IMG/VR virus record: IMGVR_UViG_3300044950_000794
Coordinates: 1-55,871 of that record
Origin: a virus
DNA length: 55,871 bases
Direction: 5' to 3' (one strand)
A model generated the notes under the pieces. That model worked only from the letters and a program-made list of their open reading frames with translations, did no database searches and was not told where the DNA came from. The translations under genes and the position numbers were made by a program. Positions 1-55,871 of the stretch are shown in pieces. The first letter of the stretch is position 1. Each line of letters opens with the position of its first letter.

Positions 1-132
1 CCCCGCTAGACTTCTCGCCTGCTCCGGGGAGATTGTGGCAAACGCGCGACCCTTCCCCTCGGGAGGACACGCGCCATCCTGCACCGTGTAGAGAATCTCC
101 CCGGTCGAGATTACATAACAAGCATGCATCAT
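1..132 (-). CDS. small tail-region protein, partial (runs off window start)
   Basis: Begins with ATG overlapping the TGA of the upstream glycine-rich tail protein (ATGA junction) and stays open to the window edge, 44 codons visible. The N-terminus reads MMHACYVISTGEILYTVQDG. It is translationally coupled at the distal end of the tail operon, where small tail-tip or fibre-associated proteins usually sit. I do not recognise the family and the C-terminus is missing. Confidence 0.6.
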   Translation of the reverse strand, partial: MMHACYVISTGEILYTVQDGACPPEGKGRAFATISPEQARSLAG

Positions 133-2216
133 ACCCACTCCGATAGTTTGTAAAAGTTGTATTCATAGGTGACAGCCAAGGCAGAAACAGACAAGTCAAC
201 AGGGGTCTTGTCGGATATGAAGGTTGCCGTGCAGCCATCCCACAGACGCACATACGCGCCGGACACATGCGTCTCTACGTTGCCAAGACTTAACTTACCC
301 CCCGAACCTCCAAACACGCAGATAACCCAAAGACCCGCGCCGTAGTTCGGAAACGTAACTACGGCATTATCAGCCTTCGTCATTGTTCCAGTGAACGTGG
401 GCTGCAAAGGCAAGACGTTAGCGGGAACCAGCACGTCTGTTCGTGCCGCGTATTTCAGAATACCCGGCGCACCCGCGCCGCCGTCTCCCCCAAGTTCCGC
501 GCCTTGGTCTTGCCCTGCGGAACCCGCACCCCCCGCACCGATAGTCACTACCAGCTTTGGCGTGGTCAGCGCGGACACGTCGTAATCCAGAATACTGTTC
601 AGAATCGCAGCACTACCTCCGTCGCCACCCTTCTCTGTGCCACCGCCGCCACCGCCACCAGAGCCGTAACCCGACCCATTGCCTCCGTTCCCGCCTACGG
701 TAGCCGCTGCACCCCCCGCGCCACCTGAGCCTAGTGCCGAACTTCCGCCAGCCCAGCCGCTATCGTCTGCGTGGATAGTGGTTGATCGCAGACCGCCAGC
801 GGAGGTCCAAGAGATACCCGTATTGGTTACACCATCCCAAAGCTGAACAGTCGTAGCACCGCCCGTGGTGGCGTTGATCGCAACCTGTGAACTGATAGTT
901 GTGCCGCCCGCTCCACCACCGCCGCCACCTAGAACTTGCAAACTGATTAGTTTAGTGCCAGCAGGCAAAGTGATGGTTTGAGAGGCGGTCACGTCTACGA
1001 GGGTTGGTGCGGTGACACCTGTAACATAGTGTCTGGCGTTGACACTTTTGTAGCCCGTCTGCGACGTGATCTGTAGATACTGAGGAATGCCGCCAATGTC
1101 CTTACCCGCAACAAAGCCAAAACCCGCAACACCGGGGGACTCCTCGGTTCTCCCCATGAAGATGCCATCGTTAAACGTGTCAAAAGCAGAATCCTTTCCC
1201 AAGACCAACGCCCCGGTAACGCTGTCAATCACCAAGGACTCGGTTACCTCAAGGTGCCGCGCGTTCATTATCCCGATGTTCGCCTTGCCCGCGTCAATCT
1301 GTGTAATGTGGGCGTTATTGATCAGTGCGTTCCCTATCTGCGCGGAACTGGTGATGATGTTTGACGCGATAGTCTGCCACCAAGCGTTGCTTGTCGCGGG
1401 GGCAGTGGGCGGGGCGTTAGGCCCCGTGGCGACGTGATCGACAAGCGCGACCCATGCCCCGGCGAGTGTAGTAACAGAGTCCCCGACGAGGTAAACGCCA
1501 GACAAGGACCAAGCCCCTCGGAACACGTTGCGTGTCGCCCCCGCTACGGCTGTTGTCCTGTTGATACGAGTCAGACCAAGCACCTGTGTTGCTGAACCGC
1601 AGACCGCCGTGATGTACATTTGCTCTGCCGCGCCAAGATCGCCCTCGGTAACATAGCAGACGCTACCATCACCTACGATAGGGACGCCCCAAGGACGCAG
1701 AACGCCTTGGTCTGTGTCCAGTGCTGCGCCGTTAGATGCAAAGAAACTGACCGGGGCGTTGGACTGCCGAACGGCGGTTATAGCAATCGTTTGAGACGCC
1801 GGGGAGGCCACCCCGTCTACGAACGTGAAACCAACGGCGGAGGGGATTAATGCCATACCTACGCCGTTGGCTCCCTGACGCGCTTTCGCCAAGCTGAACC
1901 GCGCGGTAAGGTCAGGGAAGCCAGACCGTGTTGCAAGGATATCGACAAACCCCGTGTCGTTGGACAAGGCGGTGACACGGTAGGTGCGTAATACGAGGTT
2001 GCCCGTGACCCCCGGTCCCGCCACGGCGGAAAAGGTCCACGCCGTGCTATCGTCCGACGTGCCTAGAACCACACTCGCTGTAGTCAAAGCCCCGGAGAAA
2101 TTCCCCCCGGAGCCGTCAGTTGCGGTAGCCACCATGTAGCTACTTTGCGTCAACGACAGCGCCACTGTGTCATTGACGTCTATAATAGAAATAGAGCCAG
2201 TAGCTACAATGGTCAT
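129..2216 (-). CDS. tail tip/fibre protein with glycine-rich C-terminal half
   Basis: A 695-residue structural protein in the distal tail operon. The first ~20 residues (MTIVATGSISIIDVNDTVAL) closely match the start of the 489-residue tail protein two genes upstream, suggesting a shared attachment segment. The middle (around residues 285-330, SAQIGNALINNAHITQIDAG) resembles the stem-like segment seen near the end of lambda J-type central fibre proteins. A long glycine-rich stretch follows (roughly residues 430-590, with runs of six to eight Gly), as in glycine-rich tips of siphophage receptor-binding proteins. No catalytic motif was seen. Adhesion or host recognition is inferred from position and composition. 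Confidence 0.8.
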   Translation of the reverse strand: MTIVATGSISIIDVNDTVALSLTQSSYMVATATDGSGGNFSGALTTASVVLGTSDDSTAWTFSAVAGPGVTGNLVLRTYRVTALSNDTGFVDILATRSGFPDLTARFSLAKARQGANGVGMALIPSAVGFTFVDGVASPASQTIAITAVRQSNAPVSFFASNGAALDTDQGVLRPWGVPIVGDGSVCYVTEGDLGAAEQMYITAVCGSATQVLGLTRINRTTAVAGATRNVFRGAWSLSGVYLVGDSVTTLAGAWVALVDHVATGPNAPPTAPATSNAWWQTIASNIITSSAQIGNALINNAHITQIDAGKANIGIMNARHLEVTESLVIDSVTGALVLGKDSAFDTFNDGIFMGRTEESPGVAGFGFVAGKDIGGIPQYLQITSQTGYKSVNARHYVTGVTAPTLVDVTASQTITLPAGTKLISLQVLGGGGGGAGGTTISSQVAINATTGGATTVQLWDGVTNTGISWTSAGGLRSTTIHADDSGWAGGSSALGSGGAGGAAATVGGNGGNGSGYGSGGGGGGGTEKGGDGGSAAILNSILDYDVSALTTPKLVVTIGAGGAGSAGQDQGAELGGDGGAGAPGILKYAARTDVLVPANVLPLQPTFTGTMTKADNAVVTFPNYGAGLWVICVFGGSGGKLSLGNVETHVSGAYVRLWDGCTATFISDKTPVDLSVSALAVTYEYNFYKLSEWV

Positions 2217-2218
2217 GG

Positions 2219-3625
2219 TCAGCCCGCCGTGTAGGCGGTGTTAAGCATGAACACCGTCTGCAATGTCGCGCCATTGATATAGTACGCCCGGTAGTATCGG
2301 GTAAGCACAAACGCTTCTGAGGTTGCGGGGATGTTTGCCGATACCGCCACGTTCACGCAGGCCAGACGCCATGTTACGTTGTCGTTCGAGCATTCAATTC
2401 GGATAGTTCCAGCCACATCGGCATACGCGAAAACCCGAAACTTGTTGTATCTGTGAGCCGCGCCCGCCACTACGCCCACGTCTCGGACCGCGCCCGTCAC
2501 GACTGCGCTGGCCGCTTGGGCCGTTACGCTTTCGTTGAAAAACACGTTATCTTGGGAGGTGGTCGTAGCGGTAACTGTGCCTGACACGGGAACAGTGCCG
2601 ATCACGTTCACCCCCAAACCTTGCCCCGCTACCGACTGCCCCCGCCCAGAGGTGATTTCAGCGGTCAGTTCCGCGTAGTCGGTGCACGACACAAACTGTA
2701 GCTGTAGGTTGATGTTCGCGGGGGCTGCGGCGAGTGCGCAACGACCAGAAGACGAGGTATAATCCCCTGAAAATACCGTCCCGTTCAGTTCGAACGTGTT
2801 CGCATCGACAACCGTGATCACGTAGTTCCCACGGACGCCTGTGATACCGTTGAGTGCCTCCACCCAAACGGTGCTGCTGGTGGTGTAGCCGTGAGCGGTG
2901 CATGTTAGGCGAACTACCCCAGCCGTGCCCGATATAGCCCCGGTGATGTTCTTCCACGCGGCCATATTGTGTGACCGGATGCGCAGCTTGTAGACGGCGT
3001 TGGGGTCTGGAACTTGTTGCTGTCTCACGTAGCTATTTGCCCGAGACGTGGCACTGTCAATCACACGCGAATGAAAGTAAGTCTCGTCCGAGAACGGCTC
3101 AATCTCCAACAGCGAGTAGGTGGTCGTTGTGACGATTGTTGCCGCAGAACTCAACAAAGGACGCAAGCCTGAATTCTGCACCTCGTAGATCATCTGGGTG
3201 ACCGTCATTGTTGACGCGCCGCCAATGGCTATCGCCATGGATGATTTTCCGTCAGGGATACCCGTCACGGGGTCAACGGACACCGCCTCGATCCGGTGGT
3301 GGGTATTCGCCTGCCGGGGGGTTCCTGTCTGCACCCCGGCCATCACGCGGAAAGGAACACTAAACGTCTCCTTTCCTAGAAGTTCGGCGTAACCGCCTGC
3401 CGTGGTGCCAGATGCGATAGTCAGAACCCCGTCGGCCACCGTCGCAGTCGTGCCACCGGATACCGTCACGTCCCAGTTCGTTGCAAGGGCTTGCCCGAAA
3501 CTGTCACGGAATTTCTTTTGGATAGACGACACCTGACTGACAGGCGTGTGGACCCCGTCGTTGTCGATACTCGCCATGGACAACGATGCGCCGTTGCTGT
3601 CTCTTACTGCGATATTATTAGCCAT
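2219..3625 (-). CDS. distal tail structural protein
   Basis: A protein of 468 residues starting MANNIAVRDSNGASLSM. The ATG at 3625 is preferred over an upstream in-frame start because AAGGA lies a proper distance before it. The sequence is rich in Ser, Thr, Val and Gly, predicted beta-rich, with no membrane segment or enzyme motif. An internal segment around residues 235-300 resembles an immunoglobulin-like repeat of the sort found in phage fibres. It lies between two tail proteins that share an N-terminal segment, so a baseplate/fibre role is likely. The family is not recognised. Confidence 0.75.
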   Translation of the reverse strand: MANNIAVRDSNGASLSMASIDNDGVHTPVSQVSSIQKKFRDSFGQALATNWDVTVSGGTTATVADGVLTIASGTTAGGYAELLGKETFSVPFRVMAGVQTGTPRQANTHHRIEAVSVDPVTGIPDGKSSMAIAIGGASTMTVTQMIYEVQNSGLRPLLSSAATIVTTTTYSLLEIEPFSDETYFHSRVIDSATSRANSYVRQQQVPDPNAVYKLRIRSHNMAAWKNITGAISGTAGVVRLTCTAHGYTTSSTVWVEALNGITGVRGNYVITVVDANTFELNGTVFSGDYTSSSGRCALAAAPANINLQLQFVSCTDYAELTAEITSGRGQSVAGQGLGVNVIGTVPVSGTVTATTTSQDNVFFNESVTAQAASAVVTGAVRDVGVVAGAAHRYNKFRVFAYADVAGTIRIECSNDNVTWRLACVNVAVSANIPATSEAFVLTRYYRAYYINGATLQTVFMLNTAYTAG

Positions 3626-3686
3626 TCTAGTTTCCTTACGTGTCAAAGGTGTGCGTAGGCGTCTAGCGCCAAGGTGTTATAGCAGC

Positions 3687-5156
3687 TTATGGGCGATCAG
3701 CGGAGAACTTAATTGCACCCTTCGCGTCGATTTCGTCACCAATGACCGTCAGTGCCGCCGCCGCCGCTGTGGTTACCGATGCAGCCTTGCAGATAAACAG
3801 CTTGGCACCCACTGCGTCGTTCGCCACGGCGGGGGCTGGCCAGTTGGTGTAGTTCAAGAAGGTGTTGGTGGACGGAGTGCGGATGGTGATAGTGTTGGCC
3901 GTGCCGGAGGCAACCTCGTAGAACCGCTCGGATAGTCCGGGGTAGACCACCTTGATAATGTCGCCCGCAGCCACAGTGATGTTGGCACCGTCATAGGTGA
4001 TGACCGCTGAAACACCCGTGGTGTTTACGGTCACGTTGCGGCCACCCGCCTGCGCGGTGCGGGTAGTGTCGATGAATGCCCCACGCTTTCCTGCCCGATT
4101 CCAGAATTCCCAATAGAACGTCCAGCCCGTCAAAGACGCAATCGGCACACCGCCGTAGAACATGGATACGGTCAAATCGGTCGTGCCGACCCCATTCTGG
4201 AATTTGTCGCCAGCCGTCGAGTTGACAATACCTGTGTAAGGATCGGAAATATCGTAGATCGGGAAGGTGCGTTGATACACCGTCAAGTCGGCATCCCGCA
4301 CCTCGACGCGCAACACGTCAGAGTTCAAAATGGCCGACTCGGACACAACCAACGTATTGTGTGCGGACCATGCCGCTGCCGCAGGAAGGTTGACGCCTAT
4401 GTCGCCGCCCGCAGCCGTTGGCACTGTCATCGCAGTAGTTGTTTTCAGTCCGTATTCCGTGTTCCACGGTGCCCCCGTGACAATCTGGGTGGAGCCGTTG
4501 TTCTCAAACCATCTGTAGGTGATACCCGTCGTATCAACACCCGCTTGGCGCATGAGGTTGGCCTGAACGGCAATGACATTTTTGGTGGCTCCGGTGGCCT
4601 TTTCGATCACCGTGCCGCCCGTCAACTGAACATACACCGCGTTGGTGCCTGTTTTGACAAGTCCCAAAGTCGTGGAAACTGCGACACGACTGACCAAAGA
4701 GGTCACGGGGTCAGTGTAATCCCCCTCAAACCACATAACAACCTGCGCAAGATTGTCCAGCAGGTTCGACTTGATCGCCAATGTGGAGCCAGCCCCATTG
4801 TGAACTGCGGTGAAGGTGAGTCCCGCCCCGGACACGAATGCAGCGGCCATGCGCGCGTCACTGCTGACCAGCGCGGCGGTGCCCGTGATCGGGTTTATCA
4901 AGTCGATGGTCCAGCGGCGATTGGTCAGTTGCCCAACAATGTCCGACGATGACCCGACACCCGGCAAGTAGACCTTTGCCGTGAGCAACAACCCGGTGCT
5001 GCTGTTCGCCGTAGTCCAGTCAGGGCTATACGCGGTGCTGCTCTCGTCCTTTGTGAACGTCTGCTGTGTGCCGGGAGCAGAAATGAGGATCGGGCTGAGT
5101 GCCCGCGCGTCATTGTTGTCAACGATAGTGATTTGTCCGGCTGCTACGATTGTCAT
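3687..5156 (-). CDS. tail tip/fibre protein
   Basis: A protein of 489 residues directly downstream of the J-like gene, with ribosome site GGGGA before its ATG. The first residues MTIVAAGQITIVDNNDARAL are nearly the same as the start of the glycine-rich tail protein downstream, then the two diverge. The rest is beta-rich with several repeat-like stretches, consistent with a fibre shaft. Presumed to decorate or extend the tail tip; host-range determinants may lie here. No enzyme motif is visible. Confidence 0.75.
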   Translation of the reverse strand: MTIVAAGQITIVDNNDARALSPILISAPGTQQTFTKDESSTAYSPDWTTANSSTGLLLTAKVYLPGVGSSSDIVGQLTNRRWTIDLINPITGTAALVSSDARMAAAFVSGAGLTFTAVHNGAGSTLAIKSNLLDNLAQVVMWFEGDYTDPVTSLVSRVAVSTTLGLVKTGTNAVYVQLTGGTVIEKATGATKNVIAVQANLMRQAGVDTTGITYRWFENNGSTQIVTGAPWNTEYGLKTTTAMTVPTAAGGDIGVNLPAAAAWSAHNTLVVSESAILNSDVLRVEVRDADLTVYQRTFPIYDISDPYTGIVNSTAGDKFQNGVGTTDLTVSMFYGGVPIASLTGWTFYWEFWNRAGKRGAFIDTTRTAQAGGRNVTVNTTGVSAVITYDGANITVAAGDIIKVVYPGLSERFYEVASGTANTITIRTPSTNTFLNYTNWPAPAVANDAVGAKLFICKAASVTTAAAAALTVIGDEIDAKGAIKFSADRP

Positions 5157-5167
5157 GTCTTAGTCCC

Positions 5168-8100
5168 CTATGGTGATACTATGTCGCAGAAGAAGGTTGC
5201 GCGGCTGTTTATTTGGTCGATGCTCACACTGAGGTTCTTGTAACCCCCAGCCGAATACAGTGCGTTAAACGTCGCGTCGTCGTTAGGCGGGGCCGACGCG
5301 ACGACGGACACCCTACGCCATCGAAACCACGACGCGGGGGTGATCGTTGTGACCTCTGCCCCGTTCTTGAACAGTCGCGCGCTCAGTAGCGTGGTTTGCC
5401 CCATACCCACCTTAAACGAGGTACCATTGGAGGACTCTATACCAACGGTGAAGTTAAATCCAGTCTCGAAATAGATAGACCACGCCAAGGGGGTGCCCGT
5501 TAGGATATAGCTGTTTCCATCCGTAGTATTTCGGTAAACCGCGTTCTGTGCCCAAGCGGCCCCAAGCCCCCCCTGTGTCGGCGGCGTGGAGAACGCTCCA
5601 ACATAGTTAATTGACGGCACAAGACTGTTGGCGGCCACCTGTGATATAGCAATCTGTGAGCCATTCACCCATACGTAGGCCCCTGCCCCCACTTCACCGT
5701 TGGCCCCGAATACAAGGTCACCGGAGGCGTCCAACACGTTCAAGCCTCGTCCGTCCACGTCAGTGTTGACGACCGCGTGAGTCGTGGCCTGCCCGACGTA
5801 TACCAGTCCCGACCTAACCAATGGCGTGCCATGTGCCACCGTACGCGCCCAGAAATGCCGTGTCTCCCCGGTGCCAAGTCCTACCATAGTGAACCTCTCG
5901 GACGGAGTAGCACCGGCCAGAACCGCCGTCGCCTCCACACCGGTGGCACTTGAGTAAATCTCAACCTCCTTGAACGACGGTAGGTCCGAGGGGTTTACCC
6001 ACTTCACTTGGATTTGCCGTATACCCCCGACAACGACGGGGGATGACACGTTAGGCATGATATAGTCCGCAGGCCTTCCCGTGACGTCAAACACAAGGAG
6101 GCTTGTGTCATTTGATTTGCGACCAGTTCCATCGTATGCACGTAAGACTGCATGATATCTTGCCCCCGCTACTAGGTCTGGGAGCGTCACGGTGTTATTC
6201 ATCCGCAGATCAATGGTCCTCCACTCCTGCCCACGTATGCGGTAGGACAACTCATACCCGCGCACGCGCGGGTCAGTGTGGCGTGTGAATGCAAGCTGCA
6301 CACTCGGGCTGTCAGCCGCACCCGGTGCGGGCGCTACGAACTCAGCCACCCGGAAGTTCTGTGGGACGGGTAAGGCCCCGGTGGGCATAAGCGGCTCCGG
6401 GAAGGATGGTAACTCGTAGCCACCCTCAATGATGCCATACTTGGAAGGATCATGCTGTAGTGCTGTTATCTCATACTGGTCCTTGCCCACTTCTCGGTTT
6501 GCCAGCACACGCCATAGCGTGTCGGGGCCGCTGATCTTACGCAAGGCCCAGATAGTTTCCAAGGGATTGGCGGTGAGTTCGGGCAGTGCAACACTAACGT
6601 CTATCACTGCCGTGCTGCCGCTGGCAGACGTGACGGTCCTATAGTGCAGCGCGCGTTGCTTGTCGTGGATCACCAGTTCGTATGCTTGCCCCGGATCAAG
6701 GTAGACAGACCGGTCTAGTGTCACGGTGTTGGTGGTGTACCCCGACAAGCGCCCGCCCATGGAGACGCCCATGGTCGATGGGTCCATGACGCGCACTACA
6801 CTCCCCGGCCCTATGTCGAAGTGATCGGGACCGGCCACGTACGTGATAACCTCACTCTCCATCCTTTCGGTGTATAGAAGCCACCGCCCGGCCCGAACCG
6901 CTTGCGCCCGGCTGGTACACCCGAAAGCGATAATGTCGGTAGGCCGCAGCCCGTTTTTGAAGATGCCCTCACGGTCGTCAACCGTTACCACATCGCGTTT
7001 GTAGAAATTGGCAGGGTTGTTATAGGTCACGTTCACCCTGTTGTGCACGGTCAAAAGGCTTGCCCCTTTGTAGGAGAACTCACCGTCAACGGTGTTGGCG
7101 CGTGTCACGGTAACCTCCGGGTCGCGGGGCATGTCAGCCGTGAACATAACGCTGCCTAGGGCATAATAAATCATGCCCCTGAACACACTGGACATAGCGT
7201 TCAGCAGTTGGTAGGCCTCAAAGCGCGTGCTAATATAGGCGTTGAATGAGAAGCGCGGCTCAAGGCTTCCGTCCCCATTATCCACCAGAGGGGCGCAATA
7301 CTGGCTGATGGCATATAGCGTAGTGTCGTCAAGGTAGGTTTCCGGTATGTACCGGCCAAGGCCCCACCGCTCATTTCGCATCACCGCTCGCAAGCACCAC
7401 GCGGGGCAGTCAGTCCATTCCTCTTTGAACGCACCGTTCCATATGCCGGTGTACACCCGTGTAATAGGGTCAAAGTTGACAGGCACCGGGCAAATCAGAC
7501 CCTCGACTAGCACAGCGCGCGACGGGATATTGTTGCCGAACTGCTCCGCGCTAGCGGATATCGCAAGAAGGGCGGTGTGTGGGTACACGAACTTTTGGTC
7601 AATGATCTGGGTGTATGAGAAGAAGTGCACTTCATTGGCGAGTTCAGTGCTGTCAACGGCATCGTCAGTCTCGCGCACAACACGAACGTTCCATGGTCCA
7701 GCGCCCGTCAGGTTGAACCGGTGGGCTAGGAACGTGGGGCTGGTACACTTCTGGTTTGACAGGACGAAGGGGCTACCGGATATGTCGATCCAGCTTCCGC
7801 CAGATGGCTGGTACTGTACGCGGTAGCTTACGTCGGTGACCAGCATATCGCCTTTTTCTTTGTTCAGCTTCCATAGCTGGGGTATCTTTATCTGCACCCG
7901 CACTGCGTCGGTAAGCTGCTCATTGATAGTCCGAACCACGGGTGTGGCCTTGACAACGTGTGTGTCAACCACAATCTCTGCCTCCTGAGAGGAAAAGCCG
8001 GGGATGGCGCTTTGGTCTGGCAGGCCTAGACGTGTGTGGTAGGTCACGCCCTTGAAGTTAAGAGCGCCCCCTTCGTCATACAACGGTACTTCGTTCAGAT

Positions 8101-8284
8101 ACGGCGCACTGATAGACTTGATAGGCCCCTCGCATATAGCCTCAAGCAGGCGAATAACGTGGTTTGACTGTAGGGTGTTGGCGTCAGTTCTGGGGGAACT
8201 GCCCGCCTTGCCGCCCGCCCCATGGGCCACCGTGGAGAACCCATCCACAGCCCCGAAGTCCTGAACAAACGAGTTAATTCCCAT
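5168..8284 (-). CDS. J: tip attachment protein J (central tail fibre)
   Basis: A protein of 1038 residues. The start is placed at MGINSFVQDFGAVDGFS, just after the stop of the I-like gene; the longer open frame upstream has no start support. The N-terminal half matches the lambda J-type hub (LLEAICEGPIKS, NEVPLYDEGGALNFKG, LEPRFSFNAYISTR). The middle contains fibronectin-III-like segments (around residues 585-760), and the C-terminal third resembles the central-fibre stem/tip. Length is close to lambda J (1132). It forms the baseplate hub and central fibre and normally binds the host receptor. Copy 1 of the dispersed palindrome falls in this gene, reading PAPGAADS. Confidence 0.9.
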   Translation of the reverse strand: MGINSFVQDFGAVDGFSTVAHGAGGKAGSSPRTDANTLQSNHVIRLLEAICEGPIKSISAPYLNEVPLYDEGGALNFKGVTYHTRLGLPDQSAIPGFSSQEAEIVVDTHVVKATPVVRTINEQLTDAVRVQIKIPQLWKLNKEKGDMLVTDVSYRVQYQPSGGSWIDISGSPFVLSNQKCTSPTFLAHRFNLTGAGPWNVRVVRETDDAVDSTELANEVHFFSYTQIIDQKFVYPHTALLAISASAEQFGNNIPSRAVLVEGLICPVPVNFDPITRVYTGIWNGAFKEEWTDCPAWCLRAVMRNERWGLGRYIPETYLDDTTLYAISQYCAPLVDNGDGSLEPRFSFNAYISTRFEAYQLLNAMSSVFRGMIYYALGSVMFTADMPRDPEVTVTRANTVDGEFSYKGASLLTVHNRVNVTYNNPANFYKRDVVTVDDREGIFKNGLRPTDIIAFGCTSRAQAVRAGRWLLYTERMESEVITYVAGPDHFDIGPGSVVRVMDPSTMGVSMGGRLSGYTTNTVTLDRSVYLDPGQAYELVIHDKQRALHYRTVTSASGSTAVIDVSVALPELTANPLETIWALRKISGPDTLWRVLANREVGKDQYEITALQHDPSKYGIIEGGYELPSFPEPLMPTGALPVPQNFRVAEFVAPAPGAADSPSVQLAFTRHTDPRVRGYELSYRIRGQEWRTIDLRMNNTVTLPDLVAGARYHAVLRAYDGTGRKSNDTSLLVFDVTGRPADYIMPNVSSPVVVGGIRQIQVKWVNPSDLPSFKEVEIYSSATGVEATAVLAGATPSERFTMVGLGTGETRHFWARTVAHGTPLVRSGLVYVGQATTHAVVNTDVDGRGLNVLDASGDLVFGANGEVGAGAYVWVNGSQIAISQVAANSLVPSINYVGAFSTPPTQGGLGAAWAQNAVYRNTTDGNSYILTGTPLAWSIYFETGFNFTVGIESSNGTSFKVGMGQTTLLSARLFKNGAEVTTITPASWFRWRRVSVVASAPPNDDATFNALYSAGGYKNLSVSIDQINSRATFFCDIVSP
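6317..6329. repeat. dispersed palindrome, copy 1
   Basis: CGCACCCGGTGCG inside the J-like gene; no further copy was found between here and the left window edge. Confidence 0.85.
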
Positions 8285-8286
8285 GA

Positions 8287-9414
8287 CTATCTGCCACCTA
8301 CATCGGTAGTTGTGAAGTTGCCGTTGCCGTCGTTGGTGTTGGTATACCCTACGTTTGCGCCGGGGGCGTCTGAGTAGTTTCCGAGAGTGGCTGTCACCAC
8401 GGTCTCGGAAACCACTGGCCCGTTGGTAAGTGTGAGGTTCAGCTTTGAGGTGTAACCTCTTTTCGCAGAGAACCCCGCATTCCATATCACCTGCACAGTG
8501 TCCGTCTGCGCGGATGGGTTGACGTAGAACGTAACCGCGCCCGCACCCGCTATGGTCTTAACAGTTCCAGAGAACGTGGGGAATGTGCCTATAGCCACCT
8601 TGGCCGCACCGTCCAACGAGGCGTGAGTTACGCTGAACCCCGTTGGCAGGGACAGAAGATCAAGCATGTCCACCACGTTACCCCGCCCACCGGCTAGGGG
8701 CGTATCAGGGTCTCGCGGGGTAGTGATCACTGGGTAGACCCTGTAGTAGGGCAGGTGCACGGCGGGGTTACTCACCTCGTTGTCGAGAGGGTCTCCCAGT
8801 AACATTTCAACGTCAAGGCTTGCGCTTACGACAACTGTACCCACCATCATCTTACCAAACACCAGCCCAAGCACGCCACCTTGCTCGGTGACGTTTACGG
8901 GGCCATTGAATACATAGGATTGCTTTTCTTCCTCTGCTTTGTTGGCTTTCATAGAGGGCGTTAAGAGAATGCCAACACCCTGTAGGATAAGACCGGCCCC
9001 CATGGTAGCTAGAGTGCCGTAGGTAGACCCAGTTAGCCCGAACAGGCCCGGAAGCACCGTGGCCAAAGTCCCGCCAGAAAGAAAGAAAGCTGCGCCTATG
9101 ATAAGACCCCCGATAATGGCCATCAACAGGCCCTTGCCCTTCTTGGCACCCACGGCTTCAGGCATGATATGCAGTTCTTCGCCGGTGAACCCGAGCGTCA
9201 ACCTGTCAGCTGGTAGGTCTCTCTCCCGCTTGCCACGAACAGCCGTCACGAAGTAACGGCCCTCCTTGAAGCGCTTGATGAAGCCGGGGAAGTTCACCTC
9301 AATCAGGCGTAGCGCCTCAGCGGGCGTCTTGAACACCAACTCAAGGGTGTCCCCGACACCCTCTGCTAGATGACCGAACAGCCGAACTGTCCTAAGCGTT
9401 GCCGGTGCGCTCAT
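8287..9414 (-). CDS. I: tail assembly protein I
   Basis: A protein of 375 residues matching the lambda gpI family. An N-terminal ubiquitin-like region (VRLFGHLAEGVGDTLEL, FVTAVRG) is followed by a glycine-rich hydrophobic stretch near residues 95-155 (LLMAIIGGLIIGAAFFLSGG), typical of this family, and the conserved GPVNVTEQGG / GLVFGKMMVG motifs. It is longer than lambda gpI (~220), with an extra C-terminal beta-rich domain of about 150 residues. It works with K- and J-like proteins to assemble the tail tip; the L-K-I-J gene order is intact here. Confidence 0.88.
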   Translation of the reverse strand: MSAPATLRTVRLFGHLAEGVGDTLELVFKTPAEALRLIEVNFPGFIKRFKEGRYFVTAVRGKRERDLPADRLTLGFTGEELHIMPEAVGAKKGKGLLMAIIGGLIIGAAFFLSGGTLATVLPGLFGLTGSTYGTLATMGAGLILQGVGILLTPSMKANKAEEEKQSYVFNGPVNVTEQGGVLGLVFGKMMVGTVVVSASLDVEMLLGDPLDNEVSNPAVHLPYYRVYPVITTPRDPDTPLAGGRGNVVDMLDLLSLPTGFSVTHASLDGAAKVAIGTFPTFSGTVKTIAGAGAVTFYVNPSAQTDTVQVIWNAGFSAKRGYTSKLNLTLTNGPVVSETVVTATLGNYSDAPGANVGYTNTNDGNGNFTTTDVGGR

Positions 9415-9420
9415 AGCGTA

Positions 9421-10239
9421 CTACCCCCGATATCGCATGACCTTGTGCAGGAACCTTCCCCATTGCACGAGGGGGTCCGTCTTGCTTATCTTGCCGTGCA
9501 TGTGGTGAAGGAACAAGCCCTCGCTTACGTATACTCCACAGTGTGTCACTACGTTATGCCTCAGCTTGAATAGTAACCCGTCACCATCCTGTATATCGGC
9601 CCGCTCAACCTCGTGGTAGCAGTCGTTAGTCATATGTGTGATTAGCGGGTTTTCGGCGGTACGGTCATCCCACCAGTCCTCGGCCCTAGGGTAGTCTGGG
9701 AGCACGTTTCCGAAAGCTGCCCAGTGATAGTGCCGAACCATCGCGAAGCAGTCTGTAACTCCCGACCGAAAGTCTCGGTGCTTCAGCGGGGGTACGGGTA
9801 GCTGGTCGCCCCACCCCCAGAAGTCCATGAAGGTGTTCTTGTGTGACAGGGTGCAGACGTAGTAAGGCACAGCCATGGTCAGTTGTGAGGATATGTCAGC
9901 CGGGCTTGGGGCTAACTCCCCATGGGGGTGTGAATGGAATACGCCTTGTAGCGTTCCGTCCAGCATGTGCTTGCGTGTATGCTCCCGACCTATAACGAAG
10001 TGGCCGCGCCGGTCCTCTGCCTCGTTATCGCAGGGTAGGTAGCGCACCCGGTGCGGCCCGTCCTCAACAAATAGCCCGCACGCCTCGTCAGGCCACTTAG
10101 CGTGAGCGTGGTGTATGGCGTCTTGCTTGGCGTCCTCGCCTATTGACGCAAGCGGCCTACCATGGGGAAGCCCCCGAATGGGGTTTCCTCGTCGCGTCCA
10201 TAGCGCGCCCGACAGCCGGTCTTCAGTTGGTGTGAACAT
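9421..10239 (-). CDS. K: tail tip assembly protein K: JAMM peptidase plus NlpC/P60 domain
   Basis: A protein of 272 residues with two domains. An N-terminal JAMM/MPN+ metalloprotease shows Glu52 (DEACGLF) and the HSHPHGELAPSPAD motif (His102, His104, Asp115). The C-terminal NlpC/P60-like cysteine peptidase has candidate Cys164 (TDCFAMV) and His233 (THCGVYVS). Homologues cleave peptidoglycan or process tail tip proteins during assembly. The only ATG lies 100 bp inside the end of the L-like gene, an unusually long overlap in another frame, and its ribosome site is weak. Translation may depend on the upstream gene. Confidence 0.88.
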   Translation of the reverse strand: MFTPTEDRLSGALWTRRGNPIRGLPHGRPLASIGEDAKQDAIHHAHAKWPDEACGLFVEDGPHRVRYLPCDNEAEDRRGHFVIGREHTRKHMLDGTLQGVFHSHPHGELAPSPADISSQLTMAVPYYVCTLSHKNTFMDFWGWGDQLPVPPLKHRDFRSGVTDCFAMVRHYHWAAFGNVLPDYPRAEDWWDDRTAENPLITHMTNDCYHEVERADIQDGDGLLFKLRHNVVTHCGVYVSEGLFLHHMHGKISKTDPLVQWGRFLHKVMRYRG

Positions 10240-11399
10240 ACGTCTAGTGCCCCGTTGATTACCGCGTTCCCGTCAGCGTCGAACATAGCCACCGCGTTGT
10301 ATGGGCATCCGTCCTCACCCGCGTAGTCGAACCCAGTACCATTCCAGACACGATAGGTAAAGGGGCACACGTCACGCAGTACCTGACGGCCCGGCAAGGA
10401 TACTCCCGGCTGATCAAGTACGCTGGCCAATTCAAATTCGATGACCTTGGCGTTCTGTAGCCCCTTCCGGTCGATCTTGAAGATATCGGGTGGGTACACG
10501 GCGGCTGGGTCAGGATCGGGGCCGTTATCAAGATTGTCCGCGAATAGCTGCCTGCGTGTGACGATTGCTCCCCGTAGATCGCCGTACTGCTGCGCGAGCG
10601 CGCTTCCCTCACTGAACAGATTGGACATACGCATCTTTGGCCGGGGGAACGGCCCCGACCCTGACTTCTCAAAGCCCGTGACCTCAATCGGGATAGGGGT
10701 GTAGGCGTTCCCGCCAAAGACCGGAACCCGTACCGCCTCAGCGGTGTTGGCTACCACTGCGCTAGTCGCGGTACCTAACCATCCGCCGACTATCTCGGGC
10801 AGGATGACTGGCATGGGGAACCCACCGGACACGTGCCTCACTTCAACACCGAACAGGTCAACTGACCCGGTTACGACATTGGAAGTTGTGGGGAATGACG
10901 CGGTTGCCCCCATGGACGGGGATAGGACAAGGAACAGGCTCGGTGGCAAGACGGTGTTCATGACAAACTTGATCGAAAAGTAAACCCACTCCCCGGCCAT
11001 GGCCAGCACGGTTGCGGCTGTTCCCGTGGAAAGTGCGGTTAGGCTCGAATAGGAACTCACAAGCGTGGCCAAGTTAAGGGATACGCTTGAAACAGGTGCA
11101 GCCCCGCTGATCGTGCCAGATAGGGATATACGCGGGTACGTGGTATCCCCACTCACCGGGCGCATGTAGCCGGAAATGACTACCTCGTCCCCGGCAATAG
11201 GCGTGATGGGCAACTGCACGTATTCGTAGTGCGCGATAGTCGTGGAGGTGTCGGACAGGCGCGTGCACTTGTCGGGTGTGACGTCTTCCCGCGCGGGGGT
11301 GAACCGTAGCATGCCCCCGCCAAGTGGCGTAAGGTCCACGTCGAACAGGCTGATCTTGACGCCCGGCGATAGGGATAGGGTACGGTCGCTGAGTGTCAT
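10140..11399 (-). CDS. L: minor tail protein L, Fe-S type, with large N-terminal insertion
   Basis: A protein of 419 residues. The C-terminal ~230 residues match the lambda gpL family (ITVTGFEKSG-like PIEVTGFEKS, RPKMRMSN, PPDIFKIDRKG). Four cysteines, C345, C365, C388 and C396 (VCPFTYR, GCPYNA, VCSHQLKTGC), correspond to those binding a 4Fe-4S cluster in lambda gpL. Relative to lambda (232 residues) there is an extra segment of roughly residues 40-200, beta-rich and resembling a carbohydrate-binding sandwich, placed after the first strands. Its ATG overlaps the stop of the M-like gene region (TAAATG). Confidence 0.87.
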   Translation of the reverse strand: MTLSDRTLSLSPGVKISLFDVDLTPLGGGMLRFTPAREDVTPDKCTRLSDTSTTIAHYEYVQLPITPIAGDEVVISGYMRPVSGDTTYPRISLSGTISGAAPVSSVSLNLATLVSSYSSLTALSTGTAATVLAMAGEWVYFSIKFVMNTVLPPSLFLVLSPSMGATASFPTTSNVVTGSVDLFGVEVRHVSGGFPMPVILPEIVGGWLGTATSAVVANTAEAVRVPVFGGNAYTPIPIEVTGFEKSGSGPFPRPKMRMSNLFSEGSALAQQYGDLRGAIVTRRQLFADNLDNGPDPDPAAVYPPDIFKIDRKGLQNAKVIEFELASVLDQPGVSLPGRQVLRDVCPFTYRVWNGTGFDYAGEDGCPYNAVAMFDADGNAVINGALDVCSHQLKTGCRARYGRDEETPFGGFPMVGRLRQ

Positions 11400-11750
11400 T
11401 TAAGCTGCCCCGTGAAACTGTATGAGTGTCGCCTGCGCACTATAGTGCCCGGCGCTTGTCTGGGTATACGACCATTGCGAGCACTTGAAAACCCTCTGAG
11501 TGCCGTTGGGTGGGGTATACCGGAAGGGCGTGGCCGGGGCGTGTGCCGTAAAGAACGCAATCAGTATGTCGAACTCAGTTTTGTTGATATCGGTCCAGTT
11601 CAGGACAACCTTGTCAGTACGCGCGTTGATGCCGTTTGGTGCGCTGAGTGCGTAGCCGTCTCCAAAGGTAACCTCGTTCATTTTGTATTCGGGGGTGACC
11701 GTGATGGGCAGGTCGGGCAACGGCAGGGCTGGGAAGGTGTTCATGGGCAT
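11400..11750 (-). CDS. M: minor tail protein M
   Basis: A protein of 116 residues with the lambda gpM family pattern: an N-terminal strand (TVTPEYKMNEVTFGDGY), the WTDINKTEFDILIAFF helix and the C-terminal FRYTPP / YSAQATLIQF strands. A strong ribosome site (AAGGAG) precedes the first ATG, preferred over the second Met two codons later. It forms part of the tail-tip cap between the tape measure and the L-like protein. Confidence 0.87.
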   Translation of the reverse strand: MPMNTFPALPLPDLPITVTPEYKMNEVTFGDGYALSAPNGINARTDKVVLNWTDINKTEFDILIAFFTAHAPATPFRYTPPNGTQRVFKCSQWSYTQTSAGHYSAQATLIQFHGAA

Positions 11751-11761
11751 GGGTGTACTCC

Positions 11762-14700
11762 TTAACCATACGGTCTGACAGCGGGGTTGAACATGCCGCC
11801 GTTACGCTGTTGCTCGGTGATGAACTCTGCGAAGGCTGCCCGCATGTGCGCGTCCAATGATTTCATGAGACCCTCGCTCTGGGTCTGATCATCTTTACCA
11901 TTACCCGCACCCGGTGCGCCGCCAGAGGTCTCAATGTGGTAACTTGGGGCGTAGGTTCCTATATGGATACCCCCGTCGCGCGCGCCAGAGCGGCGCTCAG
12001 CACCGTTGGCCTGTTCCAGAGTATCCACCCCCGCGCCGTAGCCGCTAGGCCCCTGAGAGGCCAGCGTTGCGCGCTGAAGCAGCCCAGCCACCTCCCGCAT
12101 GGCGGAAAGCACGTCAGACATATCGCCCCCTATGCTCCGTACCGCTAGAGTTCCGTCGCCGGTGCGCGTGAGGGGCATCAAGGCTTCGTCACCGGCCTCG
12201 CCCATCAGCGCCATGGGGATAGTCTGGCTCTGCTTGAAGACGTTACCTTTGGCACTGGCCACAGTCCGGGTACCGCCGCCGAATATGCCGCCGAATAGGC
12301 TGCCAAGGAAGCCAAAGAAGCCACCCCCACCACCACTACCTCCGCCAGACATTGCTGACTTTAGGCGCTCAAGGATGGGCTGAAGGATCATGGCTTGCAA
12401 TGCGAACTTGATCAACTCAGACCCCATCTGTTTGAACGCGGTCCCGAAGATATCAGCAAGCCCGCTCATGTCACTGAAGCCCTTCTCAAGGATATGGTCA
12501 ATGACGTTATCGAAGCTATCCGATAGCGTGCCCACCAACGAAGACGCCACGTCGGACGCGTCAGCAATGTTCCGTGATGCCTCGTCAAGGGCTTGATACA
12601 GTTGTGGCAGGAGGCGCTCATTCTCCTGTACGGCACGACGACGGTCCTCGACTAGGCGCTGTAATGCGTCGGCCTCAGCCGCCGTCATGGTTATACCCTT
12701 AGCCTGTAACTCCTGTTCCATGCGCATGTAGTCAGCGCGCATTGCACGGGTCTCCCCGTCAAGGAACATGGTATCAACCAGTTCTGAAGTCTCGCGGTGG
12801 TAGTCCGCTACGACCTCGGATAGACGCCCATAGGCCTCTATTTCCGCGTTGGCCTCCGCGACCTTGCCCGCACCGCCGCCGTTACCTCCACCAGAACCGC
12901 CCTTGCTCGCAAAGCGCTCTTCGATGGTCTTCATACGCAGGCCGTGCGCCTCCGCCGCCGTCTCAATGGCCGCATCGCGTTCGGCACCAACTGCGACGGT
13001 CTTGCTGATACTCTTGGTCAGTTCATCAAACTCGCGCCGCTCCTGCTCAATAGCCCGGTCACGCGCGGGTAGACTGCTCAGGTGGGCTTCATCGGCATAG
13101 TCCTTCAGGGCCTCAGCGGATGACCGGGCGGCCTTGGCCGTGCCGTCAAGTTCGGACACGACTGCGTTGTACTGCGTTGTCAAGCGGGCGCGTTCTTGGG
13201 CTGCCCGTTCAAAGGACATAGTCCCCGCGTCAACCTCGGTGGCTACGGCGGACACGCCTTCCTTGTACAGGTTGTTCGCCGCGCTAAGCTGCCCCTGCAT
13301 GGCCATAGCGGCTTGGAAGCCCGGCATCATGGCCATAAGCCCGGACATTGCCCCGGTCGCGTTCATAGCCGCACCGGCCAGATTGTTAGCCCCACCAGCC
13401 GCCGCGTTCAGCCCCCCGGCTGCCCCAGCCCCGGCCCCTTCAAGCGCGGCTAGGGCGGCCTCCATGGCCCTGACGTCCTCCTCAGTAGCCCCCAACTCTT
13501 GGGCTTTCCTGATCATGCCGACGATAGCCGTGACGGTATCAGCCCCGAGCCGTTTCGTCTCGTCTCCGGTAAGCTGCGCAGTGCTAGCCAAGTCCTGAAG
13601 GCGGGCGATCACACCGTCAATTCCTTCGGTCTCGTATAGCTGGTCAAAACGATTGGCCATGGCCACCTTACCAAAGGCACTGTTGAACCCTGTCTCAAGC
13701 GCGGATGCCTCAGCCTCTGCGTCAGCGAACACTTGGCGCAACTCTTGCCGCATTGCGTCCGCTTGGTCGGCAAATGCTCGCTGCGCTTGATCCACCTCCT
13801 CGCGCTTGATAATGGCAAGCTGCTCTTGCAGTTCCTTGTTCTTGTTTATGCGCTCGTCAATGGCCGCGATTGCGAGTGTGGCCGCGTTCTGCGCGGCTTG
13901 GCTTCCGGTAGCCTCAGCATCCTCAAGCGCCTTCTTCTGCGTGGTCAATTCAGCGTAGTCAGCCGATAGCTTCTCGCTCACACTGGAAAGCTGCGACGTC
14001 GTGACGGCTGCATCGGCCATGACTTGGTCAAGAGACCGGGCGCTTTCACGTGTGCTCAGGAAGTAAGCCCCAAGCCCGACACCCGCGCCGATCAGCAAGC
14101 CCATAGGGCCGCCCAAGAACCGCAAGGCTGTGCTCAGTGCCGTGACAGCCGCCGTAGCCACGCCAGACGCAAGCGCCAATGGGGATAGCGTACCGGTCAA
14201 CAACCCGGCTGCGATGATTGAGAAGCCTATGCTCGTGGTCATTCCGGTGATCGCCGTGACCAGCGCAGGGATTGCCGTGGCCGCAAGCCCGACCATGACA
14301 GCCACAATGATATCAAGGTTCTCCGCCACGAAGCTTACTGCCCCTGTGAAGGTCTCAAGCGCGGGCACAACTATAGACAGAGCGACCTGTCCGACAGCCA
14401 ATGACACATCTTTGAATAGGGCCATCTGCACGTTTAGGCGGTGGGACAGGCTATCTGCGACTTTGTTGAACGCCACGTCAGTGGCCCCGGCCCGGTCTCG
14501 CATCATATCCATAGTGCTGGCCAGTGCGTCACCGCCGCCGCCTGTGAATGACAGTACCGCGTTGAGGCCCTCAACGTCGGTGAACAGGCGCGACAGTGCC
14601 TCTGATGATCCGCCAGATTTGGCAATGACGTCCTCAAGGAACGCTTCAAGGCCCTTGCTGCGCAGCGCCGCCGTGCTGAACTCAAGCCCCATTTCCTTGG

Positions 14701-15496
14701 CCGCCTTGGAGGCCTCGGACGTTGGCTTTATGAGTGCAGTCATGATACCGCGCATGCCCGTGATGGCCATTGACGTGGATTGGCCTTGAGTGGTCAGCGC
14801 TGCTACACCCGCCACCGCCTCGTCAAACCCAAGGCCCACGGCGGAAGCAATGGGCACAAGCTGCCCCAAGGATGCTGACAGTTGCTCAGCGGTTGTCTTA
14901 CCGGCCATGACACCTACGAACAGGATATCGCTTGCGTCTGCCGCTGTAAGGGCCTCCCTCTTGTACGCGTTGGTCGCGGTGGTCAGAAGATCAACTGCGG
15001 CTGCCTGCGTCGTCACCCCACCGATGGCCAGCTTGTTTGAAGCCTCCATCATTGCGGTGGCTTCCATCACACCGCCGACCCCAGCAGACAAGGCTTCATA
15101 GAACCCGGCGATCTGCTCTGTTGCGTTGGTACCAAACTCCCGCGCCATGCTACGCGCGGTATCCTCCAAGTAGGTCATCTGCTCGGCAGTGCCCGCAATG
15201 AGCGTGCTGGTCTCTGCCAGCTTGGCGTCAAAGGGTATCGCCATCTGCATTGACCCGGATAGGTAGGCCATAGCTGCGCTGATAGACGCCAGACCAACTA
15301 CCACCTTTGTGGCCACGCCAAGGATCGTACCTAGGCCACTGGCCATCTTATGCGCGCCGCTCTCGGCCTGCCCGAACTCAGCACCTAATCCTTGGACCTC
15401 GTCGCCAATCTGGGCAAGGCCAGCCGCAACACGACTGGCCTCACCGAAGTTCTCTGCCACGAACCGGGCTACGAACTCAAAATATTCCCGGTCCAT
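11762..15496 (-). CDS. H: tape measure protein
   Basis: A protein of 1244 residues, the largest in the window. It carries a TP901-type core in the first third (FDAKLAETSTLIAGT, TNATEQIAGFYEALSAG, AITGMRGIMTALIKPT) and several hydrophobic stretches near residues 380-480. Long alanine/glutamate-rich helical parts follow, then a glycine-rich stretch near residue 1060. The ribosome site GAGGAGG is strong. Tape measure length sets tail length; by the usual rule of about 0.15 nm per residue this would mean a tail of roughly 185 nm (inference). Copy 2 of the palindrome lies near the 3' end, encoding GAPGAG. Confidence 0.95.
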   Translation of the reverse strand: MDREYFEFVARFVAENFGEASRVAAGLAQIGDEVQGLGAEFGQAESGAHKMASGLGTILGVATKVVVGLASISAAMAYLSGSMQMAIPFDAKLAETSTLIAGTAEQMTYLEDTARSMAREFGTNATEQIAGFYEALSAGVGGVMEATAMMEASNKLAIGGVTTQAAAVDLLTTATNAYKREALTAADASDILFVGVMAGKTTAEQLSASLGQLVPIASAVGLGFDEAVAGVAALTTQGQSTSMAITGMRGIMTALIKPTSEASKAAKEMGLEFSTAALRSKGLEAFLEDVIAKSGGSSEALSRLFTDVEGLNAVLSFTGGGGDALASTMDMMRDRAGATDVAFNKVADSLSHRLNVQMALFKDVSLAVGQVALSIVVPALETFTGAVSFVAENLDIIVAVMVGLAATAIPALVTAITGMTTSIGFSIIAAGLLTGTLSPLALASGVATAAVTALSTALRFLGGPMGLLIGAGVGLGAYFLSTRESARSLDQVMADAAVTTSQLSSVSEKLSADYAELTTQKKALEDAEATGSQAAQNAATLAIAAIDERINKNKELQEQLAIIKREEVDQAQRAFADQADAMRQELRQVFADAEAEASALETGFNSAFGKVAMANRFDQLYETEGIDGVIARLQDLASTAQLTGDETKRLGADTVTAIVGMIRKAQELGATEEDVRAMEAALAALEGAGAGAAGGLNAAAGGANNLAGAAMNATGAMSGLMAMMPGFQAAMAMQGQLSAANNLYKEGVSAVATEVDAGTMSFERAAQERARLTTQYNAVVSELDGTAKAARSSAEALKDYADEAHLSSLPARDRAIEQERREFDELTKSISKTVAVGAERDAAIETAAEAHGLRMKTIEERFASKGGSGGGNGGGAGKVAEANAEIEAYGRLSEVVADYHRETSELVDTMFLDGETRAMRADYMRMEQELQAKGITMTAAEADALQRLVEDRRRAVQENERLLPQLYQALDEASRNIADASDVASSLVGTLSDSFDNVIDHILEKGFSDMSGLADIFGTAFKQMGSELIKFALQAMILQPILERLKSAMSGGGSGGGGGFFGFLGSLFGGIFGGGTRTVASAKGNVFKQSQTIPMALMGEAGDEALMPLTRTGDGTLAVRSIGGDMSDVLSAMREVAGLLQRATLASQGPSGYGAGVDTLEQANGAERRSGARDGGIHIGTYAPSYHIETSGGAPGAGNGKDDQTQSEGLMKSLDAHMRAAFAEFITEQQRNGGMFNPAVRPYG
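11906..11918. repeat. dispersed palindrome, copy 2
   Basis: CGCACCCGGTGCG in the last ~150 bp of the tape measure gene. Confidence 0.85.
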
Positions 15497-15499
15497 AGG

Positions 15500-16302
15500 T
15501 TACCTCCTCTTAGTTCCCGCACCCGGTGCGCCTCTGTCCTTGCCCGTGGTGCGTATCTCGGCAAGTGCGCTGTCTATGATGCCCATGGCGTCAACGTAAG
15601 TGGCTGACTGGTCACCTAACCCACCCGCCTCGGGCAGTACGCCCTTGTCAGCGAAACGGTGTTGGCGCATGAGGACATTGAACATGTGACGCTGGTCTCT
15701 GATAAACCTTAGTGGGCAGTGCGGTATCTTGTCATTGCCCATTATCGTTATGTTCTTGCCGTCCTCCGTGCACCCCCAAGTAGTCTTCATGCTCGCCGTG
15801 CATTTGTTACAGTCGCGGTCAGGAAGCAGGGACCGCGCCTTGACTGCGAGCCTTAGAAGTTTCCCGCTGTTGCCGACACGCCCGACAAGTCGGCCACCTT
15901 CTTGGACAGCGCCTTGAGCACGTCGTCGGGAAGCGCTTGCACCACAGACGACGGGGCACCAACGAAGCGCTTCGATCCGAGGACGAAGCCTTCCCCGATG
16001 TATTCCACCGGCGTGCTATCGTGGTCAGTCAGGCCTTCCCACCCGACCACGCCAAGGCGCACGCGGTTCAAGCGCCGCTCGGACATAGAGAAGGCCATGC
16101 CCATGTCAACCCGCGCCGTGCCGTCAGGCGCTTGGGTGACTTTGCTCTGAGAGAAGTCCATCATGGTGTCTTCAAGTGCGCCGCGCTCAGACGCGGTCAA
16201 GCAACGAAGTTTCCACACCACCGCTCCGGGGAGGGGTGCGCCGTCAGGCCCGATCTGTGACGGCAATACGAAGTCGATTTGGGCTGCGAGATTAAGAAGC
16301 AT
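15500..16302 (-). CDS. tail assembly chaperone G-T fusion made by -1 frameshift
   Basis: Probable frameshift product of about 267 residues: 148 residues of the G-like frame, 23 residues of linking frame without stop codons, then the 96-residue downstream frame beginning MKTTWGCTEDG. The slip site GGGAAAC is in the correct zero-frame phase, one codon before the G stop. The linker and start of the T part contain closely spaced cysteines (DCNKC, then WGC and PHC), suggesting a metal-binding knuckle present only in the fusion. In lambda, G and GT coat the tape measure during tail assembly; position immediately upstream of the tape measure supports the same role. The T-frame ATG at 15790 has no clear ribosome site. 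Confidence 0.75.
15518..15530. repeat. dispersed palindrome, copy 3
   Basis: CGCACCCGGTGCG in the last codons of the T frame, encoding GAPGAGTKRR. Confidence 0.85.
15853..16302 (-). CDS. G: tail assembly chaperone G-like protein
   Basis: A 149-residue zero-frame product ending ...GVSATAGNF. Size, acidic/helical character and position between tail tube and tape measure fit the first tail chaperone of siphophages. Sequence similarity to named families is weak, so the call rests on synteny plus the slip site at its 3' end. It is expected to be much more abundant than the fusion form. Confidence 0.8.
   Translation of the reverse strand: MLLNLAAQIDFVLPSQIGPDGAPLPGAVVWKLRCLTASERGALEDTMMDFSQSKVTQAPDGTARVDMGMAFSMSERRLNRVRLGVVGWEGLTDHDSTPVEYIGEGFVLGSKRFVGAPSSVVQALPDDVLKALSKKVADLSGVSATAGNF
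15859..15865 (-). other. -1 ribosomal frameshift slippery heptamer GGGAAAC
   Basis: Zero-frame codons are xxG GGA AAC followed by TTC TAA, i.e. X XXY YYZ in correct phase. Lambda uses GGGAAAG at the same place in gene G. Slippage puts ribosomes in the frame that continues without a stop into the downstream T frame. Confidence 0.8.
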
Positions 16303-16305
16303 GGT

Positions 16306-16491
16306 TCAGTCCTGATCCTTGCAAGGGGTTTCTGTTGGTAGTCGCTTGTGCGCTATATGTGGTTCAACGGTGCCACCACCTTTGAGGACCATAAGCGCAA
16401 GGGCGCTCACCTTGTTAAGGCGAACGCCCACTATACGCCCGGAACGATTGAGCACAACGTATGTCTTGATTTCAACCCCACCGGTACGCAT
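16306..16491 (-). CDS. small protein between tail tube and chaperone genes
   Basis: A protein of 61 residues starting MRTGGVEIKTYVVLNRSG. This start lies just after the tail tube stop and is preferred to a longer frame that overlaps the tube gene. It is a beta-rich short protein, not recognised. Its position inside the tail assembly cluster suggests an accessory assembly role. Confidence 0.65.
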   Translation of the reverse strand: MRTGGVEIKTYVVLNRSGRIVGVRLNKVSALALMVLKGGGTVEPHIAHKRLPTETPCKDQD

Positions 16492-16493
16492 GG

Positions 16494-17738
16494 TTAGCAG
16501 GCGTAAATCAGCAGTTCGTCGTTTCCGCCGATGCCACACAGAGACATTGCGTTGTCATTCTTGCGCAGACCATCGGTCTCCGCGTATGGCATCGCGGTCA
16601 GTTGGCCGTTGCCCAAGAACATCACGCAGTTGCCCGGCGTGGTGCCCAGATATCCAGACAGTTGCAGAAGCGTTGACTTGTCCAGCATATCGTAAATGTT
16701 CATGCTAGCCAGAGGGACACTGTCCATGTTGAAAGACGCGGTGGGCGCTCTTCCGGTGATTATTGAACCGTCGTTGGCCCCAAGGGCGTTGGCACAGAGC
16801 CGTGACACAACACTGTTCGCCATATCGAAGCCGAAGGTGGTTGGGCAGGCCACCACGTCTCGGTCCACCGCTAGGTCAGCGAGTTCAACCATGGGGGGCA
16901 ACGGGTAGTTCCCATACGAATAGGTCGTGGGGAACGTCTGATCGTCAGGCAAGACCCAGTCCCCGCTCATGCTGAAATTGAACACAGCCAATTCACCAGC
17001 CGTCGCGGCCATAGACATGGTGCCACGCACCCCGTTCATACGATGGCGCTTGTTGCCGAAGTACCCATGCAGGTACCCGCTTTCCGCCGTGACCGGGTCA
17101 CTGGTGGGCGAGTACAAGTGGCCCGGTGGTACGAACCAGAAGAAGTACCGGTCACCCACCACCAGCGGGGCCGTGAACGTGAGCGTCATGGTCGCGCCCT
17201 GTACCGCCGTGGCCAACGCAACAGCCGTCGTCGCCGTCACGGCTGTCGCCGCTACAGCCGCCGCGCCGTTTGGCAGATCGTGCGCGTCAATCCGCACCTG
17301 TGTGGTTGAGGTGACTGTCACGCATACCAGTCGTGGAAGGGTGCCCGTGAAGGCGGCTGCGTTCCCGGACAGGGTCACACCGGTTTTCACGTTCTGTGGA
17401 TGCGCACGGGCAAGCGCGAGGCCGGGAGTGGCGAACTGCGTCTGAGCGAAACCGCACATACGCGCCAACGGACCCCAAGCGGGTGGGGTAGCGCCGGTAG
17501 TGTTACCGGGTCCATTCACCTCATGCGTGAAGCTGAACGCCTGCATCTTGCGACCAGCGCGACCGGCCACCGGCGAGAAGTTTGCGCGCTGTACGTTGCG
17601 TTCCAGCCGTCCGACGTTCGGGGTTGGCTGCAAGTCGCCAACGTCGAACACGTTGGTCATCAGGTTGGGCGTACCGCCCGCACGGAACACGCCTTCCATG
17701 CCCCCTGCTAGCAGAACCCGATCAAATACGTTGGTCAT
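16494..17738 (-). CDS. major tail (tube) protein
   Basis: A protein of 414 residues, Ala/Thr/Gly-rich and beta-rich, placed after the tail terminator and before the chaperone pair, the normal place of the siphophage tail tube gene. The start MTNVFDRVLLAGGMEGVFR is followed by LMTNVFDVGDLQPTPNVGRLER. A central region of about residues 125-215 looks like an inserted Ig-like domain (VTVTSTTQVRIDAHDLPNGA), as often found on tube proteins. Assignment is by synteny and composition. Confidence 0.75.
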   Translation of the reverse strand: MTNVFDRVLLAGGMEGVFRAGGTPNLMTNVFDVGDLQPTPNVGRLERNVQRANFSPVAGRAGRKMQAFSFTHEVNGPGNTTGATPPAWGPLARMCGFAQTQFATPGLALARAHPQNVKTGVTLSGNAAAFTGTLPRLVCVTVTSTTQVRIDAHDLPNGAAAVAATAVTATTAVALATAVQGATMTLTFTAPLVVGDRYFFWFVPPGHLYSPTSDPVTAESGYLHGYFGNKRHRMNGVRGTMSMAATAGELAVFNFSMSGDWVLPDDQTFPTTYSYGNYPLPPMVELADLAVDRDVVACPTTFGFDMANSVVSRLCANALGANDGSIITGRAPTASFNMDSVPLASMNIYDMLDKSTLLQLSGYLGTTPGNCVMFLGNGQLTAMPYAETDGLRKNDNAMSLCGIGGNDELLIYAC

Positions 17739-17760
17739 GTTTTAGGCTCCTTGCCGTTGG

Positions 17761-17773
17761 CGCACCGGGTGCG
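17761..17773. repeat. dispersed palindrome, copy 4
   Basis: CGCACCGGGTGCG in the short gap between the 57-residue gene and the tail tube gene. Confidence 0.85.
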
Positions 17774-17776
17774 GGG

Positions 17777-17950
17777 TCAGTCTTCAACGCGGGTGCGAAC
17801 ACCGTCAATCATTCTGTAGCACCCACCGCCGCCCTCTGACAAGCCGACGTGTGGGATTGCCGGGTTTTCAGCGAGGGCCTCTGCGACCTCTTTGACTTCG
17901 GCCTCTTTCAGTTCCGGTGCCTTCGCTTCAGTCATGCTTTTGTCTGCCAT
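17777..17950 (-). CDS. small acidic protein upstream of tail tube
   Basis: A 57-residue frame starting MADKSMTEAKAPELKEAEVK, with AAGGAG ribosome site eight bases before the ATG. The first half is a charged Lys/Glu helix; the second has GGGGCYRMIDG. Intact, well spaced and co-oriented between the tail terminator and tail tube, so likely real; function unknown. Confidence 0.7.
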   Translation of the reverse strand: MADKSMTEAKAPELKEAEVKEVAEALAENPAIPHVGLSEGGGGCYRMIDGVRTRVED

Positions 17951-17962
17951 GGTGTTCTCTCC

Positions 17963-18484
17963 TTATCTGTGCAATTCAAACGGGTGGTTCTTGCGGTGAC
18001 GATAGCGCATTTCGAACACGATTACCGCGTTCACAGTTCCGCCAGACTGGTAGCCTTCCATGTCGGGCGAGTATCGCCGGGCATAAAGGGATAGGGCTAA
18101 GGTATCACCCGTACCGTCCTCGGTAAGCGTGTGCTCACCACTTAGGACGTCGATGATTTCCGCGCTGATCAGGTTCAGGACCGTCGAGGGTTCCTCGTCT
18201 GAGGCGGGAGACACGAAGAACTCAATCATGACCTCAACGCTGTTCTCGGCGCTCTGGACGTTCCCGCCGTAGGTCTCGTCCCCATCAACCACGGCGATGG
18301 CCGCCCCGTGTGTTCCTTTGAAGTCGCGCGGGATGGGGGTACGGGTAACCAACGTCCACTGTACCGTCTTGAACGTCCAGTCCTCCCGCGTAAGACGTAG
18401 GGCCAACTCGCGCAGGGCGCGTTCCTTGACGCTGATACGCTCGTACCGGAGCGAGGCAGTTAGTCCCCCGATGGTCTGGCCCAT
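17963..18484 (-). CDS. tail terminator / minor tail protein U-like
   Basis: A protein of 173 residues starting MGQTIGGLTASLRYERIS, seven bases after the previous stop; the longer frame is less likely. The pattern of an N-terminal helix, the WTLVTRTPIPRDFKG strand and a C-terminal INAVIVFEMRYRHRK-like strand fits tail terminator or tail completion proteins. It lies between the connector of the gp10/Z type and the tail tube, which is the expected location. Residue-level similarity is modest. Confidence 0.65.
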   Translation of the reverse strand: MGQTIGGLTASLRYERISVKERALRELALRLTREDWTFKTVQWTLVTRTPIPRDFKGTHGAAIAVVDGDETYGGNVQSAENSVEVMIEFFVSPASDEEPSTVLNLISAEIIDVLSGEHTLTEDGTGDTLALSLYARRYSPDMEGYQSGGTVNAVIVFEMRYRHRKNHPFELHR

Positions 18485-18488
18485 GCTG

Positions 18489-19115
18489 TCAGCCTTTCTT
18501 GAGTTCACGGATACGCTGCATCATGCCACGGCGGAACAGTGGCCGCAAGCGCTGCAAAGTCTTCTTGAGGCCAAGCCGGGCACGTATGCGTATTGACTTC
18601 TTCAAGACATATAGTGGAACTATATCGCGCCCGCGTTTCTGGAATATGATCAGGTTACCGGCCCGGCTGCGTGCCACAAAAGTTCCTTGCCATTGCCGCG
18701 CGCTGAGTTGGCGTGGTGTACCGTTCCCGTTGAGCGCCGCTGGTAGGGGGATGGTCAGGTAGTTTGAAGTCTTGGCACGTATGACGCCGCCCTTCTCGTG
18801 CATAGCCATGTACCGGTTGAGGCGGAAGAAGCCCTCAGCGCCGTTGGGCTTGCTCCTGACCATGAAGTTTCGGACGCTTCTCAATCCCGCACCGCTGCGG
18901 ACGCTCAAGCTGTCAGACCCCGTACCACCGGGGTACGCCCGGCCATGTCTGCGTGTCAAGTCGTCGGCCACGGCGGTGAAGTACTTGCGCATTTCGTACT
19001 CTGACGACTGGATAAGCGCCTTCATCTTGGCCGGGGATAACTTGGCGGCAGACAGTTCCAGCGCCCGCGTAGGCGCGGCCACTTCAACCCCACGGTATTT
19101 CGTAATGAACTCCAC
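18489..19115 (-). CDS. neck/tail completion protein, HK97 gp10 / minor tail Z-like
   Basis: A protein of 208 residues. The segments RRHGRAYPGGTGSDSLSVRSGAG, split by a gap from RLNRYMAMHEKGGVIRAK, and VLKKSIRIRARLGLKKTLQR are typical of the gp10/Z group. The MHEKGG motif and very basic C-terminus are characteristic. These proteins act at the head-tail joint or in tail completion. It is the first large gene of the tail cluster. Confidence 0.75.
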   Translation of the reverse strand: MEFITKYRGVEVAAPTRALELSAAKLSPAKMKALIQSSEYEMRKYFTAVADDLTRRHGRAYPGGTGSDSLSVRSGAGLRSVRNFMVRSKPNGAEGFFRLNRYMAMHEKGGVIRAKTSNYLTIPLPAALNGNGTPRQLSARQWQGTFVARSRAGNLIIFQKRGRDIVPLYVLKKSIRIRARLGLKKTLQRLRPLFRRGMMQRIRELKKG

Positions 19116-19133
19116 CGCGCCTCTCCTGCTAGG

Positions 19134-19146
19134 CGCACCGGGTGCG
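19134..19146. repeat. dispersed palindrome, copy 5
   Basis: CGCACCGGGTGCG in the ~88-bp gap upstream of the gp10/Z-like gene, about 18 bp before its start. Confidence 0.85.
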
Positions 19147-19202
19147 CCGTTGGTGACTTGTACAGTGCACCACCGGCCCGGTCAATCAGGTGTTGGTATA
19201 GG

Positions 19203-19484
19203 CTACAGGGTGGGCCGTTTGGGGTAGGTGGCTCGCCGTGCCAGCGCCGCCTCAATGGCGTCAACCAACTGTTGCCCGACCAAAGACCCTTGGTAGGTAT
19301 GCCCCAAGCCCATAGCCGCACCGTCTGCTCGCGTGGCAAGGTGCAGGTTCTTCCGGCATTCGCCGTCGTCCTCAAACGCGTCTTCAAACTCGTAAGTGAA
19401 CTCCATACCGTTGCTGATACGCACCGTGCGGGTATGCGCGCACCATGTTCCTTCGATGGGTCCGACGTGGGTAGGGGTCATCAT
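19203..19484 (-). CDS. conserved-looking small protein, first gene after promoter P1
   Basis: A protein of 93 residues (MMTPTHVGPIEGTWCAHTRT) with AGGAG before the ATG pair. It contains an acidic patch (YEFEDAFEDDGECRKN) and no membrane segment. It sits between operator-promoter P1 and the tail operon; unrecognised. Confidence 0.7.
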   Translation of the reverse strand: MMTPTHVGPIEGTWCAHTRTVRISNGMEFTYEFEDAFEDDGECRKNLHLATRADGAAMGLGHTYQGSLVGQQLVDAIEAALARRATYPKRPTL

Positions 19485-19505
19485 GGTCTCCTATGCTGCC
19501 CCTAC

Positions 19506-19534
19506 CTTGTAAACCAATCGGGCTACACCGTCAA
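19506..19534 (-). promoter_or_regulatory. operator-promoter P1 (tail operon)
   Basis: -35 TTGACG, 17-bp spacer, -10 TACAAG. Operator GTAGCCCGATTGGTTTAC occupies 19509-19526, filling the spacer. The stop codon of the AAA+ gene lies inside the -35 box. Likely drives the 93-residue gene and possibly the neck/tail genes. Confidence 0.8.
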
Positions 19535-21240
19535 GTTGGTATCTGTGGGACAAGCCGCTCACGCTTGCGGATACCCGTGGCCGTAACCTCCTTAGCCATG
19601 TTGGGGTCAATTTCGACAATAGTCACGGCGCGGAAAGCACCCACGGTAATGAACAGTGGCAGGCTCAGGGGCAAGTTCTGCCCTTTGGCCACACGTAGGG
19701 CAAGACGCAGGAGGTGCTTGATATCCCGTGGGCTTGCCGTGGGGAACGTGTCAACCAGCGCCGCAAGAAAATCGTCGTCAATAAGCGTGGCGTTGTTCTC
19801 GGCCATGACCCGCCAGATCGCCGCCCGGTCTTCCCGCGAGGGCGGTGAGTACTTGATAATGGCGGCGCACCGGGAAATGATCGCGTCGTCAATGGACCCG
19901 GCCATGTTTGTGGTCATGAACATCAAAGCTGCTGAGTATTCCAGCACCCGCAGAAAGACTGCCACCACCGCGTTCTGTGTGAGGTCAAACCCACGCTCAC
20001 GCACAAACACGTCTGCTTCGTCCAGTAGCAGCACGCAGTTCCAGCGCTTGACGTATCCGAACACCTTGTTCAACTCTGCCTCCACGCTCGACGGGGTGGT
20101 GCCAAGTTCGCCTGAGTGCAGGTTGTACAATGGGCGCTGCACAATCTCTGAGTACACCTCTGCGGTCAGTGTCTTGCCCATGCCCGGCGACCCCATACAC
20201 AGTATCACGTTGCCAGACGACTTGCCCTCAATGATATCGCCAAGGTAGGCCGCCGTGTCACTGGTCAGGACGTTCAGGATGCCCGTGTGCGTGGCGGGCA
20301 GGATCAGCTTGTCTGCAAGTCCACTGTCGTACACGTACCGGGTCAAACGCGCTGAGTTGATCACTGCGAACTTGTGGGTATCCAGCCGGAACACACGCAA
20401 GGACAGGTGCACCGGGATCGGAACTATCGCATTGTACCCGTCGCCGTCTTCGTTGAGTTTGGTTGGGCTTGTGTCATGCGAGTCCCGTAGGCGGCCCACA
20501 AGGTAGTTTGGTGTGTCAAGGATCACTTTCACGCCGGGCGTAGCCGCGTTGACACGGTCCATACGGAACTGTTCACCGAACTGACCTGCTACCTCCGCGT
20601 CGTGGCGCGCTTGCTCCTCATGGTAGGCTGCCAAGAGTTCCGGCGTCTCCACATAGTAGTCTTGGGCGTTCAACGCACCCTCGGGAGTGCGGTACACAAT
20701 GTCGCCCGCGTGGAAGACAAGCTGCGAGTTCGTCGTACCACCGTCGCCGCTGTCACGGCCCCCCGCAGGGTGTGCACATGTCAGGGTCAGACTAAAGAAA
20801 GGCTTTTCACCGTCGCTCCTGCTCCTGTCATCCGGTTCCTCTCGGCGCAAGTCCGTGATGGCGTAGGGCAGGTACTTCCCGTCCGTGGTCCGCTGATAAA
20901 TCCAGCCGGTCTCGTGCACGCTTTCGCGCAGATAGCGCAACAAGGCGAAGTAGCCCGCTGAGAAGTTCTTGATCTTCGCCTTGTAGGCCAAGCTACCTTC
21001 CAGCAGGTCTGCCAGCTTCTTTTCGTTCCGCGCCTTGGCCATGGTCAGCAAGGTGCCGATCTGTGCTGGCAGAGCGTTGTCAACACGCAGCACAACGCTG
21101 GCGAGCACGCGCACTTCATGCCCGCGCCCCCATTCGTAGGTAGGCTGCACAATGTTAGCTAGCGTGGTATCCTCCATGATAAGGGTCTTGATGCCCGTGT
21201 TCACGTCAGGTAGCCCGCTTCGTGTAAGGGTGTAAGCCAT
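19531..21240 (-). CDS. AAA+ ATPase
   Basis: A protein of 569 residues; start MAYTLTRSGLPDVNTGIKT, with AGGAG in front. The C-terminal AAA+ module has Walker A GSPGMGKT (about 350-357), Walker B VLLLDEADVF (about 401-410), sensor 1 MTTNMAG (about 442-448), an arginine pair SRC near 457 and a C-terminal helical lid. The N-terminal ~330 residues are not recognised and may bind substrate. The domain resembles classical AAA remodelling ATPases more than replicative helicase loaders. It ends in TGIRKRERLVPQIPT, one of several copies of a basic IRKRxR motif. It closes the small-gene block, next to the tail module. Confidence 0.88.
   Translation of the reverse strand: MAYTLTRSGLPDVNTGIKTLIMEDTTLANIVQPTYEWGRGHEVRVLASVVLRVDNALPAQIGTLLTMAKARNEKKLADLLEGSLAYKAKIKNFSAGYFALLRYLRESVHETGWIYQRTTDGKYLPYAITDLRREEPDDRSRSDGEKPFFSLTLTCAHPAGGRDSGDGGTTNSQLVFHAGDIVYRTPEGALNAQDYYVETPELLAAYHEEQARHDAEVAGQFGEQFRMDRVNAATPGVKVILDTPNYLVGRLRDSHDTSPTKLNEDGDGYNAIVPIPVHLSLRVFRLDTHKFAVINSARLTRYVYDSGLADKLILPATHTGILNVLTSDTAAYLGDIIEGKSSGNVILCMGSPGMGKTLTAEVYSEIVQRPLYNLHSGELGTTPSSVEAELNKVFGYVKRWNCVLLLDEADVFVRERGFDLTQNAVVAVFLRVLEYSAALMFMTTNMAGSIDDAIISRCAAIIKYSPPSREDRAAIWRVMAENNATLIDDDFLAALVDTFPTASPRDIKHLLRLALRVAKGQNLPLSLPLFITVGAFRAVTIVEIDPNMAKEVTATGIRKRERLVPQIPT
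19556..19567 (-). repeat. 12-bp repeat CAAGCGTGAGCG, copy a
   Basis: Minus-strand CAAGCGTGAGCG near the end of the AAA+ gene, in frame as KRER. It shares a 17-bp stretch with copy e in the scaffold-like gene. Confidence 0.55.
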
Positions 21241-21296
21241 GGTGTAGTCTCCTGTCTGGCCCTGTGAGCGGGCCGCTGAGTGGGTGTGTCTGGGTG

Positions 21297-21524
21297 TCAC
21301 TGGTGGTGGGTGGCCGGGGTGCATAGCCCGTCCTCAATAAGGCTCCGCGCCATACGTCCATAGGTTCCCTGAAGCTGCCACACCACCCCGGTGTCAATGA
21401 GGTACTGCCATGCTTCAAGTTGCCGGTCTTCGTCTGCCTCCTCCTGCCCCTCGCAAATTAGGCAGGCGGTCAACAGGTCTTGAACTGGCTTCATGGGGGC
21501 TTGCTCTACGTCAATGTCGGGCAT
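21297..21524 (-). CDS. conserved phage small protein
   Basis: A protein of 75 residues (MPDIDVEQAPMKPVQDLLTA) with segments QLEAWQYLIDTGVVWQLQG and ARSLIEDGLCTPA. This pattern is common among small phage proteins of unknown role that sit beside DNA metabolism genes. It has an AGGAG-type ribosome site and belongs to the operon that starts at P2. Confidence 0.8.
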   Translation of the reverse strand: MPDIDVEQAPMKPVQDLLTACLICEGQEEADEDRQLEAWQYLIDTGVVWQLQGTYGRMARSLIEDGLCTPATHHQ

Positions 21525-21533
21525 GTGGTTCTC

Positions 21534-21806
21534 CTACGTCTGGCGGTTGCGTACCCGCACCCGTACAGGGGCGGTCGATGTTTGTCCACTAACCAGCGCC
21601 AAGGCATGGCCCACGGCGGTAGTCAGTGCCTCCTCAGGTGTCGCGGCCACGCCCACGCCCCACGGCTTCTGGCGGTTGGCAAACTTGACAAGGGCTTGCC
21701 ACTGGGTGGCCACCATCGCGCGGTCATACTGCGAAACCCTGACGGTTATTTCGTCCATGCCACTAGCAATCAGTGTGGCCACGTCTGCGCTGTCAATCCC
21801 ATTCAT
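21534..21806 (-). CDS. hypothetical protein
   Basis: A protein of 90 residues starting MNGIDSADVATLIASGMDE. Start ATG overlaps the stop of the Cys-cluster gene upstream (ATGA). C-terminus APVRVRVRNRQT is strongly basic, like several neighbours. No recognised domain. Confidence 0.75.
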   Translation of the reverse strand: MNGIDSADVATLIASGMDEITVRVSQYDRAMVATQWQALVKFANRQKPWGVGVAATPEEALTTAVGHALALVSGQTSTAPVRVRVRNRQT

Positions 21807-22249
21807 GTGCGTTCTCCCTCTTTGCGCACTACATGGCCACGCAAGGGACTTTGACGCAATAGTGGAAGGAAACTTATTAGCACCGTCGCTGCCTTCCTGC
21901 CCTTGTCTAGGTCTGATGCCGCACGCACGCGTGCTGCACCCTCAGGCGATATCTCCTCGCCTAGCAGGTTTGCGTCACACCCGATGCCCGCCCCGAGCAG
22001 GTAGGCTATCGCGGACCTCAAGGCGCTGTCTGCCTCGTCTTTGCCACTACTATGGAAGAAGCGCCATGTGTCGGCTACGAGGCCACATACGTACACGTTC
22101 CCCAGTGGCGTCAACGCAGGGCATAGGTCATGCTCACCGAGAAGCATTTCACTCAACGGGCACTGTTGCGCCTCGCAGCACAAGCCGCACCCGTTGCACG
22201 GGGAGCCGTAGGCTGGCTTCAGGGGGCGGGCGTCGTCAAGGCCGGTCAT
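21803..22249 (-). CDS. Cys-cluster protein, YkgJ/CxxCxxCC type
   Basis: A protein of 148 residues. Residues about 18-31, CNGCGLCCEAQQCP, form the CxxCxxCC cluster of the YkgJ-like family thought to bind zinc or iron; further cysteines lie near 44 and 55. The C-terminal half is helical. In phages such proteins accompany small-gene blocks, with no proven role. Coupled by overlaps to the genes on both sides. Confidence 0.78.
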   Translation of the reverse strand: MTGLDDARPLKPAYGSPCNGCGLCCEAQQCPLSEMLLGEHDLCPALTPLGNVYVCGLVADTWRFFHSSGKDEADSALRSAIAYLLGAGIGCDANLLGEEISPEGAARVRAASDLDKGRKAATVLISFLPLLRQSPLRGHVVRKEGERT

Positions 22250-22512
22250 GTCTTTGACTTCCAGATTACGTCAGCGTTGTGCATCTGGTAGTTGGCGTTG
22301 ATGCACTTGCCCGCCCCTTCTTCGTCAGCGTGGAAAAACTCTGGCCAGTTGGGGGCGTCATCCAAATACACGCTTAGAGAACCGTTCACCCTGATCACCT
22401 GCCAGCTATTAGAAAGGGCCCGTAGGAGCGGCAGATACCCCATAGCCGTCTTGATGATCTTGTAGGTTGTCCTACCGTCCTTAGCCGTCTTTGACCTCGC
22501 GCTTGCCATCAC
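22246..22512 (-). CDS. hypothetical protein
   Basis: A protein of 88 residues starting MMASARSKTAKDGRTTYK. N-terminus basic, C-terminus with acidic and aromatic residues (APNWPEFFHADEEGAGK). Overlaps both neighbours by four bases (ATGA), so it is translated within a coupled run. Unrecognised. Confidence 0.75.
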   Translation of the reverse strand: MMASARSKTAKDGRTTYKIIKTAMGYLPLLRALSNSWQVIRVNGSLSVYLDDAPNWPEFFHADEEGAGKCINANYQMHNADVIWKSKT

Positions 22513-22994
22513 TGCACCTCCACCAGCTTCAAGTTGTTATTCCCAGCCGGGACCGTCTTGAAGAACCGGCCATGAAACTTCACCAGTTCACCGGTCAGGA
22601 CGCGGTAAGCCACAGGGCGCTCACGCTTGTCGCTGGACAGGGTCACCCCCACGGGCACGAGATAGTGTAGATCGTCACGGTTGGCCCGCGCCTGATCAAC
22701 GGCCTTGATGGGGCACTCGTTGTATCTCAGTGCATAGCCAACGGCGCTTGAGGCCCGATACTGCCGGTACAGCACTCCGTGGTTCATGCTCTGGAATGGC
22801 ACGGCAATCAGGTCACCTTCCGTGAGGAAGTGGGCCACCGGCTGATCCGTTTCGCCGTCAAGGACTTGGCGGGATTTGGTCACCAAGAGGCCGGGCATAT
22901 CGCAGTAGACCTCGTGGGTGTGGTGCGACCTAGGCTCATGATAGGTACGGGCAAAGTTGATGGGTTTGTCAATGGTGATGGCGGTGCTGATCAT
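22509..22994 (-). CDS. hypothetical protein
   Basis: A protein of 161 residues (MISTAITIDKPINFARTYHE). Contains a His cluster (PRSHHTHEVYCD) and SSDKRERPVAYRVL, another KRERP element. Beta-rich, no membrane segment; second gene of the P2 operon. Unrecognised. Confidence 0.78.
   Translation of the reverse strand: MISTAITIDKPINFARTYHEPRSHHTHEVYCDMPGLLVTKSRQVLDGETDQPVAHFLTEGDLIAVPFQSMNHGVLYRQYRASSAVGYALRYNECPIKAVDQARANRDDLHYLVPVGVTLSSDKRERPVAYRVLTGELVKFHGRFFKTVPAGNNNLKLVEVQ
22618..22629 (-). repeat. 12-bp repeat CAAGCGTGAGCG, copy b
   Basis: In frame as DKRERP inside the 161-residue hypothetical gene. Confidence 0.55.
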
Positions 22995-23020
22995 GGTGGT
23001 ATCTCCGTGGCTAGGGGTTA

Positions 23021-23251
23021 TCAGGGCTGGACGTAAACAACGCCCTCGGCGTCGTCACCGAAGCGGGCGGCAACCTCTGCCTTCACCCACTTCTTGGCTT
23101 CAGCGTAGGTGCTGACAGGTGCCCAAAATAGCGCCTTGTCGTTGGCCGGGTCTGGATTGCGCTCAGTGCTAAAGACCCACCCGCCGTAGCCTTTGGGCGA
23201 CTTGCCGTGGCTGCGTTCATAAACGGCGGTATCAATTTCAATGCTGGCCAT
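23021..23251 (-). CDS. hypothetical protein
   Basis: A protein of 76 residues (MASIEIDTAVYERSHGKSPK). The alternation of GGWVFST, LFWAPVSTYAEAKKWVKAEV and GVVYVQP suggests a compact alpha/beta fold. First gene after operator-promoter P2. Unrecognised, but similar short proteins are frequent in phage small-gene blocks. Confidence 0.78.
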   Translation of the reverse strand: MASIEIDTAVYERSHGKSPKGYGGWVFSTERNPDPANDKALFWAPVSTYAEAKKWVKAEVAARFGDDAEGVVYVQP

Positions 23252-23271
23252 ATCCGTGTTCCTTGTGCTTG

Positions 23272-23284
23272 CGCACCCGGTGCG
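23272..23284. repeat. dispersed palindrome, copy 6
   Basis: CGCACCCGGTGCG between P2 and its first gene, in the leader of that transcript. Confidence 0.85.
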
Positions 23285-23297
23285 CTTTCGTATCCCT

Positions 23298-23325
23298 AAT
23301 GTAAACCAAAAGGGTTACAAGTCAA
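23298..23325 (-). promoter_or_regulatory. operator-promoter P2
   Basis: -35 TTGACT, 16-bp spacer, -10 TACATT; operator GTAACCCTTTTGGTTTAC at 23301-23318. Expected to drive six or seven genes from the 76-residue protein to the AAA+ ATPase. Confidence 0.82.
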
Positions 23326-23331
23326 TAGGGG

Positions 23332-24447
23332 TCAACCGCGAATATTGTAGATTTTCTTTTCAACGGTCCCAAGTGCAGGATCGCCCCGCTTGTGCTCGTG
23401 CTTGAACCACCGGACCTGTCCGCACTTGGCACAGGCCTCACGGTTGGGGCTGACCAAATCCTTCTCGAAGTCATGTGGGGTATCGTCAGGACAGTACAGG
23501 CGGTTCGCACCAGCCTCGCTTGACCCATGGCGGTATGACCAGTGACCAATGACGTCGTGGGCCTTCTTGCGTATAGCTTCACGGGCGAAGGTTCTGAATA
23601 CCTTCTCGGTGTCGGTCTTGCCCGCACGCGCGCTGAGCGGGCTTTGCAGCGTTACCTCTGTCACGGTGCGGCTGGTGTGCCCGCTTGCCCGTGGCAATGC
23701 CTCCTCTGCCCGCTCCTGCACCAGAAAGGGCTTGCGCGTTGACGCCATGGCTACGGCCAAGGCCGCCGCGACCCACCGTGGCGACCCATTCGCTTGATAT
23801 ACTAGCAGAGCCTCTGCGTTCTCCGACGTCGGCTTGAGTATGTTCACAACGTCCAATCTGCCAGCCAGCTTGCTAAACAGCTTGTCGGTGTCCCGATACG
23901 TCCCGGTGTAGTTGACACCCGCCCCGATGCCATAGGCTGGCAGGTTCTTGTAGATTGCCATCTGCTCTCGCGCCGCAATCAGCTTTTCGGTCGTCTCGTT
24001 GGGGTCGTCAAGAAGGTAGGCAAGGTAGGGGGAAAGCTGCGTCTTGCCCGTTGCATACTGAACATAGTTGAAGGCCACCCGGTCATCAGCCGGGGCACGC
24101 TGTATCAGTGCGAACCCGGTACGCACCGGGCGATTGGCCGGGTCGGCGTCCACATTGCGCGGCTTGTCCAGTTCGTTTGAACCCCGCATCAACGCGGCCA
24201 TGTCCAGTTCAATCCACACGTCCGTTGTCGGCATACGCAGGCCTTCATAAATCGGCCACAAGCGTGAAGGCGGTAGCATGGATACGCGGCCTACCTCCTC
24301 AGACGCCGCGTCGTCAAAAGAGAACACGCGCGCCCGCATACGGTGCTGAAGCAAGGTTAGATAGGCTAGCTTGCTCGGCTTCTCAAGGTAGCCCCCGTCG
24401 CTGGTCAGTCTGCGGCAGAAGCGGGCGAACAGGGGTGCTGGCATCAT
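23332..24447 (-). CDS. conserved phage protein with C-terminal CxxC/HxxRGD segment
   Basis: A protein of 371 residues. The start is ATGATG at 24447, overlapping the upstream stop; the longer frame is unsupported. The C-terminal ~80 residues (AHDVIGHWSYRHG, CAKCGQVRWFKHEHKRGDPALG) match a C-terminal pattern seen in many phage proteins of unknown role, with HxxRGDxxLG conserved and an extra CxxC pair. The first 290 residues are not recognised. Distal gene of the two-gene P3 operon. Confidence 0.8.
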   Translation of the reverse strand: MMPAPLFARFCRRLTSDGGYLEKPSKLAYLTLLQHRMRARVFSFDDAASEEVGRVSMLPPSRLWPIYEGLRMPTTDVWIELDMAALMRGSNELDKPRNVDADPANRPVRTGFALIQRAPADDRVAFNYVQYATGKTQLSPYLAYLLDDPNETTEKLIAAREQMAIYKNLPAYGIGAGVNYTGTYRDTDKLFSKLAGRLDVVNILKPTSENAEALLVYQANGSPRWVAAALAVAMASTRKPFLVQERAEEALPRASGHTSRTVTEVTLQSPLSARAGKTDTEKVFRTFAREAIRKKAHDVIGHWSYRHGSSEAGANRLYCPDDTPHDFEKDLVSPNREACAKCGQVRWFKHEHKRGDPALGTVEKKIYNIRG

Positions 24448-24779
24448 GCCACCTTTTTGGTGAACGTCATGGCGGCGTGGGGGCGATAAGCCCGGCGAGG
24501 TGTACCGGCCCCAAAGGCCCACGTGCACGCAGCGTCAAACGCGTTGGCCACGCGTTCCGCGTCCTTGTAGGCCTTGGCGCTTCCACACACCGGGGCGATA
24601 GTTGGGGTATAGTTATGCTGTATGGCGCTGCACATCATATCCGATAGATCGGAGAACCCTGTATTGGTTCTGATCCACTTCTGCACCTGCCCAACGGTAC
24701 GGGCACTGACCTCGCATGTGGCACTCCACACGGCGGCCTCAGCGGCTTTAACTGTTTCGGCGGTAAAGATGGTTGTCAT
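24444..24779 (-). CDS. hypothetical protein
   Basis: A protein of 111 residues starting MTTIFTAETVKAAEAAVWSA, with AAAGGAG seven bases upstream. Mainly helical, with a short basic tail. First gene after P3, coupled to the 371-residue protein. Confidence 0.78.
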   Translation of the reverse strand: MTTIFTAETVKAAEAAVWSATCEVSARTVGQVQKWIRTNTGFSDLSDMMCSAIQHNYTPTIAPVCGSAKAYKDAERVANAFDAACTWAFGAGTPRRAYRPHAAMTFTKKVA

Positions 24780-24804
24780 GGCTGTTCTCCTTTGCGGCAC
24801 CTGA

Positions 24805-24833
24805 CTTGTAAACCTAATGGGTTACATTGTCAA
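24805..24833 (-). promoter_or_regulatory. operator-promoter P3
   Basis: -35 TTGACA, 17-bp spacer, -10 TACAAG; operator GTAACCCATTAGGTTTAC at 24808-24825. The -35 contains the TGA stop of the upstream operon's last gene, so the operons abut without spare DNA. Confidence 0.85.
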
Positions 24834-25234
24834 GCGCGGTCAGGTAGCGGTATTGCGATTTCTTCCTGACCGACTTCCGCGAGGTAGGCGGTGGAGGGCA
24901 CCTCGCACCAGACTTGTGCATCGGGGCTTGAACCCATCTGGGGGCCGTAGTCGGACACGGGCACCTTCCGGGCGATACGCCACAGGGCGGGGTTGCCCTT
25001 GAATTTCACGGCATACTGCTGATCGGCCCGCGCCTTCTCAGCCGCACCCGGTGCGGCTGCTTCCAGCTTGGCGATGTAGTTCTCAAGAGAAGCCCGCGCG
25101 CCTACGAACCGGTCCTCAATCTCCTCATGATCCTCCGGGGGGTATGATCCAGAGAAGGCGTGCTCGTCTGCGGCCTTGACAAGTGCAGTCACAAGGCGCT
25201 TCGCTCGTGGGGTGCAGGGTTTGATTTCAGTCAT
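24830..25234 (-). CDS. hypothetical protein
   Basis: A protein of 134 residues starting MTEIKPCTPRAKRLVTALVK; this ATG overlaps the previous stop (ATGA). It has an acidic helical middle (DHEEIEDRFVGARASLENYI) and AAPGAAEKARAD, where the palindrome is encoded. Last gene of the P4 operon. Unrecognised. Confidence 0.78.
   Translation of the reverse strand: MTEIKPCTPRAKRLVTALVKAADEHAFSGSYPPEDHEEIEDRFVGARASLENYIAKLEAAAPGAAEKARADQQYAVKFKGNPALWRIARKVPVSDYGPQMGSSPDAQVWCEVPSTAYLAEVGQEEIAIPLPDRA
25043..25055. repeat. dispersed palindrome, copy 7
   Basis: CGCACCCGGTGCG within the 134-residue gene, read as AAPGAA; flanks extend the symmetry to CCGCACCCGGTGCGG. Confidence 0.88.
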
Positions 25235-25458
25235 GCTTGCAGTCCCCGAAGTGCCTTGAGGGTGGGCTTGCCCGTGCCGCCGATACGTGCCCATGCGGCG
25301 TCAACGGCGGGGCCTTGCGAGTGCCATGCGTTGTTCTCGCCCGCGATGGTCCCACGCACCTTCGCCATGTATTTGTCAAGTTTGGCGGTGTCCTTTGCCC
25401 AGTCGTAGAGCTGCTCAAGCACCTCGCGGTAGGTCTTCAAGAAGTTGTCTCTGCTCAT
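25231..25458 (-). CDS. hypothetical protein
   Basis: A protein of 75 residues (MSRDNFLKTYREVLEQLYDW), helical and charged, ATGA-coupled on both sides. Unrecognised. Confidence 0.75.
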   Translation of the reverse strand: MSRDNFLKTYREVLEQLYDWAKDTAKLDKYMAKVRGTIAGENNAWHSQGPAVDAAWARIGGTGKPTLKALRGLQA

Positions 25459-25913
25459 TGCACGCTCTCCGGGTTCACCACCACGCCGCGACCATCGCGG
25501 ACCATGGGGCAGTTCTCTAAAATCTTGCGCAGTGCCACTGCGTTGAGGTGGTCATAGCCCGCGCGGGCGCACACCTTGGCCTTCCAACCGATGACGCTCT
25601 CCGCACTGGCATACACCACAACGTCGCCAACGCTCATTGATTTGGCCTGTAGGCTGATCTTCGTGGCCGTGCCTCTGCCCGGCATGTAGTTGGCCAGCGG
25701 GAAGACCTGATTGAGTTCGTCGGCCTCAACGGTCCACATATGCTTCATGATGCCATGGTGCGCTGCCGCGTAGTAGTCGTGGGCGGTAACGTCGAAGCCC
25801 CCGGTGATCTTGGCATACAGCCGGAACTCAGGCTTCGCTTCCCAGCCGCTCGCGTTCAACTCGTGGACCTGCACGTCGGTCAGGTGGGGCTGGTAAATGT
25901 GGTATGTGGTCAT
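25455..25913 (-). CDS. hypothetical protein
   Basis: A protein of 152 residues (MTTYHIYQPHLTDVQVHELN) with AAAGGAG ribosome site. The segments ITGGFDVTAHDYYAAAHHGI and MSVGDVVVYASAESV are seen in many small phage proteins. First gene after P4; function unknown. Confidence 0.8.
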   Translation of the reverse strand: MTTYHIYQPHLTDVQVHELNASGWEAKPEFRLYAKITGGFDVTAHDYYAAAHHGIMKHMWTVEADELNQVFPLANYMPGRGTATKISLQAKSMSVGDVVVYASAESVIGWKAKVCARAGYDHLNAVALRKILENCPMVRDGRGVVVNPESVQ

Positions 25914-25939
25914 AACGTGGTCTCCTTTGCTGCATCCTG

Positions 25940-25968
25940 AATGTAAACCTTACGGGTTACACGGTCAA
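25940..25968 (-). promoter_or_regulatory. operator-promoter P4
   Basis: -35 TTGACC, 17-bp spacer, -10 TACATT; operator GTAACCCGTAAGGTTTAC at 25943-25960. Heads a three-gene operon. Confidence 0.85.
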
Positions 25969-25979
25969 GGGGCCATCGC

Positions 25980-26009
25980 AAAAAAGTTCACCCCGCACGG
26001 GGCGGGGTG
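25980..26009 (-). terminator. intrinsic terminator T1
   Basis: 7-bp G/C stem (CACCCCG/CGGGGTG) with 7-nt loop followed on the minus strand by AACTTTTTT. It ends the single-gene unit of the 98-residue protein just before P4. A short T run on the other side could make it bidirectional. Confidence 0.8.
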
Positions 26010-26037
26010 TTTTGGTGACGCAGAGCGGGCGTATGGA

Positions 26038-26334
26038 TCAGTTGTGGTAGACCGTGATCGGCACGGCGCGGGTGCTGTAGACCCAGACTACGGGGGTAGC
26101 CACACCGGGGAAAGCCGTGGCCACGTTGAGGCTCAGGTGCCCACGGTCCTTTGACCACTCAAGCCCGATGATGCTAGCGGCTGCAAGTACATCAGTCGGG
26201 GACGCGCCCGACGTAGCGTGCAGGAACAGCACCCCGTCTTTCTTGGGCTGCATGGTCAAGGCAGTGGCCCCGGCCTGCGTCAGGGCTACCCATGCCCCGT
26301 TGATAGTGGTGATTGTGGTTGCTCGTGCGGCCAT
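26038..26334 (-). CDS. hypothetical protein, single-gene unit
   Basis: A protein of 98 residues (MAARATTITTINGAWVALTQ). Small beta-rich protein with FLHATSGASPTD, resembling small head-decoration or virion proteins. GGAGG lies upstream of the ATG. It is unusual in having its own promoter-like sequence and a strong terminator, without the common operator, so it may be expressed at a different time from its neighbours. Function unknown. Confidence 0.78.
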   Translation of the reverse strand: MAARATTITTINGAWVALTQAGATALTMQPKKDGVLFLHATSGASPTDVLAAASIIGLEWSKDRGHLSLNVATAFPGVATPVVWVYSTRAVPITVYHN

Positions 26335-26364
26335 GGTGTAAGTCCTCCATAATGGTCAGGCGAG

Positions 26365-26394
26365 ACTATGTCGCATTGCGCCGGTATATGTCAA
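26365..26394 (-). promoter_or_regulatory. candidate promoter without the common operator
   Basis: -35 TTGACA and a -10 candidate CATAGT with 18-bp spacing (or ACATAG with 17), about 30 bp upstream of the 98-residue gene. The inverted repeat found in the other promoters is absent. Confidence 0.5.
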
Positions 26395-26458
26395 CCTCTC
26401 GGGCTGTAGCATAAGACCTGCACCGGGTGCGGCTCACACGCCTAGCACGACGACCCAT
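26366..26458 (-). CDS. possible micro-ORF (30 residues, basic)
   Basis: Frame starting MGRRARRVSRTRCRSYATAR in the ~240-bp gap. Very basic, containing ten arginines. Its ribosome site is weak and it overlaps the candidate promoter and palindrome copy 8, so it may be chance. Confidence 0.2.
   Translation of the reverse strand: MGRRARRVSRTRCRSYATAREVDIYRRNAT
26420..26430. repeat. dispersed palindrome, copy 8 (11-bp core)
   Basis: GCACCGGGTGC with a mismatch at the left outer base (T instead of C). It is in the intergenic region upstream of the 98-residue gene. Confidence 0.8.
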
Positions 26459-26529
26459 GAAGCGCCTTGAGGGAGGAGGTTTCAAAACATCATAGGTCGC
26501 CGCTAGCTGGCCAGCGTTCTGAATGGGTA

Positions 26530-26553
26530 ACAGGGCCTATACGGCCCTGTCAA
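26530..26553 (-). promoter_or_regulatory. TTGACA joined to GGGCC inverted repeat
   Basis: Perfect 8-bp arms ACAGGGCC/GGCCCTGT with 5-base loop, overlapped by TTGACA on the minus strand. No good -10 at 16-18 bp and no T run, so it could be an operator, an RNA hairpin or a regulated promoter. It lies just after the 87-residue gene. Confidence 0.4.
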
Positions 26554-26575
26554 GCGCCATGACGGCGTGGTGCGC

Positions 26576-26839
26576 TTACTTCGTAGGTGCCGACCCGGAA
26601 GGGCCGCCCCGCGCTGTCTTGACTACGTGAACCACGGCCTTCAACTCAGTGATGGTCAGACGATCAACATCGAACCACCGTGCCTCCTTCCAGTCCGCGT
26701 CGTCTTTCAAGATGGGCTGCACGCAGGCTTGTGAGCACCCTGTCAAGTAATCAGCCAGCCCCGTGACCACACCGGTAAACCCAGTGACGTTGTCGGTGAC
26801 CTTGTCGCCAAGTTCGATCCCGTTTCGCGTTTCGGTCAT
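26576..26839 (-). CDS. hypothetical protein, KOW/SH3-like start
   Basis: A protein of 87 residues (MTETRNGIELGDKVTDNVTG). The segment GDKVTDNVTGFTGVVTGLADYLTGC is typical of small beta-barrel phage proteins, and WFDVDRLTI follows. ATGA-coupled to the upstream gene. Last gene of the P5 operon; unknown role. Confidence 0.8.
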   Translation of the reverse strand: MTETRNGIELGDKVTDNVTGFTGVVTGLADYLTGCSQACVQPILKDDADWKEARWFDVDRLTITELKAVVHVVKTARGGPSGSAPTK

Positions 26840-27021
26840 AGTTCAGCGTCCTTCCGCAGTTCGGTCACGGCCACGGAGCACCCGTCGTGCACGTGGCACT
26901 CAAACACCTCTCCCGGCTTGACGGTGTGCACCGGTCGCATTTCAGCCCCGGTTGCGGGGTGCGTAAAGTCAACACGCAGCGGCCATCCCGCATGTGCGTC
27001 AACGGTAACTTTACTGGTCAT
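26836..27021 (-). CDS. hypothetical protein
   Basis: A protein of 61 residues starting MTSKVTVDAHAGWPLRVDFT, chosen because AAGGAG lies eight bases upstream. C-terminus has VFECHVHDGCSVAVTEL, a short cupin-like strand pair common in phage small proteins. Unknown function. Confidence 0.75.
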   Translation of the reverse strand: MTSKVTVDAHAGWPLRVDFTHPATGAEMRPVHTVKPGEVFECHVHDGCSVAVTELRKDAEL

Positions 27022-27126
27022 TAGTCTTTCTCCTTGTGGCTGGTTGGGTACCCGTACTCTCCGGGCTGTCGCGCCTAACGCTGACGTTTGCGTGGGGTAT
27101 ATCTCCACGTGACTATGCCGTTGCAG

Positions 27127-27564
27127 TCACCCCACCTTCCGCCCCGCATCCTGTGTCAGGGCTGGCCACGGCTTAGCCGCGACGTGCCCCGGTATCTCGT
27201 TGTCTGGCATGGTATCAGGCAGGCCGTGCAGCAAGCGCAGTCGTTGCGCCTCGTATGAGAACGCCTGACGCAGCGCGTGGAGCGTGGTCTTATCCACACG
27301 GGCGTCTGCTATGGCGTGTTGAAGGGCAAGGGCTGAGCGCAGCGCTTTCACGCTGTCTGCGGCAAGCGATACGTGCGCTGTTTTCTTGAGGTCGCGTAGC
27401 CTGTCTGATATAGCCTTGAGGTCTTCCCGCTCACCGGCCTCAATACGCCTGATTACCTCGCGGCGGTTTGACGGTGGGCCGCTGAAGCCCAGTGCCGAGG
27501 CCATGTCCGCTTGGGACAGTCCTAACAGCTTCCGCAGTTGTGCTACCTCGTACCCTACGCTCAT
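27127..27564 (-). CDS. XRE-family helix-turn-helix regulator
   Basis: A protein of 145 residues. The N-terminus (residues ~5-45: VAQLRKLLGLSQADMASALG, then RREVIRRIEAGE) is a lambda-repressor/XRE-type helix-turn-helix. The C-terminal ~90 residues are helical and probably mediate dimerisation. AAAGGAA lies before the ATG. It is the only clear DNA-binding regulator seen in the window, so it is a candidate for binding the shared operators, but there is no direct evidence. It belongs to the P5 operon and would then be autoregulated. Confidence 0.82.
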   Translation of the reverse strand: MSVGYEVAQLRKLLGLSQADMASALGFSGPPSNRREVIRRIEAGEREDLKAISDRLRDLKKTAHVSLAADSVKALRSALALQHAIADARVDKTTLHALRQAFSYEAQRLRLLHGLPDTMPDNEIPGHVAAKPWPALTQDAGRKVG

Positions 27565-27624
27565 AACCTGTTTCCTTTGTTCCGGTCAAAGACGCTACCA
27601 TGCTGGGGCGTTGCTAGCAAGCGG

Positions 27625-27637
27625 CGCACCGGGTGCG
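27625..27637. repeat. dispersed palindrome, copy 9
   Basis: CGCACCGGGTGCG in the ~95-bp gap upstream of the XRE regulator. Confidence 0.85.
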
Positions 27638-27660
27638 GTAACCCACCAGACACGTGGCAC

Positions 27661-27975
27661 TCACTCCACCCGCTGCCTTCGACGTATCTTTGTGACTGCG
27701 TGGAACATCACGTTGCCGAACGACCGGAAACACCCGTCGGCGTACAGCGTGCGTTGCTGGTCTCCCGGCCCTACCCGACCAATGACGGCGGGACTGTCTG
27801 ACCCTTCTGGGATATGCTCCATCCCCCATACTGCCATCTGCATCCCGCCTCGGTACTGGTCATAGATATTGGTCAGGCTCTTGACGGTAAAGGTGTGCCC
27901 ATTGCTCAACAGGTAAACGTCACCTGTCTTGGCGTCGATCATTGACAGCGCGTCTTCTGGTGCTTCGCGGCTCAT
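27661..27975 (-). CDS. hypothetical protein
   Basis: A protein of 104 residues (MSREAPEDALSMIDAKTGDV). Beta-rich with YLLSNGHTFTVKSL, ending in a basic tail KIRRRQRVE. ATGA-coupled to the gene upstream. Unrecognised. Confidence 0.76.
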   Translation of the reverse strand: MSREAPEDALSMIDAKTGDVYLLSNGHTFTVKSLTNIYDQYRGGMQMAVWGMEHIPEGSDSPAVIGRVGPGDQQRTLYADGCFRSFGNVMFHAVTKIRRRQRVE

Positions 27976-28460
27976 TGTACGGCCTCTGCCGCGTCAATCA
28001 CCGCGTAGGCCTTGGCCTTGGCCTTCGCCGCCACGGCCTCTTGAAGCTGCCCGTGGTATTTGGCCAGTACGCAGAACCCCTTCTCGTTGGTTCTACGCAG
28101 TGCCTTCCATATGCCGGGTGTGAGTTGTAGCCCCGCCTCAAGACGTTTGGCCACACTACTAAGGAACTCACCGTCAGTGCCCGTGAAGCCACGTCCGTTG
28201 TGCTCCTTGGTCATGTTGGCCCGCCGCTCGTCCTGCGTCTGCCGTGCGTAAAGAAAGACGATGGCCTTCGTAATGGCGTAGTCGCTCACCGGCCCCCTGC
28301 TAAGGAACAGGGTGTTGAACCGTTCTTTGTCCCATGGCTGTTCCCACGGCGCGACCGTGGGGGGTGCTGGCATAACGGGTTCGTTATCTTCAATCACCTG
28401 CCCGTCCTCTTGGGCTTCGCGGCGCATGTTGCTCAGTTCGTCACGGCTGTACATGGTCAT
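27972..28460 (-). CDS. hypothetical protein
   Basis: A protein of 162 residues with AAAGGAG before MTMYSRDELSNMRREAQEDG. The C-terminal half (GEFLSSVAKRLEAGLQLTPG, ALRRTNEKGF, KYHGQL) resembles helical domains frequent in phage single-strand or recombination-linked hypothetical proteins, but no catalytic site is visible. First gene after P5. Confidence 0.78.
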   Translation of the reverse strand: MTMYSRDELSNMRREAQEDGQVIEDNEPVMPAPPTVAPWEQPWDKERFNTLFLSRGPVSDYAITKAIVFLYARQTQDERRANMTKEHNGRGFTGTDGEFLSSVAKRLEAGLQLTPGIWKALRRTNEKGFCVLAKYHGQLQEAVAAKAKAKAYAVIDAAEAVQ

Positions 28461-28486
28461 GGCGTTATCTCCTTTGCTACCCCCGG

Positions 28487-28515
28487 AATGTAAACCTATC
28501 GGGTTACAGCGTCAA
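28487..28515 (-). promoter_or_regulatory. operator-promoter P5
   Basis: -35 TTGACG, 17-bp spacer, -10 TACATT; operator GTAACCCGATAGGTTTAC at 28490-28507. Heads a five-gene operon that includes the XRE regulator. Confidence 0.85.
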
Positions 28516-28521
28516 GTGTGA

Positions 28522-29448
28522 TCAGTGCTGAATAAACGCGATATTTCGTTCTGTGTTCCAGCACAGGCCACACGTCGCGCATGATGCCTGATCGCCTGTT
28601 TGGACAGGGCATGGTATGGCGTCGTATTGTGCAGCCTGTGCCCACTCTGTGACCGTTACGGCCCCGCGCGACTTCATCACACCCAGCTTGGATGCCCCGG
28701 CCTTGAAACTCTTCCTGACGCTTATGGTTTCCCATGGCGCATTATGCAGTATCCGGCCTATGCTGCTGAACGGGTGGTGGTGTGTGTACCCAAAGACCGG
28801 GACACCCAGTTCCTCAATCCACATACGTGCGTAGTCCACGCTGTAGAAGTCTCCGAGCACATGCAGGCGCACAAGCAGGGGCAGTCTGCTTTTCTGGACC
28901 TCAGCACGTATGCTATTCTCAAGAGATTGCCCAGCCTCCCAGCGCCGGGCTAGGTGCATGTTGCCCCCGTAGCATAGCTTCGCCATATCGCAGGGCGGGC
29001 ACGTCCGACCCTCCTCAAGCGTCAGGGAGTACAGGCGTCTTCCTGCGTGCCTGCCCTTTGTCACCTCGTACCCTAGCTTCACGTTGTCATGCCCCGGCTT
29101 GAGCACATTGTCTGCCACTGTAGGGGTGGCCAAGGCGCGCTTGAACCGGGTGCCCCCGTCCGGGTGAAGACCCGCGTAGAGGGAGGCCTTTGGCAGGCTG
29201 TCCCGGCTGGTGACGGGGGCCTGTAGCGAGAGGAGGTGTTCGCCTTCAGGTGTGATGATAGCGTCACGCCATCCGCCTCCGCGCCGGTCAAGCGCGCCCT
29301 TGCGTACCAGCGCGGCCAAAACGAAAGACCACCGACCCCGTGAACCACCGCACTTGTCGTATAGTTCCCTGAATGTGAGGCCGCGCCCGGCCTCTTTGAT
29401 AGCCTGAAGGGCCGTGTACTCTATTGGCCTCAGGGTGCTCTTGCTCAC
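28522..29448 (-). CDS. Gp88-family protein with N-terminal winged-helix-like domain
   Basis: A protein of 308 residues from a GTG that overlaps the upstream stop (GTGA). Residues ~1-75 look like a winged helix (YTALQAIKEAGRGLTFRELY, RWSFVLAALVRKGALDRRGG). The rest matches the phage Gp88 family: CPPCDMAKLCYGGNMHLARR, LVRLHVLGDFYSVDYARMW, and the C-terminal CPVQTGDQASCATCGLCW. The ordered cysteines suggest metal or Fe-S binding. The family's biochemical role is unknown. A fused DNA-binding-like N-terminus is unusual for it. Confidence 0.85.
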   Translation of the reverse strand: MSKSTLRPIEYTALQAIKEAGRGLTFRELYDKCGGSRGRWSFVLAALVRKGALDRRGGGWRDAIITPEGEHLLSLQAPVTSRDSLPKASLYAGLHPDGGTRFKRALATPTVADNVLKPGHDNVKLGYEVTKGRHAGRRLYSLTLEEGRTCPPCDMAKLCYGGNMHLARRWEAGQSLENSIRAEVQKSRLPLLVRLHVLGDFYSVDYARMWIEELGVPVFGYTHHHPFSSIGRILHNAPWETISVRKSFKAGASKLGVMKSRGAVTVTEWAQAAQYDAIPCPVQTGDQASCATCGLCWNTERNIAFIQH

Positions 29449-30170
29449 GGCTTCGCTGCCTTTCTTGCCCAGTACCACTCTCGCCAACTTTCAACGTCCG
29501 GTCCGAAAGGCGGATAGTCCCCGGTTGAGCACACCTCGTCCCACCGGCTAAGTCCGCTGAACAATTCCACTTGCTCGCTGAAGACCACGCCCCGCTCACG
29601 CTTGCGCTGCATCCATAGCGTGGCCTGAACAGCGGGCACGGGTATCTTGTGTTGTCTGGCCAAGCGCTGCACCACCCGCTCAATCTGGTCATAGACCCCC
29701 GGCTTCATGTACGGCACGGCCTCTTTCATAGTGAGGTGCTTGCCAGCCCACACCCCGAGCATGTGGCCATCCACTGTCACCAGCTTGGAGGTCTGAGGAT
29801 AAAGCAGGTTGTGTCTGAAGGACGTGGTCTTGCGCCCGGCCACGGTGTCAAGAAAGCTGACCGCCCCGGTGGCATAGCTGAAGGCACGGGCTGCGCACGC
29901 GTTGTACGTGCTGACCACCACGGTATCTAGGCCCCGGCCTGTTGCGACCGCGAAGAGAACGCTTGCCAGTGATCGCAAGTTGCCGTGATAGTCGTTGTTC
30001 GGGGACAGGGCTGCGAAGGCCTCAACGGTCGGCACTATGCCCACCCCGTACAACTCACTGAACGCACGCAGCGTCAGGTGATAGTTGGGGTAGGCTTTCA
30101 GGCCCATGGCCTTGTCGTTGTCGGTTGCCCGCGCCATGGCATCAATGAGGTTCTCGCTATGGCCGGTCAC
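29445..30170 (-). CDS. conserved phage protein, possible helix-hairpin-helix fold
   Basis: A protein of 241 residues from a GTG overlapping the upstream stop (GTGA), with GGGAG upstream. Motifs FAALSPNNDYHGNLRSLASV, KTTSFRHNLL and VTVDGHMLGVWAG recur in phage proteins of unknown role found next to Gp88-type genes; the arrangement hints at a glycosylase-like helical fold. It contains MQRKRERG, one of the KRER elements. Co-transcribed from P6. Confidence 0.78.
   Translation of the reverse strand: MTGHSENLIDAMARATDNDKAMGLKAYPNYHLTLRAFSELYGVGIVPTVEAFAALSPNNDYHGNLRSLASVLFAVATGRGLDTVVVSTYNACAARAFSYATGAVSFLDTVAGRKTTSFRHNLLYPQTSKLVTVDGHMLGVWAGKHLTMKEAVPYMKPGVYDQIERVVQRLARQHKIPVPAVQATLWMQRKRERGVVFSEQVELFSGLSRWDEVCSTGDYPPFGPDVESWREWYWARKAAKP
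29593..29604 (-). repeat. 12-bp repeat CAAGCGTGAGCG, copy c
   Basis: In frame as RKRER inside the 241-residue protein gene. Confidence 0.55.
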
Positions 30171-30862
30171 GCCTTGCGGCTCCCAGACCACACCGCGATA
30201 CGCCACCCGATGTTGAACCACCACGCGTTGACCACCTTCTGCCGTAGCCACCGCTTCCATTCCCGGCTAGCGGTCAGGCCGTCGTGGTAGTAGTCAACAT
30301 CGTCGTCAATCTCCCAGCCATCGCCCCGCGACCACACCACAGTCAGATTCTCGACCGTGTAGGTCCAGCCCTCGCGCAGTTCGGCCCGGTCGATGCCCAG
30401 CATATCTTCTATGAGGTAATCCCATCCGACCGTTTCGTGGGCACCGCCCGCGCACCCGCTGTAGTCCTCTACGTCAAACTCAAAGACGTCAGGGCGGTTG
30501 GCTGACACGTAGAACTCAAGGTGCCCCGGCCCGTTCCAGTGGTTTCTCAAGTCCTCGGCGCTAGGGGTGAAGTCATCAAACTCCTCGACCACCTTAAACT
30601 CTCCGTCGTCTGCGCACTCAAAGACCTGCACAAGGGAACGGTCTTCGCCGCCCACGTCAACGCCAATAGTCATTAACGTCTGATTAGTGCTAGTCACGGT
30701 TGAAGAGGTGCGTCGGTAGTACTCCTCATTAGTCTCTCCCGGCGCGCGGGGAGGGACCACATAGGCAACACCGGGTGGTATACGTGGGTCTGTCATGACC
30801 TCAATGCCAGCCCTAGCCGTCAGTCGATCCCACGCCGGTGGGCCGTCAAGTTTGTCAACCAC
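30167..30862 (-). CDS. hypothetical acidic protein
   Basis: A protein of 231 residues from a GTG (MVDKLDGPPAWDRLTARAGI) with AGGAGAG upstream. Strongly acidic with many Trp/Tyr and the segments IGVDVGGEDRSLVQVFE and SANRPDVFEFDVEDYSG. No recognised domain. An acidic DNA-mimic-like composition is worth noting. First gene after P6. Confidence 0.76.
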   Translation of the reverse strand: MVDKLDGPPAWDRLTARAGIEVMTDPRIPPGVAYVVPPRAPGETNEEYYRRTSSTVTSTNQTLMTIGVDVGGEDRSLVQVFECADDGEFKVVEEFDDFTPSAEDLRNHWNGPGHLEFYVSANRPDVFEFDVEDYSGCAGGAHETVGWDYLIEDMLGIDRAELREGWTYTVENLTVVWSRGDGWEIDDDVDYYHDGLTASREWKRWLRQKVVNAWWFNIGWRIAVWSGSRKA

Positions 30863-30887
30863 GTTTCTCTCCTGTTGCTGCCCACGT

Positions 30888-30916
30888 GTGGTAAACCATT
30901 AGGGTTACAGTGTCAA
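30888..30916 (-). promoter_or_regulatory. operator-promoter P6
   Basis: -35 TTGACA, 17-bp spacer, -10 TACCAC; operator GTAACCCTAATGGTTTAC at 30891-30908. Palindrome copy 10 begins 11 bp upstream of the -35. Confidence 0.83.
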
Positions 30917-30927
30917 GCCTGTCACGG

Positions 30928-30940
30928 CGCACCGGGTGCG
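30928..30940. repeat. dispersed palindrome, copy 10
   Basis: CGCACCGGGTGCG between the end of the 91-residue gene and P6. Confidence 0.85.
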
Positions 30941-30941
30941 G

Positions 30942-31217
30942 CTAGCGCTCCTCAGGGAAGGTGGCACGTAGCGCCCGAAGGACAAGCCGCCAGACGTTAT
31001 ACGACAGGCGCGGGTAGCCATCGACACGCCCTTCGCGTAGGGGTTTGTCAAGCACACCCTGAAGCGTGCCGCCCTTGCGTCCGACCCTGACGCGATAGTC
31101 TGCCAGCTTGTCATAGCGGCCTTTACCGGCCCCGCCCACATTGTCTATGACCATCTGCCCGAGCGTCTCGACTTTGCCCGTGCGGGCACTGTGCAGTTCG
31201 ATCTTGACTATCAGCAT
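30942..31217 (-). CDS. hypothetical protein
   Basis: A protein of 91 residues (MLIVKIELHSARTGKVETLG). The pattern ARTGKVETLGQMVIDNVGG plus YDVRVGRK-like YRVRVGRKGG is common among small phage proteins. It has GGGGTGA as ribosome site. Last gene of the P7 operon. Confidence 0.78.
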   Translation of the reverse strand: MLIVKIELHSARTGKVETLGQMVIDNVGGAGKGRYDKLADYRVRVGRKGGTLQGVLDKPLREGRVDGYPRLSYNVWRLVLRALRATFPEER

Positions 31218-31221
31218 GTGC

Positions 31222-31500
31222 TCACCCCATCCGCTTCAGGTCGTTTGACAGCGCGTTTGCGCCGGGGTGGTCGTAGGCGGTCAGGTTCATAGCCATACCG
31301 GCCACCTCCCCGTCCTTAACGTGCACCTGCACAAGTATAGCCGCGCCCCCCATCATGGCTATCATGTCCGCTGAGTTTAGACGCCATACCGCCGTGACGA
31401 CGCGCTGCCCGCTGACCATGTCTTGCCCGAGATACACGGGGTCGTCACTGATAACGCTGGCCTTGCGGCGTGGCGTCTTGGTTGTCCTGATACTGTGCAT
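31222..31500 (-). CDS. hypothetical protein
   Basis: A protein of 92 residues (MHSIRTTKTPRRKASVISDD). The start lies directly after the upstream stop; a longer frame overlapping that gene is rejected. Basic N-terminus then a hydrophobic stretch with four methionines (SADMIAMMGGAAILVQVHV). Unrecognised. Confidence 0.72.
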   Translation of the reverse strand: MHSIRTTKTPRRKASVISDDPVYLGQDMVSGQRVVTAVWRLNSADMIAMMGGAAILVQVHVKDGEVAGMAMNLTAYDHPGANALSNDLKRMG

Positions 31501-31504
31501 GTGG

Positions 31505-32077
31505 TTACCCCATTGACCCCGCCTCTGGCACGTCCGCGTAGTCAACCGACGCTTCGATGCGTCTGCAATCACGCAGCTTCGCCCAGAAGCGGTGTGCCTT
31601 CTTGAAGCCGCGCTTCGCCACCGGTGCCAGCCTGTCACCGAACGGCCCTGCGTCCGTCACGAGGAAGGATAGGCTGGAATACTCCTTCGCCCCCTGCCTG
31701 ATGTATACCCGATCCACGGTCAGTTCGGACCCGGCTGGTACGGTCGCGGTCGGGAGGTATTGGCCCATCATGTGCCACGTCGCCCGGTCGAACTCCGGTA
31801 GAGCCTCCACGTCCAGCACGGCCCTTCTCGACCCATGCTCTCGGATGGCAAGGTCGCGCTCAAAGTAGTAGCGTTCGCTCTCTGGAAATGGGCGGGTCAA
31901 GTAGTAGTTCTTCCCGGTGACCACACCTACCCGGAGCATGATGGCTTCCCACGGCGTGCCCACGTCCATGAGGCCCAAGGCGCGGGCGAACTCATGGTTG
32001 CGTCCCTCTTGGTGCAGAGGGAACGTCCAAGCCTCTGTAAGGCGAAGTCGGTCGCCAATATCAATCAATGTCAGCAT
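31505..32077 (-). CDS. hypothetical protein
   Basis: A protein of 190 residues (MLTLIDIGDRLRLTEAWTFP). AGGAA lies before this ATG, which overlaps the upstream gene's stop by 17 bp. Segments FPLHQEGRNHEFARALG and YIRQGAKEYSSLSFLVT suggest a beta-barrel-like fold. Unrecognised. Confidence 0.76.
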   Translation of the reverse strand: MLTLIDIGDRLRLTEAWTFPLHQEGRNHEFARALGLMDVGTPWEAIMLRVGVVTGKNYYLTRPFPESERYYFERDLAIREHGSRRAVLDVEALPEFDRATWHMMGQYLPTATVPAGSELTVDRVYIRQGAKEYSSLSFLVTDAGPFGDRLAPVAKRGFKKAHRFWAKLRDCRRIEASVDYADVPEAGSMG

Positions 32078-32366
32078 CTGGTTTCCTAAACGGTAAGGGG
32101 TCAAGATGGAAGCCGCACGCGGCGGCGTGAAGCATGGCCTCAGCCTCAAGATAGTCGGACAGATACGGCCCGGCCCATGGCCCGATATCCTTCATGTAGT
32201 CTCCCGCGTTCTCTGGGGTCCAGCGTGGGTCGCGCTTGTCTGTGATGATAACACTGACGACGCGGTACGGTGCGCTCACCGACCGGCCACAAGACACCCG
32301 ACCTGTGAGCATGGGGCCACGGTGCAGAGGCAGGGTGACCCATTGTGGTGCAGGCGTGTCGGTCAA
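32061..32366 (-). CDS. hypothetical protein
   Basis: A protein of 101 residues (MTDTPAPQWVTLPLHRGPML), ATGA-coupled to the upstream gene. Pattern WTPENAGDYMKDIGPWAGPY is distinctive but unrecognised. Confidence 0.75.
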   Translation of the reverse strand: MTDTPAPQWVTLPLHRGPMLTGRVSCGRSVSAPYRVVSVIITDKRDPRWTPENAGDYMKDIGPWAGPYLSDYLEAEAMLHAAACGFHLDPLPFRKPDADID

Positions 32367-32746
32367 TCCACCACCTCAATCAACAGCGTTCGACCTTCCA
32401 GTAAATGCACCCGCATGACATTCAGCGTGTGGGTAAGCATGGCCTTGAACCGGTCTTGCATGTCTTGCGACGTTATCTCGTGCAGGTCGTGAAAGCGGGG
32501 CCATACCCAAGCAGGGTCGGTCATTGTCCCCCGCACCCGGTCAAGGTCTTCTGCGGTCATCACCTTCCAGTCAGGTGACCCGTGGCCGGGGAACAAGGCT
32601 TGTGTCAGGCTGCCAAACTTGCGCCATCCAGCCACCTCTACCCACCGCGTGCCCTCGGGTGGGTCAGGCATAAAGGGGTCAACGCCCCCGGCATTTGACT
32701 CGCGCTTGGCCATGTATATGGTAAGTTCCAGCCCCATGTTACGCAC
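32363..32746 (-). CDS. hypothetical protein
   Basis: A protein of 127 residues if the GTG (MRNMGLELTIYMAKRE) is used, AAGGAAAG lying in front; an ATG three codons later is the alternative. Residues such as WVEVAGWRKFGSLTQALF and DPAWVWPRFHDLHE are seen in phage proteins of unknown function. Overlaps the DUF262-like gene's end by eight bases. Confidence 0.76.
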   Translation of the reverse strand: MRNMGLELTIYMAKRESNAGGVDPFMPDPPEGTRWVEVAGWRKFGSLTQALFPGHGSPDWKVMTAEDLDRVRGTMTDPAWVWPRFHDLHEITSQDMQDRFKAMLTHTLNVMRVHLLEGRTLLIEVVD

Positions 32747-33248
32747 GCTCGCTTTCCTTGTGGGCGACCCCGCCGAAGTTCATCATGTTGTAGTAGCCCT
32801 TCAGGTACGTCTCGTCGGTGCTGTCTGTGATATAGCACCCGAAGATAGTGTTCCGAAACGTGCGCTTGTCCACCTCGGTGGTCTCTTCCCAGCGGTATCC
32901 GAACACCGGGAACTTGCCGGTCAGATAGTCCTCAAGGGCCTTCATGCGCTGTTGCCCGTCGATCAGCAGGTTGTCAAACTTGCTACCTTCGTCCCGGTCC
33001 CGGTTGAATGTGTATGTGCCAATGGTCAGGCCCATCCACAGGCTCTCCACCAGCTTCACTGATTGCGCCTCGGTCCACACAAAGGGGCGTTGCCACGACG
33101 GCAGGCGGAACCCCATCACCATACGCTCGCTCAGTTGCGGCGAACCGGCCTCTTTCCACTTCTCAAACTCCCGCACGGCCTCCCCCACGCAGAAGGCCAC
33201 GGGACGGCCAAGGTCAGCAGGTTTCGGCATTAAGCGCAGTGCGGTCAT
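32739..33248 (-). CDS. DUF262 / GmrSD N-terminal-like (ParB-fold) protein
   Basis: A protein of 169 residues starting MTALRLMPKPADLGRPVAFC. DUF262 signatures: LPSWQRPFVWTEAQ (about 49-62), LWMGLTIGTY (70-79) and LLIDGQQRMKALEDYL (94-109) with the DGQQR motif. Full GmrSD/DUF262 proteins also carry a DUF1524 HNH-type nuclease; here that part is absent, while a separate HNH gene lies directly upstream across P7. Phage stand-alone DUF262 proteins have no settled role; nucleotide-dependent DNA processing or interference with modification-dependent restriction is possible. Confidence 0.82.
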   Translation of the reverse strand: MTALRLMPKPADLGRPVAFCVGEAVREFEKWKEAGSPQLSERMVMGFRLPSWQRPFVWTEAQSVKLVESLWMGLTIGTYTFNRDRDEGSKFDNLLIDGQQRMKALEDYLTGKFPVFGYRWEETTEVDKRTFRNTIFGCYITDSTDETYLKGYYNMMNFGGVAHKESERA

Positions 33249-33270
33249 AGCGGTCTTCCCTTTGGTTGCC

Positions 33271-33283
33271 CGCACCCGGTGCG
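33271..33283. repeat. dispersed palindrome, copy 11
   Basis: CGCACCCGGTGCG in the leader between P7 and the DUF262-like gene. Confidence 0.85.
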
Positions 33284-33295
33284 GTTCATAGGGCT

Positions 33296-33324
33296 TATGT
33301 AAACCTAAAGGGTTACACTGTCAA
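33296..33324 (-). promoter_or_regulatory. operator-promoter P7
   Basis: -35 TTGACA, 17-bp spacer, -10 TACATA; operator GTAACCCTTTAGGTTTAC at 33299-33316. Heads a six-gene operon beginning with the DUF262-like gene. Confidence 0.85.
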
Positions 33325-33333
33325 GCCCCCCCC

Positions 33334-34032
33334 CTACGCACTTTTCATGCCGTCTCTGAACAGCATCTTCTCGTACACGCTCATGGAACCTACTGCGTGG
33401 TTGCATGCTAGGCAGGCTATCACGAGGTTTGACGCTGCGTCTGGGCCGCCCGCTGACTTGGGGACGACGTGCTCAAAAGTGGCCAACGCGGCGGTGCTTG
33501 ACGCGGTAAGGCTCATCAGCGTGCCACAGTAGAAGCACAGCCACTCTTGTCGCTCACATAGCAGTTTCTTCAGGTTGATGCGGTTCTTGTGGTTGGTCGG
33601 GCGGTACCCGGTCACGCCTACAGGTTCGGACGGGGCAATGACGGCGGCTTCTGTGATGGGGGTGTCTTCGGGCGTTATAAGGTCCATAGCCCCGGACGGG
33701 CTACTTAGGCGCTCACGGCGTCTGCGTGCGTGGGGCTGGTCTGTCTCGGCGGGCGCGACCGGTGCGGGCGGCGGTGTGTCGTCACGCATGGCTTTCTCGA
33801 CTAGGCTGAGAACCCCGTAGTCATTGCACGTCCATCGCCGCCCGCCTTGCGCGTTGGTGTACAGGATAAGTGTGGCCTTCCCGAAGCGCCATCTGGTTAT
33901 CTCCCATTCGCTTGTGGGTGGTAGCTTGGTGCCCCCTGCCCCGTGCAACCATGCCTCAAGTTTTTCCAGTTCAAGCCCCGTCATCGGCAACGTCTGGAAC
34001 CCGGCCACCACTGGCCCCACGGTTGAACTCAT
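33334..34032 (-). CDS. HNH endonuclease with unknown N-terminal domain
   Basis: A protein of 232 residues. The C-terminal HNH module has zinc ligands C166/C169 (CFYCG) and C207/C210 (ACLACN), catalytic EHVVPKSAGG (His188) and the N-containing SNLVIACLACNHA. The N-terminal ~85 residues (MTGLELEKLEAWLHG, WEITRWRFG, WTCNDYGVLSLVEK) form a separate alpha/beta part, joined by a Pro/Arg-rich linker. It may be a homing-type nuclease, or it may cut host or competitor DNA. Last gene of the P8 operon. Confidence 0.85.
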   Translation of the reverse strand: MSSTVGPVVAGFQTLPMTGLELEKLEAWLHGAGGTKLPPTSEWEITRWRFGKATLILYTNAQGGRRWTCNDYGVLSLVEKAMRDDTPPPAPVAPAETDQPHARRRRERLSSPSGAMDLITPEDTPITEAAVIAPSEPVGVTGYRPTNHKNRINLKKLLCERQEWLCFYCGTLMSLTASSTAALATFEHVVPKSAGGPDAASNLVIACLACNHAVGSMSVYEKMLFRDGMKSA

Positions 34033-34358
34033 GCTTCGCGCCCCTTACGCATGGCCCGCTCACGTGCCCTTCGCACTTGCCGGGTGTTGACTGCCTCGTT
34101 GGCCTTGGCGTGCTCAGCGGCCCGCTCCTGCGTTGTCGGGGCTATGCCGCGTGGCACAGTAACCGGCTGCCCGGTTTTGGCGTCATATCGACCTGAGTAG
34201 GTGCCATACATCATGTCCAGAAGTTCAAGGCCTTCGTCGCGGATAGGTGGGAAGCTGGTGATGTTCGTGGTCTTGATTTCAATACCCGTCTCACGCTCGA
34301 CCGTTGCGAGTGCCGCGAATAGGGCGGGGTTGCCCCCTGTCACCAGTAGTCTTGTCAC
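34029..34358 (-). CDS. hypothetical protein
   Basis: A protein of 109 residues from a GTG overlapping the upstream stop (GTGA). Reads VTRLLVTGGNPALFAALATV, acidic middle, and a C-terminal basic helix TRQVRRARERAMRKGREA. Unrecognised. Confidence 0.74.
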   Translation of the reverse strand: MTRLLVTGGNPALFAALATVERETGIEIKTTNITSFPPIRDEGLELLDMMYGTYSGRYDAKTGQPVTVPRGIAPTTQERAAEHAKANEAVNTRQVRRARERAMRKGREA

Positions 34359-34576
34359 ACCAGCCCCCGCTCTTCTAGGAACCACTGCTCAGCCGTGATG
34401 ATACAGACAACGCCCCTCACCAAAGGCTGGCCATGGGCTTCGCCAACTTCGCACTGCGACAAGGGCAACCAGATATCCTTTCCGCCCTCCTCTTCCTTCA
34501 CGCACACTGCCTTGGCTGTCTGCGTCTGATATAGCACTTCCACGTCCGCGATGTTGGACCGCCCCGCCCCGCTCAT
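34355..34576 (-). CDS. hypothetical protein
   Basis: A protein of 73 residues (MSGAGRSNIADVEVLYQTQT). The pattern TAKAVCVKEEEGGKDIWLPLSQ is a small strand-rich fold seen widely in phage accessory proteins. ATGA-coupled. Confidence 0.78.
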   Translation of the reverse strand: MSGAGRSNIADVEVLYQTQTAKAVCVKEEEGGKDIWLPLSQCEVGEAHGQPLVRGVVCIITAEQWFLEERGLV

Positions 34577-34836
34577 AGCGTGCCCTCGCCTTTGAGGAAT
34601 TGGCGCTGGCAGAATGCAGCCATGTCGCCCCCCCTATCAAGGTCAAGAACGCTTACTTGGATGCCGTCTTTCAGGGCCTTGGCCGCAGTTGAACCATCGG
34701 TCAACGCGGTCAGGAACTGCAACGCATAGCGCGGGGCCGGGAACAGTTCGCGCAGTCGGCGTGATGCACTCGCCGGGGTGGCCCACACCTCAGGCGCTTC
34801 GCCCTCAATGGCGATGGGGTAAATGGTTGTGGTCAT
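34573..34836 (-). CDS. hypothetical protein
   Basis: A protein of 87 residues (MTTTIYPIAIEGEAPEVWAT). Unrecognised; ATGA-coupled on both sides. Confidence 0.74.
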   Translation of the reverse strand: MTTTIYPIAIEGEAPEVWATPASASRRLRELFPAPRYALQFLTALTDGSTAAKALKDGIQVSVLDLDRGGDMAAFCQRQFLKGEGTL

Positions 34837-35087
34837 GCCGCGTCCTCCTCTTGTTGGTCAGGGATGATGGTGTGCTCTGCCACCGGCTGCATCAGTCCAG
34901 AACTCACAGGGTGGGCACTGTACAGGATGGGGGTGGCCGTGTTCTTGAACTCTAGGTTGGCTTCAAGGATGGCATCCTCAAGGGTCTTCCCGGCCAAGAT
35001 ATGCCCGATGATCCGGGCGGCTTGTCTAGGCGGTGCTGCCTTGTCGAAGGTAACGCTGACCAGAAGGGTGTGGTGGGTCTTACTCAT
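34833..35087 (-). CDS. hypothetical protein
   Basis: A protein of 84 residues starting MSKTHHTLLVSVTFDKAAPP; this ATG overlaps the stop of the 159-residue gene (ATGAGTAA). The longer frame is a read-through of that gene. A strand followed by AARIIGHILAGKTLEDAILE suggests a ferredoxin-like small fold. Unrecognised. Confidence 0.74.
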   Translation of the reverse strand: MSKTHHTLLVSVTFDKAAPPRQAARIIGHILAGKTLEDAILEANLEFKNTATPILYSAHPVSSGLMQPVAEHTIIPDQQEEDAA

Positions 35088-35559
35088 AGGGGCTGCCCTC
35101 GTAAATGTCCTCGCCCGGCGCGGTAGCGTCAAGGCCCTCAATGATGCCTTGCCACCCTTCATAGGCTGAAAGGATCAGCGCTGACAGGTTGTCATCGACA
35201 ATGCACCACGGGCCGTTGCGTCCGTCCTGCGTCGGCAGTTCGCCTTGGCCATGTGCCTCAATGACCATAAACGCACCGGGGAAGTCCGTGTTCGCCCGTG
35301 GGTCGCGCTTTCCGATAATGAAGCCAAACTTCTTCAAGCGCATGGCCTTGGCGTGGATGGCGTCGGCGTAGTCTTGTGCCCGGCAATCCGCATGCCCCCA
35401 GACGGCGTCTCGGTTGTACCCGTGGTCATTGGCGGGAAGAACCGTGTCGCTGCTGATATAGGCCTTGTCGCCCAAGCGCAGCACGGTAACACCGTGATCT
35501 GTCTTCTGTCGAACCCCGTAGGTGTCCAGAAGCCACTGGTTTTCTTTGATGGTTTTCAT
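35080..35559 (-). CDS. hypothetical protein
   Basis: A protein of 159 residues (MKTIKENQWLLDTYGVRQKT) with GAGAGA upstream. Contains a His/Cys-bearing segment (AVWGHADCRAQDY) and FGFIIGKRDPRANTDFPG. First gene after P8. Unrecognised. Confidence 0.78.
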   Translation of the reverse strand: MKTIKENQWLLDTYGVRQKTDHGVTVLRLGDKAYISSDTVLPANDHGYNRDAVWGHADCRAQDYADAIHAKAMRLKKFGFIIGKRDPRANTDFPGAFMVIEAHGQGELPTQDGRNGPWCIVDDNLSALILSAYEGWQGIIEGLDATAPGEDIYEGSPYE

Positions 35560-35587
35560 GCGGTCTCTCCCAGTTTGCTGCCTGCCC

Positions 35588-35616
35588 GTGGTAAACCATT
35601 CGGGTTACAACGTCAA
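35588..35616 (-). promoter_or_regulatory. operator-promoter P8
   Basis: -35 TTGACG, 17-bp spacer, -10 TACCAC; operator GTAACCCGAATGGTTTAC at 35591-35608. Heads a six-gene operon ending in the HNH nuclease. Confidence 0.84.
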
Positions 35617-35632
35617 TGCCCTTCGTGGGGGG

Positions 35633-35851
35633 TTATCTGCTCTCGAAGGTAAACATGCGCACGCTGATAAACGCGGGCGGGACAGGGTCACACCATCCGG
35701 TTCCCTGACACACGGCCATAGGCCCCCACATTGCAGTGATGTACGCCTTACCCCCTGCGTTCAATGCGGGCATGGCCTGCCCAAAGGCAAGGGCCACGAA
35801 TAGGCCAAAGGCAAGGTAGGCGGCGGTCAGCGCACTAAGCAGGCTTTTCAT
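35633..35851 (-). CDS. small protein with N-terminal signal/membrane segment
   Basis: A protein of 72 residues (MKSLLSALTAAYLAFGLFVA) with a Lys start and hydrophobic segment ending AFGQA, resembling a signal peptide or single transmembrane helix. The remaining ~45 residues hold a cysteine pair (VCQGTGWCDP). Probably exported or inner-membrane anchored. A host-surface or superinfection role is possible; unrecognised. Confidence 0.75.
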   Translation of the reverse strand: MKSLLSALTAAYLAFGLFVALAFGQAMPALNAGGKAYITAMWGPMAVCQGTGWCDPVPPAFISVRMFTFESR

Positions 35852-35879
35852 AATAGGTCTTCCTTCCTGTATGCTCGGC

Positions 35880-36152
35880 TCAGGCCGATGCGTTCTCGCA
35901 CTGGTCAAGGGCTTCTTGCAGTGTGTCGTCAAGTTCCGTGAGTGCGTTGGCCGCCTCCTCAAGCCCCGTGGCCGCTGCGTCGGCAATCTCGCCTTTCTCG
36001 CTGCCCTGTAGCCCCTCGGGCATGTTATCGTAATACTCACGTTCCTCCTCTGAAGCGCCGGTAATGATGGCGGCGGCAACCGCAAGCAAGTCTTTGGCTT
36101 CTTCGATCTTGGCCACGGCGCTCGCTATGGCCTGACGGCGGGTCTTGTTCAT
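35880..36152 (-). CDS. hypothetical helical protein
   Basis: A protein of 90 residues (MNKTRRQAIASAVAKIEEAK). Starts two bases after the upstream stop, GGAG inside that gene's end. The pattern ASAVAKIEEAKDLL...EREYYDNMPEGLQGSEKG, written here with a gap, is common among short phage helical proteins. Acidic C-terminus. Confidence 0.82.
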   Translation of the reverse strand: MNKTRRQAIASAVAKIEEAKDLLAVAAAIITGASEEEREYYDNMPEGLQGSEKGEIADAAATGLEEAANALTELDDTLQEALDQCENASA

Positions 36153-36154
36153 TC

Positions 36155-36325
36155 TCAGAACTCCTCGTTGTATTGGCGTGCTACACGGGCAGAGCACTCT
36201 TTGATCAGTTCGTCCTTCCGTGCTTCCAGCTTGGCCATGGCTGCGTTGATGGCCCGCACCTCGCTGGTGATCTGGTCATCAAGCATGTGGGCCGGGTTGG
36301 TGGTGCATACGGTTGCGCTGGTCAT
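36155..36325 (-). CDS. small hypothetical helical protein
   Basis: A 56-residue frame (MTSATVCTTNPAHMLDDQIT) with AAAAGGAG ribosome site. Central helix REVRAINAAMAKLEARKDEL-like, ending RQYNEEF. Its stop is two bases before the next start, so it is part of the P9 operon. Unrecognised but well supported. Confidence 0.75.
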   Translation of the reverse strand: MTSATVCTTNPAHMLDDQITSEVRAINAAMAKLEARKDELIKECSARVARQYNEEF

Positions 36326-36350
36326 GGTGGGTCTCCTTTTCGGGGTGGGG

Positions 36351-36608
36351 TTACATGCGGCCAGTGTGCAGGCTCACGGCCAACTCAAGCATGGTGTCTT
36401 CCAGCCATGCAACAGCTTTGGCGTTGTCTTCAGCCCGCTTTGCTTTAGCTTCAGGTGCGTCATAGGCGGCTTTGGCGGCCTTGGTTCCAGCGGCAAAGCC
36501 TGCTTCCCAGTACCCGCGCGCCGTGCCCGTGTAAGCAAAGCGCCCGCTGATGCCATTGCCTGCCATGGCGTGGGCGTAGCCTGCGTCATATGCTTCTTGG
36601 GTGCTCAT
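36351..36608 (-). CDS. hypothetical protein
   Basis: A protein of 85 residues (MSTQEAYDAGYAHAMAGNGI). AAGGAG upstream. The pattern QEAYDAGYAHA...YWEAGFAAG is known in many small phage proteins of unknown role. First gene after P9. Confidence 0.8.
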   Translation of the reverse strand: MSTQEAYDAGYAHAMAGNGISGRFAYTGTARGYWEAGFAAGTKAAKAAYDAPEAKAKRAEDNAKAVAWLEDTMLELAVSLHTGRM

Positions 36609-36652
36609 GGCTGGTCTCCTTGTTGCCGGGCGCGTCATGCGCCGTTGTTATC

Positions 36653-36680
36653 AATGTAAACCATTCGGGTTACAATGCAA
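36653..36680 (-). promoter_or_regulatory. operator-promoter P9 (weak -35)
   Basis: -10 TACATT; operator GTAACCCGAATGGTTTAC at 36656-36673; the -35 is only TTGCAT at 16-bp spacing, so this is the weakest of the set. Heads a four-gene operon. Confidence 0.75.
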
Positions 36681-36703
36681 GGGGGGTCATGCCGATTTAT
36701 CGC

Positions 36704-36730
36704 AAAAAGTTTGGGGGGCCTCAGCCCCCC
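36704..36730 (-). terminator. intrinsic terminator T2
   Basis: 7-bp stem GGGGGGC/GCCCCCC with 4-base loop, followed on the minus strand by AAACTTTTT. It overlaps the last codons of the 77-residue gene and separates it from P9. Confidence 0.82.
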
Positions 36731-36954
36731 GCCATTTCCGCCCGCGAACCTGCGAGGCCCTTGTGGATCGCCTCAAGGATAAGGTTGGCGCACCCCGGCC
36801 CGCGCTTGCAGGCACAACCGGTCACGGAGCACAGAAGGTAGGTGCTGTCCTGCCCCTTGAAGGTCTCGGTCAGGTTGGTGGCAGGTATGGCCACGATACA
36901 CCGGTCAACCCGCGATGCGGGAGCGGCGGTAACGAACTCAGCGACGTGCATCAT
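36721..36954 (-). CDS. hypothetical Cys-containing protein
   Basis: A protein of 77 residues (MMHVAEFVTAAPASRVDRCI) with AAGGAGG upstream. Cysteines C19, C46, C51, C53 and C59-like (LLCSVTGCACKRGPGCAN) suggest a small metal knuckle; positions are approximate. A single-gene unit between two terminators. Unrecognised. Confidence 0.72.
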   Translation of the reverse strand: MMHVAEFVTAAPASRVDRCIVAIPATNLTETFKGQDSTYLLCSVTGCACKRGPGCANLILEAIHKGLAGSRAEMAGG

Positions 36955-37004
36955 GTTAGCCCTCCTTGTTGGCATCTGTGCTCAGTGCATGCAGACAGCG
37001 CACA

Positions 37005-37022
37005 AGGGGCGGCCCCTGTCAA
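37005..37022 (-). promoter_or_regulatory. TTGACA joined to GGGGC inverted repeat
   Basis: AGGGGC-G-GCCCCT overlapped by TTGACA on the minus strand, about 50 bp upstream of the 77-residue gene. No good -10 follows at normal spacing. Same layout as the site at 26530. The gap 36976-37128 holds nothing else I can support. Confidence 0.35.
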
Positions 37023-37121
37023 CAGAGGTGCGCGGGTGCCCGGCAATGAGGGCGCATTGAGCGGGATTCCTGTGGCCTGTACGCCACGCTTCCCGCACGC
37101 GCTGGTTGCTATGTACTAGGA

Positions 37122-37160
37122 AAAGCAAAACGCCGTCACCTCTTGGGGGGTGACGGCGTT
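37122..37160 (-). terminator. intrinsic terminator T3
   Basis: 12-bp perfect stem AACGCCGTCACC/GGTGACGGCGTT with 8-base loop, followed on the minus strand by TTGCTTTT. Strongest terminator in the window; it ends the P10 operon. Confidence 0.88.
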
Positions 37161-37218
37161 AGGGACGGTGTAGGGGTGGGGTGGGGTACTCCTGCCCCCT
37201 AACGCCCGTCAAACGGCG

Positions 37219-37548
37219 TCAACGCCGGGCGTGAGGGCTGGCCTCCTCGCCGGTGTCTGTGCCGTCATCGTCGCCGCCATCTTCAGGATCACCGGCGCGC
37301 ATAAGGAAAGGCTGAGCCAAGCGGTGCAGGCCGGTCTTCAAATACTGAACCTCGCGGGTCGGACGCAGAGCGTGGCCAGTCGGCATGGCAAAGTCAGCGC
37401 GGGCGGGCATCAGCCAATCCATGGCGAAGATCAAACCATCATAAGCGAAGGTCGCCAAGCGTTGCACGCTGTCGAAGAAAGTGTCAGCAATGGCGGCCAT
37501 GTGCATGATCAGCGTGTACAAGGCGTGGTGCAGTCGGTGCGGTTTCAT
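37219..37548 (-). CDS. hypothetical protein
   Basis: A protein of 109 residues (MKPHRLHHALYTLIMHMAAI) starting just after AGAGGA. N-terminal part hydrophobic/aromatic, C-terminus acidic with Asp/Gly run (EDGGDDDGTDTGEEAS). Possibly membrane associated. Unrecognised. Confidence 0.72.
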   Translation of the reverse strand: MKPHRLHHALYTLIMHMAAIADTFFDSVQRLATFAYDGLIFAMDWLMPARADFAMPTGHALRPTREVQYLKTGLHRLAQPFLMRAGDPEDGGDDDGTDTGEEASPHARR

Positions 37549-37640
37549 GTCTCGTCCTCTCGGTTGGTGCCCCTGTCTTCTCTGCCTTGCGCCGGGGCTT
37601 GGGGTGCGCTCGGTGTCTTGACTATGGCGCAACGTGCGCC

Positions 37641-38045
37641 CTAGGTCAACAGCAGTATCAGCGTAGTGGCCAGCGCCAAGGCCACCAGAACCACGGGGGT
37701 GGGGGACAGTTTCTTGCCGCCCGCCTGCACCGCGTTGTCACGGGGCGGTGCCTCCTGCCCCGGCTCTGCGGCTTGGCCCTGCAAGGGTGCCCGCACCGGG
37801 TGCGTTACGTCTGTGAGGTGTTCTCGCATCAGGTCAACCATGCGCTCTTGACCATCGCCTATCTTGACCAGCAATCCACGCAAGGTCTGAAGCCGCTGCT
37901 CGTAGGTGGCTACCAGTCTGAGCATGTCGGTGGTGTGGGCCTTGGTTGGCTTGGCTTCTCCGCGCGTCACGCGGCGGGCATGGGCCACGATAGCCAACGC
38001 CTCAGCCGGTTTCATGTGCGGGGTGGTCGGCGCGTCATTCATCAT
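37641..38045 (-). CDS. tail-anchored hypothetical protein
   Basis: A protein of 134 residues (MMNDAPTTPHMKPAEALAIV). The soluble helical part ends in a C-terminal hydrophobic helix of ~18 residues (PVVLVALALATTLILLLT), so it is predicted to be anchored in the membrane by its tail. A GTG one codon earlier is an alternative start. Palindrome copy 12 is encoded as THPVRAP. Could belong to lysis or superinfection functions, but no family match. Confidence 0.74.
   Translation of the reverse strand: MMNDAPTTPHMKPAEALAIVAHARRVTRGEAKPTKAHTTDMLRLVATYEQRLQTLRGLLVKIGDGQERMVDLMREHLTDVTHPVRAPLQGQAAEPGQEAPPRDNAVQAGGKKLSPTPVVLVALALATTLILLLT
37792..37804. repeat. dispersed palindrome, copy 12
   Basis: CGCACCGGGTGCG in the tail-anchored protein gene, read in a different frame (THPVR) from most coding copies. 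Confidence 0.87.
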
Positions 38046-38302
38046 CACATATCCTCAATGACCTGATAGCGGGCCGGGATAAACTCGCTGATCGGGCGGT
38101 TGAATGTCAATAGCCCATAGAAGGGGCCTATAGGTGTGTAGGTTGCGGTCAGAACCATGTCGTGCTCACGGTAGCTGATATCCGTCACGTGGTAAATCTG
38201 GCCGCTCTTCAGGTGCAGGAACTTGCGGTTGTGCAGCATACGTCTTGCCGTGGTCAGCCCTGCCATGAGTACGGCATCGGTCTTCCTGTCAGTGCTTGTC
38301 AT
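38045..38302 (-). CDS. hypothetical protein
   Basis: A protein of 85 residues (MTSTDRKTDAVLMAGLTTAR). Contains RKFLHLKSGQIYHVTDISYRE, close to a small phage beta-barrel pattern (SGxxYxV). Unrecognised function. Confidence 0.76.
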   Translation of the reverse strand: MTSTDRKTDAVLMAGLTTARRMLHNRKFLHLKSGQIYHVTDISYREHDMVLTATYTPIGPFYGLLTFNRPISEFIPARYQVIEDM

Positions 38303-38332
38303 TTTGCTCTCGCCATGTTGGTGGTTCGGTGG

Positions 38333-38581
38333 TCATAGCGCGTCACACGGCTTGGGTTGCTTGGGTGTCACAATGACACGGTACCTGCACCGCGTTCCGG
38401 GTCTGATCTTGTGCACCCCGCCATACCCCTTGCGGCTGCCAGTGTACACCGGCTCAGCGTACATGGTCTCGCCTCGGAAGGTGGTATAGGCCCCCACCAC
38501 AAAGCATCCACCTGATTGCTCTGCCAGTACCCATGCCCGCGAGTTCGCCTTTCGGCCCGTCAAGCTACAGGACTTCTTCAT
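38333..38581 (-). CDS. hypothetical basic protein
   Basis: A protein of 82 residues starting MKKSCSLTGRKANSRAWVLA, ATGA-coupled to the gene upstream. Basic throughout, with RYRVIVTPKQPKPCDAL at the end. Unrecognised. Confidence 0.73.
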   Translation of the reverse strand: MKKSCSLTGRKANSRAWVLAEQSGGCFVVGAYTTFRGETMYAEPVYTGSRKGYGGVHKIRPGTRCRYRVIVTPKQPKPCDAL

Positions 38582-39003
38582 TCTTTGTCTCCCCATACTT
38601 GCACGTCAGACACATGGATAGCATCAGGCCCGGCGATGTTGAGCAATGACCCCACCAGCATCTTGTACCGGCCCTCTTCGTCTGCGGCCAAGAAGGCGTA
38701 CCGGCGCTCGCGTGCCCATATGTGCTCTGGCATACAACAAGAGAAGTCAGGGCAACACTCGCCTGTCCTCAGGTCATCAACCGCACCGGGTGCGGTGCCA
38801 CCGGGTGACCACGGGTTGTGCCACGGCCTGCCCTCACACCACTCACGCAGTTGATGGGCTTGTGCCTCGGCGTAGCTTGTGTGCACGGGCGCTGCACTTG
38901 AGGCCATTACGCTCTTAGGCGTAGCCCCAAGCGCAGTGACGATAGCGTCTGCCACCAGTTCGGCTTGGGCCTTGCTCATGCGCACCCCGCCATGCTCTGT
39001 CAT
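38578..39003 (-). CDS. conserved phage protein with CCPDFSCC motif
   Basis: A protein of 141 residues from MTEHGGVRMSKAQAELVADA, ATGA-coupled. It has the CCPDFSCCMPE motif typical of a widespread small phage protein group, followed by ERRYAFLAADEEGRYKML. Palindrome copy 13 precedes the motif and reads GTAPGAVD. Probable metal-binding; function unknown. Confidence 0.8.
   Translation of the reverse strand: MTEHGGVRMSKAQAELVADAIVTALGATPKSVMASSAAPVHTSYAEAQAHQLREWCEGRPWHNPWSPGGTAPGAVDDLRTGECCPDFSCCMPEHIWARERRYAFLAADEEGRYKMLVGSLLNIAGPDAIHVSDVQVWGDKE
38782..38794. repeat. dispersed palindrome, copy 13
   Basis: CGCACCGGGTGCG in the CCPDFSCC protein gene; flanks give CCGCACCGGGTGCGG. Confidence 0.87.
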
Positions 39004-39278
39004 GGTGCCACCTCGCCGCCGTCGAACAGGTGCCACACGGAGAGGCCGTGTGTCTGGTACGTGCTGATATAGGTCATGTCACTGAGTTCAGGGGTAAGCC
39101 ACCCCGTGCCTACCACGGATACCCGGCGCATGACCTTAGAGGCCTCAGGGTTAACCAGTGCCCACATGAACAGATCGCCTGCCTGCGCGCCAAGGCTGAG
39201 GAGTTTCGCCCCGGTGGGCATCTTGATGTTCTGCCCCTCCTCAATCCTCACGGGGTACTTGAATACAGTAAGTGTCAT
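39000..39278 (-). CDS. conserved small phage protein
   Basis: A protein of 92 residues (MTLTVFKYPVRIEEGQNIKM). The pattern VKMPTGAKLLSLGAQAGDLF-like followed by LWALVNP and a HGLSVWHLFD end is common to a phage family of unknown function. AGGAG lies upstream. First gene after P10. Confidence 0.82.
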   Translation of the reverse strand: MTLTVFKYPVRIEEGQNIKMPTGAKLLSLGAQAGDLFMWALVNPEASKVMRRVSVVGTGWLTPELSDMTYISTYQTHGLSVWHLFDGGEVAP

Positions 39279-39310
39279 GGCTTGCTCCTTGTGGCCGTTG
39301 CTGCTACTTG

Positions 39311-39339
39311 CTTGTAACCCTAATGGGCTACAGTGTCAA
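39311..39339 (-). promoter_or_regulatory. operator-promoter P10
   Basis: -35 TTGACA, 17-bp spacer, -10 TACAAG; operator GTAGCCCATTAGGGTTAC at 39314-39331. The upstream gene's last codons and TAG stop overlap the -35 and operator. Confidence 0.83.
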
Positions 39340-39531
39340 GCCCGGCTCGCCTGCGAAGAACTGCTCCAACGCCTTGGCCATGACCTCACACATAGCCTTC
39401 TGTAACTCAGGGTCGCGCAGCGTATCGGTGTTGCACATGATTGCGATCTGACCAGCGAACCTGCCATCATCCTCGTGGAAATGGACTGAACCGCCGACAA
39501 CGCTTGAGTATGCGCCAACTTTGACTTTCAT
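39328..39531 (-). CDS. hypothetical protein
   Basis: A protein of 67 residues (MKVKVGAYSSVVGGSVHFHE) with AAAGGA upstream. Unrecognised; its 3' end is also P10. Confidence 0.72.
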   Translation of the reverse strand: MKVKVGAYSSVVGGSVHFHEDDGRFAGQIAIMCNTDTLRDPELQKAMCEVMAKALEQFFAGEPGLTL

Positions 39532-39561
39532 CAGGTCAGTCCTTTATCCAGCGTTCTGGGG

Positions 39562-39918
39562 TCATGTCTGCGGCTCCTTGATCAGGGTGAGGATGGCGTT
39601 GTGGTTCGCCCACCCTGCATGTCGCCGCCCGTCTGCATAATCTCCGCTCACGAAATCTGTATTCGGGGTGCAAATGCGAGCCGCCTCACGCAGCGCATCC
39701 GCCCGCACCTCTGCCAGCATCGCGGCAAGCGCGGCGGGGTCTAGGGCTGCGCATAGGGCGTCTGACTGCTTTTTAAGTTCCGCGTAGTCAAGCGCATGAA
39801 CCCATTTCTGCCCGTCAACATTCGGGCCACCGTTGGTTGTGCACACTCGCGGGCATTTTGGCCTCTGCATTGCCTCGATCAGCGGCGCGACAAGGCGGGA
39901 TAGGTCAATGGGGGTCAT
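39562..39918 (-). CDS. hypothetical protein
   Basis: A protein of 118 residues (MTPIDLSRLVAPLIEAMQRP). Helical and Ala-rich with AALDPAALAAMLAEVRADAL followed by a His/Asp segment, the kind of C-terminal region found in several phage proteins of unknown role. ATGA-coupled to the 440-residue gene. Confidence 0.76.
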   Translation of the reverse strand: MTPIDLSRLVAPLIEAMQRPKCPRVCTTNGGPNVDGQKWVHALDYAELKKQSDALCAALDPAALAAMLAEVRADALREAARICTPNTDFVSGDYADGRRHAGWANHNAILTLIKEPQT

Positions 39919-41237
39919 GCTGCACCGCCTTTCATGATTATGTGCTCTGCTTGTGCTGGGGTGGGGATGGCAGTGTCCTTAAACAGTTGTGGGTGCTTGA
40001 GTGATCGCAACCCAAGCATTTTTAGTTCTGAATACAGACGCATCCACTCGTCGCCACATGCTGCGGACCGGAGACCCGCTCTTGTAGCGTGGTAAAGAGC
40101 CTCGCCGGGGTTAACAGAGTGGGGCGGTGCGTATACCGGGCATCCACGGGCTTTGTCATAAGCCGCGTCATGGGCTGCAATCAGCGAGGCAGCGTCCATC
40201 ACACGCAGTTCTGGCGGGATATCAGACCGGCTCACACCTATGTGCGGCGTGCCGTGGTGCTCGCATCCCTCGTCTTCACATAGCCCCCCGTGGGCCTTGC
40301 CAGATGCAGGGAGCGTGTCTCCATAGAAGGGTGCCCAGCCTACTACCTCCCCTTCGCCTTGCGTGAAGCAGTCCTGTTCCCAGTTCCATCCCGCGAAGTC
40401 CCACCGGTCTTCATCCGTGTCCTGTAGGTTGTTGAAGCCTATCGTCCACGCAAGCCCGGCGTCCTCAATCGCGTTTGCTCCGTCCTCCCGGTAGTCAACG
40501 AGCAATCTCAGCAGGGTTCCGTCCTTTGGCGCGGTGCCCATAGCGTTGACCTTAGGCCACCACGCGGGTGTTGGGTCACCTTCTGGCGCACCGGGTGCGG
40601 CTTGTTGGGGCGGGTCCATGGGAACCAGCCCGTTACCGTAGGCCGCGTTGATGGCGTCCTCAAGCTGAGGGTACAGGCCAAGCCGCACCATCATGCCCCG
40701 CACCGTTGAGTGTCGGCCCACACGGGTATCGTCAGTCTCTATGACGTGGTTTAGGATATACTCCTGCCCGGCTGCCTTCAGGACGTCCTCAACCGATAGC
40801 ATGTCCACGACCTCCTTACTGCCTTCCTTAACCGCCATGATCACCGTGGCATACTCGTCAAGTGCCATGCTGTCATTAGGGTGGGTCAGGTGCCGTTGCA
40901 GTATGGGCAAGGCCCACTCGGCTTGTACGAGTAAATCGTCGCGGTGCGTACGCAGGTTGCGCACTATCATGTGATGCTCGTTGCGCGCCCGACGATCTGT
41001 CTCGGCGTTGATGCGATTACCGTCCAGTAGCGCCTTCTCACGCAACTCTGCGGCCACAAGACGCTTGCGCAACTCGACCACCTCTAGCCGCAGAGCATCC
41101 CGCTCAATGACGACCGCGTGCGTCTCCTTCCACGGTACCCACGCCCCGTCGGCCCGGCGCAACATGAGTGCGGCGTAACCATCTGTGCCACGTTCCAGCT
41201 TGAAGCGGGGCAGTGTCGTTGCGGTATTCTCGGTCAT
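39915..41237 (-). CDS. large multi-part hypothetical protein
   Basis: A protein of 440 residues. Order: a short start domain, a Glu/Arg-rich coiled coil (about 40-100), a helical middle, a linker containing AAPGAPEGDP (palindrome copy 14), then a WP-rich segment (PAWWPKVNAMGTAPKDGTLL, DRWDFAGWNW, VVGWAPFYGDTLP) typical of a small DUF551-like domain. A Cys/His part CEDEGCEHHGTPH and a C-terminal helical part follow. It looks like a composite of several small phage domains. Function unknown. Confidence 0.75.
   Translation of the reverse strand: MTENTATTLPRFKLERGTDGYAALMLRRADGAWVPWKETHAVVIERDALRLEVVELRKRLVAAELREKALLDGNRINAETDRRARNEHHMIVRNLRTHRDDLLVQAEWALPILQRHLTHPNDSMALDEYATVIMAVKEGSKEVVDMLSVEDVLKAAGQEYILNHVIETDDTRVGRHSTVRGMMVRLGLYPQLEDAINAAYGNGLVPMDPPQQAAPGAPEGDPTPAWWPKVNAMGTAPKDGTLLRLLVDYREDGANAIEDAGLAWTIGFNNLQDTDEDRWDFAGWNWEQDCFTQGEGEVVGWAPFYGDTLPASGKAHGGLCEDEGCEHHGTPHIGVSRSDIPPELRVMDAASLIAAHDAAYDKARGCPVYAPPHSVNPGEALYHATRAGLRSAACGDEWMRLYSELKMLGLRSLKHPQLFKDTAIPTPAQAEHIIMKGGAA
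40587..40599. repeat. dispersed palindrome, copy 14
   Basis: CGCACCGGGTGCG in a domain linker of the 440-residue protein gene. Confidence 0.87.
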
Positions 41238-41241
41238 GGCC

Positions 41242-41574
41242 TTACTCCCCTATGCTTGTGCATGACATGCGGGGCGGGTAGGCCGGGGTGGACTTGTCCT
41301 CTGCCCCCGCGTCCGATGCGAAGAACGCACTGATGCGGTCCTCAACGGCGCTCAGGTCCATGGCGTAGAGGTATGGGTGCTTGGCCATGCGCTCTTGCAG
41401 TTCCGCCCGCATACGTGCGCCCTCGCCCGTGCCCTTGGGTACGTCGTGGAATGGTGCGCAGCCAATGTTCAAGCCGATGCGGGTAATGCGTCCGGTGACA
41501 GTGCTTGGGTACTGCATGTGCTGCCCGCCCGGCGCACCCGGTGCGGTTTTGCCTTTGATGGTCTTGGTGGTCAT
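41242..41574 (-). CDS. hypothetical protein
   Basis: A protein of 110 residues (MTTKTIKGKTAPGAPGGQHM). AAAGGA upstream. After the palindrome-encoded TAPGAPGG come a YPSTVTGRITRIGLNIGC strand region and a helix ARMRAELQERMAKHPYLY. Unrecognised. Confidence 0.75.
   Translation of the reverse strand: MTTKTIKGKTAPGAPGGQHMQYPSTVTGRITRIGLNIGCAPFHDVPKGTGEGARMRAELQERMAKHPYLYAMDLSAVEDRISAFFASDAGAEDKSTPAYPPRMSCTSIGE
41533..41545. repeat. dispersed palindrome, copy 15
   Basis: CGCACCCGGTGCG near the 5' end of the 110-residue gene. Confidence 0.87.
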
Positions 41575-41610
41575 AGCGTGTGTCCTTTGTCTGTGGTCAC
41601 GTGGTTTGGT

Positions 41611-41859
41611 CTACAGGCTTAGCAGGATCAGGGCTATCAGGCAAACGACTATCAACTGTGGCTGCCGTCGCCTCAAGGCGGTCATGATGCTTCCGTGGGT
41701 GGTTGTGGGCTTCTTCTTGCTGCAACAGGGGCACGTGAAGTTAAGAATATCACACGCGGGCACTGGTGGGGGTTTGGGGTAGGGGGCGTAGTCCCGCTGG
41801 GAGGGCTTTTCAGCAGGGTGTGGCTCGTGGGGCGTGGGTTGGTGGTCCTCAATGCTCAT
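41611..41859 (-). CDS. tail-anchored small membrane protein
   Basis: A protein of 82 residues (MSIEDHQPTPHEPHPAEKPS). Pro/His-rich N-terminus, a CPCCSKKK knuckle, then a C-terminal hydrophobic helix QLIVVCLIALILLSL. Predicted C-tail membrane anchor. No family match; lysis or host-membrane function possible. Confidence 0.72.
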   Translation of the reverse strand: MSIEDHQPTPHEPHPAEKPSQRDYAPYPKPPPVPACDILNFTCPCCSKKKPTTTHGSIMTALRRRQPQLIVVCLIALILLSL

Positions 41860-41897
41860 GGCTATTCTCCTGCCCGCTCTGGGCTGCGTTGGCTGGC

Positions 41898-42113
41898 TCA
41901 GTGCCCGTAGTGTCCGACGTTATAGGCCAGCACGATCAGGCTACAGGTAAGCATAGGCATCAACAGGCCGGGCACTACTATCTGGCTCTTGCCTTCCACC
42001 CGATTGGATACCCATGTGGCCACGCTCGTTGCCAGCACGGCGAAGAAGGCAACTATAGATGCGTGCTCAAGTGCATCCAGCGCTGTCAGCAGCATTACGA
42101 TCTGTGCGTTCAT
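41898..42113 (-). CDS. two-helix membrane protein, holin-like topology
   Basis: A protein of 71 residues (MNAQIVMLLTALDALEHASI), ATGA-coupled. Two hydrophobic segments (about 12-33 and 47-65: VVPGLLMPMLTCSLIVLAY) separated by a charged loop SNRVEGK. Size and topology fit a class II holin, but no endolysin lies nearby, so this is only a possibility. Confidence 0.65.
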   Translation of the reverse strand: MNAQIVMLLTALDALEHASIVAFFAVLATSVATWVSNRVEGKSQIVVPGLLMPMLTCSLIVLAYNVGHYGH

Positions 42114-42277
42114 GTCTCGTCTTCCTCCCCGTGGAATGGTGTTGGTGGTAGTGTGGCCAGCCACTCATTGACCTCTGCCGCCCTGACGCTGCCTTGGGTC
42201 CGTAGCATAGAGAACGCCACTGGTCTGGCCCGCTTGCGTATCCTGATGGCATCAGGCTTTTTTGACGGTGCAGTCAT
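42110..42277 (-). CDS. small basic hypothetical protein
   Basis: A protein of 55 residues (MTAPSKKPDAIRIRKRARPV), GGAGG upstream, start 25 bp inside the end of the acetyltransferase-like gene. It carries IRIRKRARP, the basic motif found in several other proteins here, and an acidic C-terminus. Unrecognised. Confidence 0.68.
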   Translation of the reverse strand: MTAPSKKPDAIRIRKRARPVAFSMLRTQGSVRAAEVNEWLATLPPTPFHGEEDET

Positions 42278-42740
42278 AGAAGGCCACCTCCGTGTCTTGG
42301 CCTTTGATCCAACGCATGGTCTCGGTTGTCCCCGCCCCTCGGTTCCCCCCTGTTTTGGGGTGACGCAGTGGGCGGTATCCCCGGCGATGTAGCCATTTGG
42401 CCAGCCGTGGGTTAATGACGCTCTCCACGTCAACGATGGGGTACAGGCTTTCCAGTGCCCCCACTACGGTGGGCATCCGGCCTTCGCCCATCTTTCCATC
42501 TGCCGCGTTGATGTTTGACAGGATCACACGGTAATGGCCCCAGCGCATATACACCTCAAAGGGGGCTGTCTCGGGGCCGTGGTACTGCATCCACGCGCTG
42601 ACCAGCCGGTTCTCTTTCCACTCCTCGGGGGTTATGTCGCTAACCGGCTCGCCCACGGCGTTGATGCACCGTGCCTTCTCCATGGTAAACGCGTGCAGTA
42701 CCGTGCCGATTGGTCGGTGTGCAGTGGCAAGGGTGGTCAT
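42252..42740 (-). CDS. GNAT-like acyltransferase (tentative)
   Basis: A protein of 162 residues. The middle-to-end segment GEGRMPTVVGALESLYPI, then VESVINPRLAKWLHRRGYRP, has the order of a GNAT fold: an acyl-CoA loop-like stretch followed by the strand-helix with NPRL and GYRP. A substrate cannot be named. The first 60 residues (HAFTMEKARCINAVGEPVSD) are not diagnostic. Confidence 0.62.
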   Translation of the reverse strand: MTTLATAHRPIGTVLHAFTMEKARCINAVGEPVSDITPEEWKENRLVSAWMQYHGPETAPFEVYMRWGHYRVILSNINAADGKMGEGRMPTVVGALESLYPIVDVESVINPRLAKWLHRRGYRPLRHPKTGGNRGAGTTETMRWIKGQDTEVAFYDCTVKKA

Positions 42741-43141
42741 AGGCTTTCCTCTGTCTTGGTTTCGGACGGGTCTGGAAACGCGCCCATGAGGTGGTGGTTG
42801 GTGTAGGCTTCAATGGCCCGTAGCACATGCTCTGCGCTGAGGGTGTCAGGTGTACCCCGTGCGAAGGCTTTGGTGCACAGGTCTTTGATGGTGGCCAAGG
42901 CTTGCTCTGCCTCTCGCACCCGGTCTTTGAGCGGGGCGGTCTCATGGGCCACGACGCGCTGGTAAGAGGTACAGGCCCTCATGCGTATCTCGGCCACCCC
43001 GCCGTCAAGGTTACGGCGCGCGGCTATGCCGTCCCGCATGGTGGCTTGCACTGTATAGACGAAGTCTTTCACCCGCATGGGTGTGGCCACATGAACGTCC
43101 ACGACGACACGTGCCCGCTTCGGTAACAGATAACCGGTCAT
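42737..43141 (-). CDS. hypothetical protein
   Basis: A protein of 134 residues (MTGYLLPKRARVVVDVHVAT). A strand-rich start and helical second half (KDRVREAEQALATIKDLCTK). Coupled by overlaps on both sides. Unrecognised. Confidence 0.74.
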   Translation of the reverse strand: MTGYLLPKRARVVVDVHVATPMRVKDFVYTVQATMRDGIAARRNLDGGVAEIRMRACTSYQRVVAHETAPLKDRVREAEQALATIKDLCTKAFARGTPDTLSAEHVLRAIEAYTNHHLMGAFPDPSETKTEESL

Positions 43142-43464
43142 ATGTGACCTCCCTGCATTGTGACATAGTCGTTGTACAGTTCCCGCACTTGCACGCTAAA
43201 CTCGTAGTCGTAGCTTGTGGCCAGCCCGAACACATGCCGCCAACGCAGTTCTTCTCGCTTGAGTTCAACGACGTCGTAGGTGCCACCGGTGCCCGGCGCG
43301 TAGAAGACCCAGATGCTCTTGCCCTTTGGCAGGGGCTTAATGGCGTGCGTCTTGAAGTTCAGCTTGCGTACCATCCACGTGATAACCGCTTGTGCTTCCG
43401 CCCCGAGTTCACTGTAACGGTCACGCAGTTCCCCCACGTCGGTAATTTGCTTGATAGCGCTCAT
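43138..43464 (-). CDS. hypothetical protein
   Basis: A protein of 108 residues (MSAIKQITDVGELRDRYSEL). Contains GKSIWVFYAPGTGGTYDVV. GAGGCGG lies upstream. Unrecognised. Confidence 0.74.
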   Translation of the reverse strand: MSAIKQITDVGELRDRYSELGAEAQAVITWMVRKLNFKTHAIKPLPKGKSIWVFYAPGTGGTYDVVELKREELRWRHVFGLATSYDYEFSVQVRELYNDYVTMQGGHI

Positions 43465-43467
43465 TGG

Positions 43468-43917
43468 TCAGGCCGCCTCAACATGCCGGGTCCGGGTGCG
43501 CACGCGGAAGGGCATAGGCATAAACTCGCCACCGCTCAGCTTCACGGGTCCAGACGGCCCGGCCACCCACACGCCCGCAAGGCTCTCGCAGTCCATGCAC
43601 GGTGGGTCAACGAAAGGGTGTGTGGTGTTAGGCAACAGGTGGGCGAAGGCGTCACCACGCTTGCATAGTGCCTCGCTGGTGATCATGGCCCGCTTTGTGA
43701 TGCCTGCCTGCATGGGGCCACCTGAGCAGTGTACCACCTTGTCGTAGTCGCTTGCCCCAGCCCGGACGTAAATGCTGGTCAGACCGTCGCTCACGCCCAT
43801 CAATTTACAGCGCGGGCACTGGTAGGCAAAACGAACACCGCCCGATGCTGCGGGCACGGGCGGTAAATTGATGCGTTCAAAGGTGTGGGCGGGGTGGTGG
43901 AATGGTAGACGTATCAT
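43468..43917 (-). CDS. hypothetical Cys-rich protein
   Basis: A protein of 149 residues (MIRLPFHHPAHTFERINLPP) with AAGGAG upstream. Cysteines in CPRCKLMG and DPPCMDCESL suggest a zinc ribbon. C-terminal basic tail RVRTRTRHVEAA. First gene after P11, heading an eleven-gene operon. Confidence 0.76.
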   Translation of the reverse strand: MIRLPFHHPAHTFERINLPPVPAASGGVRFAYQCPRCKLMGVSDGLTSIYVRAGASDYDKVVHCSGGPMQAGITKRAMITSEALCKRGDAFAHLLPNTTHPFVDPPCMDCESLAGVWVAGPSGPVKLSGGEFMPMPFRVRTRTRHVEAA

Positions 43918-43944
43918 CTGGCGGGTTCTCCTTGCTGCACCCCC

Positions 43945-43973
43945 ACCGTACCCCTATAGGGTTACACTGTCAA
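43945..43973 (-). promoter_or_regulatory. operator-promoter P11
   Basis: -35 TTGACA, 17-bp spacer, -10 TACGGT; operator O1 GTAACCCTATAGGGGTAC at 43948-43965. A second operator overlaps the -35 (next entry). Heads the longest small-gene operon. Confidence 0.83.
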
Positions 43974-43986
43974 CCCCTAGGGTTAC
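43969..43986 (-). promoter_or_regulatory. second operator O2 of P11
   Basis: GTAACCCTAGGGGTTGAC, 21 bp (two helical turns) from O1 centre to centre and overlapping the -35 box. This is the only tandem operator found. Confidence 0.75.
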
Positions 43987-43988
43987 AC

Positions 43989-45116
43989 CTATATCAGGGT
44001 CACGCCCCCTCCCGTCCGCATGTGGCTGCGCAACAGTTGCTTGACCTCGGGGGGGATCACCGACGAGGAGGAATAGCTTCTGCCCGTGCGGTCACTGTCC
44101 TTTCCGATACCGTCCAGATCGCCACGCTTGTACAGATGATATGCCAGCATGGCGCACGCCTCTGATACCTCAGGGGCCACGTACCCTTCGGCGTGCTTCC
44201 ACTCCGTGTGTGACAACTCCAAGTCAATGAATGACACGCGGGCTACGTCCGTGGCTGCCCCCTCGATGGTGAGACGGTAGGTTGGGTAGGCCGTAGCCGG
44301 ATCGCCGGGCAGTTGATACGTCGTCAGCGGCAACGGGTTCGGTGAGTTCACCTGCTTCATGGTCACAGGGCTTCCAATCAACGGCACGCCTTCCAGCTTG
44401 ACCGTGGTTGCCTGCCCGCTGGCCAGAATAGTTCCATCCCGTGGGCCATGCACAGTCATCTTGTGCAGGGCTGTCAGGGCCTCTGGCGTGAAATCAATGG
44501 TGGCCGCACCCGGTGCGGTGAAGGCGCATGAGGCGCACGCCCCCGCCCCTTTGATCTGCACACCGGTGAACAGCAATCCAGCGGGTGCAAAGGTCGTTGA
44601 TAGGCCCATGGAGGCCATGGCCGATTTGCGGTCCTCGCCAACCATCACGTCATAGGCGCTGCCCGTGGTGGTGGTGTAGGAAACCCTTAGCCCGTGTACC
44701 ATGGTCTGCGGGTTGAAGCGCAGTCGGATGCGGCCAAGCCCCGGTTCGTAGATATAGTCAGTTGGCTGCACGAGCAAGGGGGCGTCTTCCCAGTCAAACT
44801 CGTCATCATAGGGTGCCCCCGCGCGGTAACGTACCGTCAAGCCCGTGAGCGCCCCCCTGACGGGCAGGTCAAATACCGCAGGTGTGCCCATACCGTTGGA
44901 TGCGGCCATGCTGGCCAGCGGCCCGCTCACGCTTGCTCCCACGGTGTCTAGCAAGAACACCTGCTCTGTCTCGGCAAGAACCATGCCGGTGAAGTCAAGG
45001 ATCAGTGCGGTAGCTGTCAGAAGATGCTTACGCAGTTCAGGCCCGGCAGACAAGGCACTGTCCCGACTGGGCATGAAGCCCACCAGACGCTGGATTGAGG
45101 ATAACGTGGTAGTCAT
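43989..45116 (-). CDS. head-tail connector / adaptor protein
   Basis: A protein of 375 residues. The C-terminal ~60 residues (EACAMLAYHLYKRGDLDGIG, RTGRSYSSSSVIPPEVKQLL) fit gp6-like head-tail connectors, where an SYSSS-like stretch precedes the last helix. The large N-terminal part is beta-rich and not recognised, so the protein is bigger than most connectors (~100-150). AGGAGG lies upstream. Last gene of the head module. Copy 16 of the palindrome encodes TAPGAAT. Confidence 0.72.
   Translation of the reverse strand: MTTTLSSIQRLVGFMPSRDSALSAGPELRKHLLTATALILDFTGMVLAETEQVFLLDTVGASVSGPLASMAASNGMGTPAVFDLPVRGALTGLTVRYRAGAPYDDEFDWEDAPLLVQPTDYIYEPGLGRIRLRFNPQTMVHGLRVSYTTTTGSAYDVMVGEDRKSAMASMGLSTTFAPAGLLFTGVQIKGAGACASCAFTAPGAATIDFTPEALTALHKMTVHGPRDGTILASGQATTVKLEGVPLIGSPVTMKQVNSPNPLPLTTYQLPGDPATAYPTYRLTIEGAATDVARVSFIDLELSHTEWKHAEGYVAPEVSEACAMLAYHLYKRGDLDGIGKDSDRTGRSYSSSSVIPPEVKQLLRSHMRTGGGVTLI
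44505..44517. repeat. dispersed palindrome, copy 16
   Basis: CGCACCCGGTGCG in the connector gene. Confidence 0.87.
44924..44935 (-). repeat. 12-bp repeat CAAGCGTGAGCG, copy d
   Basis: In the connector gene in a different frame (ASVSG), showing that the repeat is not only a KRER peptide effect. Confidence 0.5.
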
Positions 45117-45139
45117 GATTGTGGCTCCTCCTATGTTAA

Positions 45140-45162
45140 TGGCCGGGGAGTTACCCCGGCCA
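45140..45162 (-). other. intercistronic hairpin
   Basis: 8-9 bp perfect stem GGCCGGGG/CCCCGGCC with 5-base loop between two head genes. No T run, so probably an RNA stability or processing element, or a weak attenuator. Confidence 0.6.
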
Positions 45163-45188
45163 CACTTTATGCCCTAGTCGCGCCCTTG

Positions 45189-45599
45189 TCAGGCTTTGGT
45201 TGCGGCGCGTGCCCGGCTGCGTTGTGCAGGTGGCACCTTCTGCTCACCACCGGGCTGGTCAGAGCCGCCTTCGCCGGGGTCAACAGCGTTGCCGTCTGCG
45301 TCCACGGTCACTGTGACCTCGTCCAGTTCGTCGTCATCATCTTCTGGGGCCGCGCCTGTGTCTTCCGTGGTCTTCTGCACGACAGTGGCTTTGCTGTACT
45401 TGAACATGGCCACCTCAACGCGGCGCACCGTCTGACCGTCGCCTTGGCGAACATGCTTGCGGGCGTTCCGCTTCAGGTTTTGATACATGGCCGCGTCAAT
45501 CAGAACGGCAACGCCGAAAGTGAACGTCTTGCCGCCAAAGACGTAGGTTTGGCCCTCAGTCAGGGTAGCGGTATACATGGGGTTGTCGGTGTCGGACAT
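45189..45599 (-). CDS. small head structural protein
   Basis: A protein of 136 residues (MSDTDNPMYTATLTEGQTYV). N-terminal beta part (YVFGGKTFTFGVAVLID), basic helix, then an acidic stretch (EDDDDELDEVTVTVDADG) and an Arg/Ala tail. Small proteins at this location after the capsid gene are often decoration or connector accessory proteins. Unrecognised. Confidence 0.72.
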   Translation of the reverse strand: MSDTDNPMYTATLTEGQTYVFGGKTFTFGVAVLIDAAMYQNLKRNARKHVRQGDGQTVRRVEVAMFKYSKATVVQKTTEDTGAAPEDDDDELDEVTVTVDADGNAVDPGEGGSDQPGGEQKVPPAQRSRARAATKA

Positions 45600-45632
45600 A
45601 GTCTGGTCATCCTCATGGGGTTATGGGTGGGC

Positions 45633-45652
45633 GGGTGCCCGTGGGAGCACCC
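45633..45652 (-). other. intercistronic hairpin
   Basis: GGGTGC/GCACCC stem of 6 bp with a loop that can itself pair (CCC/GGG). Lies between two head genes; no T run. Confidence 0.45.
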
Positions 45653-45666
45653 TACCCTAGTTTCGG

Positions 45667-46368
45667 TCAGGCCGCCAGAACCTTCGGCTTGGACGTCATC
45701 GCGTTGGCTGCGGTCAGTTTGGCCGCGAGCGTGGCGACTGCGTTGGCATACACCACCAGCAGGGCATCAGCAGAAGCCTTGCTCACGGCGGTGGTTGCGG
45801 CGGCGGTGCCCGTTCCCAGCCCCTTGGCGGAGACTGGTGATTGCTCACGCCCCGCCCCAGACAGTTTCACCGTCTTCACGCCCACCGCTGCGCACAGTTC
45901 ATTTACACGCGCTGCGATGGTCACAAGGTAGTCGTTCAGCCCGTTGATAACCTCGTTGGTCTGGGCCACCTGCGCACCCGTGGTTGCACCCGCGACGGTC
46001 TTGGTGATAGCCGCGATGGTTCCGTCAACGACGGCGGCCCCAGACCCGTCAACGATAACGGGCAAGCCGATAGCCGTGCCCATGGTGTTGGCCTTGGCTA
46101 GCACTTCGCCCATGCCATTCAAGACCGTGGCAAAGGCTGCCTCAAGGGCGGCTTTCGTGGCAAGGTTGGAACCGCTCTGGGCTGTGGCCTGTACGTTGGC
46201 GGGCAGTGCCACGGTGCTCGCGGCGGTACCGGTGGAACTGTCAACCAGATCGGTGACAACAGCGGCATTCAGGGACTGTGCGGCTTGGGTTTGGACGATG
46301 GCGCGAAGAATTGCCGACACGCTATTCGCACCTGTGAACGCGCCGTTCGATTGGATTTTGATGGTCAT
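45667..46368 (-). CDS. head-associated structural protein
   Basis: A protein of 233 residues (MTIKIQSNGAFTGANSVSAI), extremely Ala/Thr/Val-rich, no membrane helix despite low complexity. It lies directly after the major capsid gene, a position usual for head decoration or head fibre proteins. Unrecognised. Confidence 0.7.
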   Translation of the reverse strand: MTIKIQSNGAFTGANSVSAILRAIVQTQAAQSLNAAVVTDLVDSSTGTAASTVALPANVQATAQSGSNLATKAALEAAFATVLNGMGEVLAKANTMGTAIGLPVIVDGSGAAVVDGTIAAITKTVAGATTGAQVAQTNEVINGLNDYLVTIAARVNELCAAVGVKTVKLSGAGREQSPVSAKGLGTGTAAATTAVSKASADALLVVYANAVATLAAKLTAANAMTSKPKVLAA

Positions 46369-46401
46369 GGCCGGTTTCCTCTTGTTACGGCGTTACGACG
46401 C

Positions 46402-46427
46402 AGGGGGAGAGGTTACCCACTCCCCCT
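46402..46427 (-). other. intercistronic hairpin after capsid gene
   Basis: 8-bp stem AGGGGGAG/CTCCCCCT with 10-base loop just after the capsid stop. No T run follows; it could stabilise the capsid mRNA 3' end or partly terminate. Confidence 0.6.
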
Positions 46428-46434
46428 AACCGGT

Positions 46435-47379
46435 TTAGAGGCTTGAGCCGATGTTGCTGATCTTGACAGCGGCGTCAGGGTTCTCAACGGTCACGGCCAC
46501 ACGTGCCGTCACGACGATCTTGACTTGCTCTTCCTCGATATCACGGTCGGTCTCGACACGGATATTCCGCTGAATACCGAAGATGATGTTCTGCGGCGGT
46601 GTCAGCAGCATGCTGTCTTCGGGGTTGTTGGTGTGCCCCTTGACACGCACGCCCAAGGCGTCAACCGGCAGTGCCCCGGTCAGGAACTGGTCACCAAGCG
46701 CGGTGTTGCGTGCGGCACGTGCCCGGCGCAGTTCCAGTTCAGCATCCGAACCAGACATGAAGCGCAGCGCCGACAGGTCGGTGCGATACTTCTTGGGCAT
46801 GGCCTTCAGCGCGTCAACAAACAGGTCGTCGTTCAAGACGGCCCCGCCTGCGTTCACGGTGTGGTCATTGCAGAGGGCGTAAACACCGTCCATCAGGTTC
46901 AACAGCGCGATAGGCGATGCACCGCCCTCTTCGCCACGCACAATCATGGCTTCAAGGTTGTGTGCAAACTTGTTCGCAATCATGGTGATCACGGTGTTTT
47001 GCAGGTTGCCGCGCTCGATGTTGTCTTCCAAGGTTTCGTAGGGCAGGTACACCACGGCCTTGACGGGCTTAGTGACCAACTCAACGTGCGAGGTCACGGG
47101 CTTGGTGCGGTAGGCACCGATGAACTTCCGGCCCGCGTTGTTCGCGTTGCTCAGGCTGGTATCCCAGTTCGCCGGGTAGGTGATGAAGTCACCGAACCCG
47201 ATAGCGTTGATGCGCGCGGTTGGGCCTGACATGCCGTAGGTACGGATTTGCGACAGGATGGTGGTGCTGTCTTCCAGACGACGGATGAAGGTTTCGTTCT
47301 GTTCTTGGGTCAGAAGACCACCGCCCGTTTCCAGATCGGCAAGAGCGAGGTCGGCCTTGAGTGAAAGTTGTTTGGTCAT
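46435..47379 (-). CDS. major capsid protein (HK97 fold)
   Basis: A protein of 314 residues. The sequence order matches phage major capsid proteins of the HK97 fold: N-terminal arm (GGGLLTQEQNETFIRRLED), P-domain/E-loop (ARINAIGFGDFITYPANW, AYRTKPVTSHVELVTKPVKA), spine helix (DNIERGNLQNTVITMIANKF), and C-terminal segments (MLLTPPQNIIFGIQRNIRVE). AAGGAG lies before the start. Forms the capsid shell; any delta domain is very short, so the scaffold is a separate gene. Confidence 0.9.
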   Translation of the reverse strand: MTKQLSLKADLALADLETGGGLLTQEQNETFIRRLEDSTTILSQIRTYGMSGPTARINAIGFGDFITYPANWDTSLSNANNAGRKFIGAYRTKPVTSHVELVTKPVKAVVYLPYETLEDNIERGNLQNTVITMIANKFAHNLEAMIVRGEEGGASPIALLNLMDGVYALCNDHTVNAGGAVLNDDLFVDALKAMPKKYRTDLSALRFMSGSDAELELRRARAARNTALGDQFLTGALPVDALGVRVKGHTNNPEDSMLLTPPQNIIFGIQRNIRVETDRDIEEEQVKIVVTARVAVTVENPDAAVKISNIGSSL

Positions 47380-47416
47380 GGCTTGTATCTCCTTGAAGCC
47401 TATTTCGCTGTTCGCC

Positions 47417-48700
47417 TTACGCGGCGAAGCCCAGCCGTTTCAATGCGCGGCGCTCGCTCTCGCGTTTAGCCGCAACGTCTTCGGCGGTTTCGCCGTTGTC
47501 TTCGCCGGTGCCTTCTGAAGCATCCGCCGATTTACGCTCTGGCACAATGCGCGCCGTGGTGGTGTCGGTGTCATCCGACTTCGTGCTGGCCTCCATGGCG
47601 ACTACCGCCATGGTGTCCAGTGTCTTCTGCATGGCCGCGAGTTGGCCCATCATGGCCTTCATCGCGGGGTCTTCGGACAACGGCGCAACCGGTGCAGCGC
47701 TGATTTGCTCTGCGCTCTTCGCGGTTCCCTCGGGCTGTGCTGCCTCGGGCATGGCGAACAGCAACTCAAGCAGCGCGTCAATAGCTGCCTCGTCCTCCAC
47801 GCTCTTGGTGGTAGTGCCATCGCCGGTAGCGTCAATGATGGTAGCATAGGCCGCGTTCAGGGCCATGATACCCCGCACAAAGTCCCCGGTCAGGGCGTTC
47901 AAGCGCGTCTCGTCTGCCCGCCCGGCCTTCATCAGCTTGCGTAGTTCGGTCATCATGGCGTCAGTCAGCGACCACATACCGGGTGGCACGCCGCCCGTGT
48001 ACTCAGCCACGGTGTCGGCGAACGACTTGGCGGTGATGCCCCGGTCAGCCGCAAACGCTTCAAAGTTTCCACACGCGTCAACCACTGCGTTGATGGACTG
48101 CCCGCCCACGCTCAGGATGGTAGCGCCCTTGCGCTCACGCTTGCGGATGGGCTGGTCAATGGGTGCGTCAGCGCCCTTGGCTGCATCCTCAGTCGCACCG
48201 GGTGCGGGTGTGTCGTCAGCAGCGGCATCGCCATCGGCAAGGGTGTCCGCGCCATCCGCGCCCGCATTGTCCGAACCTTCCTCGGTCTTCGCCACGGCGG
48301 CCACGGGGTTGCCCACCACGTAGGTGACGCCCTTGTGGGTGGGGCTTTCGACCGAGCGCAGCGCGCCGTCAATCTCGGCCTCAGGTGCGTCCTCGACATA
48401 GAACGAGCCGTCATCCTGCTTCACGACTGCGAAGTCGGTGTAGCCCTTTCCGGTCATGAACTTGGTCACGGAAGCCTCGTCTACGAAGCCATCGCCTGCG
48501 AACACGATACGGTGCAGCTTCACGGCGGAGGCCTGCTTCGGGGTTTGGTCAGTGTTGGGCATAGGTGCCTCCATGGTGTGGGTTTTCACCGCGTGAAACG
48601 GTCGTTGGTTTGCCCCGTGCTTGACAAGCGAGACAAAGAGCGGGTCGGGGTCGTACATGACGCCAACGATAGTCTTGGCACGGACTGAGGTTCTCTTCAT
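47417..48700 (-). CDS. scaffold-like protein
   Basis: A protein of 427 residues, acidic and Ala-rich, with a C-terminal helical region and Met-rich coiled coil (AMKAMMGQLAAMQKTLDTMA). Lies between the protease and capsid genes, the usual place for a scaffold. The N-terminal ~110 residues (SLVKHGANQRPFHAVKT, LHRIVFAGDGFVDEASV) resemble the domain that often accompanies XkdF-type proteases. Contains QPIRKRERKG and palindrome copy 17 (PAPGATED). ATGA-coupled to the protease. Confidence 0.78.
   Translation of the reverse strand: MKRTSVRAKTIVGVMYDPDPLFVSLVKHGANQRPFHAVKTHTMEAPMPNTDQTPKQASAVKLHRIVFAGDGFVDEASVTKFMTGKGYTDFAVVKQDDGSFYVEDAPEAEIDGALRSVESPTHKGVTYVVGNPVAAVAKTEEGSDNAGADGADTLADGDAAADDTPAPGATEDAAKGADAPIDQPIRKRERKGATILSVGGQSINAVVDACGNFEAFAADRGITAKSFADTVAEYTGGVPPGMWSLTDAMMTELRKLMKAGRADETRLNALTGDFVRGIMALNAAYATIIDATGDGTTTKSVEDEAAIDALLELLFAMPEAAQPEGTAKSAEQISAAPVAPLSEDPAMKAMMGQLAAMQKTLDTMAVVAMEASTKSDDTDTTTARIVPERKSADASEGTGEDNGETAEDVAAKRESERRALKRLGFAA
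48132..48143 (-). repeat. 12-bp repeat CAAGCGTGAGCG, copy e
   Basis: In frame as RKRER in the scaffold-like gene. Confidence 0.55.
48194..48206. repeat. dispersed palindrome, copy 17
   Basis: CGCACCGGGTGCG in the scaffold-like gene. Confidence 0.87.
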
Positions 48701-49350
48701 GATTGCACCGGCAAGCGATGGGAGTGTGACTTAACATCCACGGTTTCTGCGAAGTCCGTAGCAGTTCCGGCTCTGATGGTGTGCCGGTGCCCCTGCTCAT
48801 GGGACGTGGTTCCACCCTGTACTCGCCCATTCTCGTCAAAGTCAAGAAAGAACACGTGGTCATGCCCCTCGTTCGTGGAAGTTATGCCCAACACGTCTGC
48901 CTCAACCTCGACCTCGACAACCTTGGGCATCTTGCGAACCATGGCCTCAAAGCTGAAGCCGTTCAGGTTGCCTACCTTGACGTCGGCCCACACCTTGGGG
49001 TCTTCAATCTTCACACCCATGATCCATGACCCCACCGGCCAATCGTTGCCCGCGTTGGTTTCGATATAGCATTCGACAGGGTAGGCGCTCAGCACCACAT
49101 TATCGTGGTCTTGGTCAATGACTTCGCCCTTCTTCAAGGCCACCCGGTGCATGAACTCATGGCACATTTGCTCAATGCCGTCGGCCATCATGGTCTCACC
49201 GTGGCTGTCAATCTCCCCCGGTGCGTATACCACCCCGTAGACGATTTGGCGGTCAACCACCGTCTTGCAGATACGGACAACCGGCACGTACCCCACGGAA
49301 GTGTCGTGGAGTTCTTGCTGGATAAAGTCCTGATCTAGTGTACAGCGCAT
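48697..49350 (-). CDS. prohead protease, XkdF-like
   Basis: A protein of 217 residues from MRCTLDQDFIQQELHDTSVG, with GAGGA upstream. XkdF-type features: VVYAPGEIDSHGETMMADGI, ALKKGEVIDQDHDNVVLSAY, GNDWPVGSWIMGVKI and LNGFSFEAMVRK. Expected to process scaffold and capsid during head maturation. A His-rich C-terminal stretch (NEGHDHVFFL, HEQGHRHTI, SHSHRLPV) is an additional part that could bind metal. Confidence 0.86.
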   Translation of the reverse strand: MRCTLDQDFIQQELHDTSVGYVPVVRICKTVVDRQIVYGVVYAPGEIDSHGETMMADGIEQMCHEFMHRVALKKGEVIDQDHDNVVLSAYPVECYIETNAGNDWPVGSWIMGVKIEDPKVWADVKVGNLNGFSFEAMVRKMPKVVEVEVEADVLGITSTNEGHDHVFFLDFDENGRVQGGTTSHEQGHRHTIRAGTATDFAETVDVKSHSHRLPVQS

Positions 49351-49433
49351 TATGCGTCCTCGGGTGGCTTGTCGCACCATGGCCCATTCCGCATGACCTG
49401 TGAAGTGCGTGTTGATTTATGCTGCAAAGTTAG

Positions 49434-49446
49434 CGCACCCGGTGCG
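49434..49446. repeat. dispersed palindrome, copy 18
   Basis: CGCACCCGGTGCG in the ~105-bp gap between the head morphogenesis and protease genes. Confidence 0.85.
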
Positions 49447-49456
49447 GTGTGCTACG

Positions 49457-50401
49457 TTACTTCACGAGGCTCATTGTGGTTCGGCAGTTGGCGTGGAACG
49501 GGGGTACTTGTACCCCGTCTGCGCTGAGTTGGGTGCTGTCCTTGCCATCAACGTCCTCAAGGGTAAGCCATGGGGCCTCAGCGGCTATGTCTTTCGGCGT
49601 GACCCGTGCCAGCTTCTCCAAACGCTGCACCGCGTCTGCCAGCCAGAACACCTTGCCATCCAGCGCCCGGCAGACCGGGGTGGTTGCCTTGTCTATAACC
49701 GCGTCCAAGCGATAGCCCGTGTAGCCAAGGCTCAGGCCCGCCCGTGTGAGGCCGTAGTGGTAGGCCCGGCTTGACGCCTGATTTGCGACCAGTCTCCAAT
49801 ATGGTACGCTCTTGAGGCGGGTGGCCAGCTTGGCCCGCATGGCCCTGAAGAACGTGTCATCAAGCCCTTCGCCTGTCTGTATCTTGTTGAGGATATCGCC
49901 GGTGATCGACGGCATGATGATCCTGTTGAAGTGGTTGTTCGTGAAGTACTTGGCGCTGGCCACCATACCCGCCTCAACCAGCGGTCGGGTGGGTAACTTC
50001 GCAAAGCCTGCGAAGCCCCCAGCCCGCTTGTTCCCCGCGTTGACAATGTACCCGATGTAGGATGAAACGGCCTTGTCCACTGATGGCGTCCATGCTCCGC
50101 GCATAACCGTATCCAGCTTGTCTAGTTCAGCCAGAATACGACTATCGTTGGTGCGGCGTGCTGTGACCTTAGGCCCCTCAAGGCCTGTGATCTTGTCGTA
50201 CTCCTTCAGGGCGATTACGCCCGCCCGCGCCACGGCCTGACCCAGCAACTTGGCCAGACCCAACTCCTCACGGTAGGTATCATAGGTATCCCCCTCGGCT
50301 TTGGCCCGCTTAACGCGCCCGGCCATGGCGTCTTCCGCTTCATCGTCGGTGCGCCAAGTCCATATATCGGACCCGCCCCATTCGTCCAGAGGCATGGTCA
50401 T
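49457..50401 (-). CDS. head morphogenesis protein, phage Mu F-like
   Basis: A protein of 314 residues. The C-terminal signature KATTPVCRALDGKVFWL and VPPFHANCRTTMSLVK (Cys, and HxNCR) defines the Mu gpF/SPP1 gp7 minor head family. Found in low copy inside the head, helping head assembly and DNA entry. ATGA-coupled to the portal gene. Confidence 0.9.
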   Translation of the reverse strand: MTMPLDEWGGSDIWTWRTDDEAEDAMAGRVKRAKAEGDTYDTYREELGLAKLLGQAVARAGVIALKEYDKITGLEGPKVTARRTNDSRILAELDKLDTVMRGAWTPSVDKAVSSYIGYIVNAGNKRAGGFAGFAKLPTRPLVEAGMVASAKYFTNNHFNRIIMPSITGDILNKIQTGEGLDDTFFRAMRAKLATRLKSVPYWRLVANQASSRAYHYGLTRAGLSLGYTGYRLDAVIDKATTPVCRALDGKVFWLADAVQRLEKLARVTPKDIAAEAPWLTLEDVDGKDSTQLSADGVQVPPFHANCRTTMSLVK

Positions 50402-52209
50402 GGTGTTACCTCGGTCACCGGGGCTTCCCAGACGTAGTTGCCACCCATAGCATCCGCGCGGCGGGTACTGTGCGTGCTCCGGGCGGTTGCCTGTTCATGG
50501 CTGGCTCCACCGGCACACCACTTGACGTCCCGGTGGGTGCTCACCGTTGCCGCTCGTTGGGTGCTTCTACTTACCGTCGCTGTGGGCACCTTGCGAGTGC
50601 GCTTGCGAGTAGCTTTCACCGCGTCCCCGTCACCGGGGCTGGGTGCGATGGGTGGCTCGGGCGGTGCGGCTGGGCTGGTGGCCACGAAGTCACCGGTAAC
50701 GGGGTCCACGCGCTGCCCCCTTGAGAACTCGAAGGGCATGTCTCCCCACCCGTCTTCTACCATCGCGATACGCATGTCAAACATGGTGTTGGCCAGTTCA
50801 ATAGCGATGTTGGGGGTCATAGCACCGAGTTGCTCAAACGTCTTGAGCGCTGCCATGATGGCGCTCTCGTCGTGGATACGCGGCGGGTTTGACTTGTACC
50901 GCCAGAACCGCATGGGCCGTCCGTTGTATGTTAGAATGTGGTAGTTGAACAGGTCGTCAGTCTGGGCGCGCTCAGGGCCGAACACTTGACTTTCCGCCAA
51001 GGTCAACGAAGCCTGCGCCACGGCCATGCGCACTTCCTCGGTCAAGCCCGTAAAGATAGCGGGCAGGCGGAAGGATGAACGTATCTTCTTGGCGCTGTTG
51101 CTCTCGTATTCTTGGAAGAATGCGTCCTGTGGCCGCACCTGCATCAGCGGCTCAAGTCGGATATCGGGGCGCTGGATAGTGCCCTTGTCCGAGGCGGCCA
51201 TGTCATCGCCCTTGACCTCAAGCATGACGATCTTGTTTTGCATACCCGTACCACGGGCTTGCTGGATAACGCTCTTGAAGTCGGCCTGCCCCTGCGTGGA
51301 CAACGCACCCCCAAGGATAAGCAACATCATGGCCGGTATACCGTTGTCCTTGAAGTACCCGAGGTTCAGAGTTTCGCTCTCTTGGATGCCCAAGACAGAT
51401 CGCAGGTCACCAATCCAGCGTGGCGCTCCGTAGCGCGATCCGGGGGCGTAGTGCATGTCAATAAGCATATCTGATGCCGCGTCGTCTTGGCCCTCGGCGG
51501 CCATAGCCCTGCCCGTGGTGGCGCTGATAGCCCGAGTGTCGCCCACCTCCCGGAAGTAGGCGCGCTTTGAACCCACCATCTGCACAAGACGGCGAAACCG
51601 GGTCTTGACCTGCATCATGTTGTCACGAGCACCCGGCCTCGGCATGTAGCGCGCGGCCACTGTAACCTCTGTGTCCTGCGTCGTCACCCGCACTGTGTAG
51701 CTTGGGGCGTGGTGTAGCACGTCAGGGAAGCCATCGTCGGGGTTCCGCACTATTTCGATTGTGCCATACCCCGCGCTCTCCTTGTCGATACGGAAGCGTT
51801 TGCGGAGGTCAATCAGCGAGTACTCGCCATTCGGGTGGTCAAGCAAGCCACTTGCACGGGTGTACTCCTCGACTGCCTCAGAGGTATCTTGGCCGCCTTC
51901 AGGCCCCACGTACTCAAGGGTGTACCCGAAACCATCCACGTTTGTAGCCATGGCTTCGATACACGTGCGTAGAACCCCGCTCGACATGGCGTGCTTGTTC
52001 AAGGTTATTGGTGGGTACATCGGCTCAAGGACCGCGAAGCCCGATGCCGCTCCCCCGTAGATGCCCGCGAACTCGTCCTCAAGCTGTTTCGTCAACTGAG
52101 CCTTCAGGGCCTTGTAGTACTCACCAACCTCTGGCGTCTGGGCCACGGTGGTGGTTAGGTGACTAAGGCCCGTGTATTCCTCGGCGCGCTTGCGTGTTCT
52201 GACGTTCAT
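50398..52209 (-). CDS. portal protein
   Basis: A protein of 603 residues with portal features of the PBSX type: ITLNKHAMSSGVLRTCIEAM, RFRIDKESAGYGTIEIVRNP, YGAPRWIGDLRSVLGIQESE, YFKDNGIPAMMLLILGG and FRLPAIFTGLTEEVRMAVAQ. It forms the DNA gateway at the head vertex and joins the neck. The C-terminal ~90 residues after VDPVTGDFVATSP are low-complexity and basic (KATRKRTRKVPTATVSRSTQ). The ribosome site is weak (GGGGCTAG). Confidence 0.92.
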   Translation of the reverse strand: MNVRTRKRAEEYTGLSHLTTTVAQTPEVGEYYKALKAQLTKQLEDEFAGIYGGAASGFAVLEPMYPPITLNKHAMSSGVLRTCIEAMATNVDGFGYTLEYVGPEGGQDTSEAVEEYTRASGLLDHPNGEYSLIDLRKRFRIDKESAGYGTIEIVRNPDDGFPDVLHHAPSYTVRVTTQDTEVTVAARYMPRPGARDNMMQVKTRFRRLVQMVGSKRAYFREVGDTRAISATTGRAMAAEGQDDAASDMLIDMHYAPGSRYGAPRWIGDLRSVLGIQESETLNLGYFKDNGIPAMMLLILGGALSTQGQADFKSVIQQARGTGMQNKIVMLEVKGDDMAASDKGTIQRPDIRLEPLMQVRPQDAFFQEYESNSAKKIRSSFRLPAIFTGLTEEVRMAVAQASLTLAESQVFGPERAQTDDLFNYHILTYNGRPMRFWRYKSNPPRIHDESAIMAALKTFEQLGAMTPNIAIELANTMFDMRIAMVEDGWGDMPFEFSRGQRVDPVTGDFVATSPAAPPEPPIAPSPGDGDAVKATRKRTRKVPTATVSRSTQRAATVSTHRDVKWCAGGASHEQATARSTHSTRRADAMGGNYVWEAPVTEVTP

Positions 52210-52242
52210 AGGTTTCTAGCCCCTGTATATACCCGTTGCCCG

Positions 52243-52271
52243 ACCCTAGATAATAGCTGAGGTGCGGTCAA
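52243..52271 (-). promoter_or_regulatory. candidate head-operon promoter
   Basis: In the 90-bp gap upstream of the portal gene: TTGACC, 17-bp spacer, poor -10 TAGGGT. It lacks the common operator. Could be a late promoter needing an activator, or chance. Confidence 0.3.
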
Positions 52272-52299
52272 CCACCCTATGCGGCTGCCCCGGCGTATG

Positions 52300-52668
52300 C
52301 TACCGGCGCGTGGACCTCATAACCAGCCCGTTACCCTGCGCGTCCCTGAACAGCAGGAGTGCGTCATCCCATGAGGTGTAGACGTAGTCGACCCTAAGCC
52401 ATCCCCCGGTCTGCCCGTTGTGTCTGGATATCCTTAGGGTCATCGTGATCGCGTGGTGCGGTACAGCGTTGTAGTTGTCGGGGTCTATCGGTCTTGAGCA
52501 TGCTAACGCACCGGGGGTAAGCCATAGCACCGGAAACCGTACGGATGGATACAGGTGGTCAACGCTGAAAGAGCGGGAGAGGCTGCCCACCCATATGGGG
52601 CTGCCCTCCACGCCGGGAGCATCGAGTGCAATGACCGGTAAGCCCACGGGCGCGGCCACCATCACCAT
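52300..52668 (-). CDS. hypothetical protein
   Basis: A protein of 122 residues (MVMVAAPVGLPVIALDAPGV). Beta-rich; RTGGWLRVDYVYTSWDDAL-like end segment. Overlaps the ParB-fold gene by seven bases and comes before the head operon. Unrecognised. Confidence 0.68.
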   Translation of the reverse strand: MVMVAAPVGLPVIALDAPGVEGSPIWVGSLSRSFSVDHLYPSVRFPVLWLTPGALACSRPIDPDNYNAVPHHAITMTLRISRHNGQTGGWLRVDYVYTSWDDALLLFRDAQGNGLVMRSTRR

Positions 52669-53249
52669 AGCATAAGCCCCGCACGTGTTGCCCGCTCCAT
52701 GAGGTCTTGGGGTACGTTGCGTCTGACGAAGTTCCGCACCCGGTGCGGCGTAAGCACGTAACCGTCAAGGTGCATGATCCCTGACAACGCCTTTGCCACT
52801 ATGCGATGGTTGCCGTCTATCACGTGCGCCTGCGTGCCGTCTTCGGACAGTACGACCATCACTGGTTCGTCATAAGTGCCCTTGGCCTTGCGTATCGCGG
52901 CCACGTCCGCTGCGTCCTCAGCCTTCAGGTCGTTGCGCTGCATCATGCCCAGAACCTCGAGCAGTTCTAGTTCAATGCACACGGTGTCATCATTCCTCAG
53001 GTCTTCTCGTAGTGCCTTGACGTTGTACAGGTCTAGGATGCCGTCATGGTCATGCAGATACACCTCCGTAAGCGCCTTCTGGTCCGGGTTGGCCAGATAG
53101 TGAACTGCGGTCCCCGTGTAGTTTTGTCGGCAGTACCCGTGCTCATACCCAGAGAAATGCTCGTTGTACACCCCAGCCAACGGCCTCAGGTTCATGCCGC
53201 ACCGCACGCAAACGGTCGGGAACTTGTTCGGTAACTTCGTGTCAAGCAC
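52662..53249 (-). CDS. ParB-fold protein with N-terminal zinc ribbon
   Basis: A protein of 195 residues from GTG overlapping the methylase-like gene end. N-terminal C14/C17 (VCVRCG) with HGYC at 37-40 make a probable zinc site. The later part (EPVMVVLSEDGTQAHVIDGN, then HRIVAKAL) has the ParB/Srx strand-turn with DGNHR, the nucleotide-contacting motif of this superfamily. Such proteins may be nucleases, NTPases or DNA-modification partners. Palindrome copy 19 falls in its 3' part. Confidence 0.8.
   Translation of the reverse strand: MLDTKLPNKFPTVCVRCGMNLRPLAGVYNEHFSGYEHGYCRQNYTGTAVHYLANPDQKALTEVYLHDHDGILDLYNVKALREDLRNDDTVCIELELLEVLGMMQRNDLKAEDAADVAAIRKAKGTYDEPVMVVLSEDGTQAHVIDGNHRIVAKALSGIMHLDGYVLTPHRVRNFVRRNVPQDLMERATRAGLMLW
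52735..52747. repeat. dispersed palindrome, copy 19
   Basis: CGCACCCGGTGCG in the ParB-fold gene, read as TPHRVRN, a third reading frame. Confidence 0.87.
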
Positions 53250-54006
53250 GTGGGCGCTCCCTCTTCCTGATTGTGATCACGGGCTTGGTTGGCCGCGTGC
53301 GCTTGCGTATGGTTACCTCTGCGGCTTTACGCTTGCGGTCGCAGGCATTGGCATGAGGTACGAACTGCCGGTACCCCATGGTATAAGACACGTCTATCTT
53401 CGACCCGCTCAGGCTGTCGCCGTGCGTGACCCTGCCCGCTATGCCGCTCACGGATAGCTGCACATAGGCCATTCTGTACGCGCGCTCGGATAAGTCCGTC
53501 GCATCAACGAACATCACGGTGGATGGGTCGTAACCGGATTCACGCAGGTTTGACGCCAATGCGAGTACCATGGCCCCGGCCCCGACGGCTGGTTCGGCCA
53601 TGGTGAAGTAACCGTTGCTTTTAATGAGGGTGGGCACGTCGGTGCACTGCATAGCGGCCATCAGCTTACATACCTCAAAGGGCGTGAAGAACTGCCCTTG
53701 CTCGGCACGCAGCACACCTAGTTCACCCGCGAGCATCCCTAGATAATCCATGTTCGGGGAGTTCTCGAAGCACTCGGCTAGCAGGGCCGGGAACACTTTG
53801 CGAATGTCGTCTGCGGGCCACCGACTAACCTCCCGCATGTACCGCCCCTCTAGGGCATTGCGTCGGGCTTCGTCTGCTTTCGGGTCCAACTTGGCCAGTG
53901 CGCAGAAGGACAGTTCCAGAAAAGCATCAAACGCCTCAACTTGGTTGAAGCGTCTGGGCAACTGTCCATATAGTTTCAAGGCTTTGGCTAGGGCCGGGTG
54001 GGCCAT
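53242..54006 (-). CDS. N6-adenine methylase-like protein, catalytic motif not seen
   Basis: A protein of 254 residues. It has the HsdM-like motif X GQFFTP (104-109) and motif I AEPAVGAGAMVLALA (137-151) for S-adenosylmethionine, followed by a motif II/III-like VDATDLSERAYRMAYVQLSV and GDSL (196-199). The expected (D/N)PP(Y/F) motif IV is absent; the chain passes into KIDVSYTMGYRQFVPHANAC and a basic tail with two copies of IRKRxRP. So it may bind the cofactor or DNA without methylating. First gene after P12. Confidence 0.8.
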   Translation of the reverse strand: MAHPALAKALKLYGQLPRRFNQVEAFDAFLELSFCALAKLDPKADEARRNALEGRYMREVSRWPADDIRKVFPALLAECFENSPNMDYLGMLAGELGVLRAEQGQFFTPFEVCKLMAAMQCTDVPTLIKSNGYFTMAEPAVGAGAMVLALASNLRESGYDPSTVMFVDATDLSERAYRMAYVQLSVSGIAGRVTHGDSLSGSKIDVSYTMGYRQFVPHANACDRKRKAAEVTIRKRTRPTKPVITIRKRERPRA

Positions 54007-54031
54007 GTGTGTTCTCCCTCGCTGCCCACCC

Positions 54032-54060
54032 TTTGTAGCCCTATAGGGTTACCGTGTCAA
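54032..54060 (-). promoter_or_regulatory. operator-promoter P12
   Basis: -35 TTGACA, 17-bp spacer, -10 TACAAA; operator GTAACCCTATAGGGCTAC at 54035-54052. The stop of the IbrB-like gene lies within the -35. It drives the methylase-like/ParB genes and possibly the head operon. Confidence 0.83.
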
Positions 54061-54824
54061 GCGATTGGCCTTGTGCGCTTACGCGGTGCAGGCGGCTCAG
54101 TCGGTCTGACGGCGGCCTCGGCACTGTTAGGCCGCACCGGGTGCGCTACTTTGTCATGCTCAATCCTCACGCGTATCTGACGGCGCGTCTCCCATGCCGC
54201 CGTGTACTGTGCGTCTTGGAACAGCTTGGAAAATCCGGTCACGTGCTTCAGACGTGCCAACTCTTCAGGGATCATCCCGAGTTCGTTGCATATCTCCTTG
54301 TCGTCCCAGCCCTCCTCAAGCATGGCGAACACCATGCTGGCCATGCCGTCAATGGAGTGCTTACCCCGCGCCCGATTATGGCGCACCGTTGACGCCATGC
54401 GGTCGTTGATGGGCTTGTCAATCACAACGATGGGCAAGAGGCCACAGTTACGCTCGTGGATATCCGGGTTGTTCTTGCAGGTGAAGTACCGGTGGAAGCC
54501 GTCAACGATCACATACTTCCCTATGGTCTCGTCCCAGATGGTGACGACGGGCTGCGTGTATCCGTCATTCAGGATTGACAGATACAGAAGGCGCATTTCC
54601 TTCTCGGCCACTGAGTTGGGGTTGTAGTCGTTTGGCTGCACCATGTCCACGGGAACCCAGAGGATATTGTCAACCGGCTGCGCTGCCACCGGGGACAGTT
54701 CTTTGCTGAGGAACGTGCGGACCTCGCCTAGCCACCGCATAAGGGCTTGCGGGTCGTCTGTCCCGTGAGCCTCGTCAATCAGGGCCTTGGCCAGTGTGTC
54801 TGACATTGCGTGCATGGTGGTCAT
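54057..54824 (-). CDS. ParB-fold protein, IbrB-like
   Basis: A protein of 255 residues. The ParB N-terminal-type domain is at about 50-160: VPVDMVQPNDYNPNSVAEKE, ILNDGYTQPVVTIWDE and VIVDGFHRYFTC (motif DGFHR), followed by a helical DNA-binding-like part (DDKEICNELGMIPEELARLK). It partners the PP-loop gene immediately upstream by an ATGA overlap, the standard IbrA-IbrB arrangement. IbrB proteins are described as transcription co-factors in E. coli; in phages the role is not established. The end carries APRKRTRPIA and the palindrome copy 20. Confidence 0.84.
   Translation of the reverse strand: MTTMHAMSDTLAKALIDEAHGTDDPQALMRWLGEVRTFLSKELSPVAAQPVDNILWVPVDMVQPNDYNPNSVAEKEMRLLYLSILNDGYTQPVVTIWDETIGKYVIVDGFHRYFTCKNNPDIHERNCGLLPIVVIDKPINDRMASTVRHNRARGKHSIDGMASMVFAMLEEGWDDKEICNELGMIPEELARLKHVTGFSKLFQDAQYTAAWETRRQIRVRIEHDKVAHPVRPNSAEAAVRPTEPPAPRKRTRPIA
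54133..54145. repeat. dispersed palindrome, copy 20
   Basis: CGCACCGGGTGCG in the IbrB-like gene, read as AHPVR. Confidence 0.87.
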
Positions 54825-55871
54825 CCGTGTCTCCGTTCTGTTATGTCGCCACCTTTTCGCCCACGGTTCTTAGCGAACCGGCCATGGCTAGCGGCAAACG
54901 TGGTCAATTTCACCCCGTGGTAGTCATCGGTCAAGACCGCTTTGATCTGTGCTCTCACGAGGTCATGATGGGCTTCGATATCATAGTTGTCGCACCACCG
55001 CCTGAAGGTGGTGTGGAACAGGGTGCGTTTATCCGGGTCAGTGATCAAGTTGTCCACGAGGTGGTCACGGTACTCGTACCACGTGGCAAACATGGGCGGC
55101 AACGCCTTGGGGGCCATGAATTCCTTTTTGAGTTGCCCGACTGCGTGCACCCCGTGCACCCGGTGCACTAGGGCCTCGTAGGTCTGAGGCTCAATCTCTT
55201 GCAGGTAGTACAGGCTGGTCAGCGCAGTGTCGTGATGCAGGCTTGATACACGCATGTTTTGGACTGGAACACCATACCGGTACATATAATCGTAGATGCG
55301 GCAATAGGGCCATTCGTTGTCGTGGATGGCCTTCCAGATATCAGTGTATGACCAGTCGTAAAGCGGGTAGAAGGTGTAGTGGTCAATGGCTTTGTTTTCG
55401 ACCTTGCCCCACGTGCGGCCCTTGTAGGTGGCATAGGACGTCAGACCCTTCATGCGCGCCGGGCTTTCCTCGCACCGCACCCCGGCCAGCTTGCAGATAC
55501 GGCCATTCGGAAAGATGCTCTCGGCTACCTTTCCGAACAACTCGCCAAAGGTCAAGGTGCCAAACGTGTTCTCGTGGATGCTGTTAGGCTCCTTCTCACG
55601 CATCCACTTGTCGCCCTCGTTCCAGCAGTACAGCCACTCCACCTCGGTAGACGATCCGTTGGAAATGCGCAGCGGGCACTGAAGCCAGACGGGGATCACC
55701 CGTGGGTCGTTCATCACGTCTCTCACGTAGTCGATGGTGGCCGCATATTCAGCCTCTTGGTCAATGAACAGCACGTGCAGGGGCAGTCGCCCAAGTTCCC
55801 CGGCCACTTTGAGGGCCATGTTCAAGACCACCGTGCTATCCTTGCCGCCGCTGAAGTTCACGATGACGTTG
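54821..55871 (-). CDS. PAPS-reductase-like PP-loop protein, IbrA-like (5' end cut)
   Basis: At least 350 residues; the frame continues past the window edge (codons reading NVIVNFSGGKDST), so the true start lies outside. PP-loop motif SGGKDS, then FIDQEAEYAATIDYV, cysteines in QCPLRIS and RICKLAGVRCEESPARM, and YPLYDWSYTDIWKAI, all typical of the PAPS-reductase-like IbrA group, which activates substrates by adenylation. The RxxExxxR-like pocket CEESPAR is intact. Forms a pair with the IbrB-like gene. Palindrome copy 21 encodes VHRVHGVH. Confidence 0.86.
   Translation of the reverse strand, partial: NVIVNFSGGKDSTVVLNMALKVAGELGRLPLHVLFIDQEAEYAATIDYVRDVMNDPRVIPVWLQCPLRISNGSSTEVEWLYCWNEGDKWMREKEPNSIHENTFGTLTFGELFGKVAESIFPNGRICKLAGVRCEESPARMKGLTSYATYKGRTWGKVENKAIDHYTFYPLYDWSYTDIWKAIHDNEWPYCRIYDYMYRYGVPVQNMRVSSLHHDTALTSLYYLQEIEPQTYEALVHRVHGVHAVGQLKKEFMAPKALPPMFATWYEYRDHLVDNLITDPDKRTLFHTTFRRWCDNYDIEAHHDLVRAQIKAVLTDDYHGVKLTTFAASHGRFAKNRGRKGGDITERRHG
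55156..55166. repeat. dispersed palindrome, copy 21 (variant flanks)
   Basis: GCACCCGGTGC core flanked by T and A, giving 15-bp symmetry GTGCACCCGGTGCAC. It has a neighbouring half-site GTGCACC, so it may partly reflect local repeats. Confidence 0.7.

Follow-up and report, generated by a model that had tools for sequence, protein, structure and literature searches.

Why should a phage genome carry the same short palindrome again and again, inside genes as well as between them? The question is raised by a stretch of 55,871 nucleotides, positions 1 to 55,871 of IMGVR_UViG_3300044950_000794 (here called the window), in which a preliminary description had noticed a dispersed 13-bp palindrome and suggested that a phage DNA-binding protein uses it.

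Number and placement of the palindromes

The window holds 20 perfect copies of CGCACC[C/G]GGTGCG, one more than the 19 first counted, and two with changed outer bases, giving 22 sites (Table 1). The span begins at 6317, as described, and the last site ends at 55167 rather than 55166. On the + strand the central base is C in 12 sites and G in 10; the near balance reported earlier (11 vs. 10) stands with corrected counts. Dinucleotide shuffles of the window gave 0.00 expected copies, in agreement with the estimate of well under one by chance. A synonymous-codon shuffle of the genes left a mean of 0.9 coding copies, not the roughly 20 that would have made the motif a by-product of coding. Mapping of the sites on the genes confirmed that genic copies are read in differing frames. 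Nothing beyond the 13 bp is strongly conserved in the flanks, and a transposon or longer repeat was rejected as the source of the sites on that ground.

Twelve to 13 sites are genic and 9–10 intergenic, compared with about 13 and 8 in the first account. Since just 6–9% of the window is non-coding, the intergenic enrichment (p = 2.9e-6) is stronger than that account implied. The density is about one site per 2.5 kb, and the spacing CV of 0.49, compared with 0.94–0.97 under the nulls (p about 2e-4), reveals non-random placement. Such even spacing goes beyond what the preliminary description observed.

Table 1. Palindromic sites in the window
Sequence	Context	Position
CGCACCCGGTGCG	within gpJ-like gene 4	6317..6329
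CGCACCCGGTGCG	at gene 6 start	10043..10055
CGCACCCGGTGCG	within tape-measure-like gene 9	11906..11918
CGCACCCGGTGCG	within gene 10	15518..15530
CGCACCGGGTGCG	intergenic, gene 13 starts 22 bp downstream	17761..17773
CGCACCGGGTGCG	intergenic, gene 16 starts 18 bp downstream	19134..19146
CGCACCCGGTGCG	intergenic, gene 23 starts 20 bp downstream	23272..23284
CGCACCCGGTGCG	within gene 26	25043..25055
TGCACCGGGTGCG	variant (altered outer bases), intergenic	26419..26431
CGCACCGGGTGCG	intergenic, upstream of HTH gene 32	27625..27637
CGCACCGGGTGCG	intergenic upstream of gene 37, beside TTGACA promoter-like repeat	30928..30940
CGCACCCGGTGCG	intergenic, gene 43 starts 22 bp downstream	33271..33283
CGCACCGGGTGCG	within gene 56	37792..37804
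CGCACCGGGTGCG	intergenic under the gene call used	38782..38794
CGCACCGGGTGCG	within gene 63	40587..40599
CGCACCCGGTGCG	within gene 64	41533..41545
CGCACCCGGTGCG	within gene 72	44505..44517
CGCACCGGGTGCG	within gene 76	48194..48206
CGCACCCGGTGCG	intergenic, gene 77 starts 83 bp downstream	49434..49446
CGCACCCGGTGCG	within gene 80	52735..52747
CGCACCGGGTGCG	within IbrB-like gene 82	54133..54145
TGCACCCGGTGCA	variant (altered outer bases), within IbrA-like gene 83	55155..55167

A second contig, IMGVR_UViG_3300044950_000563 (G046), has the same motif and adjoins both ends of the window, and open reading frames run across the junctions. The joined genome of about 90 kb contains 36 evenly spread sites (spacing CV 0.57 vs. 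0.96, p 5e-5), and its largest gap is 6.8 kb. The window is indeed free of sites left of 6.3 kb, as first noted; that stretch alone is not significant (p about 0.07), and in the joined molecule the gap to which it belongs measures 6.8 kb.

Recurrence and conservation in the lineage

The window phage belongs to a lineage of siphophages of 80–110 kb that includes Delepquintavirus, Rhizobium L338C, Agrobacterium JP1 and others. Other members have their own dispersed palindrome, mostly TGCAAYnnRTTGCA, in up to 47 copies; VHS1, PJ32 and G010 have one-mismatch versions of the motif. When the sites of DLP5 were aligned to DLP3, 30 of 30 were intact, compared with about 6 expected from the identity of the flanks, and 39 of 40 I4 sites were intact in L338C, where about 5 were expected. 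Each site is under purifying selection. Even spacing was found at p < 0.01 in about a dozen distant relatives, with CVs of 0.48 in DLP5, 0.60 in L338C, 0.43 in G013, 0.36 in G011 and 0.48 in G017; it was not significant in HJ05, RcZahn, G008, G014, G006 and G009. The selection on individual sites, the unconserved flanks and the recurrence in the lineage with new sequence strongly support the original suggestion that a phage DNA-binding protein uses the motif, and the palindromes almost certainly form a protein-binding array under selection. No report of such arrays was found in the open-licence literature, and the DLP3 and RcZahn papers do not mention palindromes.

The motif differs between phages of different hosts, as would be expected if a host-encoded DNA-binding protein used the sites. 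However, the TGCAA half-site family is common to phages of five host genera, Stenotrophomonas, Rhizobium, Agrobacterium, Aeromonas and Rhodobacter, and follows phage descent, and one phage gene, described below, has sites at its promoter; a host reader is very unlikely. The presence in the window of a short N6_Mtase-like protein (gene 81) could suggest modification by a phage or host methyltransferase, or restriction avoidance. Avoidance would deplete the sites, yet they are actively retained at even intervals. Nor would methylation call for as many as 14 specific bases, changing from relative to relative while a different gene family remains linked. Gene 81 showed no co-occurrence with the motif among the shared families listed, and we give this explanation almost no weight.

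A candidate binding protein

The ParB-fold proteins encoded in the window had been put forward as possible partners. Gene 82 has a ParB_N-like domain and is an IbrB-type protein adjoining IbrA (gene 83), about three quarters of the examined genomes with the motif have ParB-like genes near TerL, and G046 encodes two ParB_N proteins. KorB, a ParB-family clamp, also uses dispersed palindromic operators (PMC11790492). Yet the motif and the ParB_N or IbrB genes occur apart, both ways. Six lineage genomes (G006, G009, G010, ValSw41, VHS1 and PJ32) have the motif and no ParB_N protein, and homologues of gene 82 at 57–69% identity are found on contigs without a dispersed palindrome; carriers such as Hendrix, Nebkiss and phiFN37 are likewise without this motif class. 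Sites at the 5′ ends of ParB-like genes are only at about expectation. ParB-like proteins were thus rejected as the required partner, and it is improbable that ParB/IbrB-type proteins bind the palindromes.

The best candidate is the family phrog_17202 (c12). The c12 gene of the window phage lies outside the window, at 11349-12527 (-) of G046, and its product matches phrog_17202 at 6.9e-30. The family is present in 24 of 24 near-complete lineage genomes that bear the motif; it was not found in Jay2Jay and Sham, Streptomyces relatives that are free of the motif. Dispersed palindromes occurred in 33 of 54 contigs fetched via c12 and 20 of 59 fetched via the capsid protein, compared with 2 of 39 fetched by DNA pattern and 0 of 7 IbrB contigs; in the capsid-protein scan of IMG/VR, relatives were retrieved with an alignment query, and a single-sequence query found none.

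A palindrome is located at the 5′ end of c12 in 28 of 50 genomes, compared with 4.9 expected, in TGCAA, TGAAA, GCACT and CGCACC versions. The other 22 have no exact site there and, because the genomes are related, the 28 are not independent events. The window phage's own c12 has its palindrome 71 bp upstream of the ATG, and in several c12 promoters the site ends about 6–10 bp ahead of a TTGACA-like -35. RecA (5/46) and RuvC (1/47) were compared in the same way, and some enrichment was also seen at an AAA ATPase (9/21 vs. 1.8) and the SF2 helicase (11/44 vs. 4.1). The MerR-like HTH protein of the replication block (c19) was rejected as a partner, with 0/37 sites at its 5′ end; its homologue was not detected in RcMenchie, RcZahn, G004, L273, L275, L280, L281, L302 or the window phage's block.

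In a Mantel test with RecA controlled, distance in the putative HTH of c12, a segment picked after looking, tracks motif distance (r 0.30, p 0.0045) and was top among the families tried. When residues were tested for covariation with the C/A switch of the motif, c12 did not stand out among the block proteins. There is no Pfam match, and searches of PDB by sequence and fold gave nothing significant; the sole hint of a DNA-binding fold is a faint resemblance to viral DUF3102 and ParB-like models (E about 0.02). The helical core was modelled at pLDDT 90.5. The putative cognate palindromes are TGCAATCAATTGCA for c12 of DLP5 (DLP05_067) and CGCACCSGGTGCG for c12 of G046. On balance, c12 is probably the protein that binds the palindromes.

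The c12 gene ends a conserved block, SF2 helicase-RecA-Holliday resolvase-Cas4-RuvC. The sites might accordingly mark the DNA for replication, recombination or packaging, for instance as two-way Chi-like sites or as roadblocks for the helicase-nuclease/RecA machinery beside c12. A machine scanning along DNA would be well served by regular intervals, and the mild enrichment of 5′ sites at SF2 genes points the same way. Known Chi sites, however, are asymmetric, no structural or sequence link from c12 to a nuclease was found, and both the intergenic enrichment and the c12-promoter sites fit a regulator better. Such marks are therefore rather unlikely.

Possible modes of action and known systems

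We favour, at a probability of roughly 60%, a reading in which one phage protein of the c12 family binds a genome-wide array whose spacing matters, most likely in the manner of KorB, ParB or Noc. The palindromes would be sites for one sequence-specific, probably dimeric protein, in an array where distance along the DNA matters, here with a site about every 2.5 kb. c12 would probably control its own gene through the upstream palindrome, and would also bind the other ~35 sites, genic and intergenic, to exert its effect over the full length of the phage DNA. From many points of loading or nucleation it would cover or organise the genome, and the few promoters adjoining a site would be repressed locally. 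A role of the array in genome organisation or coverage has slightly less than an even chance; transcription silencing is possible but rather doubtful, and any other role has a slim chance. A condensation- or partition-like role is possible.

The silencing of a whole prophage by a lysogeny repressor, for which the sites would be roadblocks or operators, is known from Cluster A mycobacteriophages. The stoperators for the repressor of L5/Bxb1 and relatives are also short dispersed sites numbering in the tens (about 30, of 13 bp), with versions specific to subgroups or subclusters, and a single phage protein presumably recognises them (PMC6550527). The lineage has dispersed, intergenic-enriched sites of 13–14 bp, about 20–50 per genome, in group-specific versions, and the 22 in the window and 36 in the joined genome are in line with the about 20–30 dispersed sites expected of stoperators. 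Some sites adjoin promoters (19/46 in L338C, those at c12, and 30928 in the window), and DLP5 is temperate and maintained as a phagemid (PMC5834331). Stoperators, however, are asymmetric and oriented with transcription, whereas the phage sites are palindromic, evenly spaced and often genic, with over half of those in the window inside genes. Silencing gene by gene leaves the even spacing unexplained, and the candidate partner here belongs to an unnamed family in the replication/recombination block. The association with promoters concerns few sites (67/428 vs. about 43 at control offsets), and promoter function was rejected as their general role because this association is weak. A stoperator-like system is thus somewhat unlikely.

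The favoured reading, c12 bound to an array, has models in the ParB/KorB/Noc family, whose sites are also palindromic, dispersed and about 13–16 bp long. The 13-bp core operator of KorB, TTTAGCSGCTAAA, is palindromic around a central S, and the window motif CGCACCSGGTGCG is similar in both length and central S. In plasmid RK2, an extrachromosomal element, the palindromic OB operators of KorB are likewise dispersed, and they lie 4–10 bp or far upstream of promoters (PMC11790492), comparable with the distance of about 6–10 bp at c12 promoters. In contrast to the KorB/ParB/Noc clamps, c12 is without a ParB_N/CTPase domain, and the phage sites differ from those of KorB in their even spacing over ~90 kb and in being over half genic in the window.

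The sites of Noc (NBS), MatP (matS) and SlmA (SBS) are palindromes of 13–14 bp, repeated over the chromosome and bound by organisers, and are either restricted to certain chromosomal domains or kept out of them. As a 13-bp palindrome the window motif resembles matS, but the phage sites run genome-wide at near-regular intervals rather than in one domain, and do not require the ParB family, which includes Noc. Phage-plasmids of the N15 type have parS/ParB, with partition sites dispersed over the genome. The present lineage is similar in its dispersed palindromic sites and in the phage-plasmid lifestyle reported for DLP5 (PMC5834331); it differs in having many more sites and no ParB_N requirement.

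Dozens of identical, even and conserved sites point to a process along the whole phage DNA, not at single genes. Because the sites are evenly spaced, intact and group-specific, with a likely phage partner protein, the arrays look like an undescribed genome-wide DNA-binding system. Bacterial chromosomes and some plasmids have known site systems that serve a whole molecule; in phages such systems are, to our knowledge, poorly described. Tentatively, this one may be an organising or silencing system unrelated to ParB, in which c12 loads every ~2–5 kb, controls itself, and has repeatedly changed its recognition as the array was rebuilt, giving each group a private code. With many site versions and a single candidate protein, the lineage is a natural series for following how a protein and its targets change specificity together. 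A testable function is offered to the large unnamed c12 family, and to phages DLP5/DLP3 and RcZahn.

Palindromes in the window

The window, a virus contig from IMG/VR, has all its convincing genes on the minus strand and encodes a lambda-like tail module. Its major capsid protein is ~42% identical to homologues in Aeromonas phage HJ05, Stenotrophomonas DLP3/DLP5, Agrobacterium JP1 and Rhizobium I4/L338C, all phages of 79–110 kb. One of these, DLP5, is a temperate phage obtained as a phagemid (PMC5834331).

The palindrome CGCACC[C/G]GGTGCG occurs 20 times exactly in these 55,871 bases, and not once in 100 dinucleotide shuffles. Two outer-base variants bring the count just past the ~21 copies of the preliminary description, whose claim of a dispersed motif in great excess stands. 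Synonymous-codon shuffling within every called gene yielded a mean of 0.9 coding copies, not the ~20 that the preliminary description had set as refuting its claim. The gene map confirmed that intragenic copies, 12–13 of them against ~13 proposed, are read in differing frames; 9–10 copies, rather than 8, are intergenic, in a window only 6–9% non-coding. Flanks outside the 13 bases showed no strong conservation. The sites are spaced far more regularly than chance: the CV of neighbor distances is 0.49, compared to 0.94 with uniform placement (p = 2e-4) and 0.97 under a null keeping genic and intergenic proportions (p = 1.5e-4).

On the coding strand a second dispersed repeat, GTAAACCnnnnGGGTTACAnnGTCAAG, resembles a promoter (TTGACA, 17 bases, TACATA-like) whose spacer holds an inverted repeat. 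These repeats probably serve as early promoters, each with an operator of its own.

Features of the window and the adjoining contig
Feature	Position	Strand	Remark
Outer-base variant TGCACCGGGTGCG	26419		
Outer-base variant TGCACCCGGTGCA	55155		
GTAAACCnnnnGGGTTACAnnGTCAAG repeats	19509, 23301, 24808, 25943, 28490, 30891, 33299, 35591, 36656, 39314, ~43948, 54035		each ~30 bases
DUF7178 protein	29445-30170	-	PF23802, 2.4e-18; function unknown
Short GmrSD-type protein	32739-33248	-	only the N-terminal domain of these restriction enzymes
N6-methylase-like fold fragment	53242-54006	-	may lack part of usual domain
IbrB/IbrA pair	54057-55871	-	ParB-like + PAPS-reductase-like; IbrA cut at contig end, continues in G046
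c12	G046:11349-12527	-	phrog_17202

A second contig with the same palindrome

When a 15-base form of the motif was searched against IMG/VR, one contig stood out: G046 (IMGVR_UViG_3300044950_000563), of 34,111 bases (loci L433, L434), with 11 exact copies, or 14 counting outer-base variants. It has no proteins in common with the window, is closest to it in tetranucleotide usage among the genomes compared (0.83; next 0.59), and also carries the promoter-like repeat (97% identity over 32 bases). With the ends of the two contigs abutted, reading frames stay open straight through both junctions. One junction lies in the truncated IbrA gene, whose missing N-terminus is found in G046 (..RWLFSEFP/NVIVNFSGGKDST..); across the second, too, an open frame carries on. 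Since the ends share no overlapping sequence, the joining rests on reading-frame continuity and composition, by which the contigs are most likely one phage of ~90 kb. Joined, they hold 36 sites, with at most 6.8 kb between neighbors and a CV of 0.57 vs. 0.96 (p = 5e-5).

Arrays across the lineage

An unbiased search for over-represented palindromes, given no motif beforehand, revealed that HJ05, DLP5 and JP1 each carry their own dispersed palindrome. Such palindromes were next seen in many capsid-related IMG/VR fragments, and in the majority of 28 complete or nearly complete records. The prevailing form is TGCAAYnnRTTGCA (47 copies in L338C), with 33 TTGCAAA-type copies in JP1, 31 copies of TGCAAn4TTGCA in DLP5, and variants including TGAAAYnnRTTTCA, GCACTTAAGTGC, TGCACACGTGTGCA and odd-spaced forms (L287, L311). 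The window's palindrome is one further version. VHS1, PJ32, G010 and G009, at first taken as negative, carry TGCAAYnnRTTGCA far above shuffled expectation when one mismatch is allowed. This motif class was not found in the distant Streptomyces relatives Jay2Jay and Sham, nor in unrelated IbrB-bearing phages. In contrast to the lineage arrays, the 19 copies of GTCCGnnnCGGAC in the whole Jay2Jay record (KM652554) are clustered (CV 3.4). Microbacterium phage Hendrix (MH183162) has 39 copies of CCTCGAGG vs. 7.5 expected, and three ParB-like genes and an HTH gene ahead of the terminase.

Spacing is significantly even in many lineage genomes, each independently, and sites are enriched between genes in 20/20 genomes tested. 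The persistence of sites under sequence divergence, which the preliminary description had proposed as a check, is evident in two pairs. DLP5 and DLP3 are ~83% identical; DLP3 keeps every fixed base in all 30 alignable sites of the 31 in DLP5 (~6 expected from flank identity). Between I4 and L338C (~80% identical), 39 of 40 sites are intact (~5 expected). Sites are thus individually maintained, both within and between genes.

Candidate partners and possible roles

The ParB-fold proteins, initially suggested as partners, are not what reads the sites across the lineage, because close homologues of gene 82, an IbrB-type protein adjoining IbrA, sit on contigs that lack any dispersed palindrome, and ParB_N proteins are absent from six lineage genomes that bear the motif. 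By analogy with KorA and KorB, they could cooperate with the actual reader. The IbrB/IbrA module is common to many unrelated phages. Adjacent ParB-like gene pairs (~220–310 and 510–570 aa) lie near TerL in Aeromonas HJ05, UF_RH6, G008, G014 and others.

A better candidate is c12 (DLP05_067 in DLP5; PHROG family 17202, of unknown function), the last member of a lineage-wide block: DnaB, primase, SSB(?), SF2 helicase, (MerR), c11, RecA, Holliday resolvase, Cas4, RuvC, c12. It is present in 24/24 near-complete motif-bearing lineage genomes, is encoded in G046, and was not found in Jay2Jay or Sham. Among contigs of ≥9 kb fetched solely via c12, 33/54 had a dispersed palindrome, compared to 2/39 fetched by DNA pattern, one being G046's locus. 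The cognate palindrome lies at the c12 5′ end in 28/50 genomes (4.9 expected), across several motif versions; for RecA, Cas4, RuvC, MerR and ParB-like genes the counts come close to expectation or fall below it, and AAA and SF2 genes are moderately enriched. In several genomes this site ends ~6–10 bases before a TTGACA-like −35 element; in the window's phage it precedes the c12 start by 71 bases. The c12 promoter region of G012 (L135) has two tandem AAGTGC-type palindromes or half-sites.

AlphaFold2 predicts for DLP5 c12 a confident all-helical core (residues 52–170, mean pLDDT 90.5), in which the region around a conserved RKAxYL motif reads, by eye, like a helix-turn-helix. With RecA divergence removed, divergence of this putative HTH tracks that of the motif (partial r 0.30, p = 0.0045), a modest correlation for a segment picked by eye, exceeding that of other block proteins. 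There was no Pfam match, nothing significant in the PDB by sequence or fold and, among viral models other than its own kin, a weak likeness to DUF3102 and ParB-like proteins; c12 is therefore a putative DNA-binding protein.

We favor a model in which a protein would nucleate at many regularly spaced points along the phage DNA, so that the whole molecule would be covered or organized, and would regulate its own promoter and perhaps others adjoining a site. The leading alternative is a silencing network like the stoperators, the dispersed repressor sites of Cluster A mycobacteriophages. Intergenic enrichment and promoter-proximal sites favor such a transcriptional component, whereas even spacing favors dependence on distance along the DNA. 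Both roles may be combined in this lineage, as they are in KorB, the ParB-family protein of plasmid RK2 (PMC11790492).
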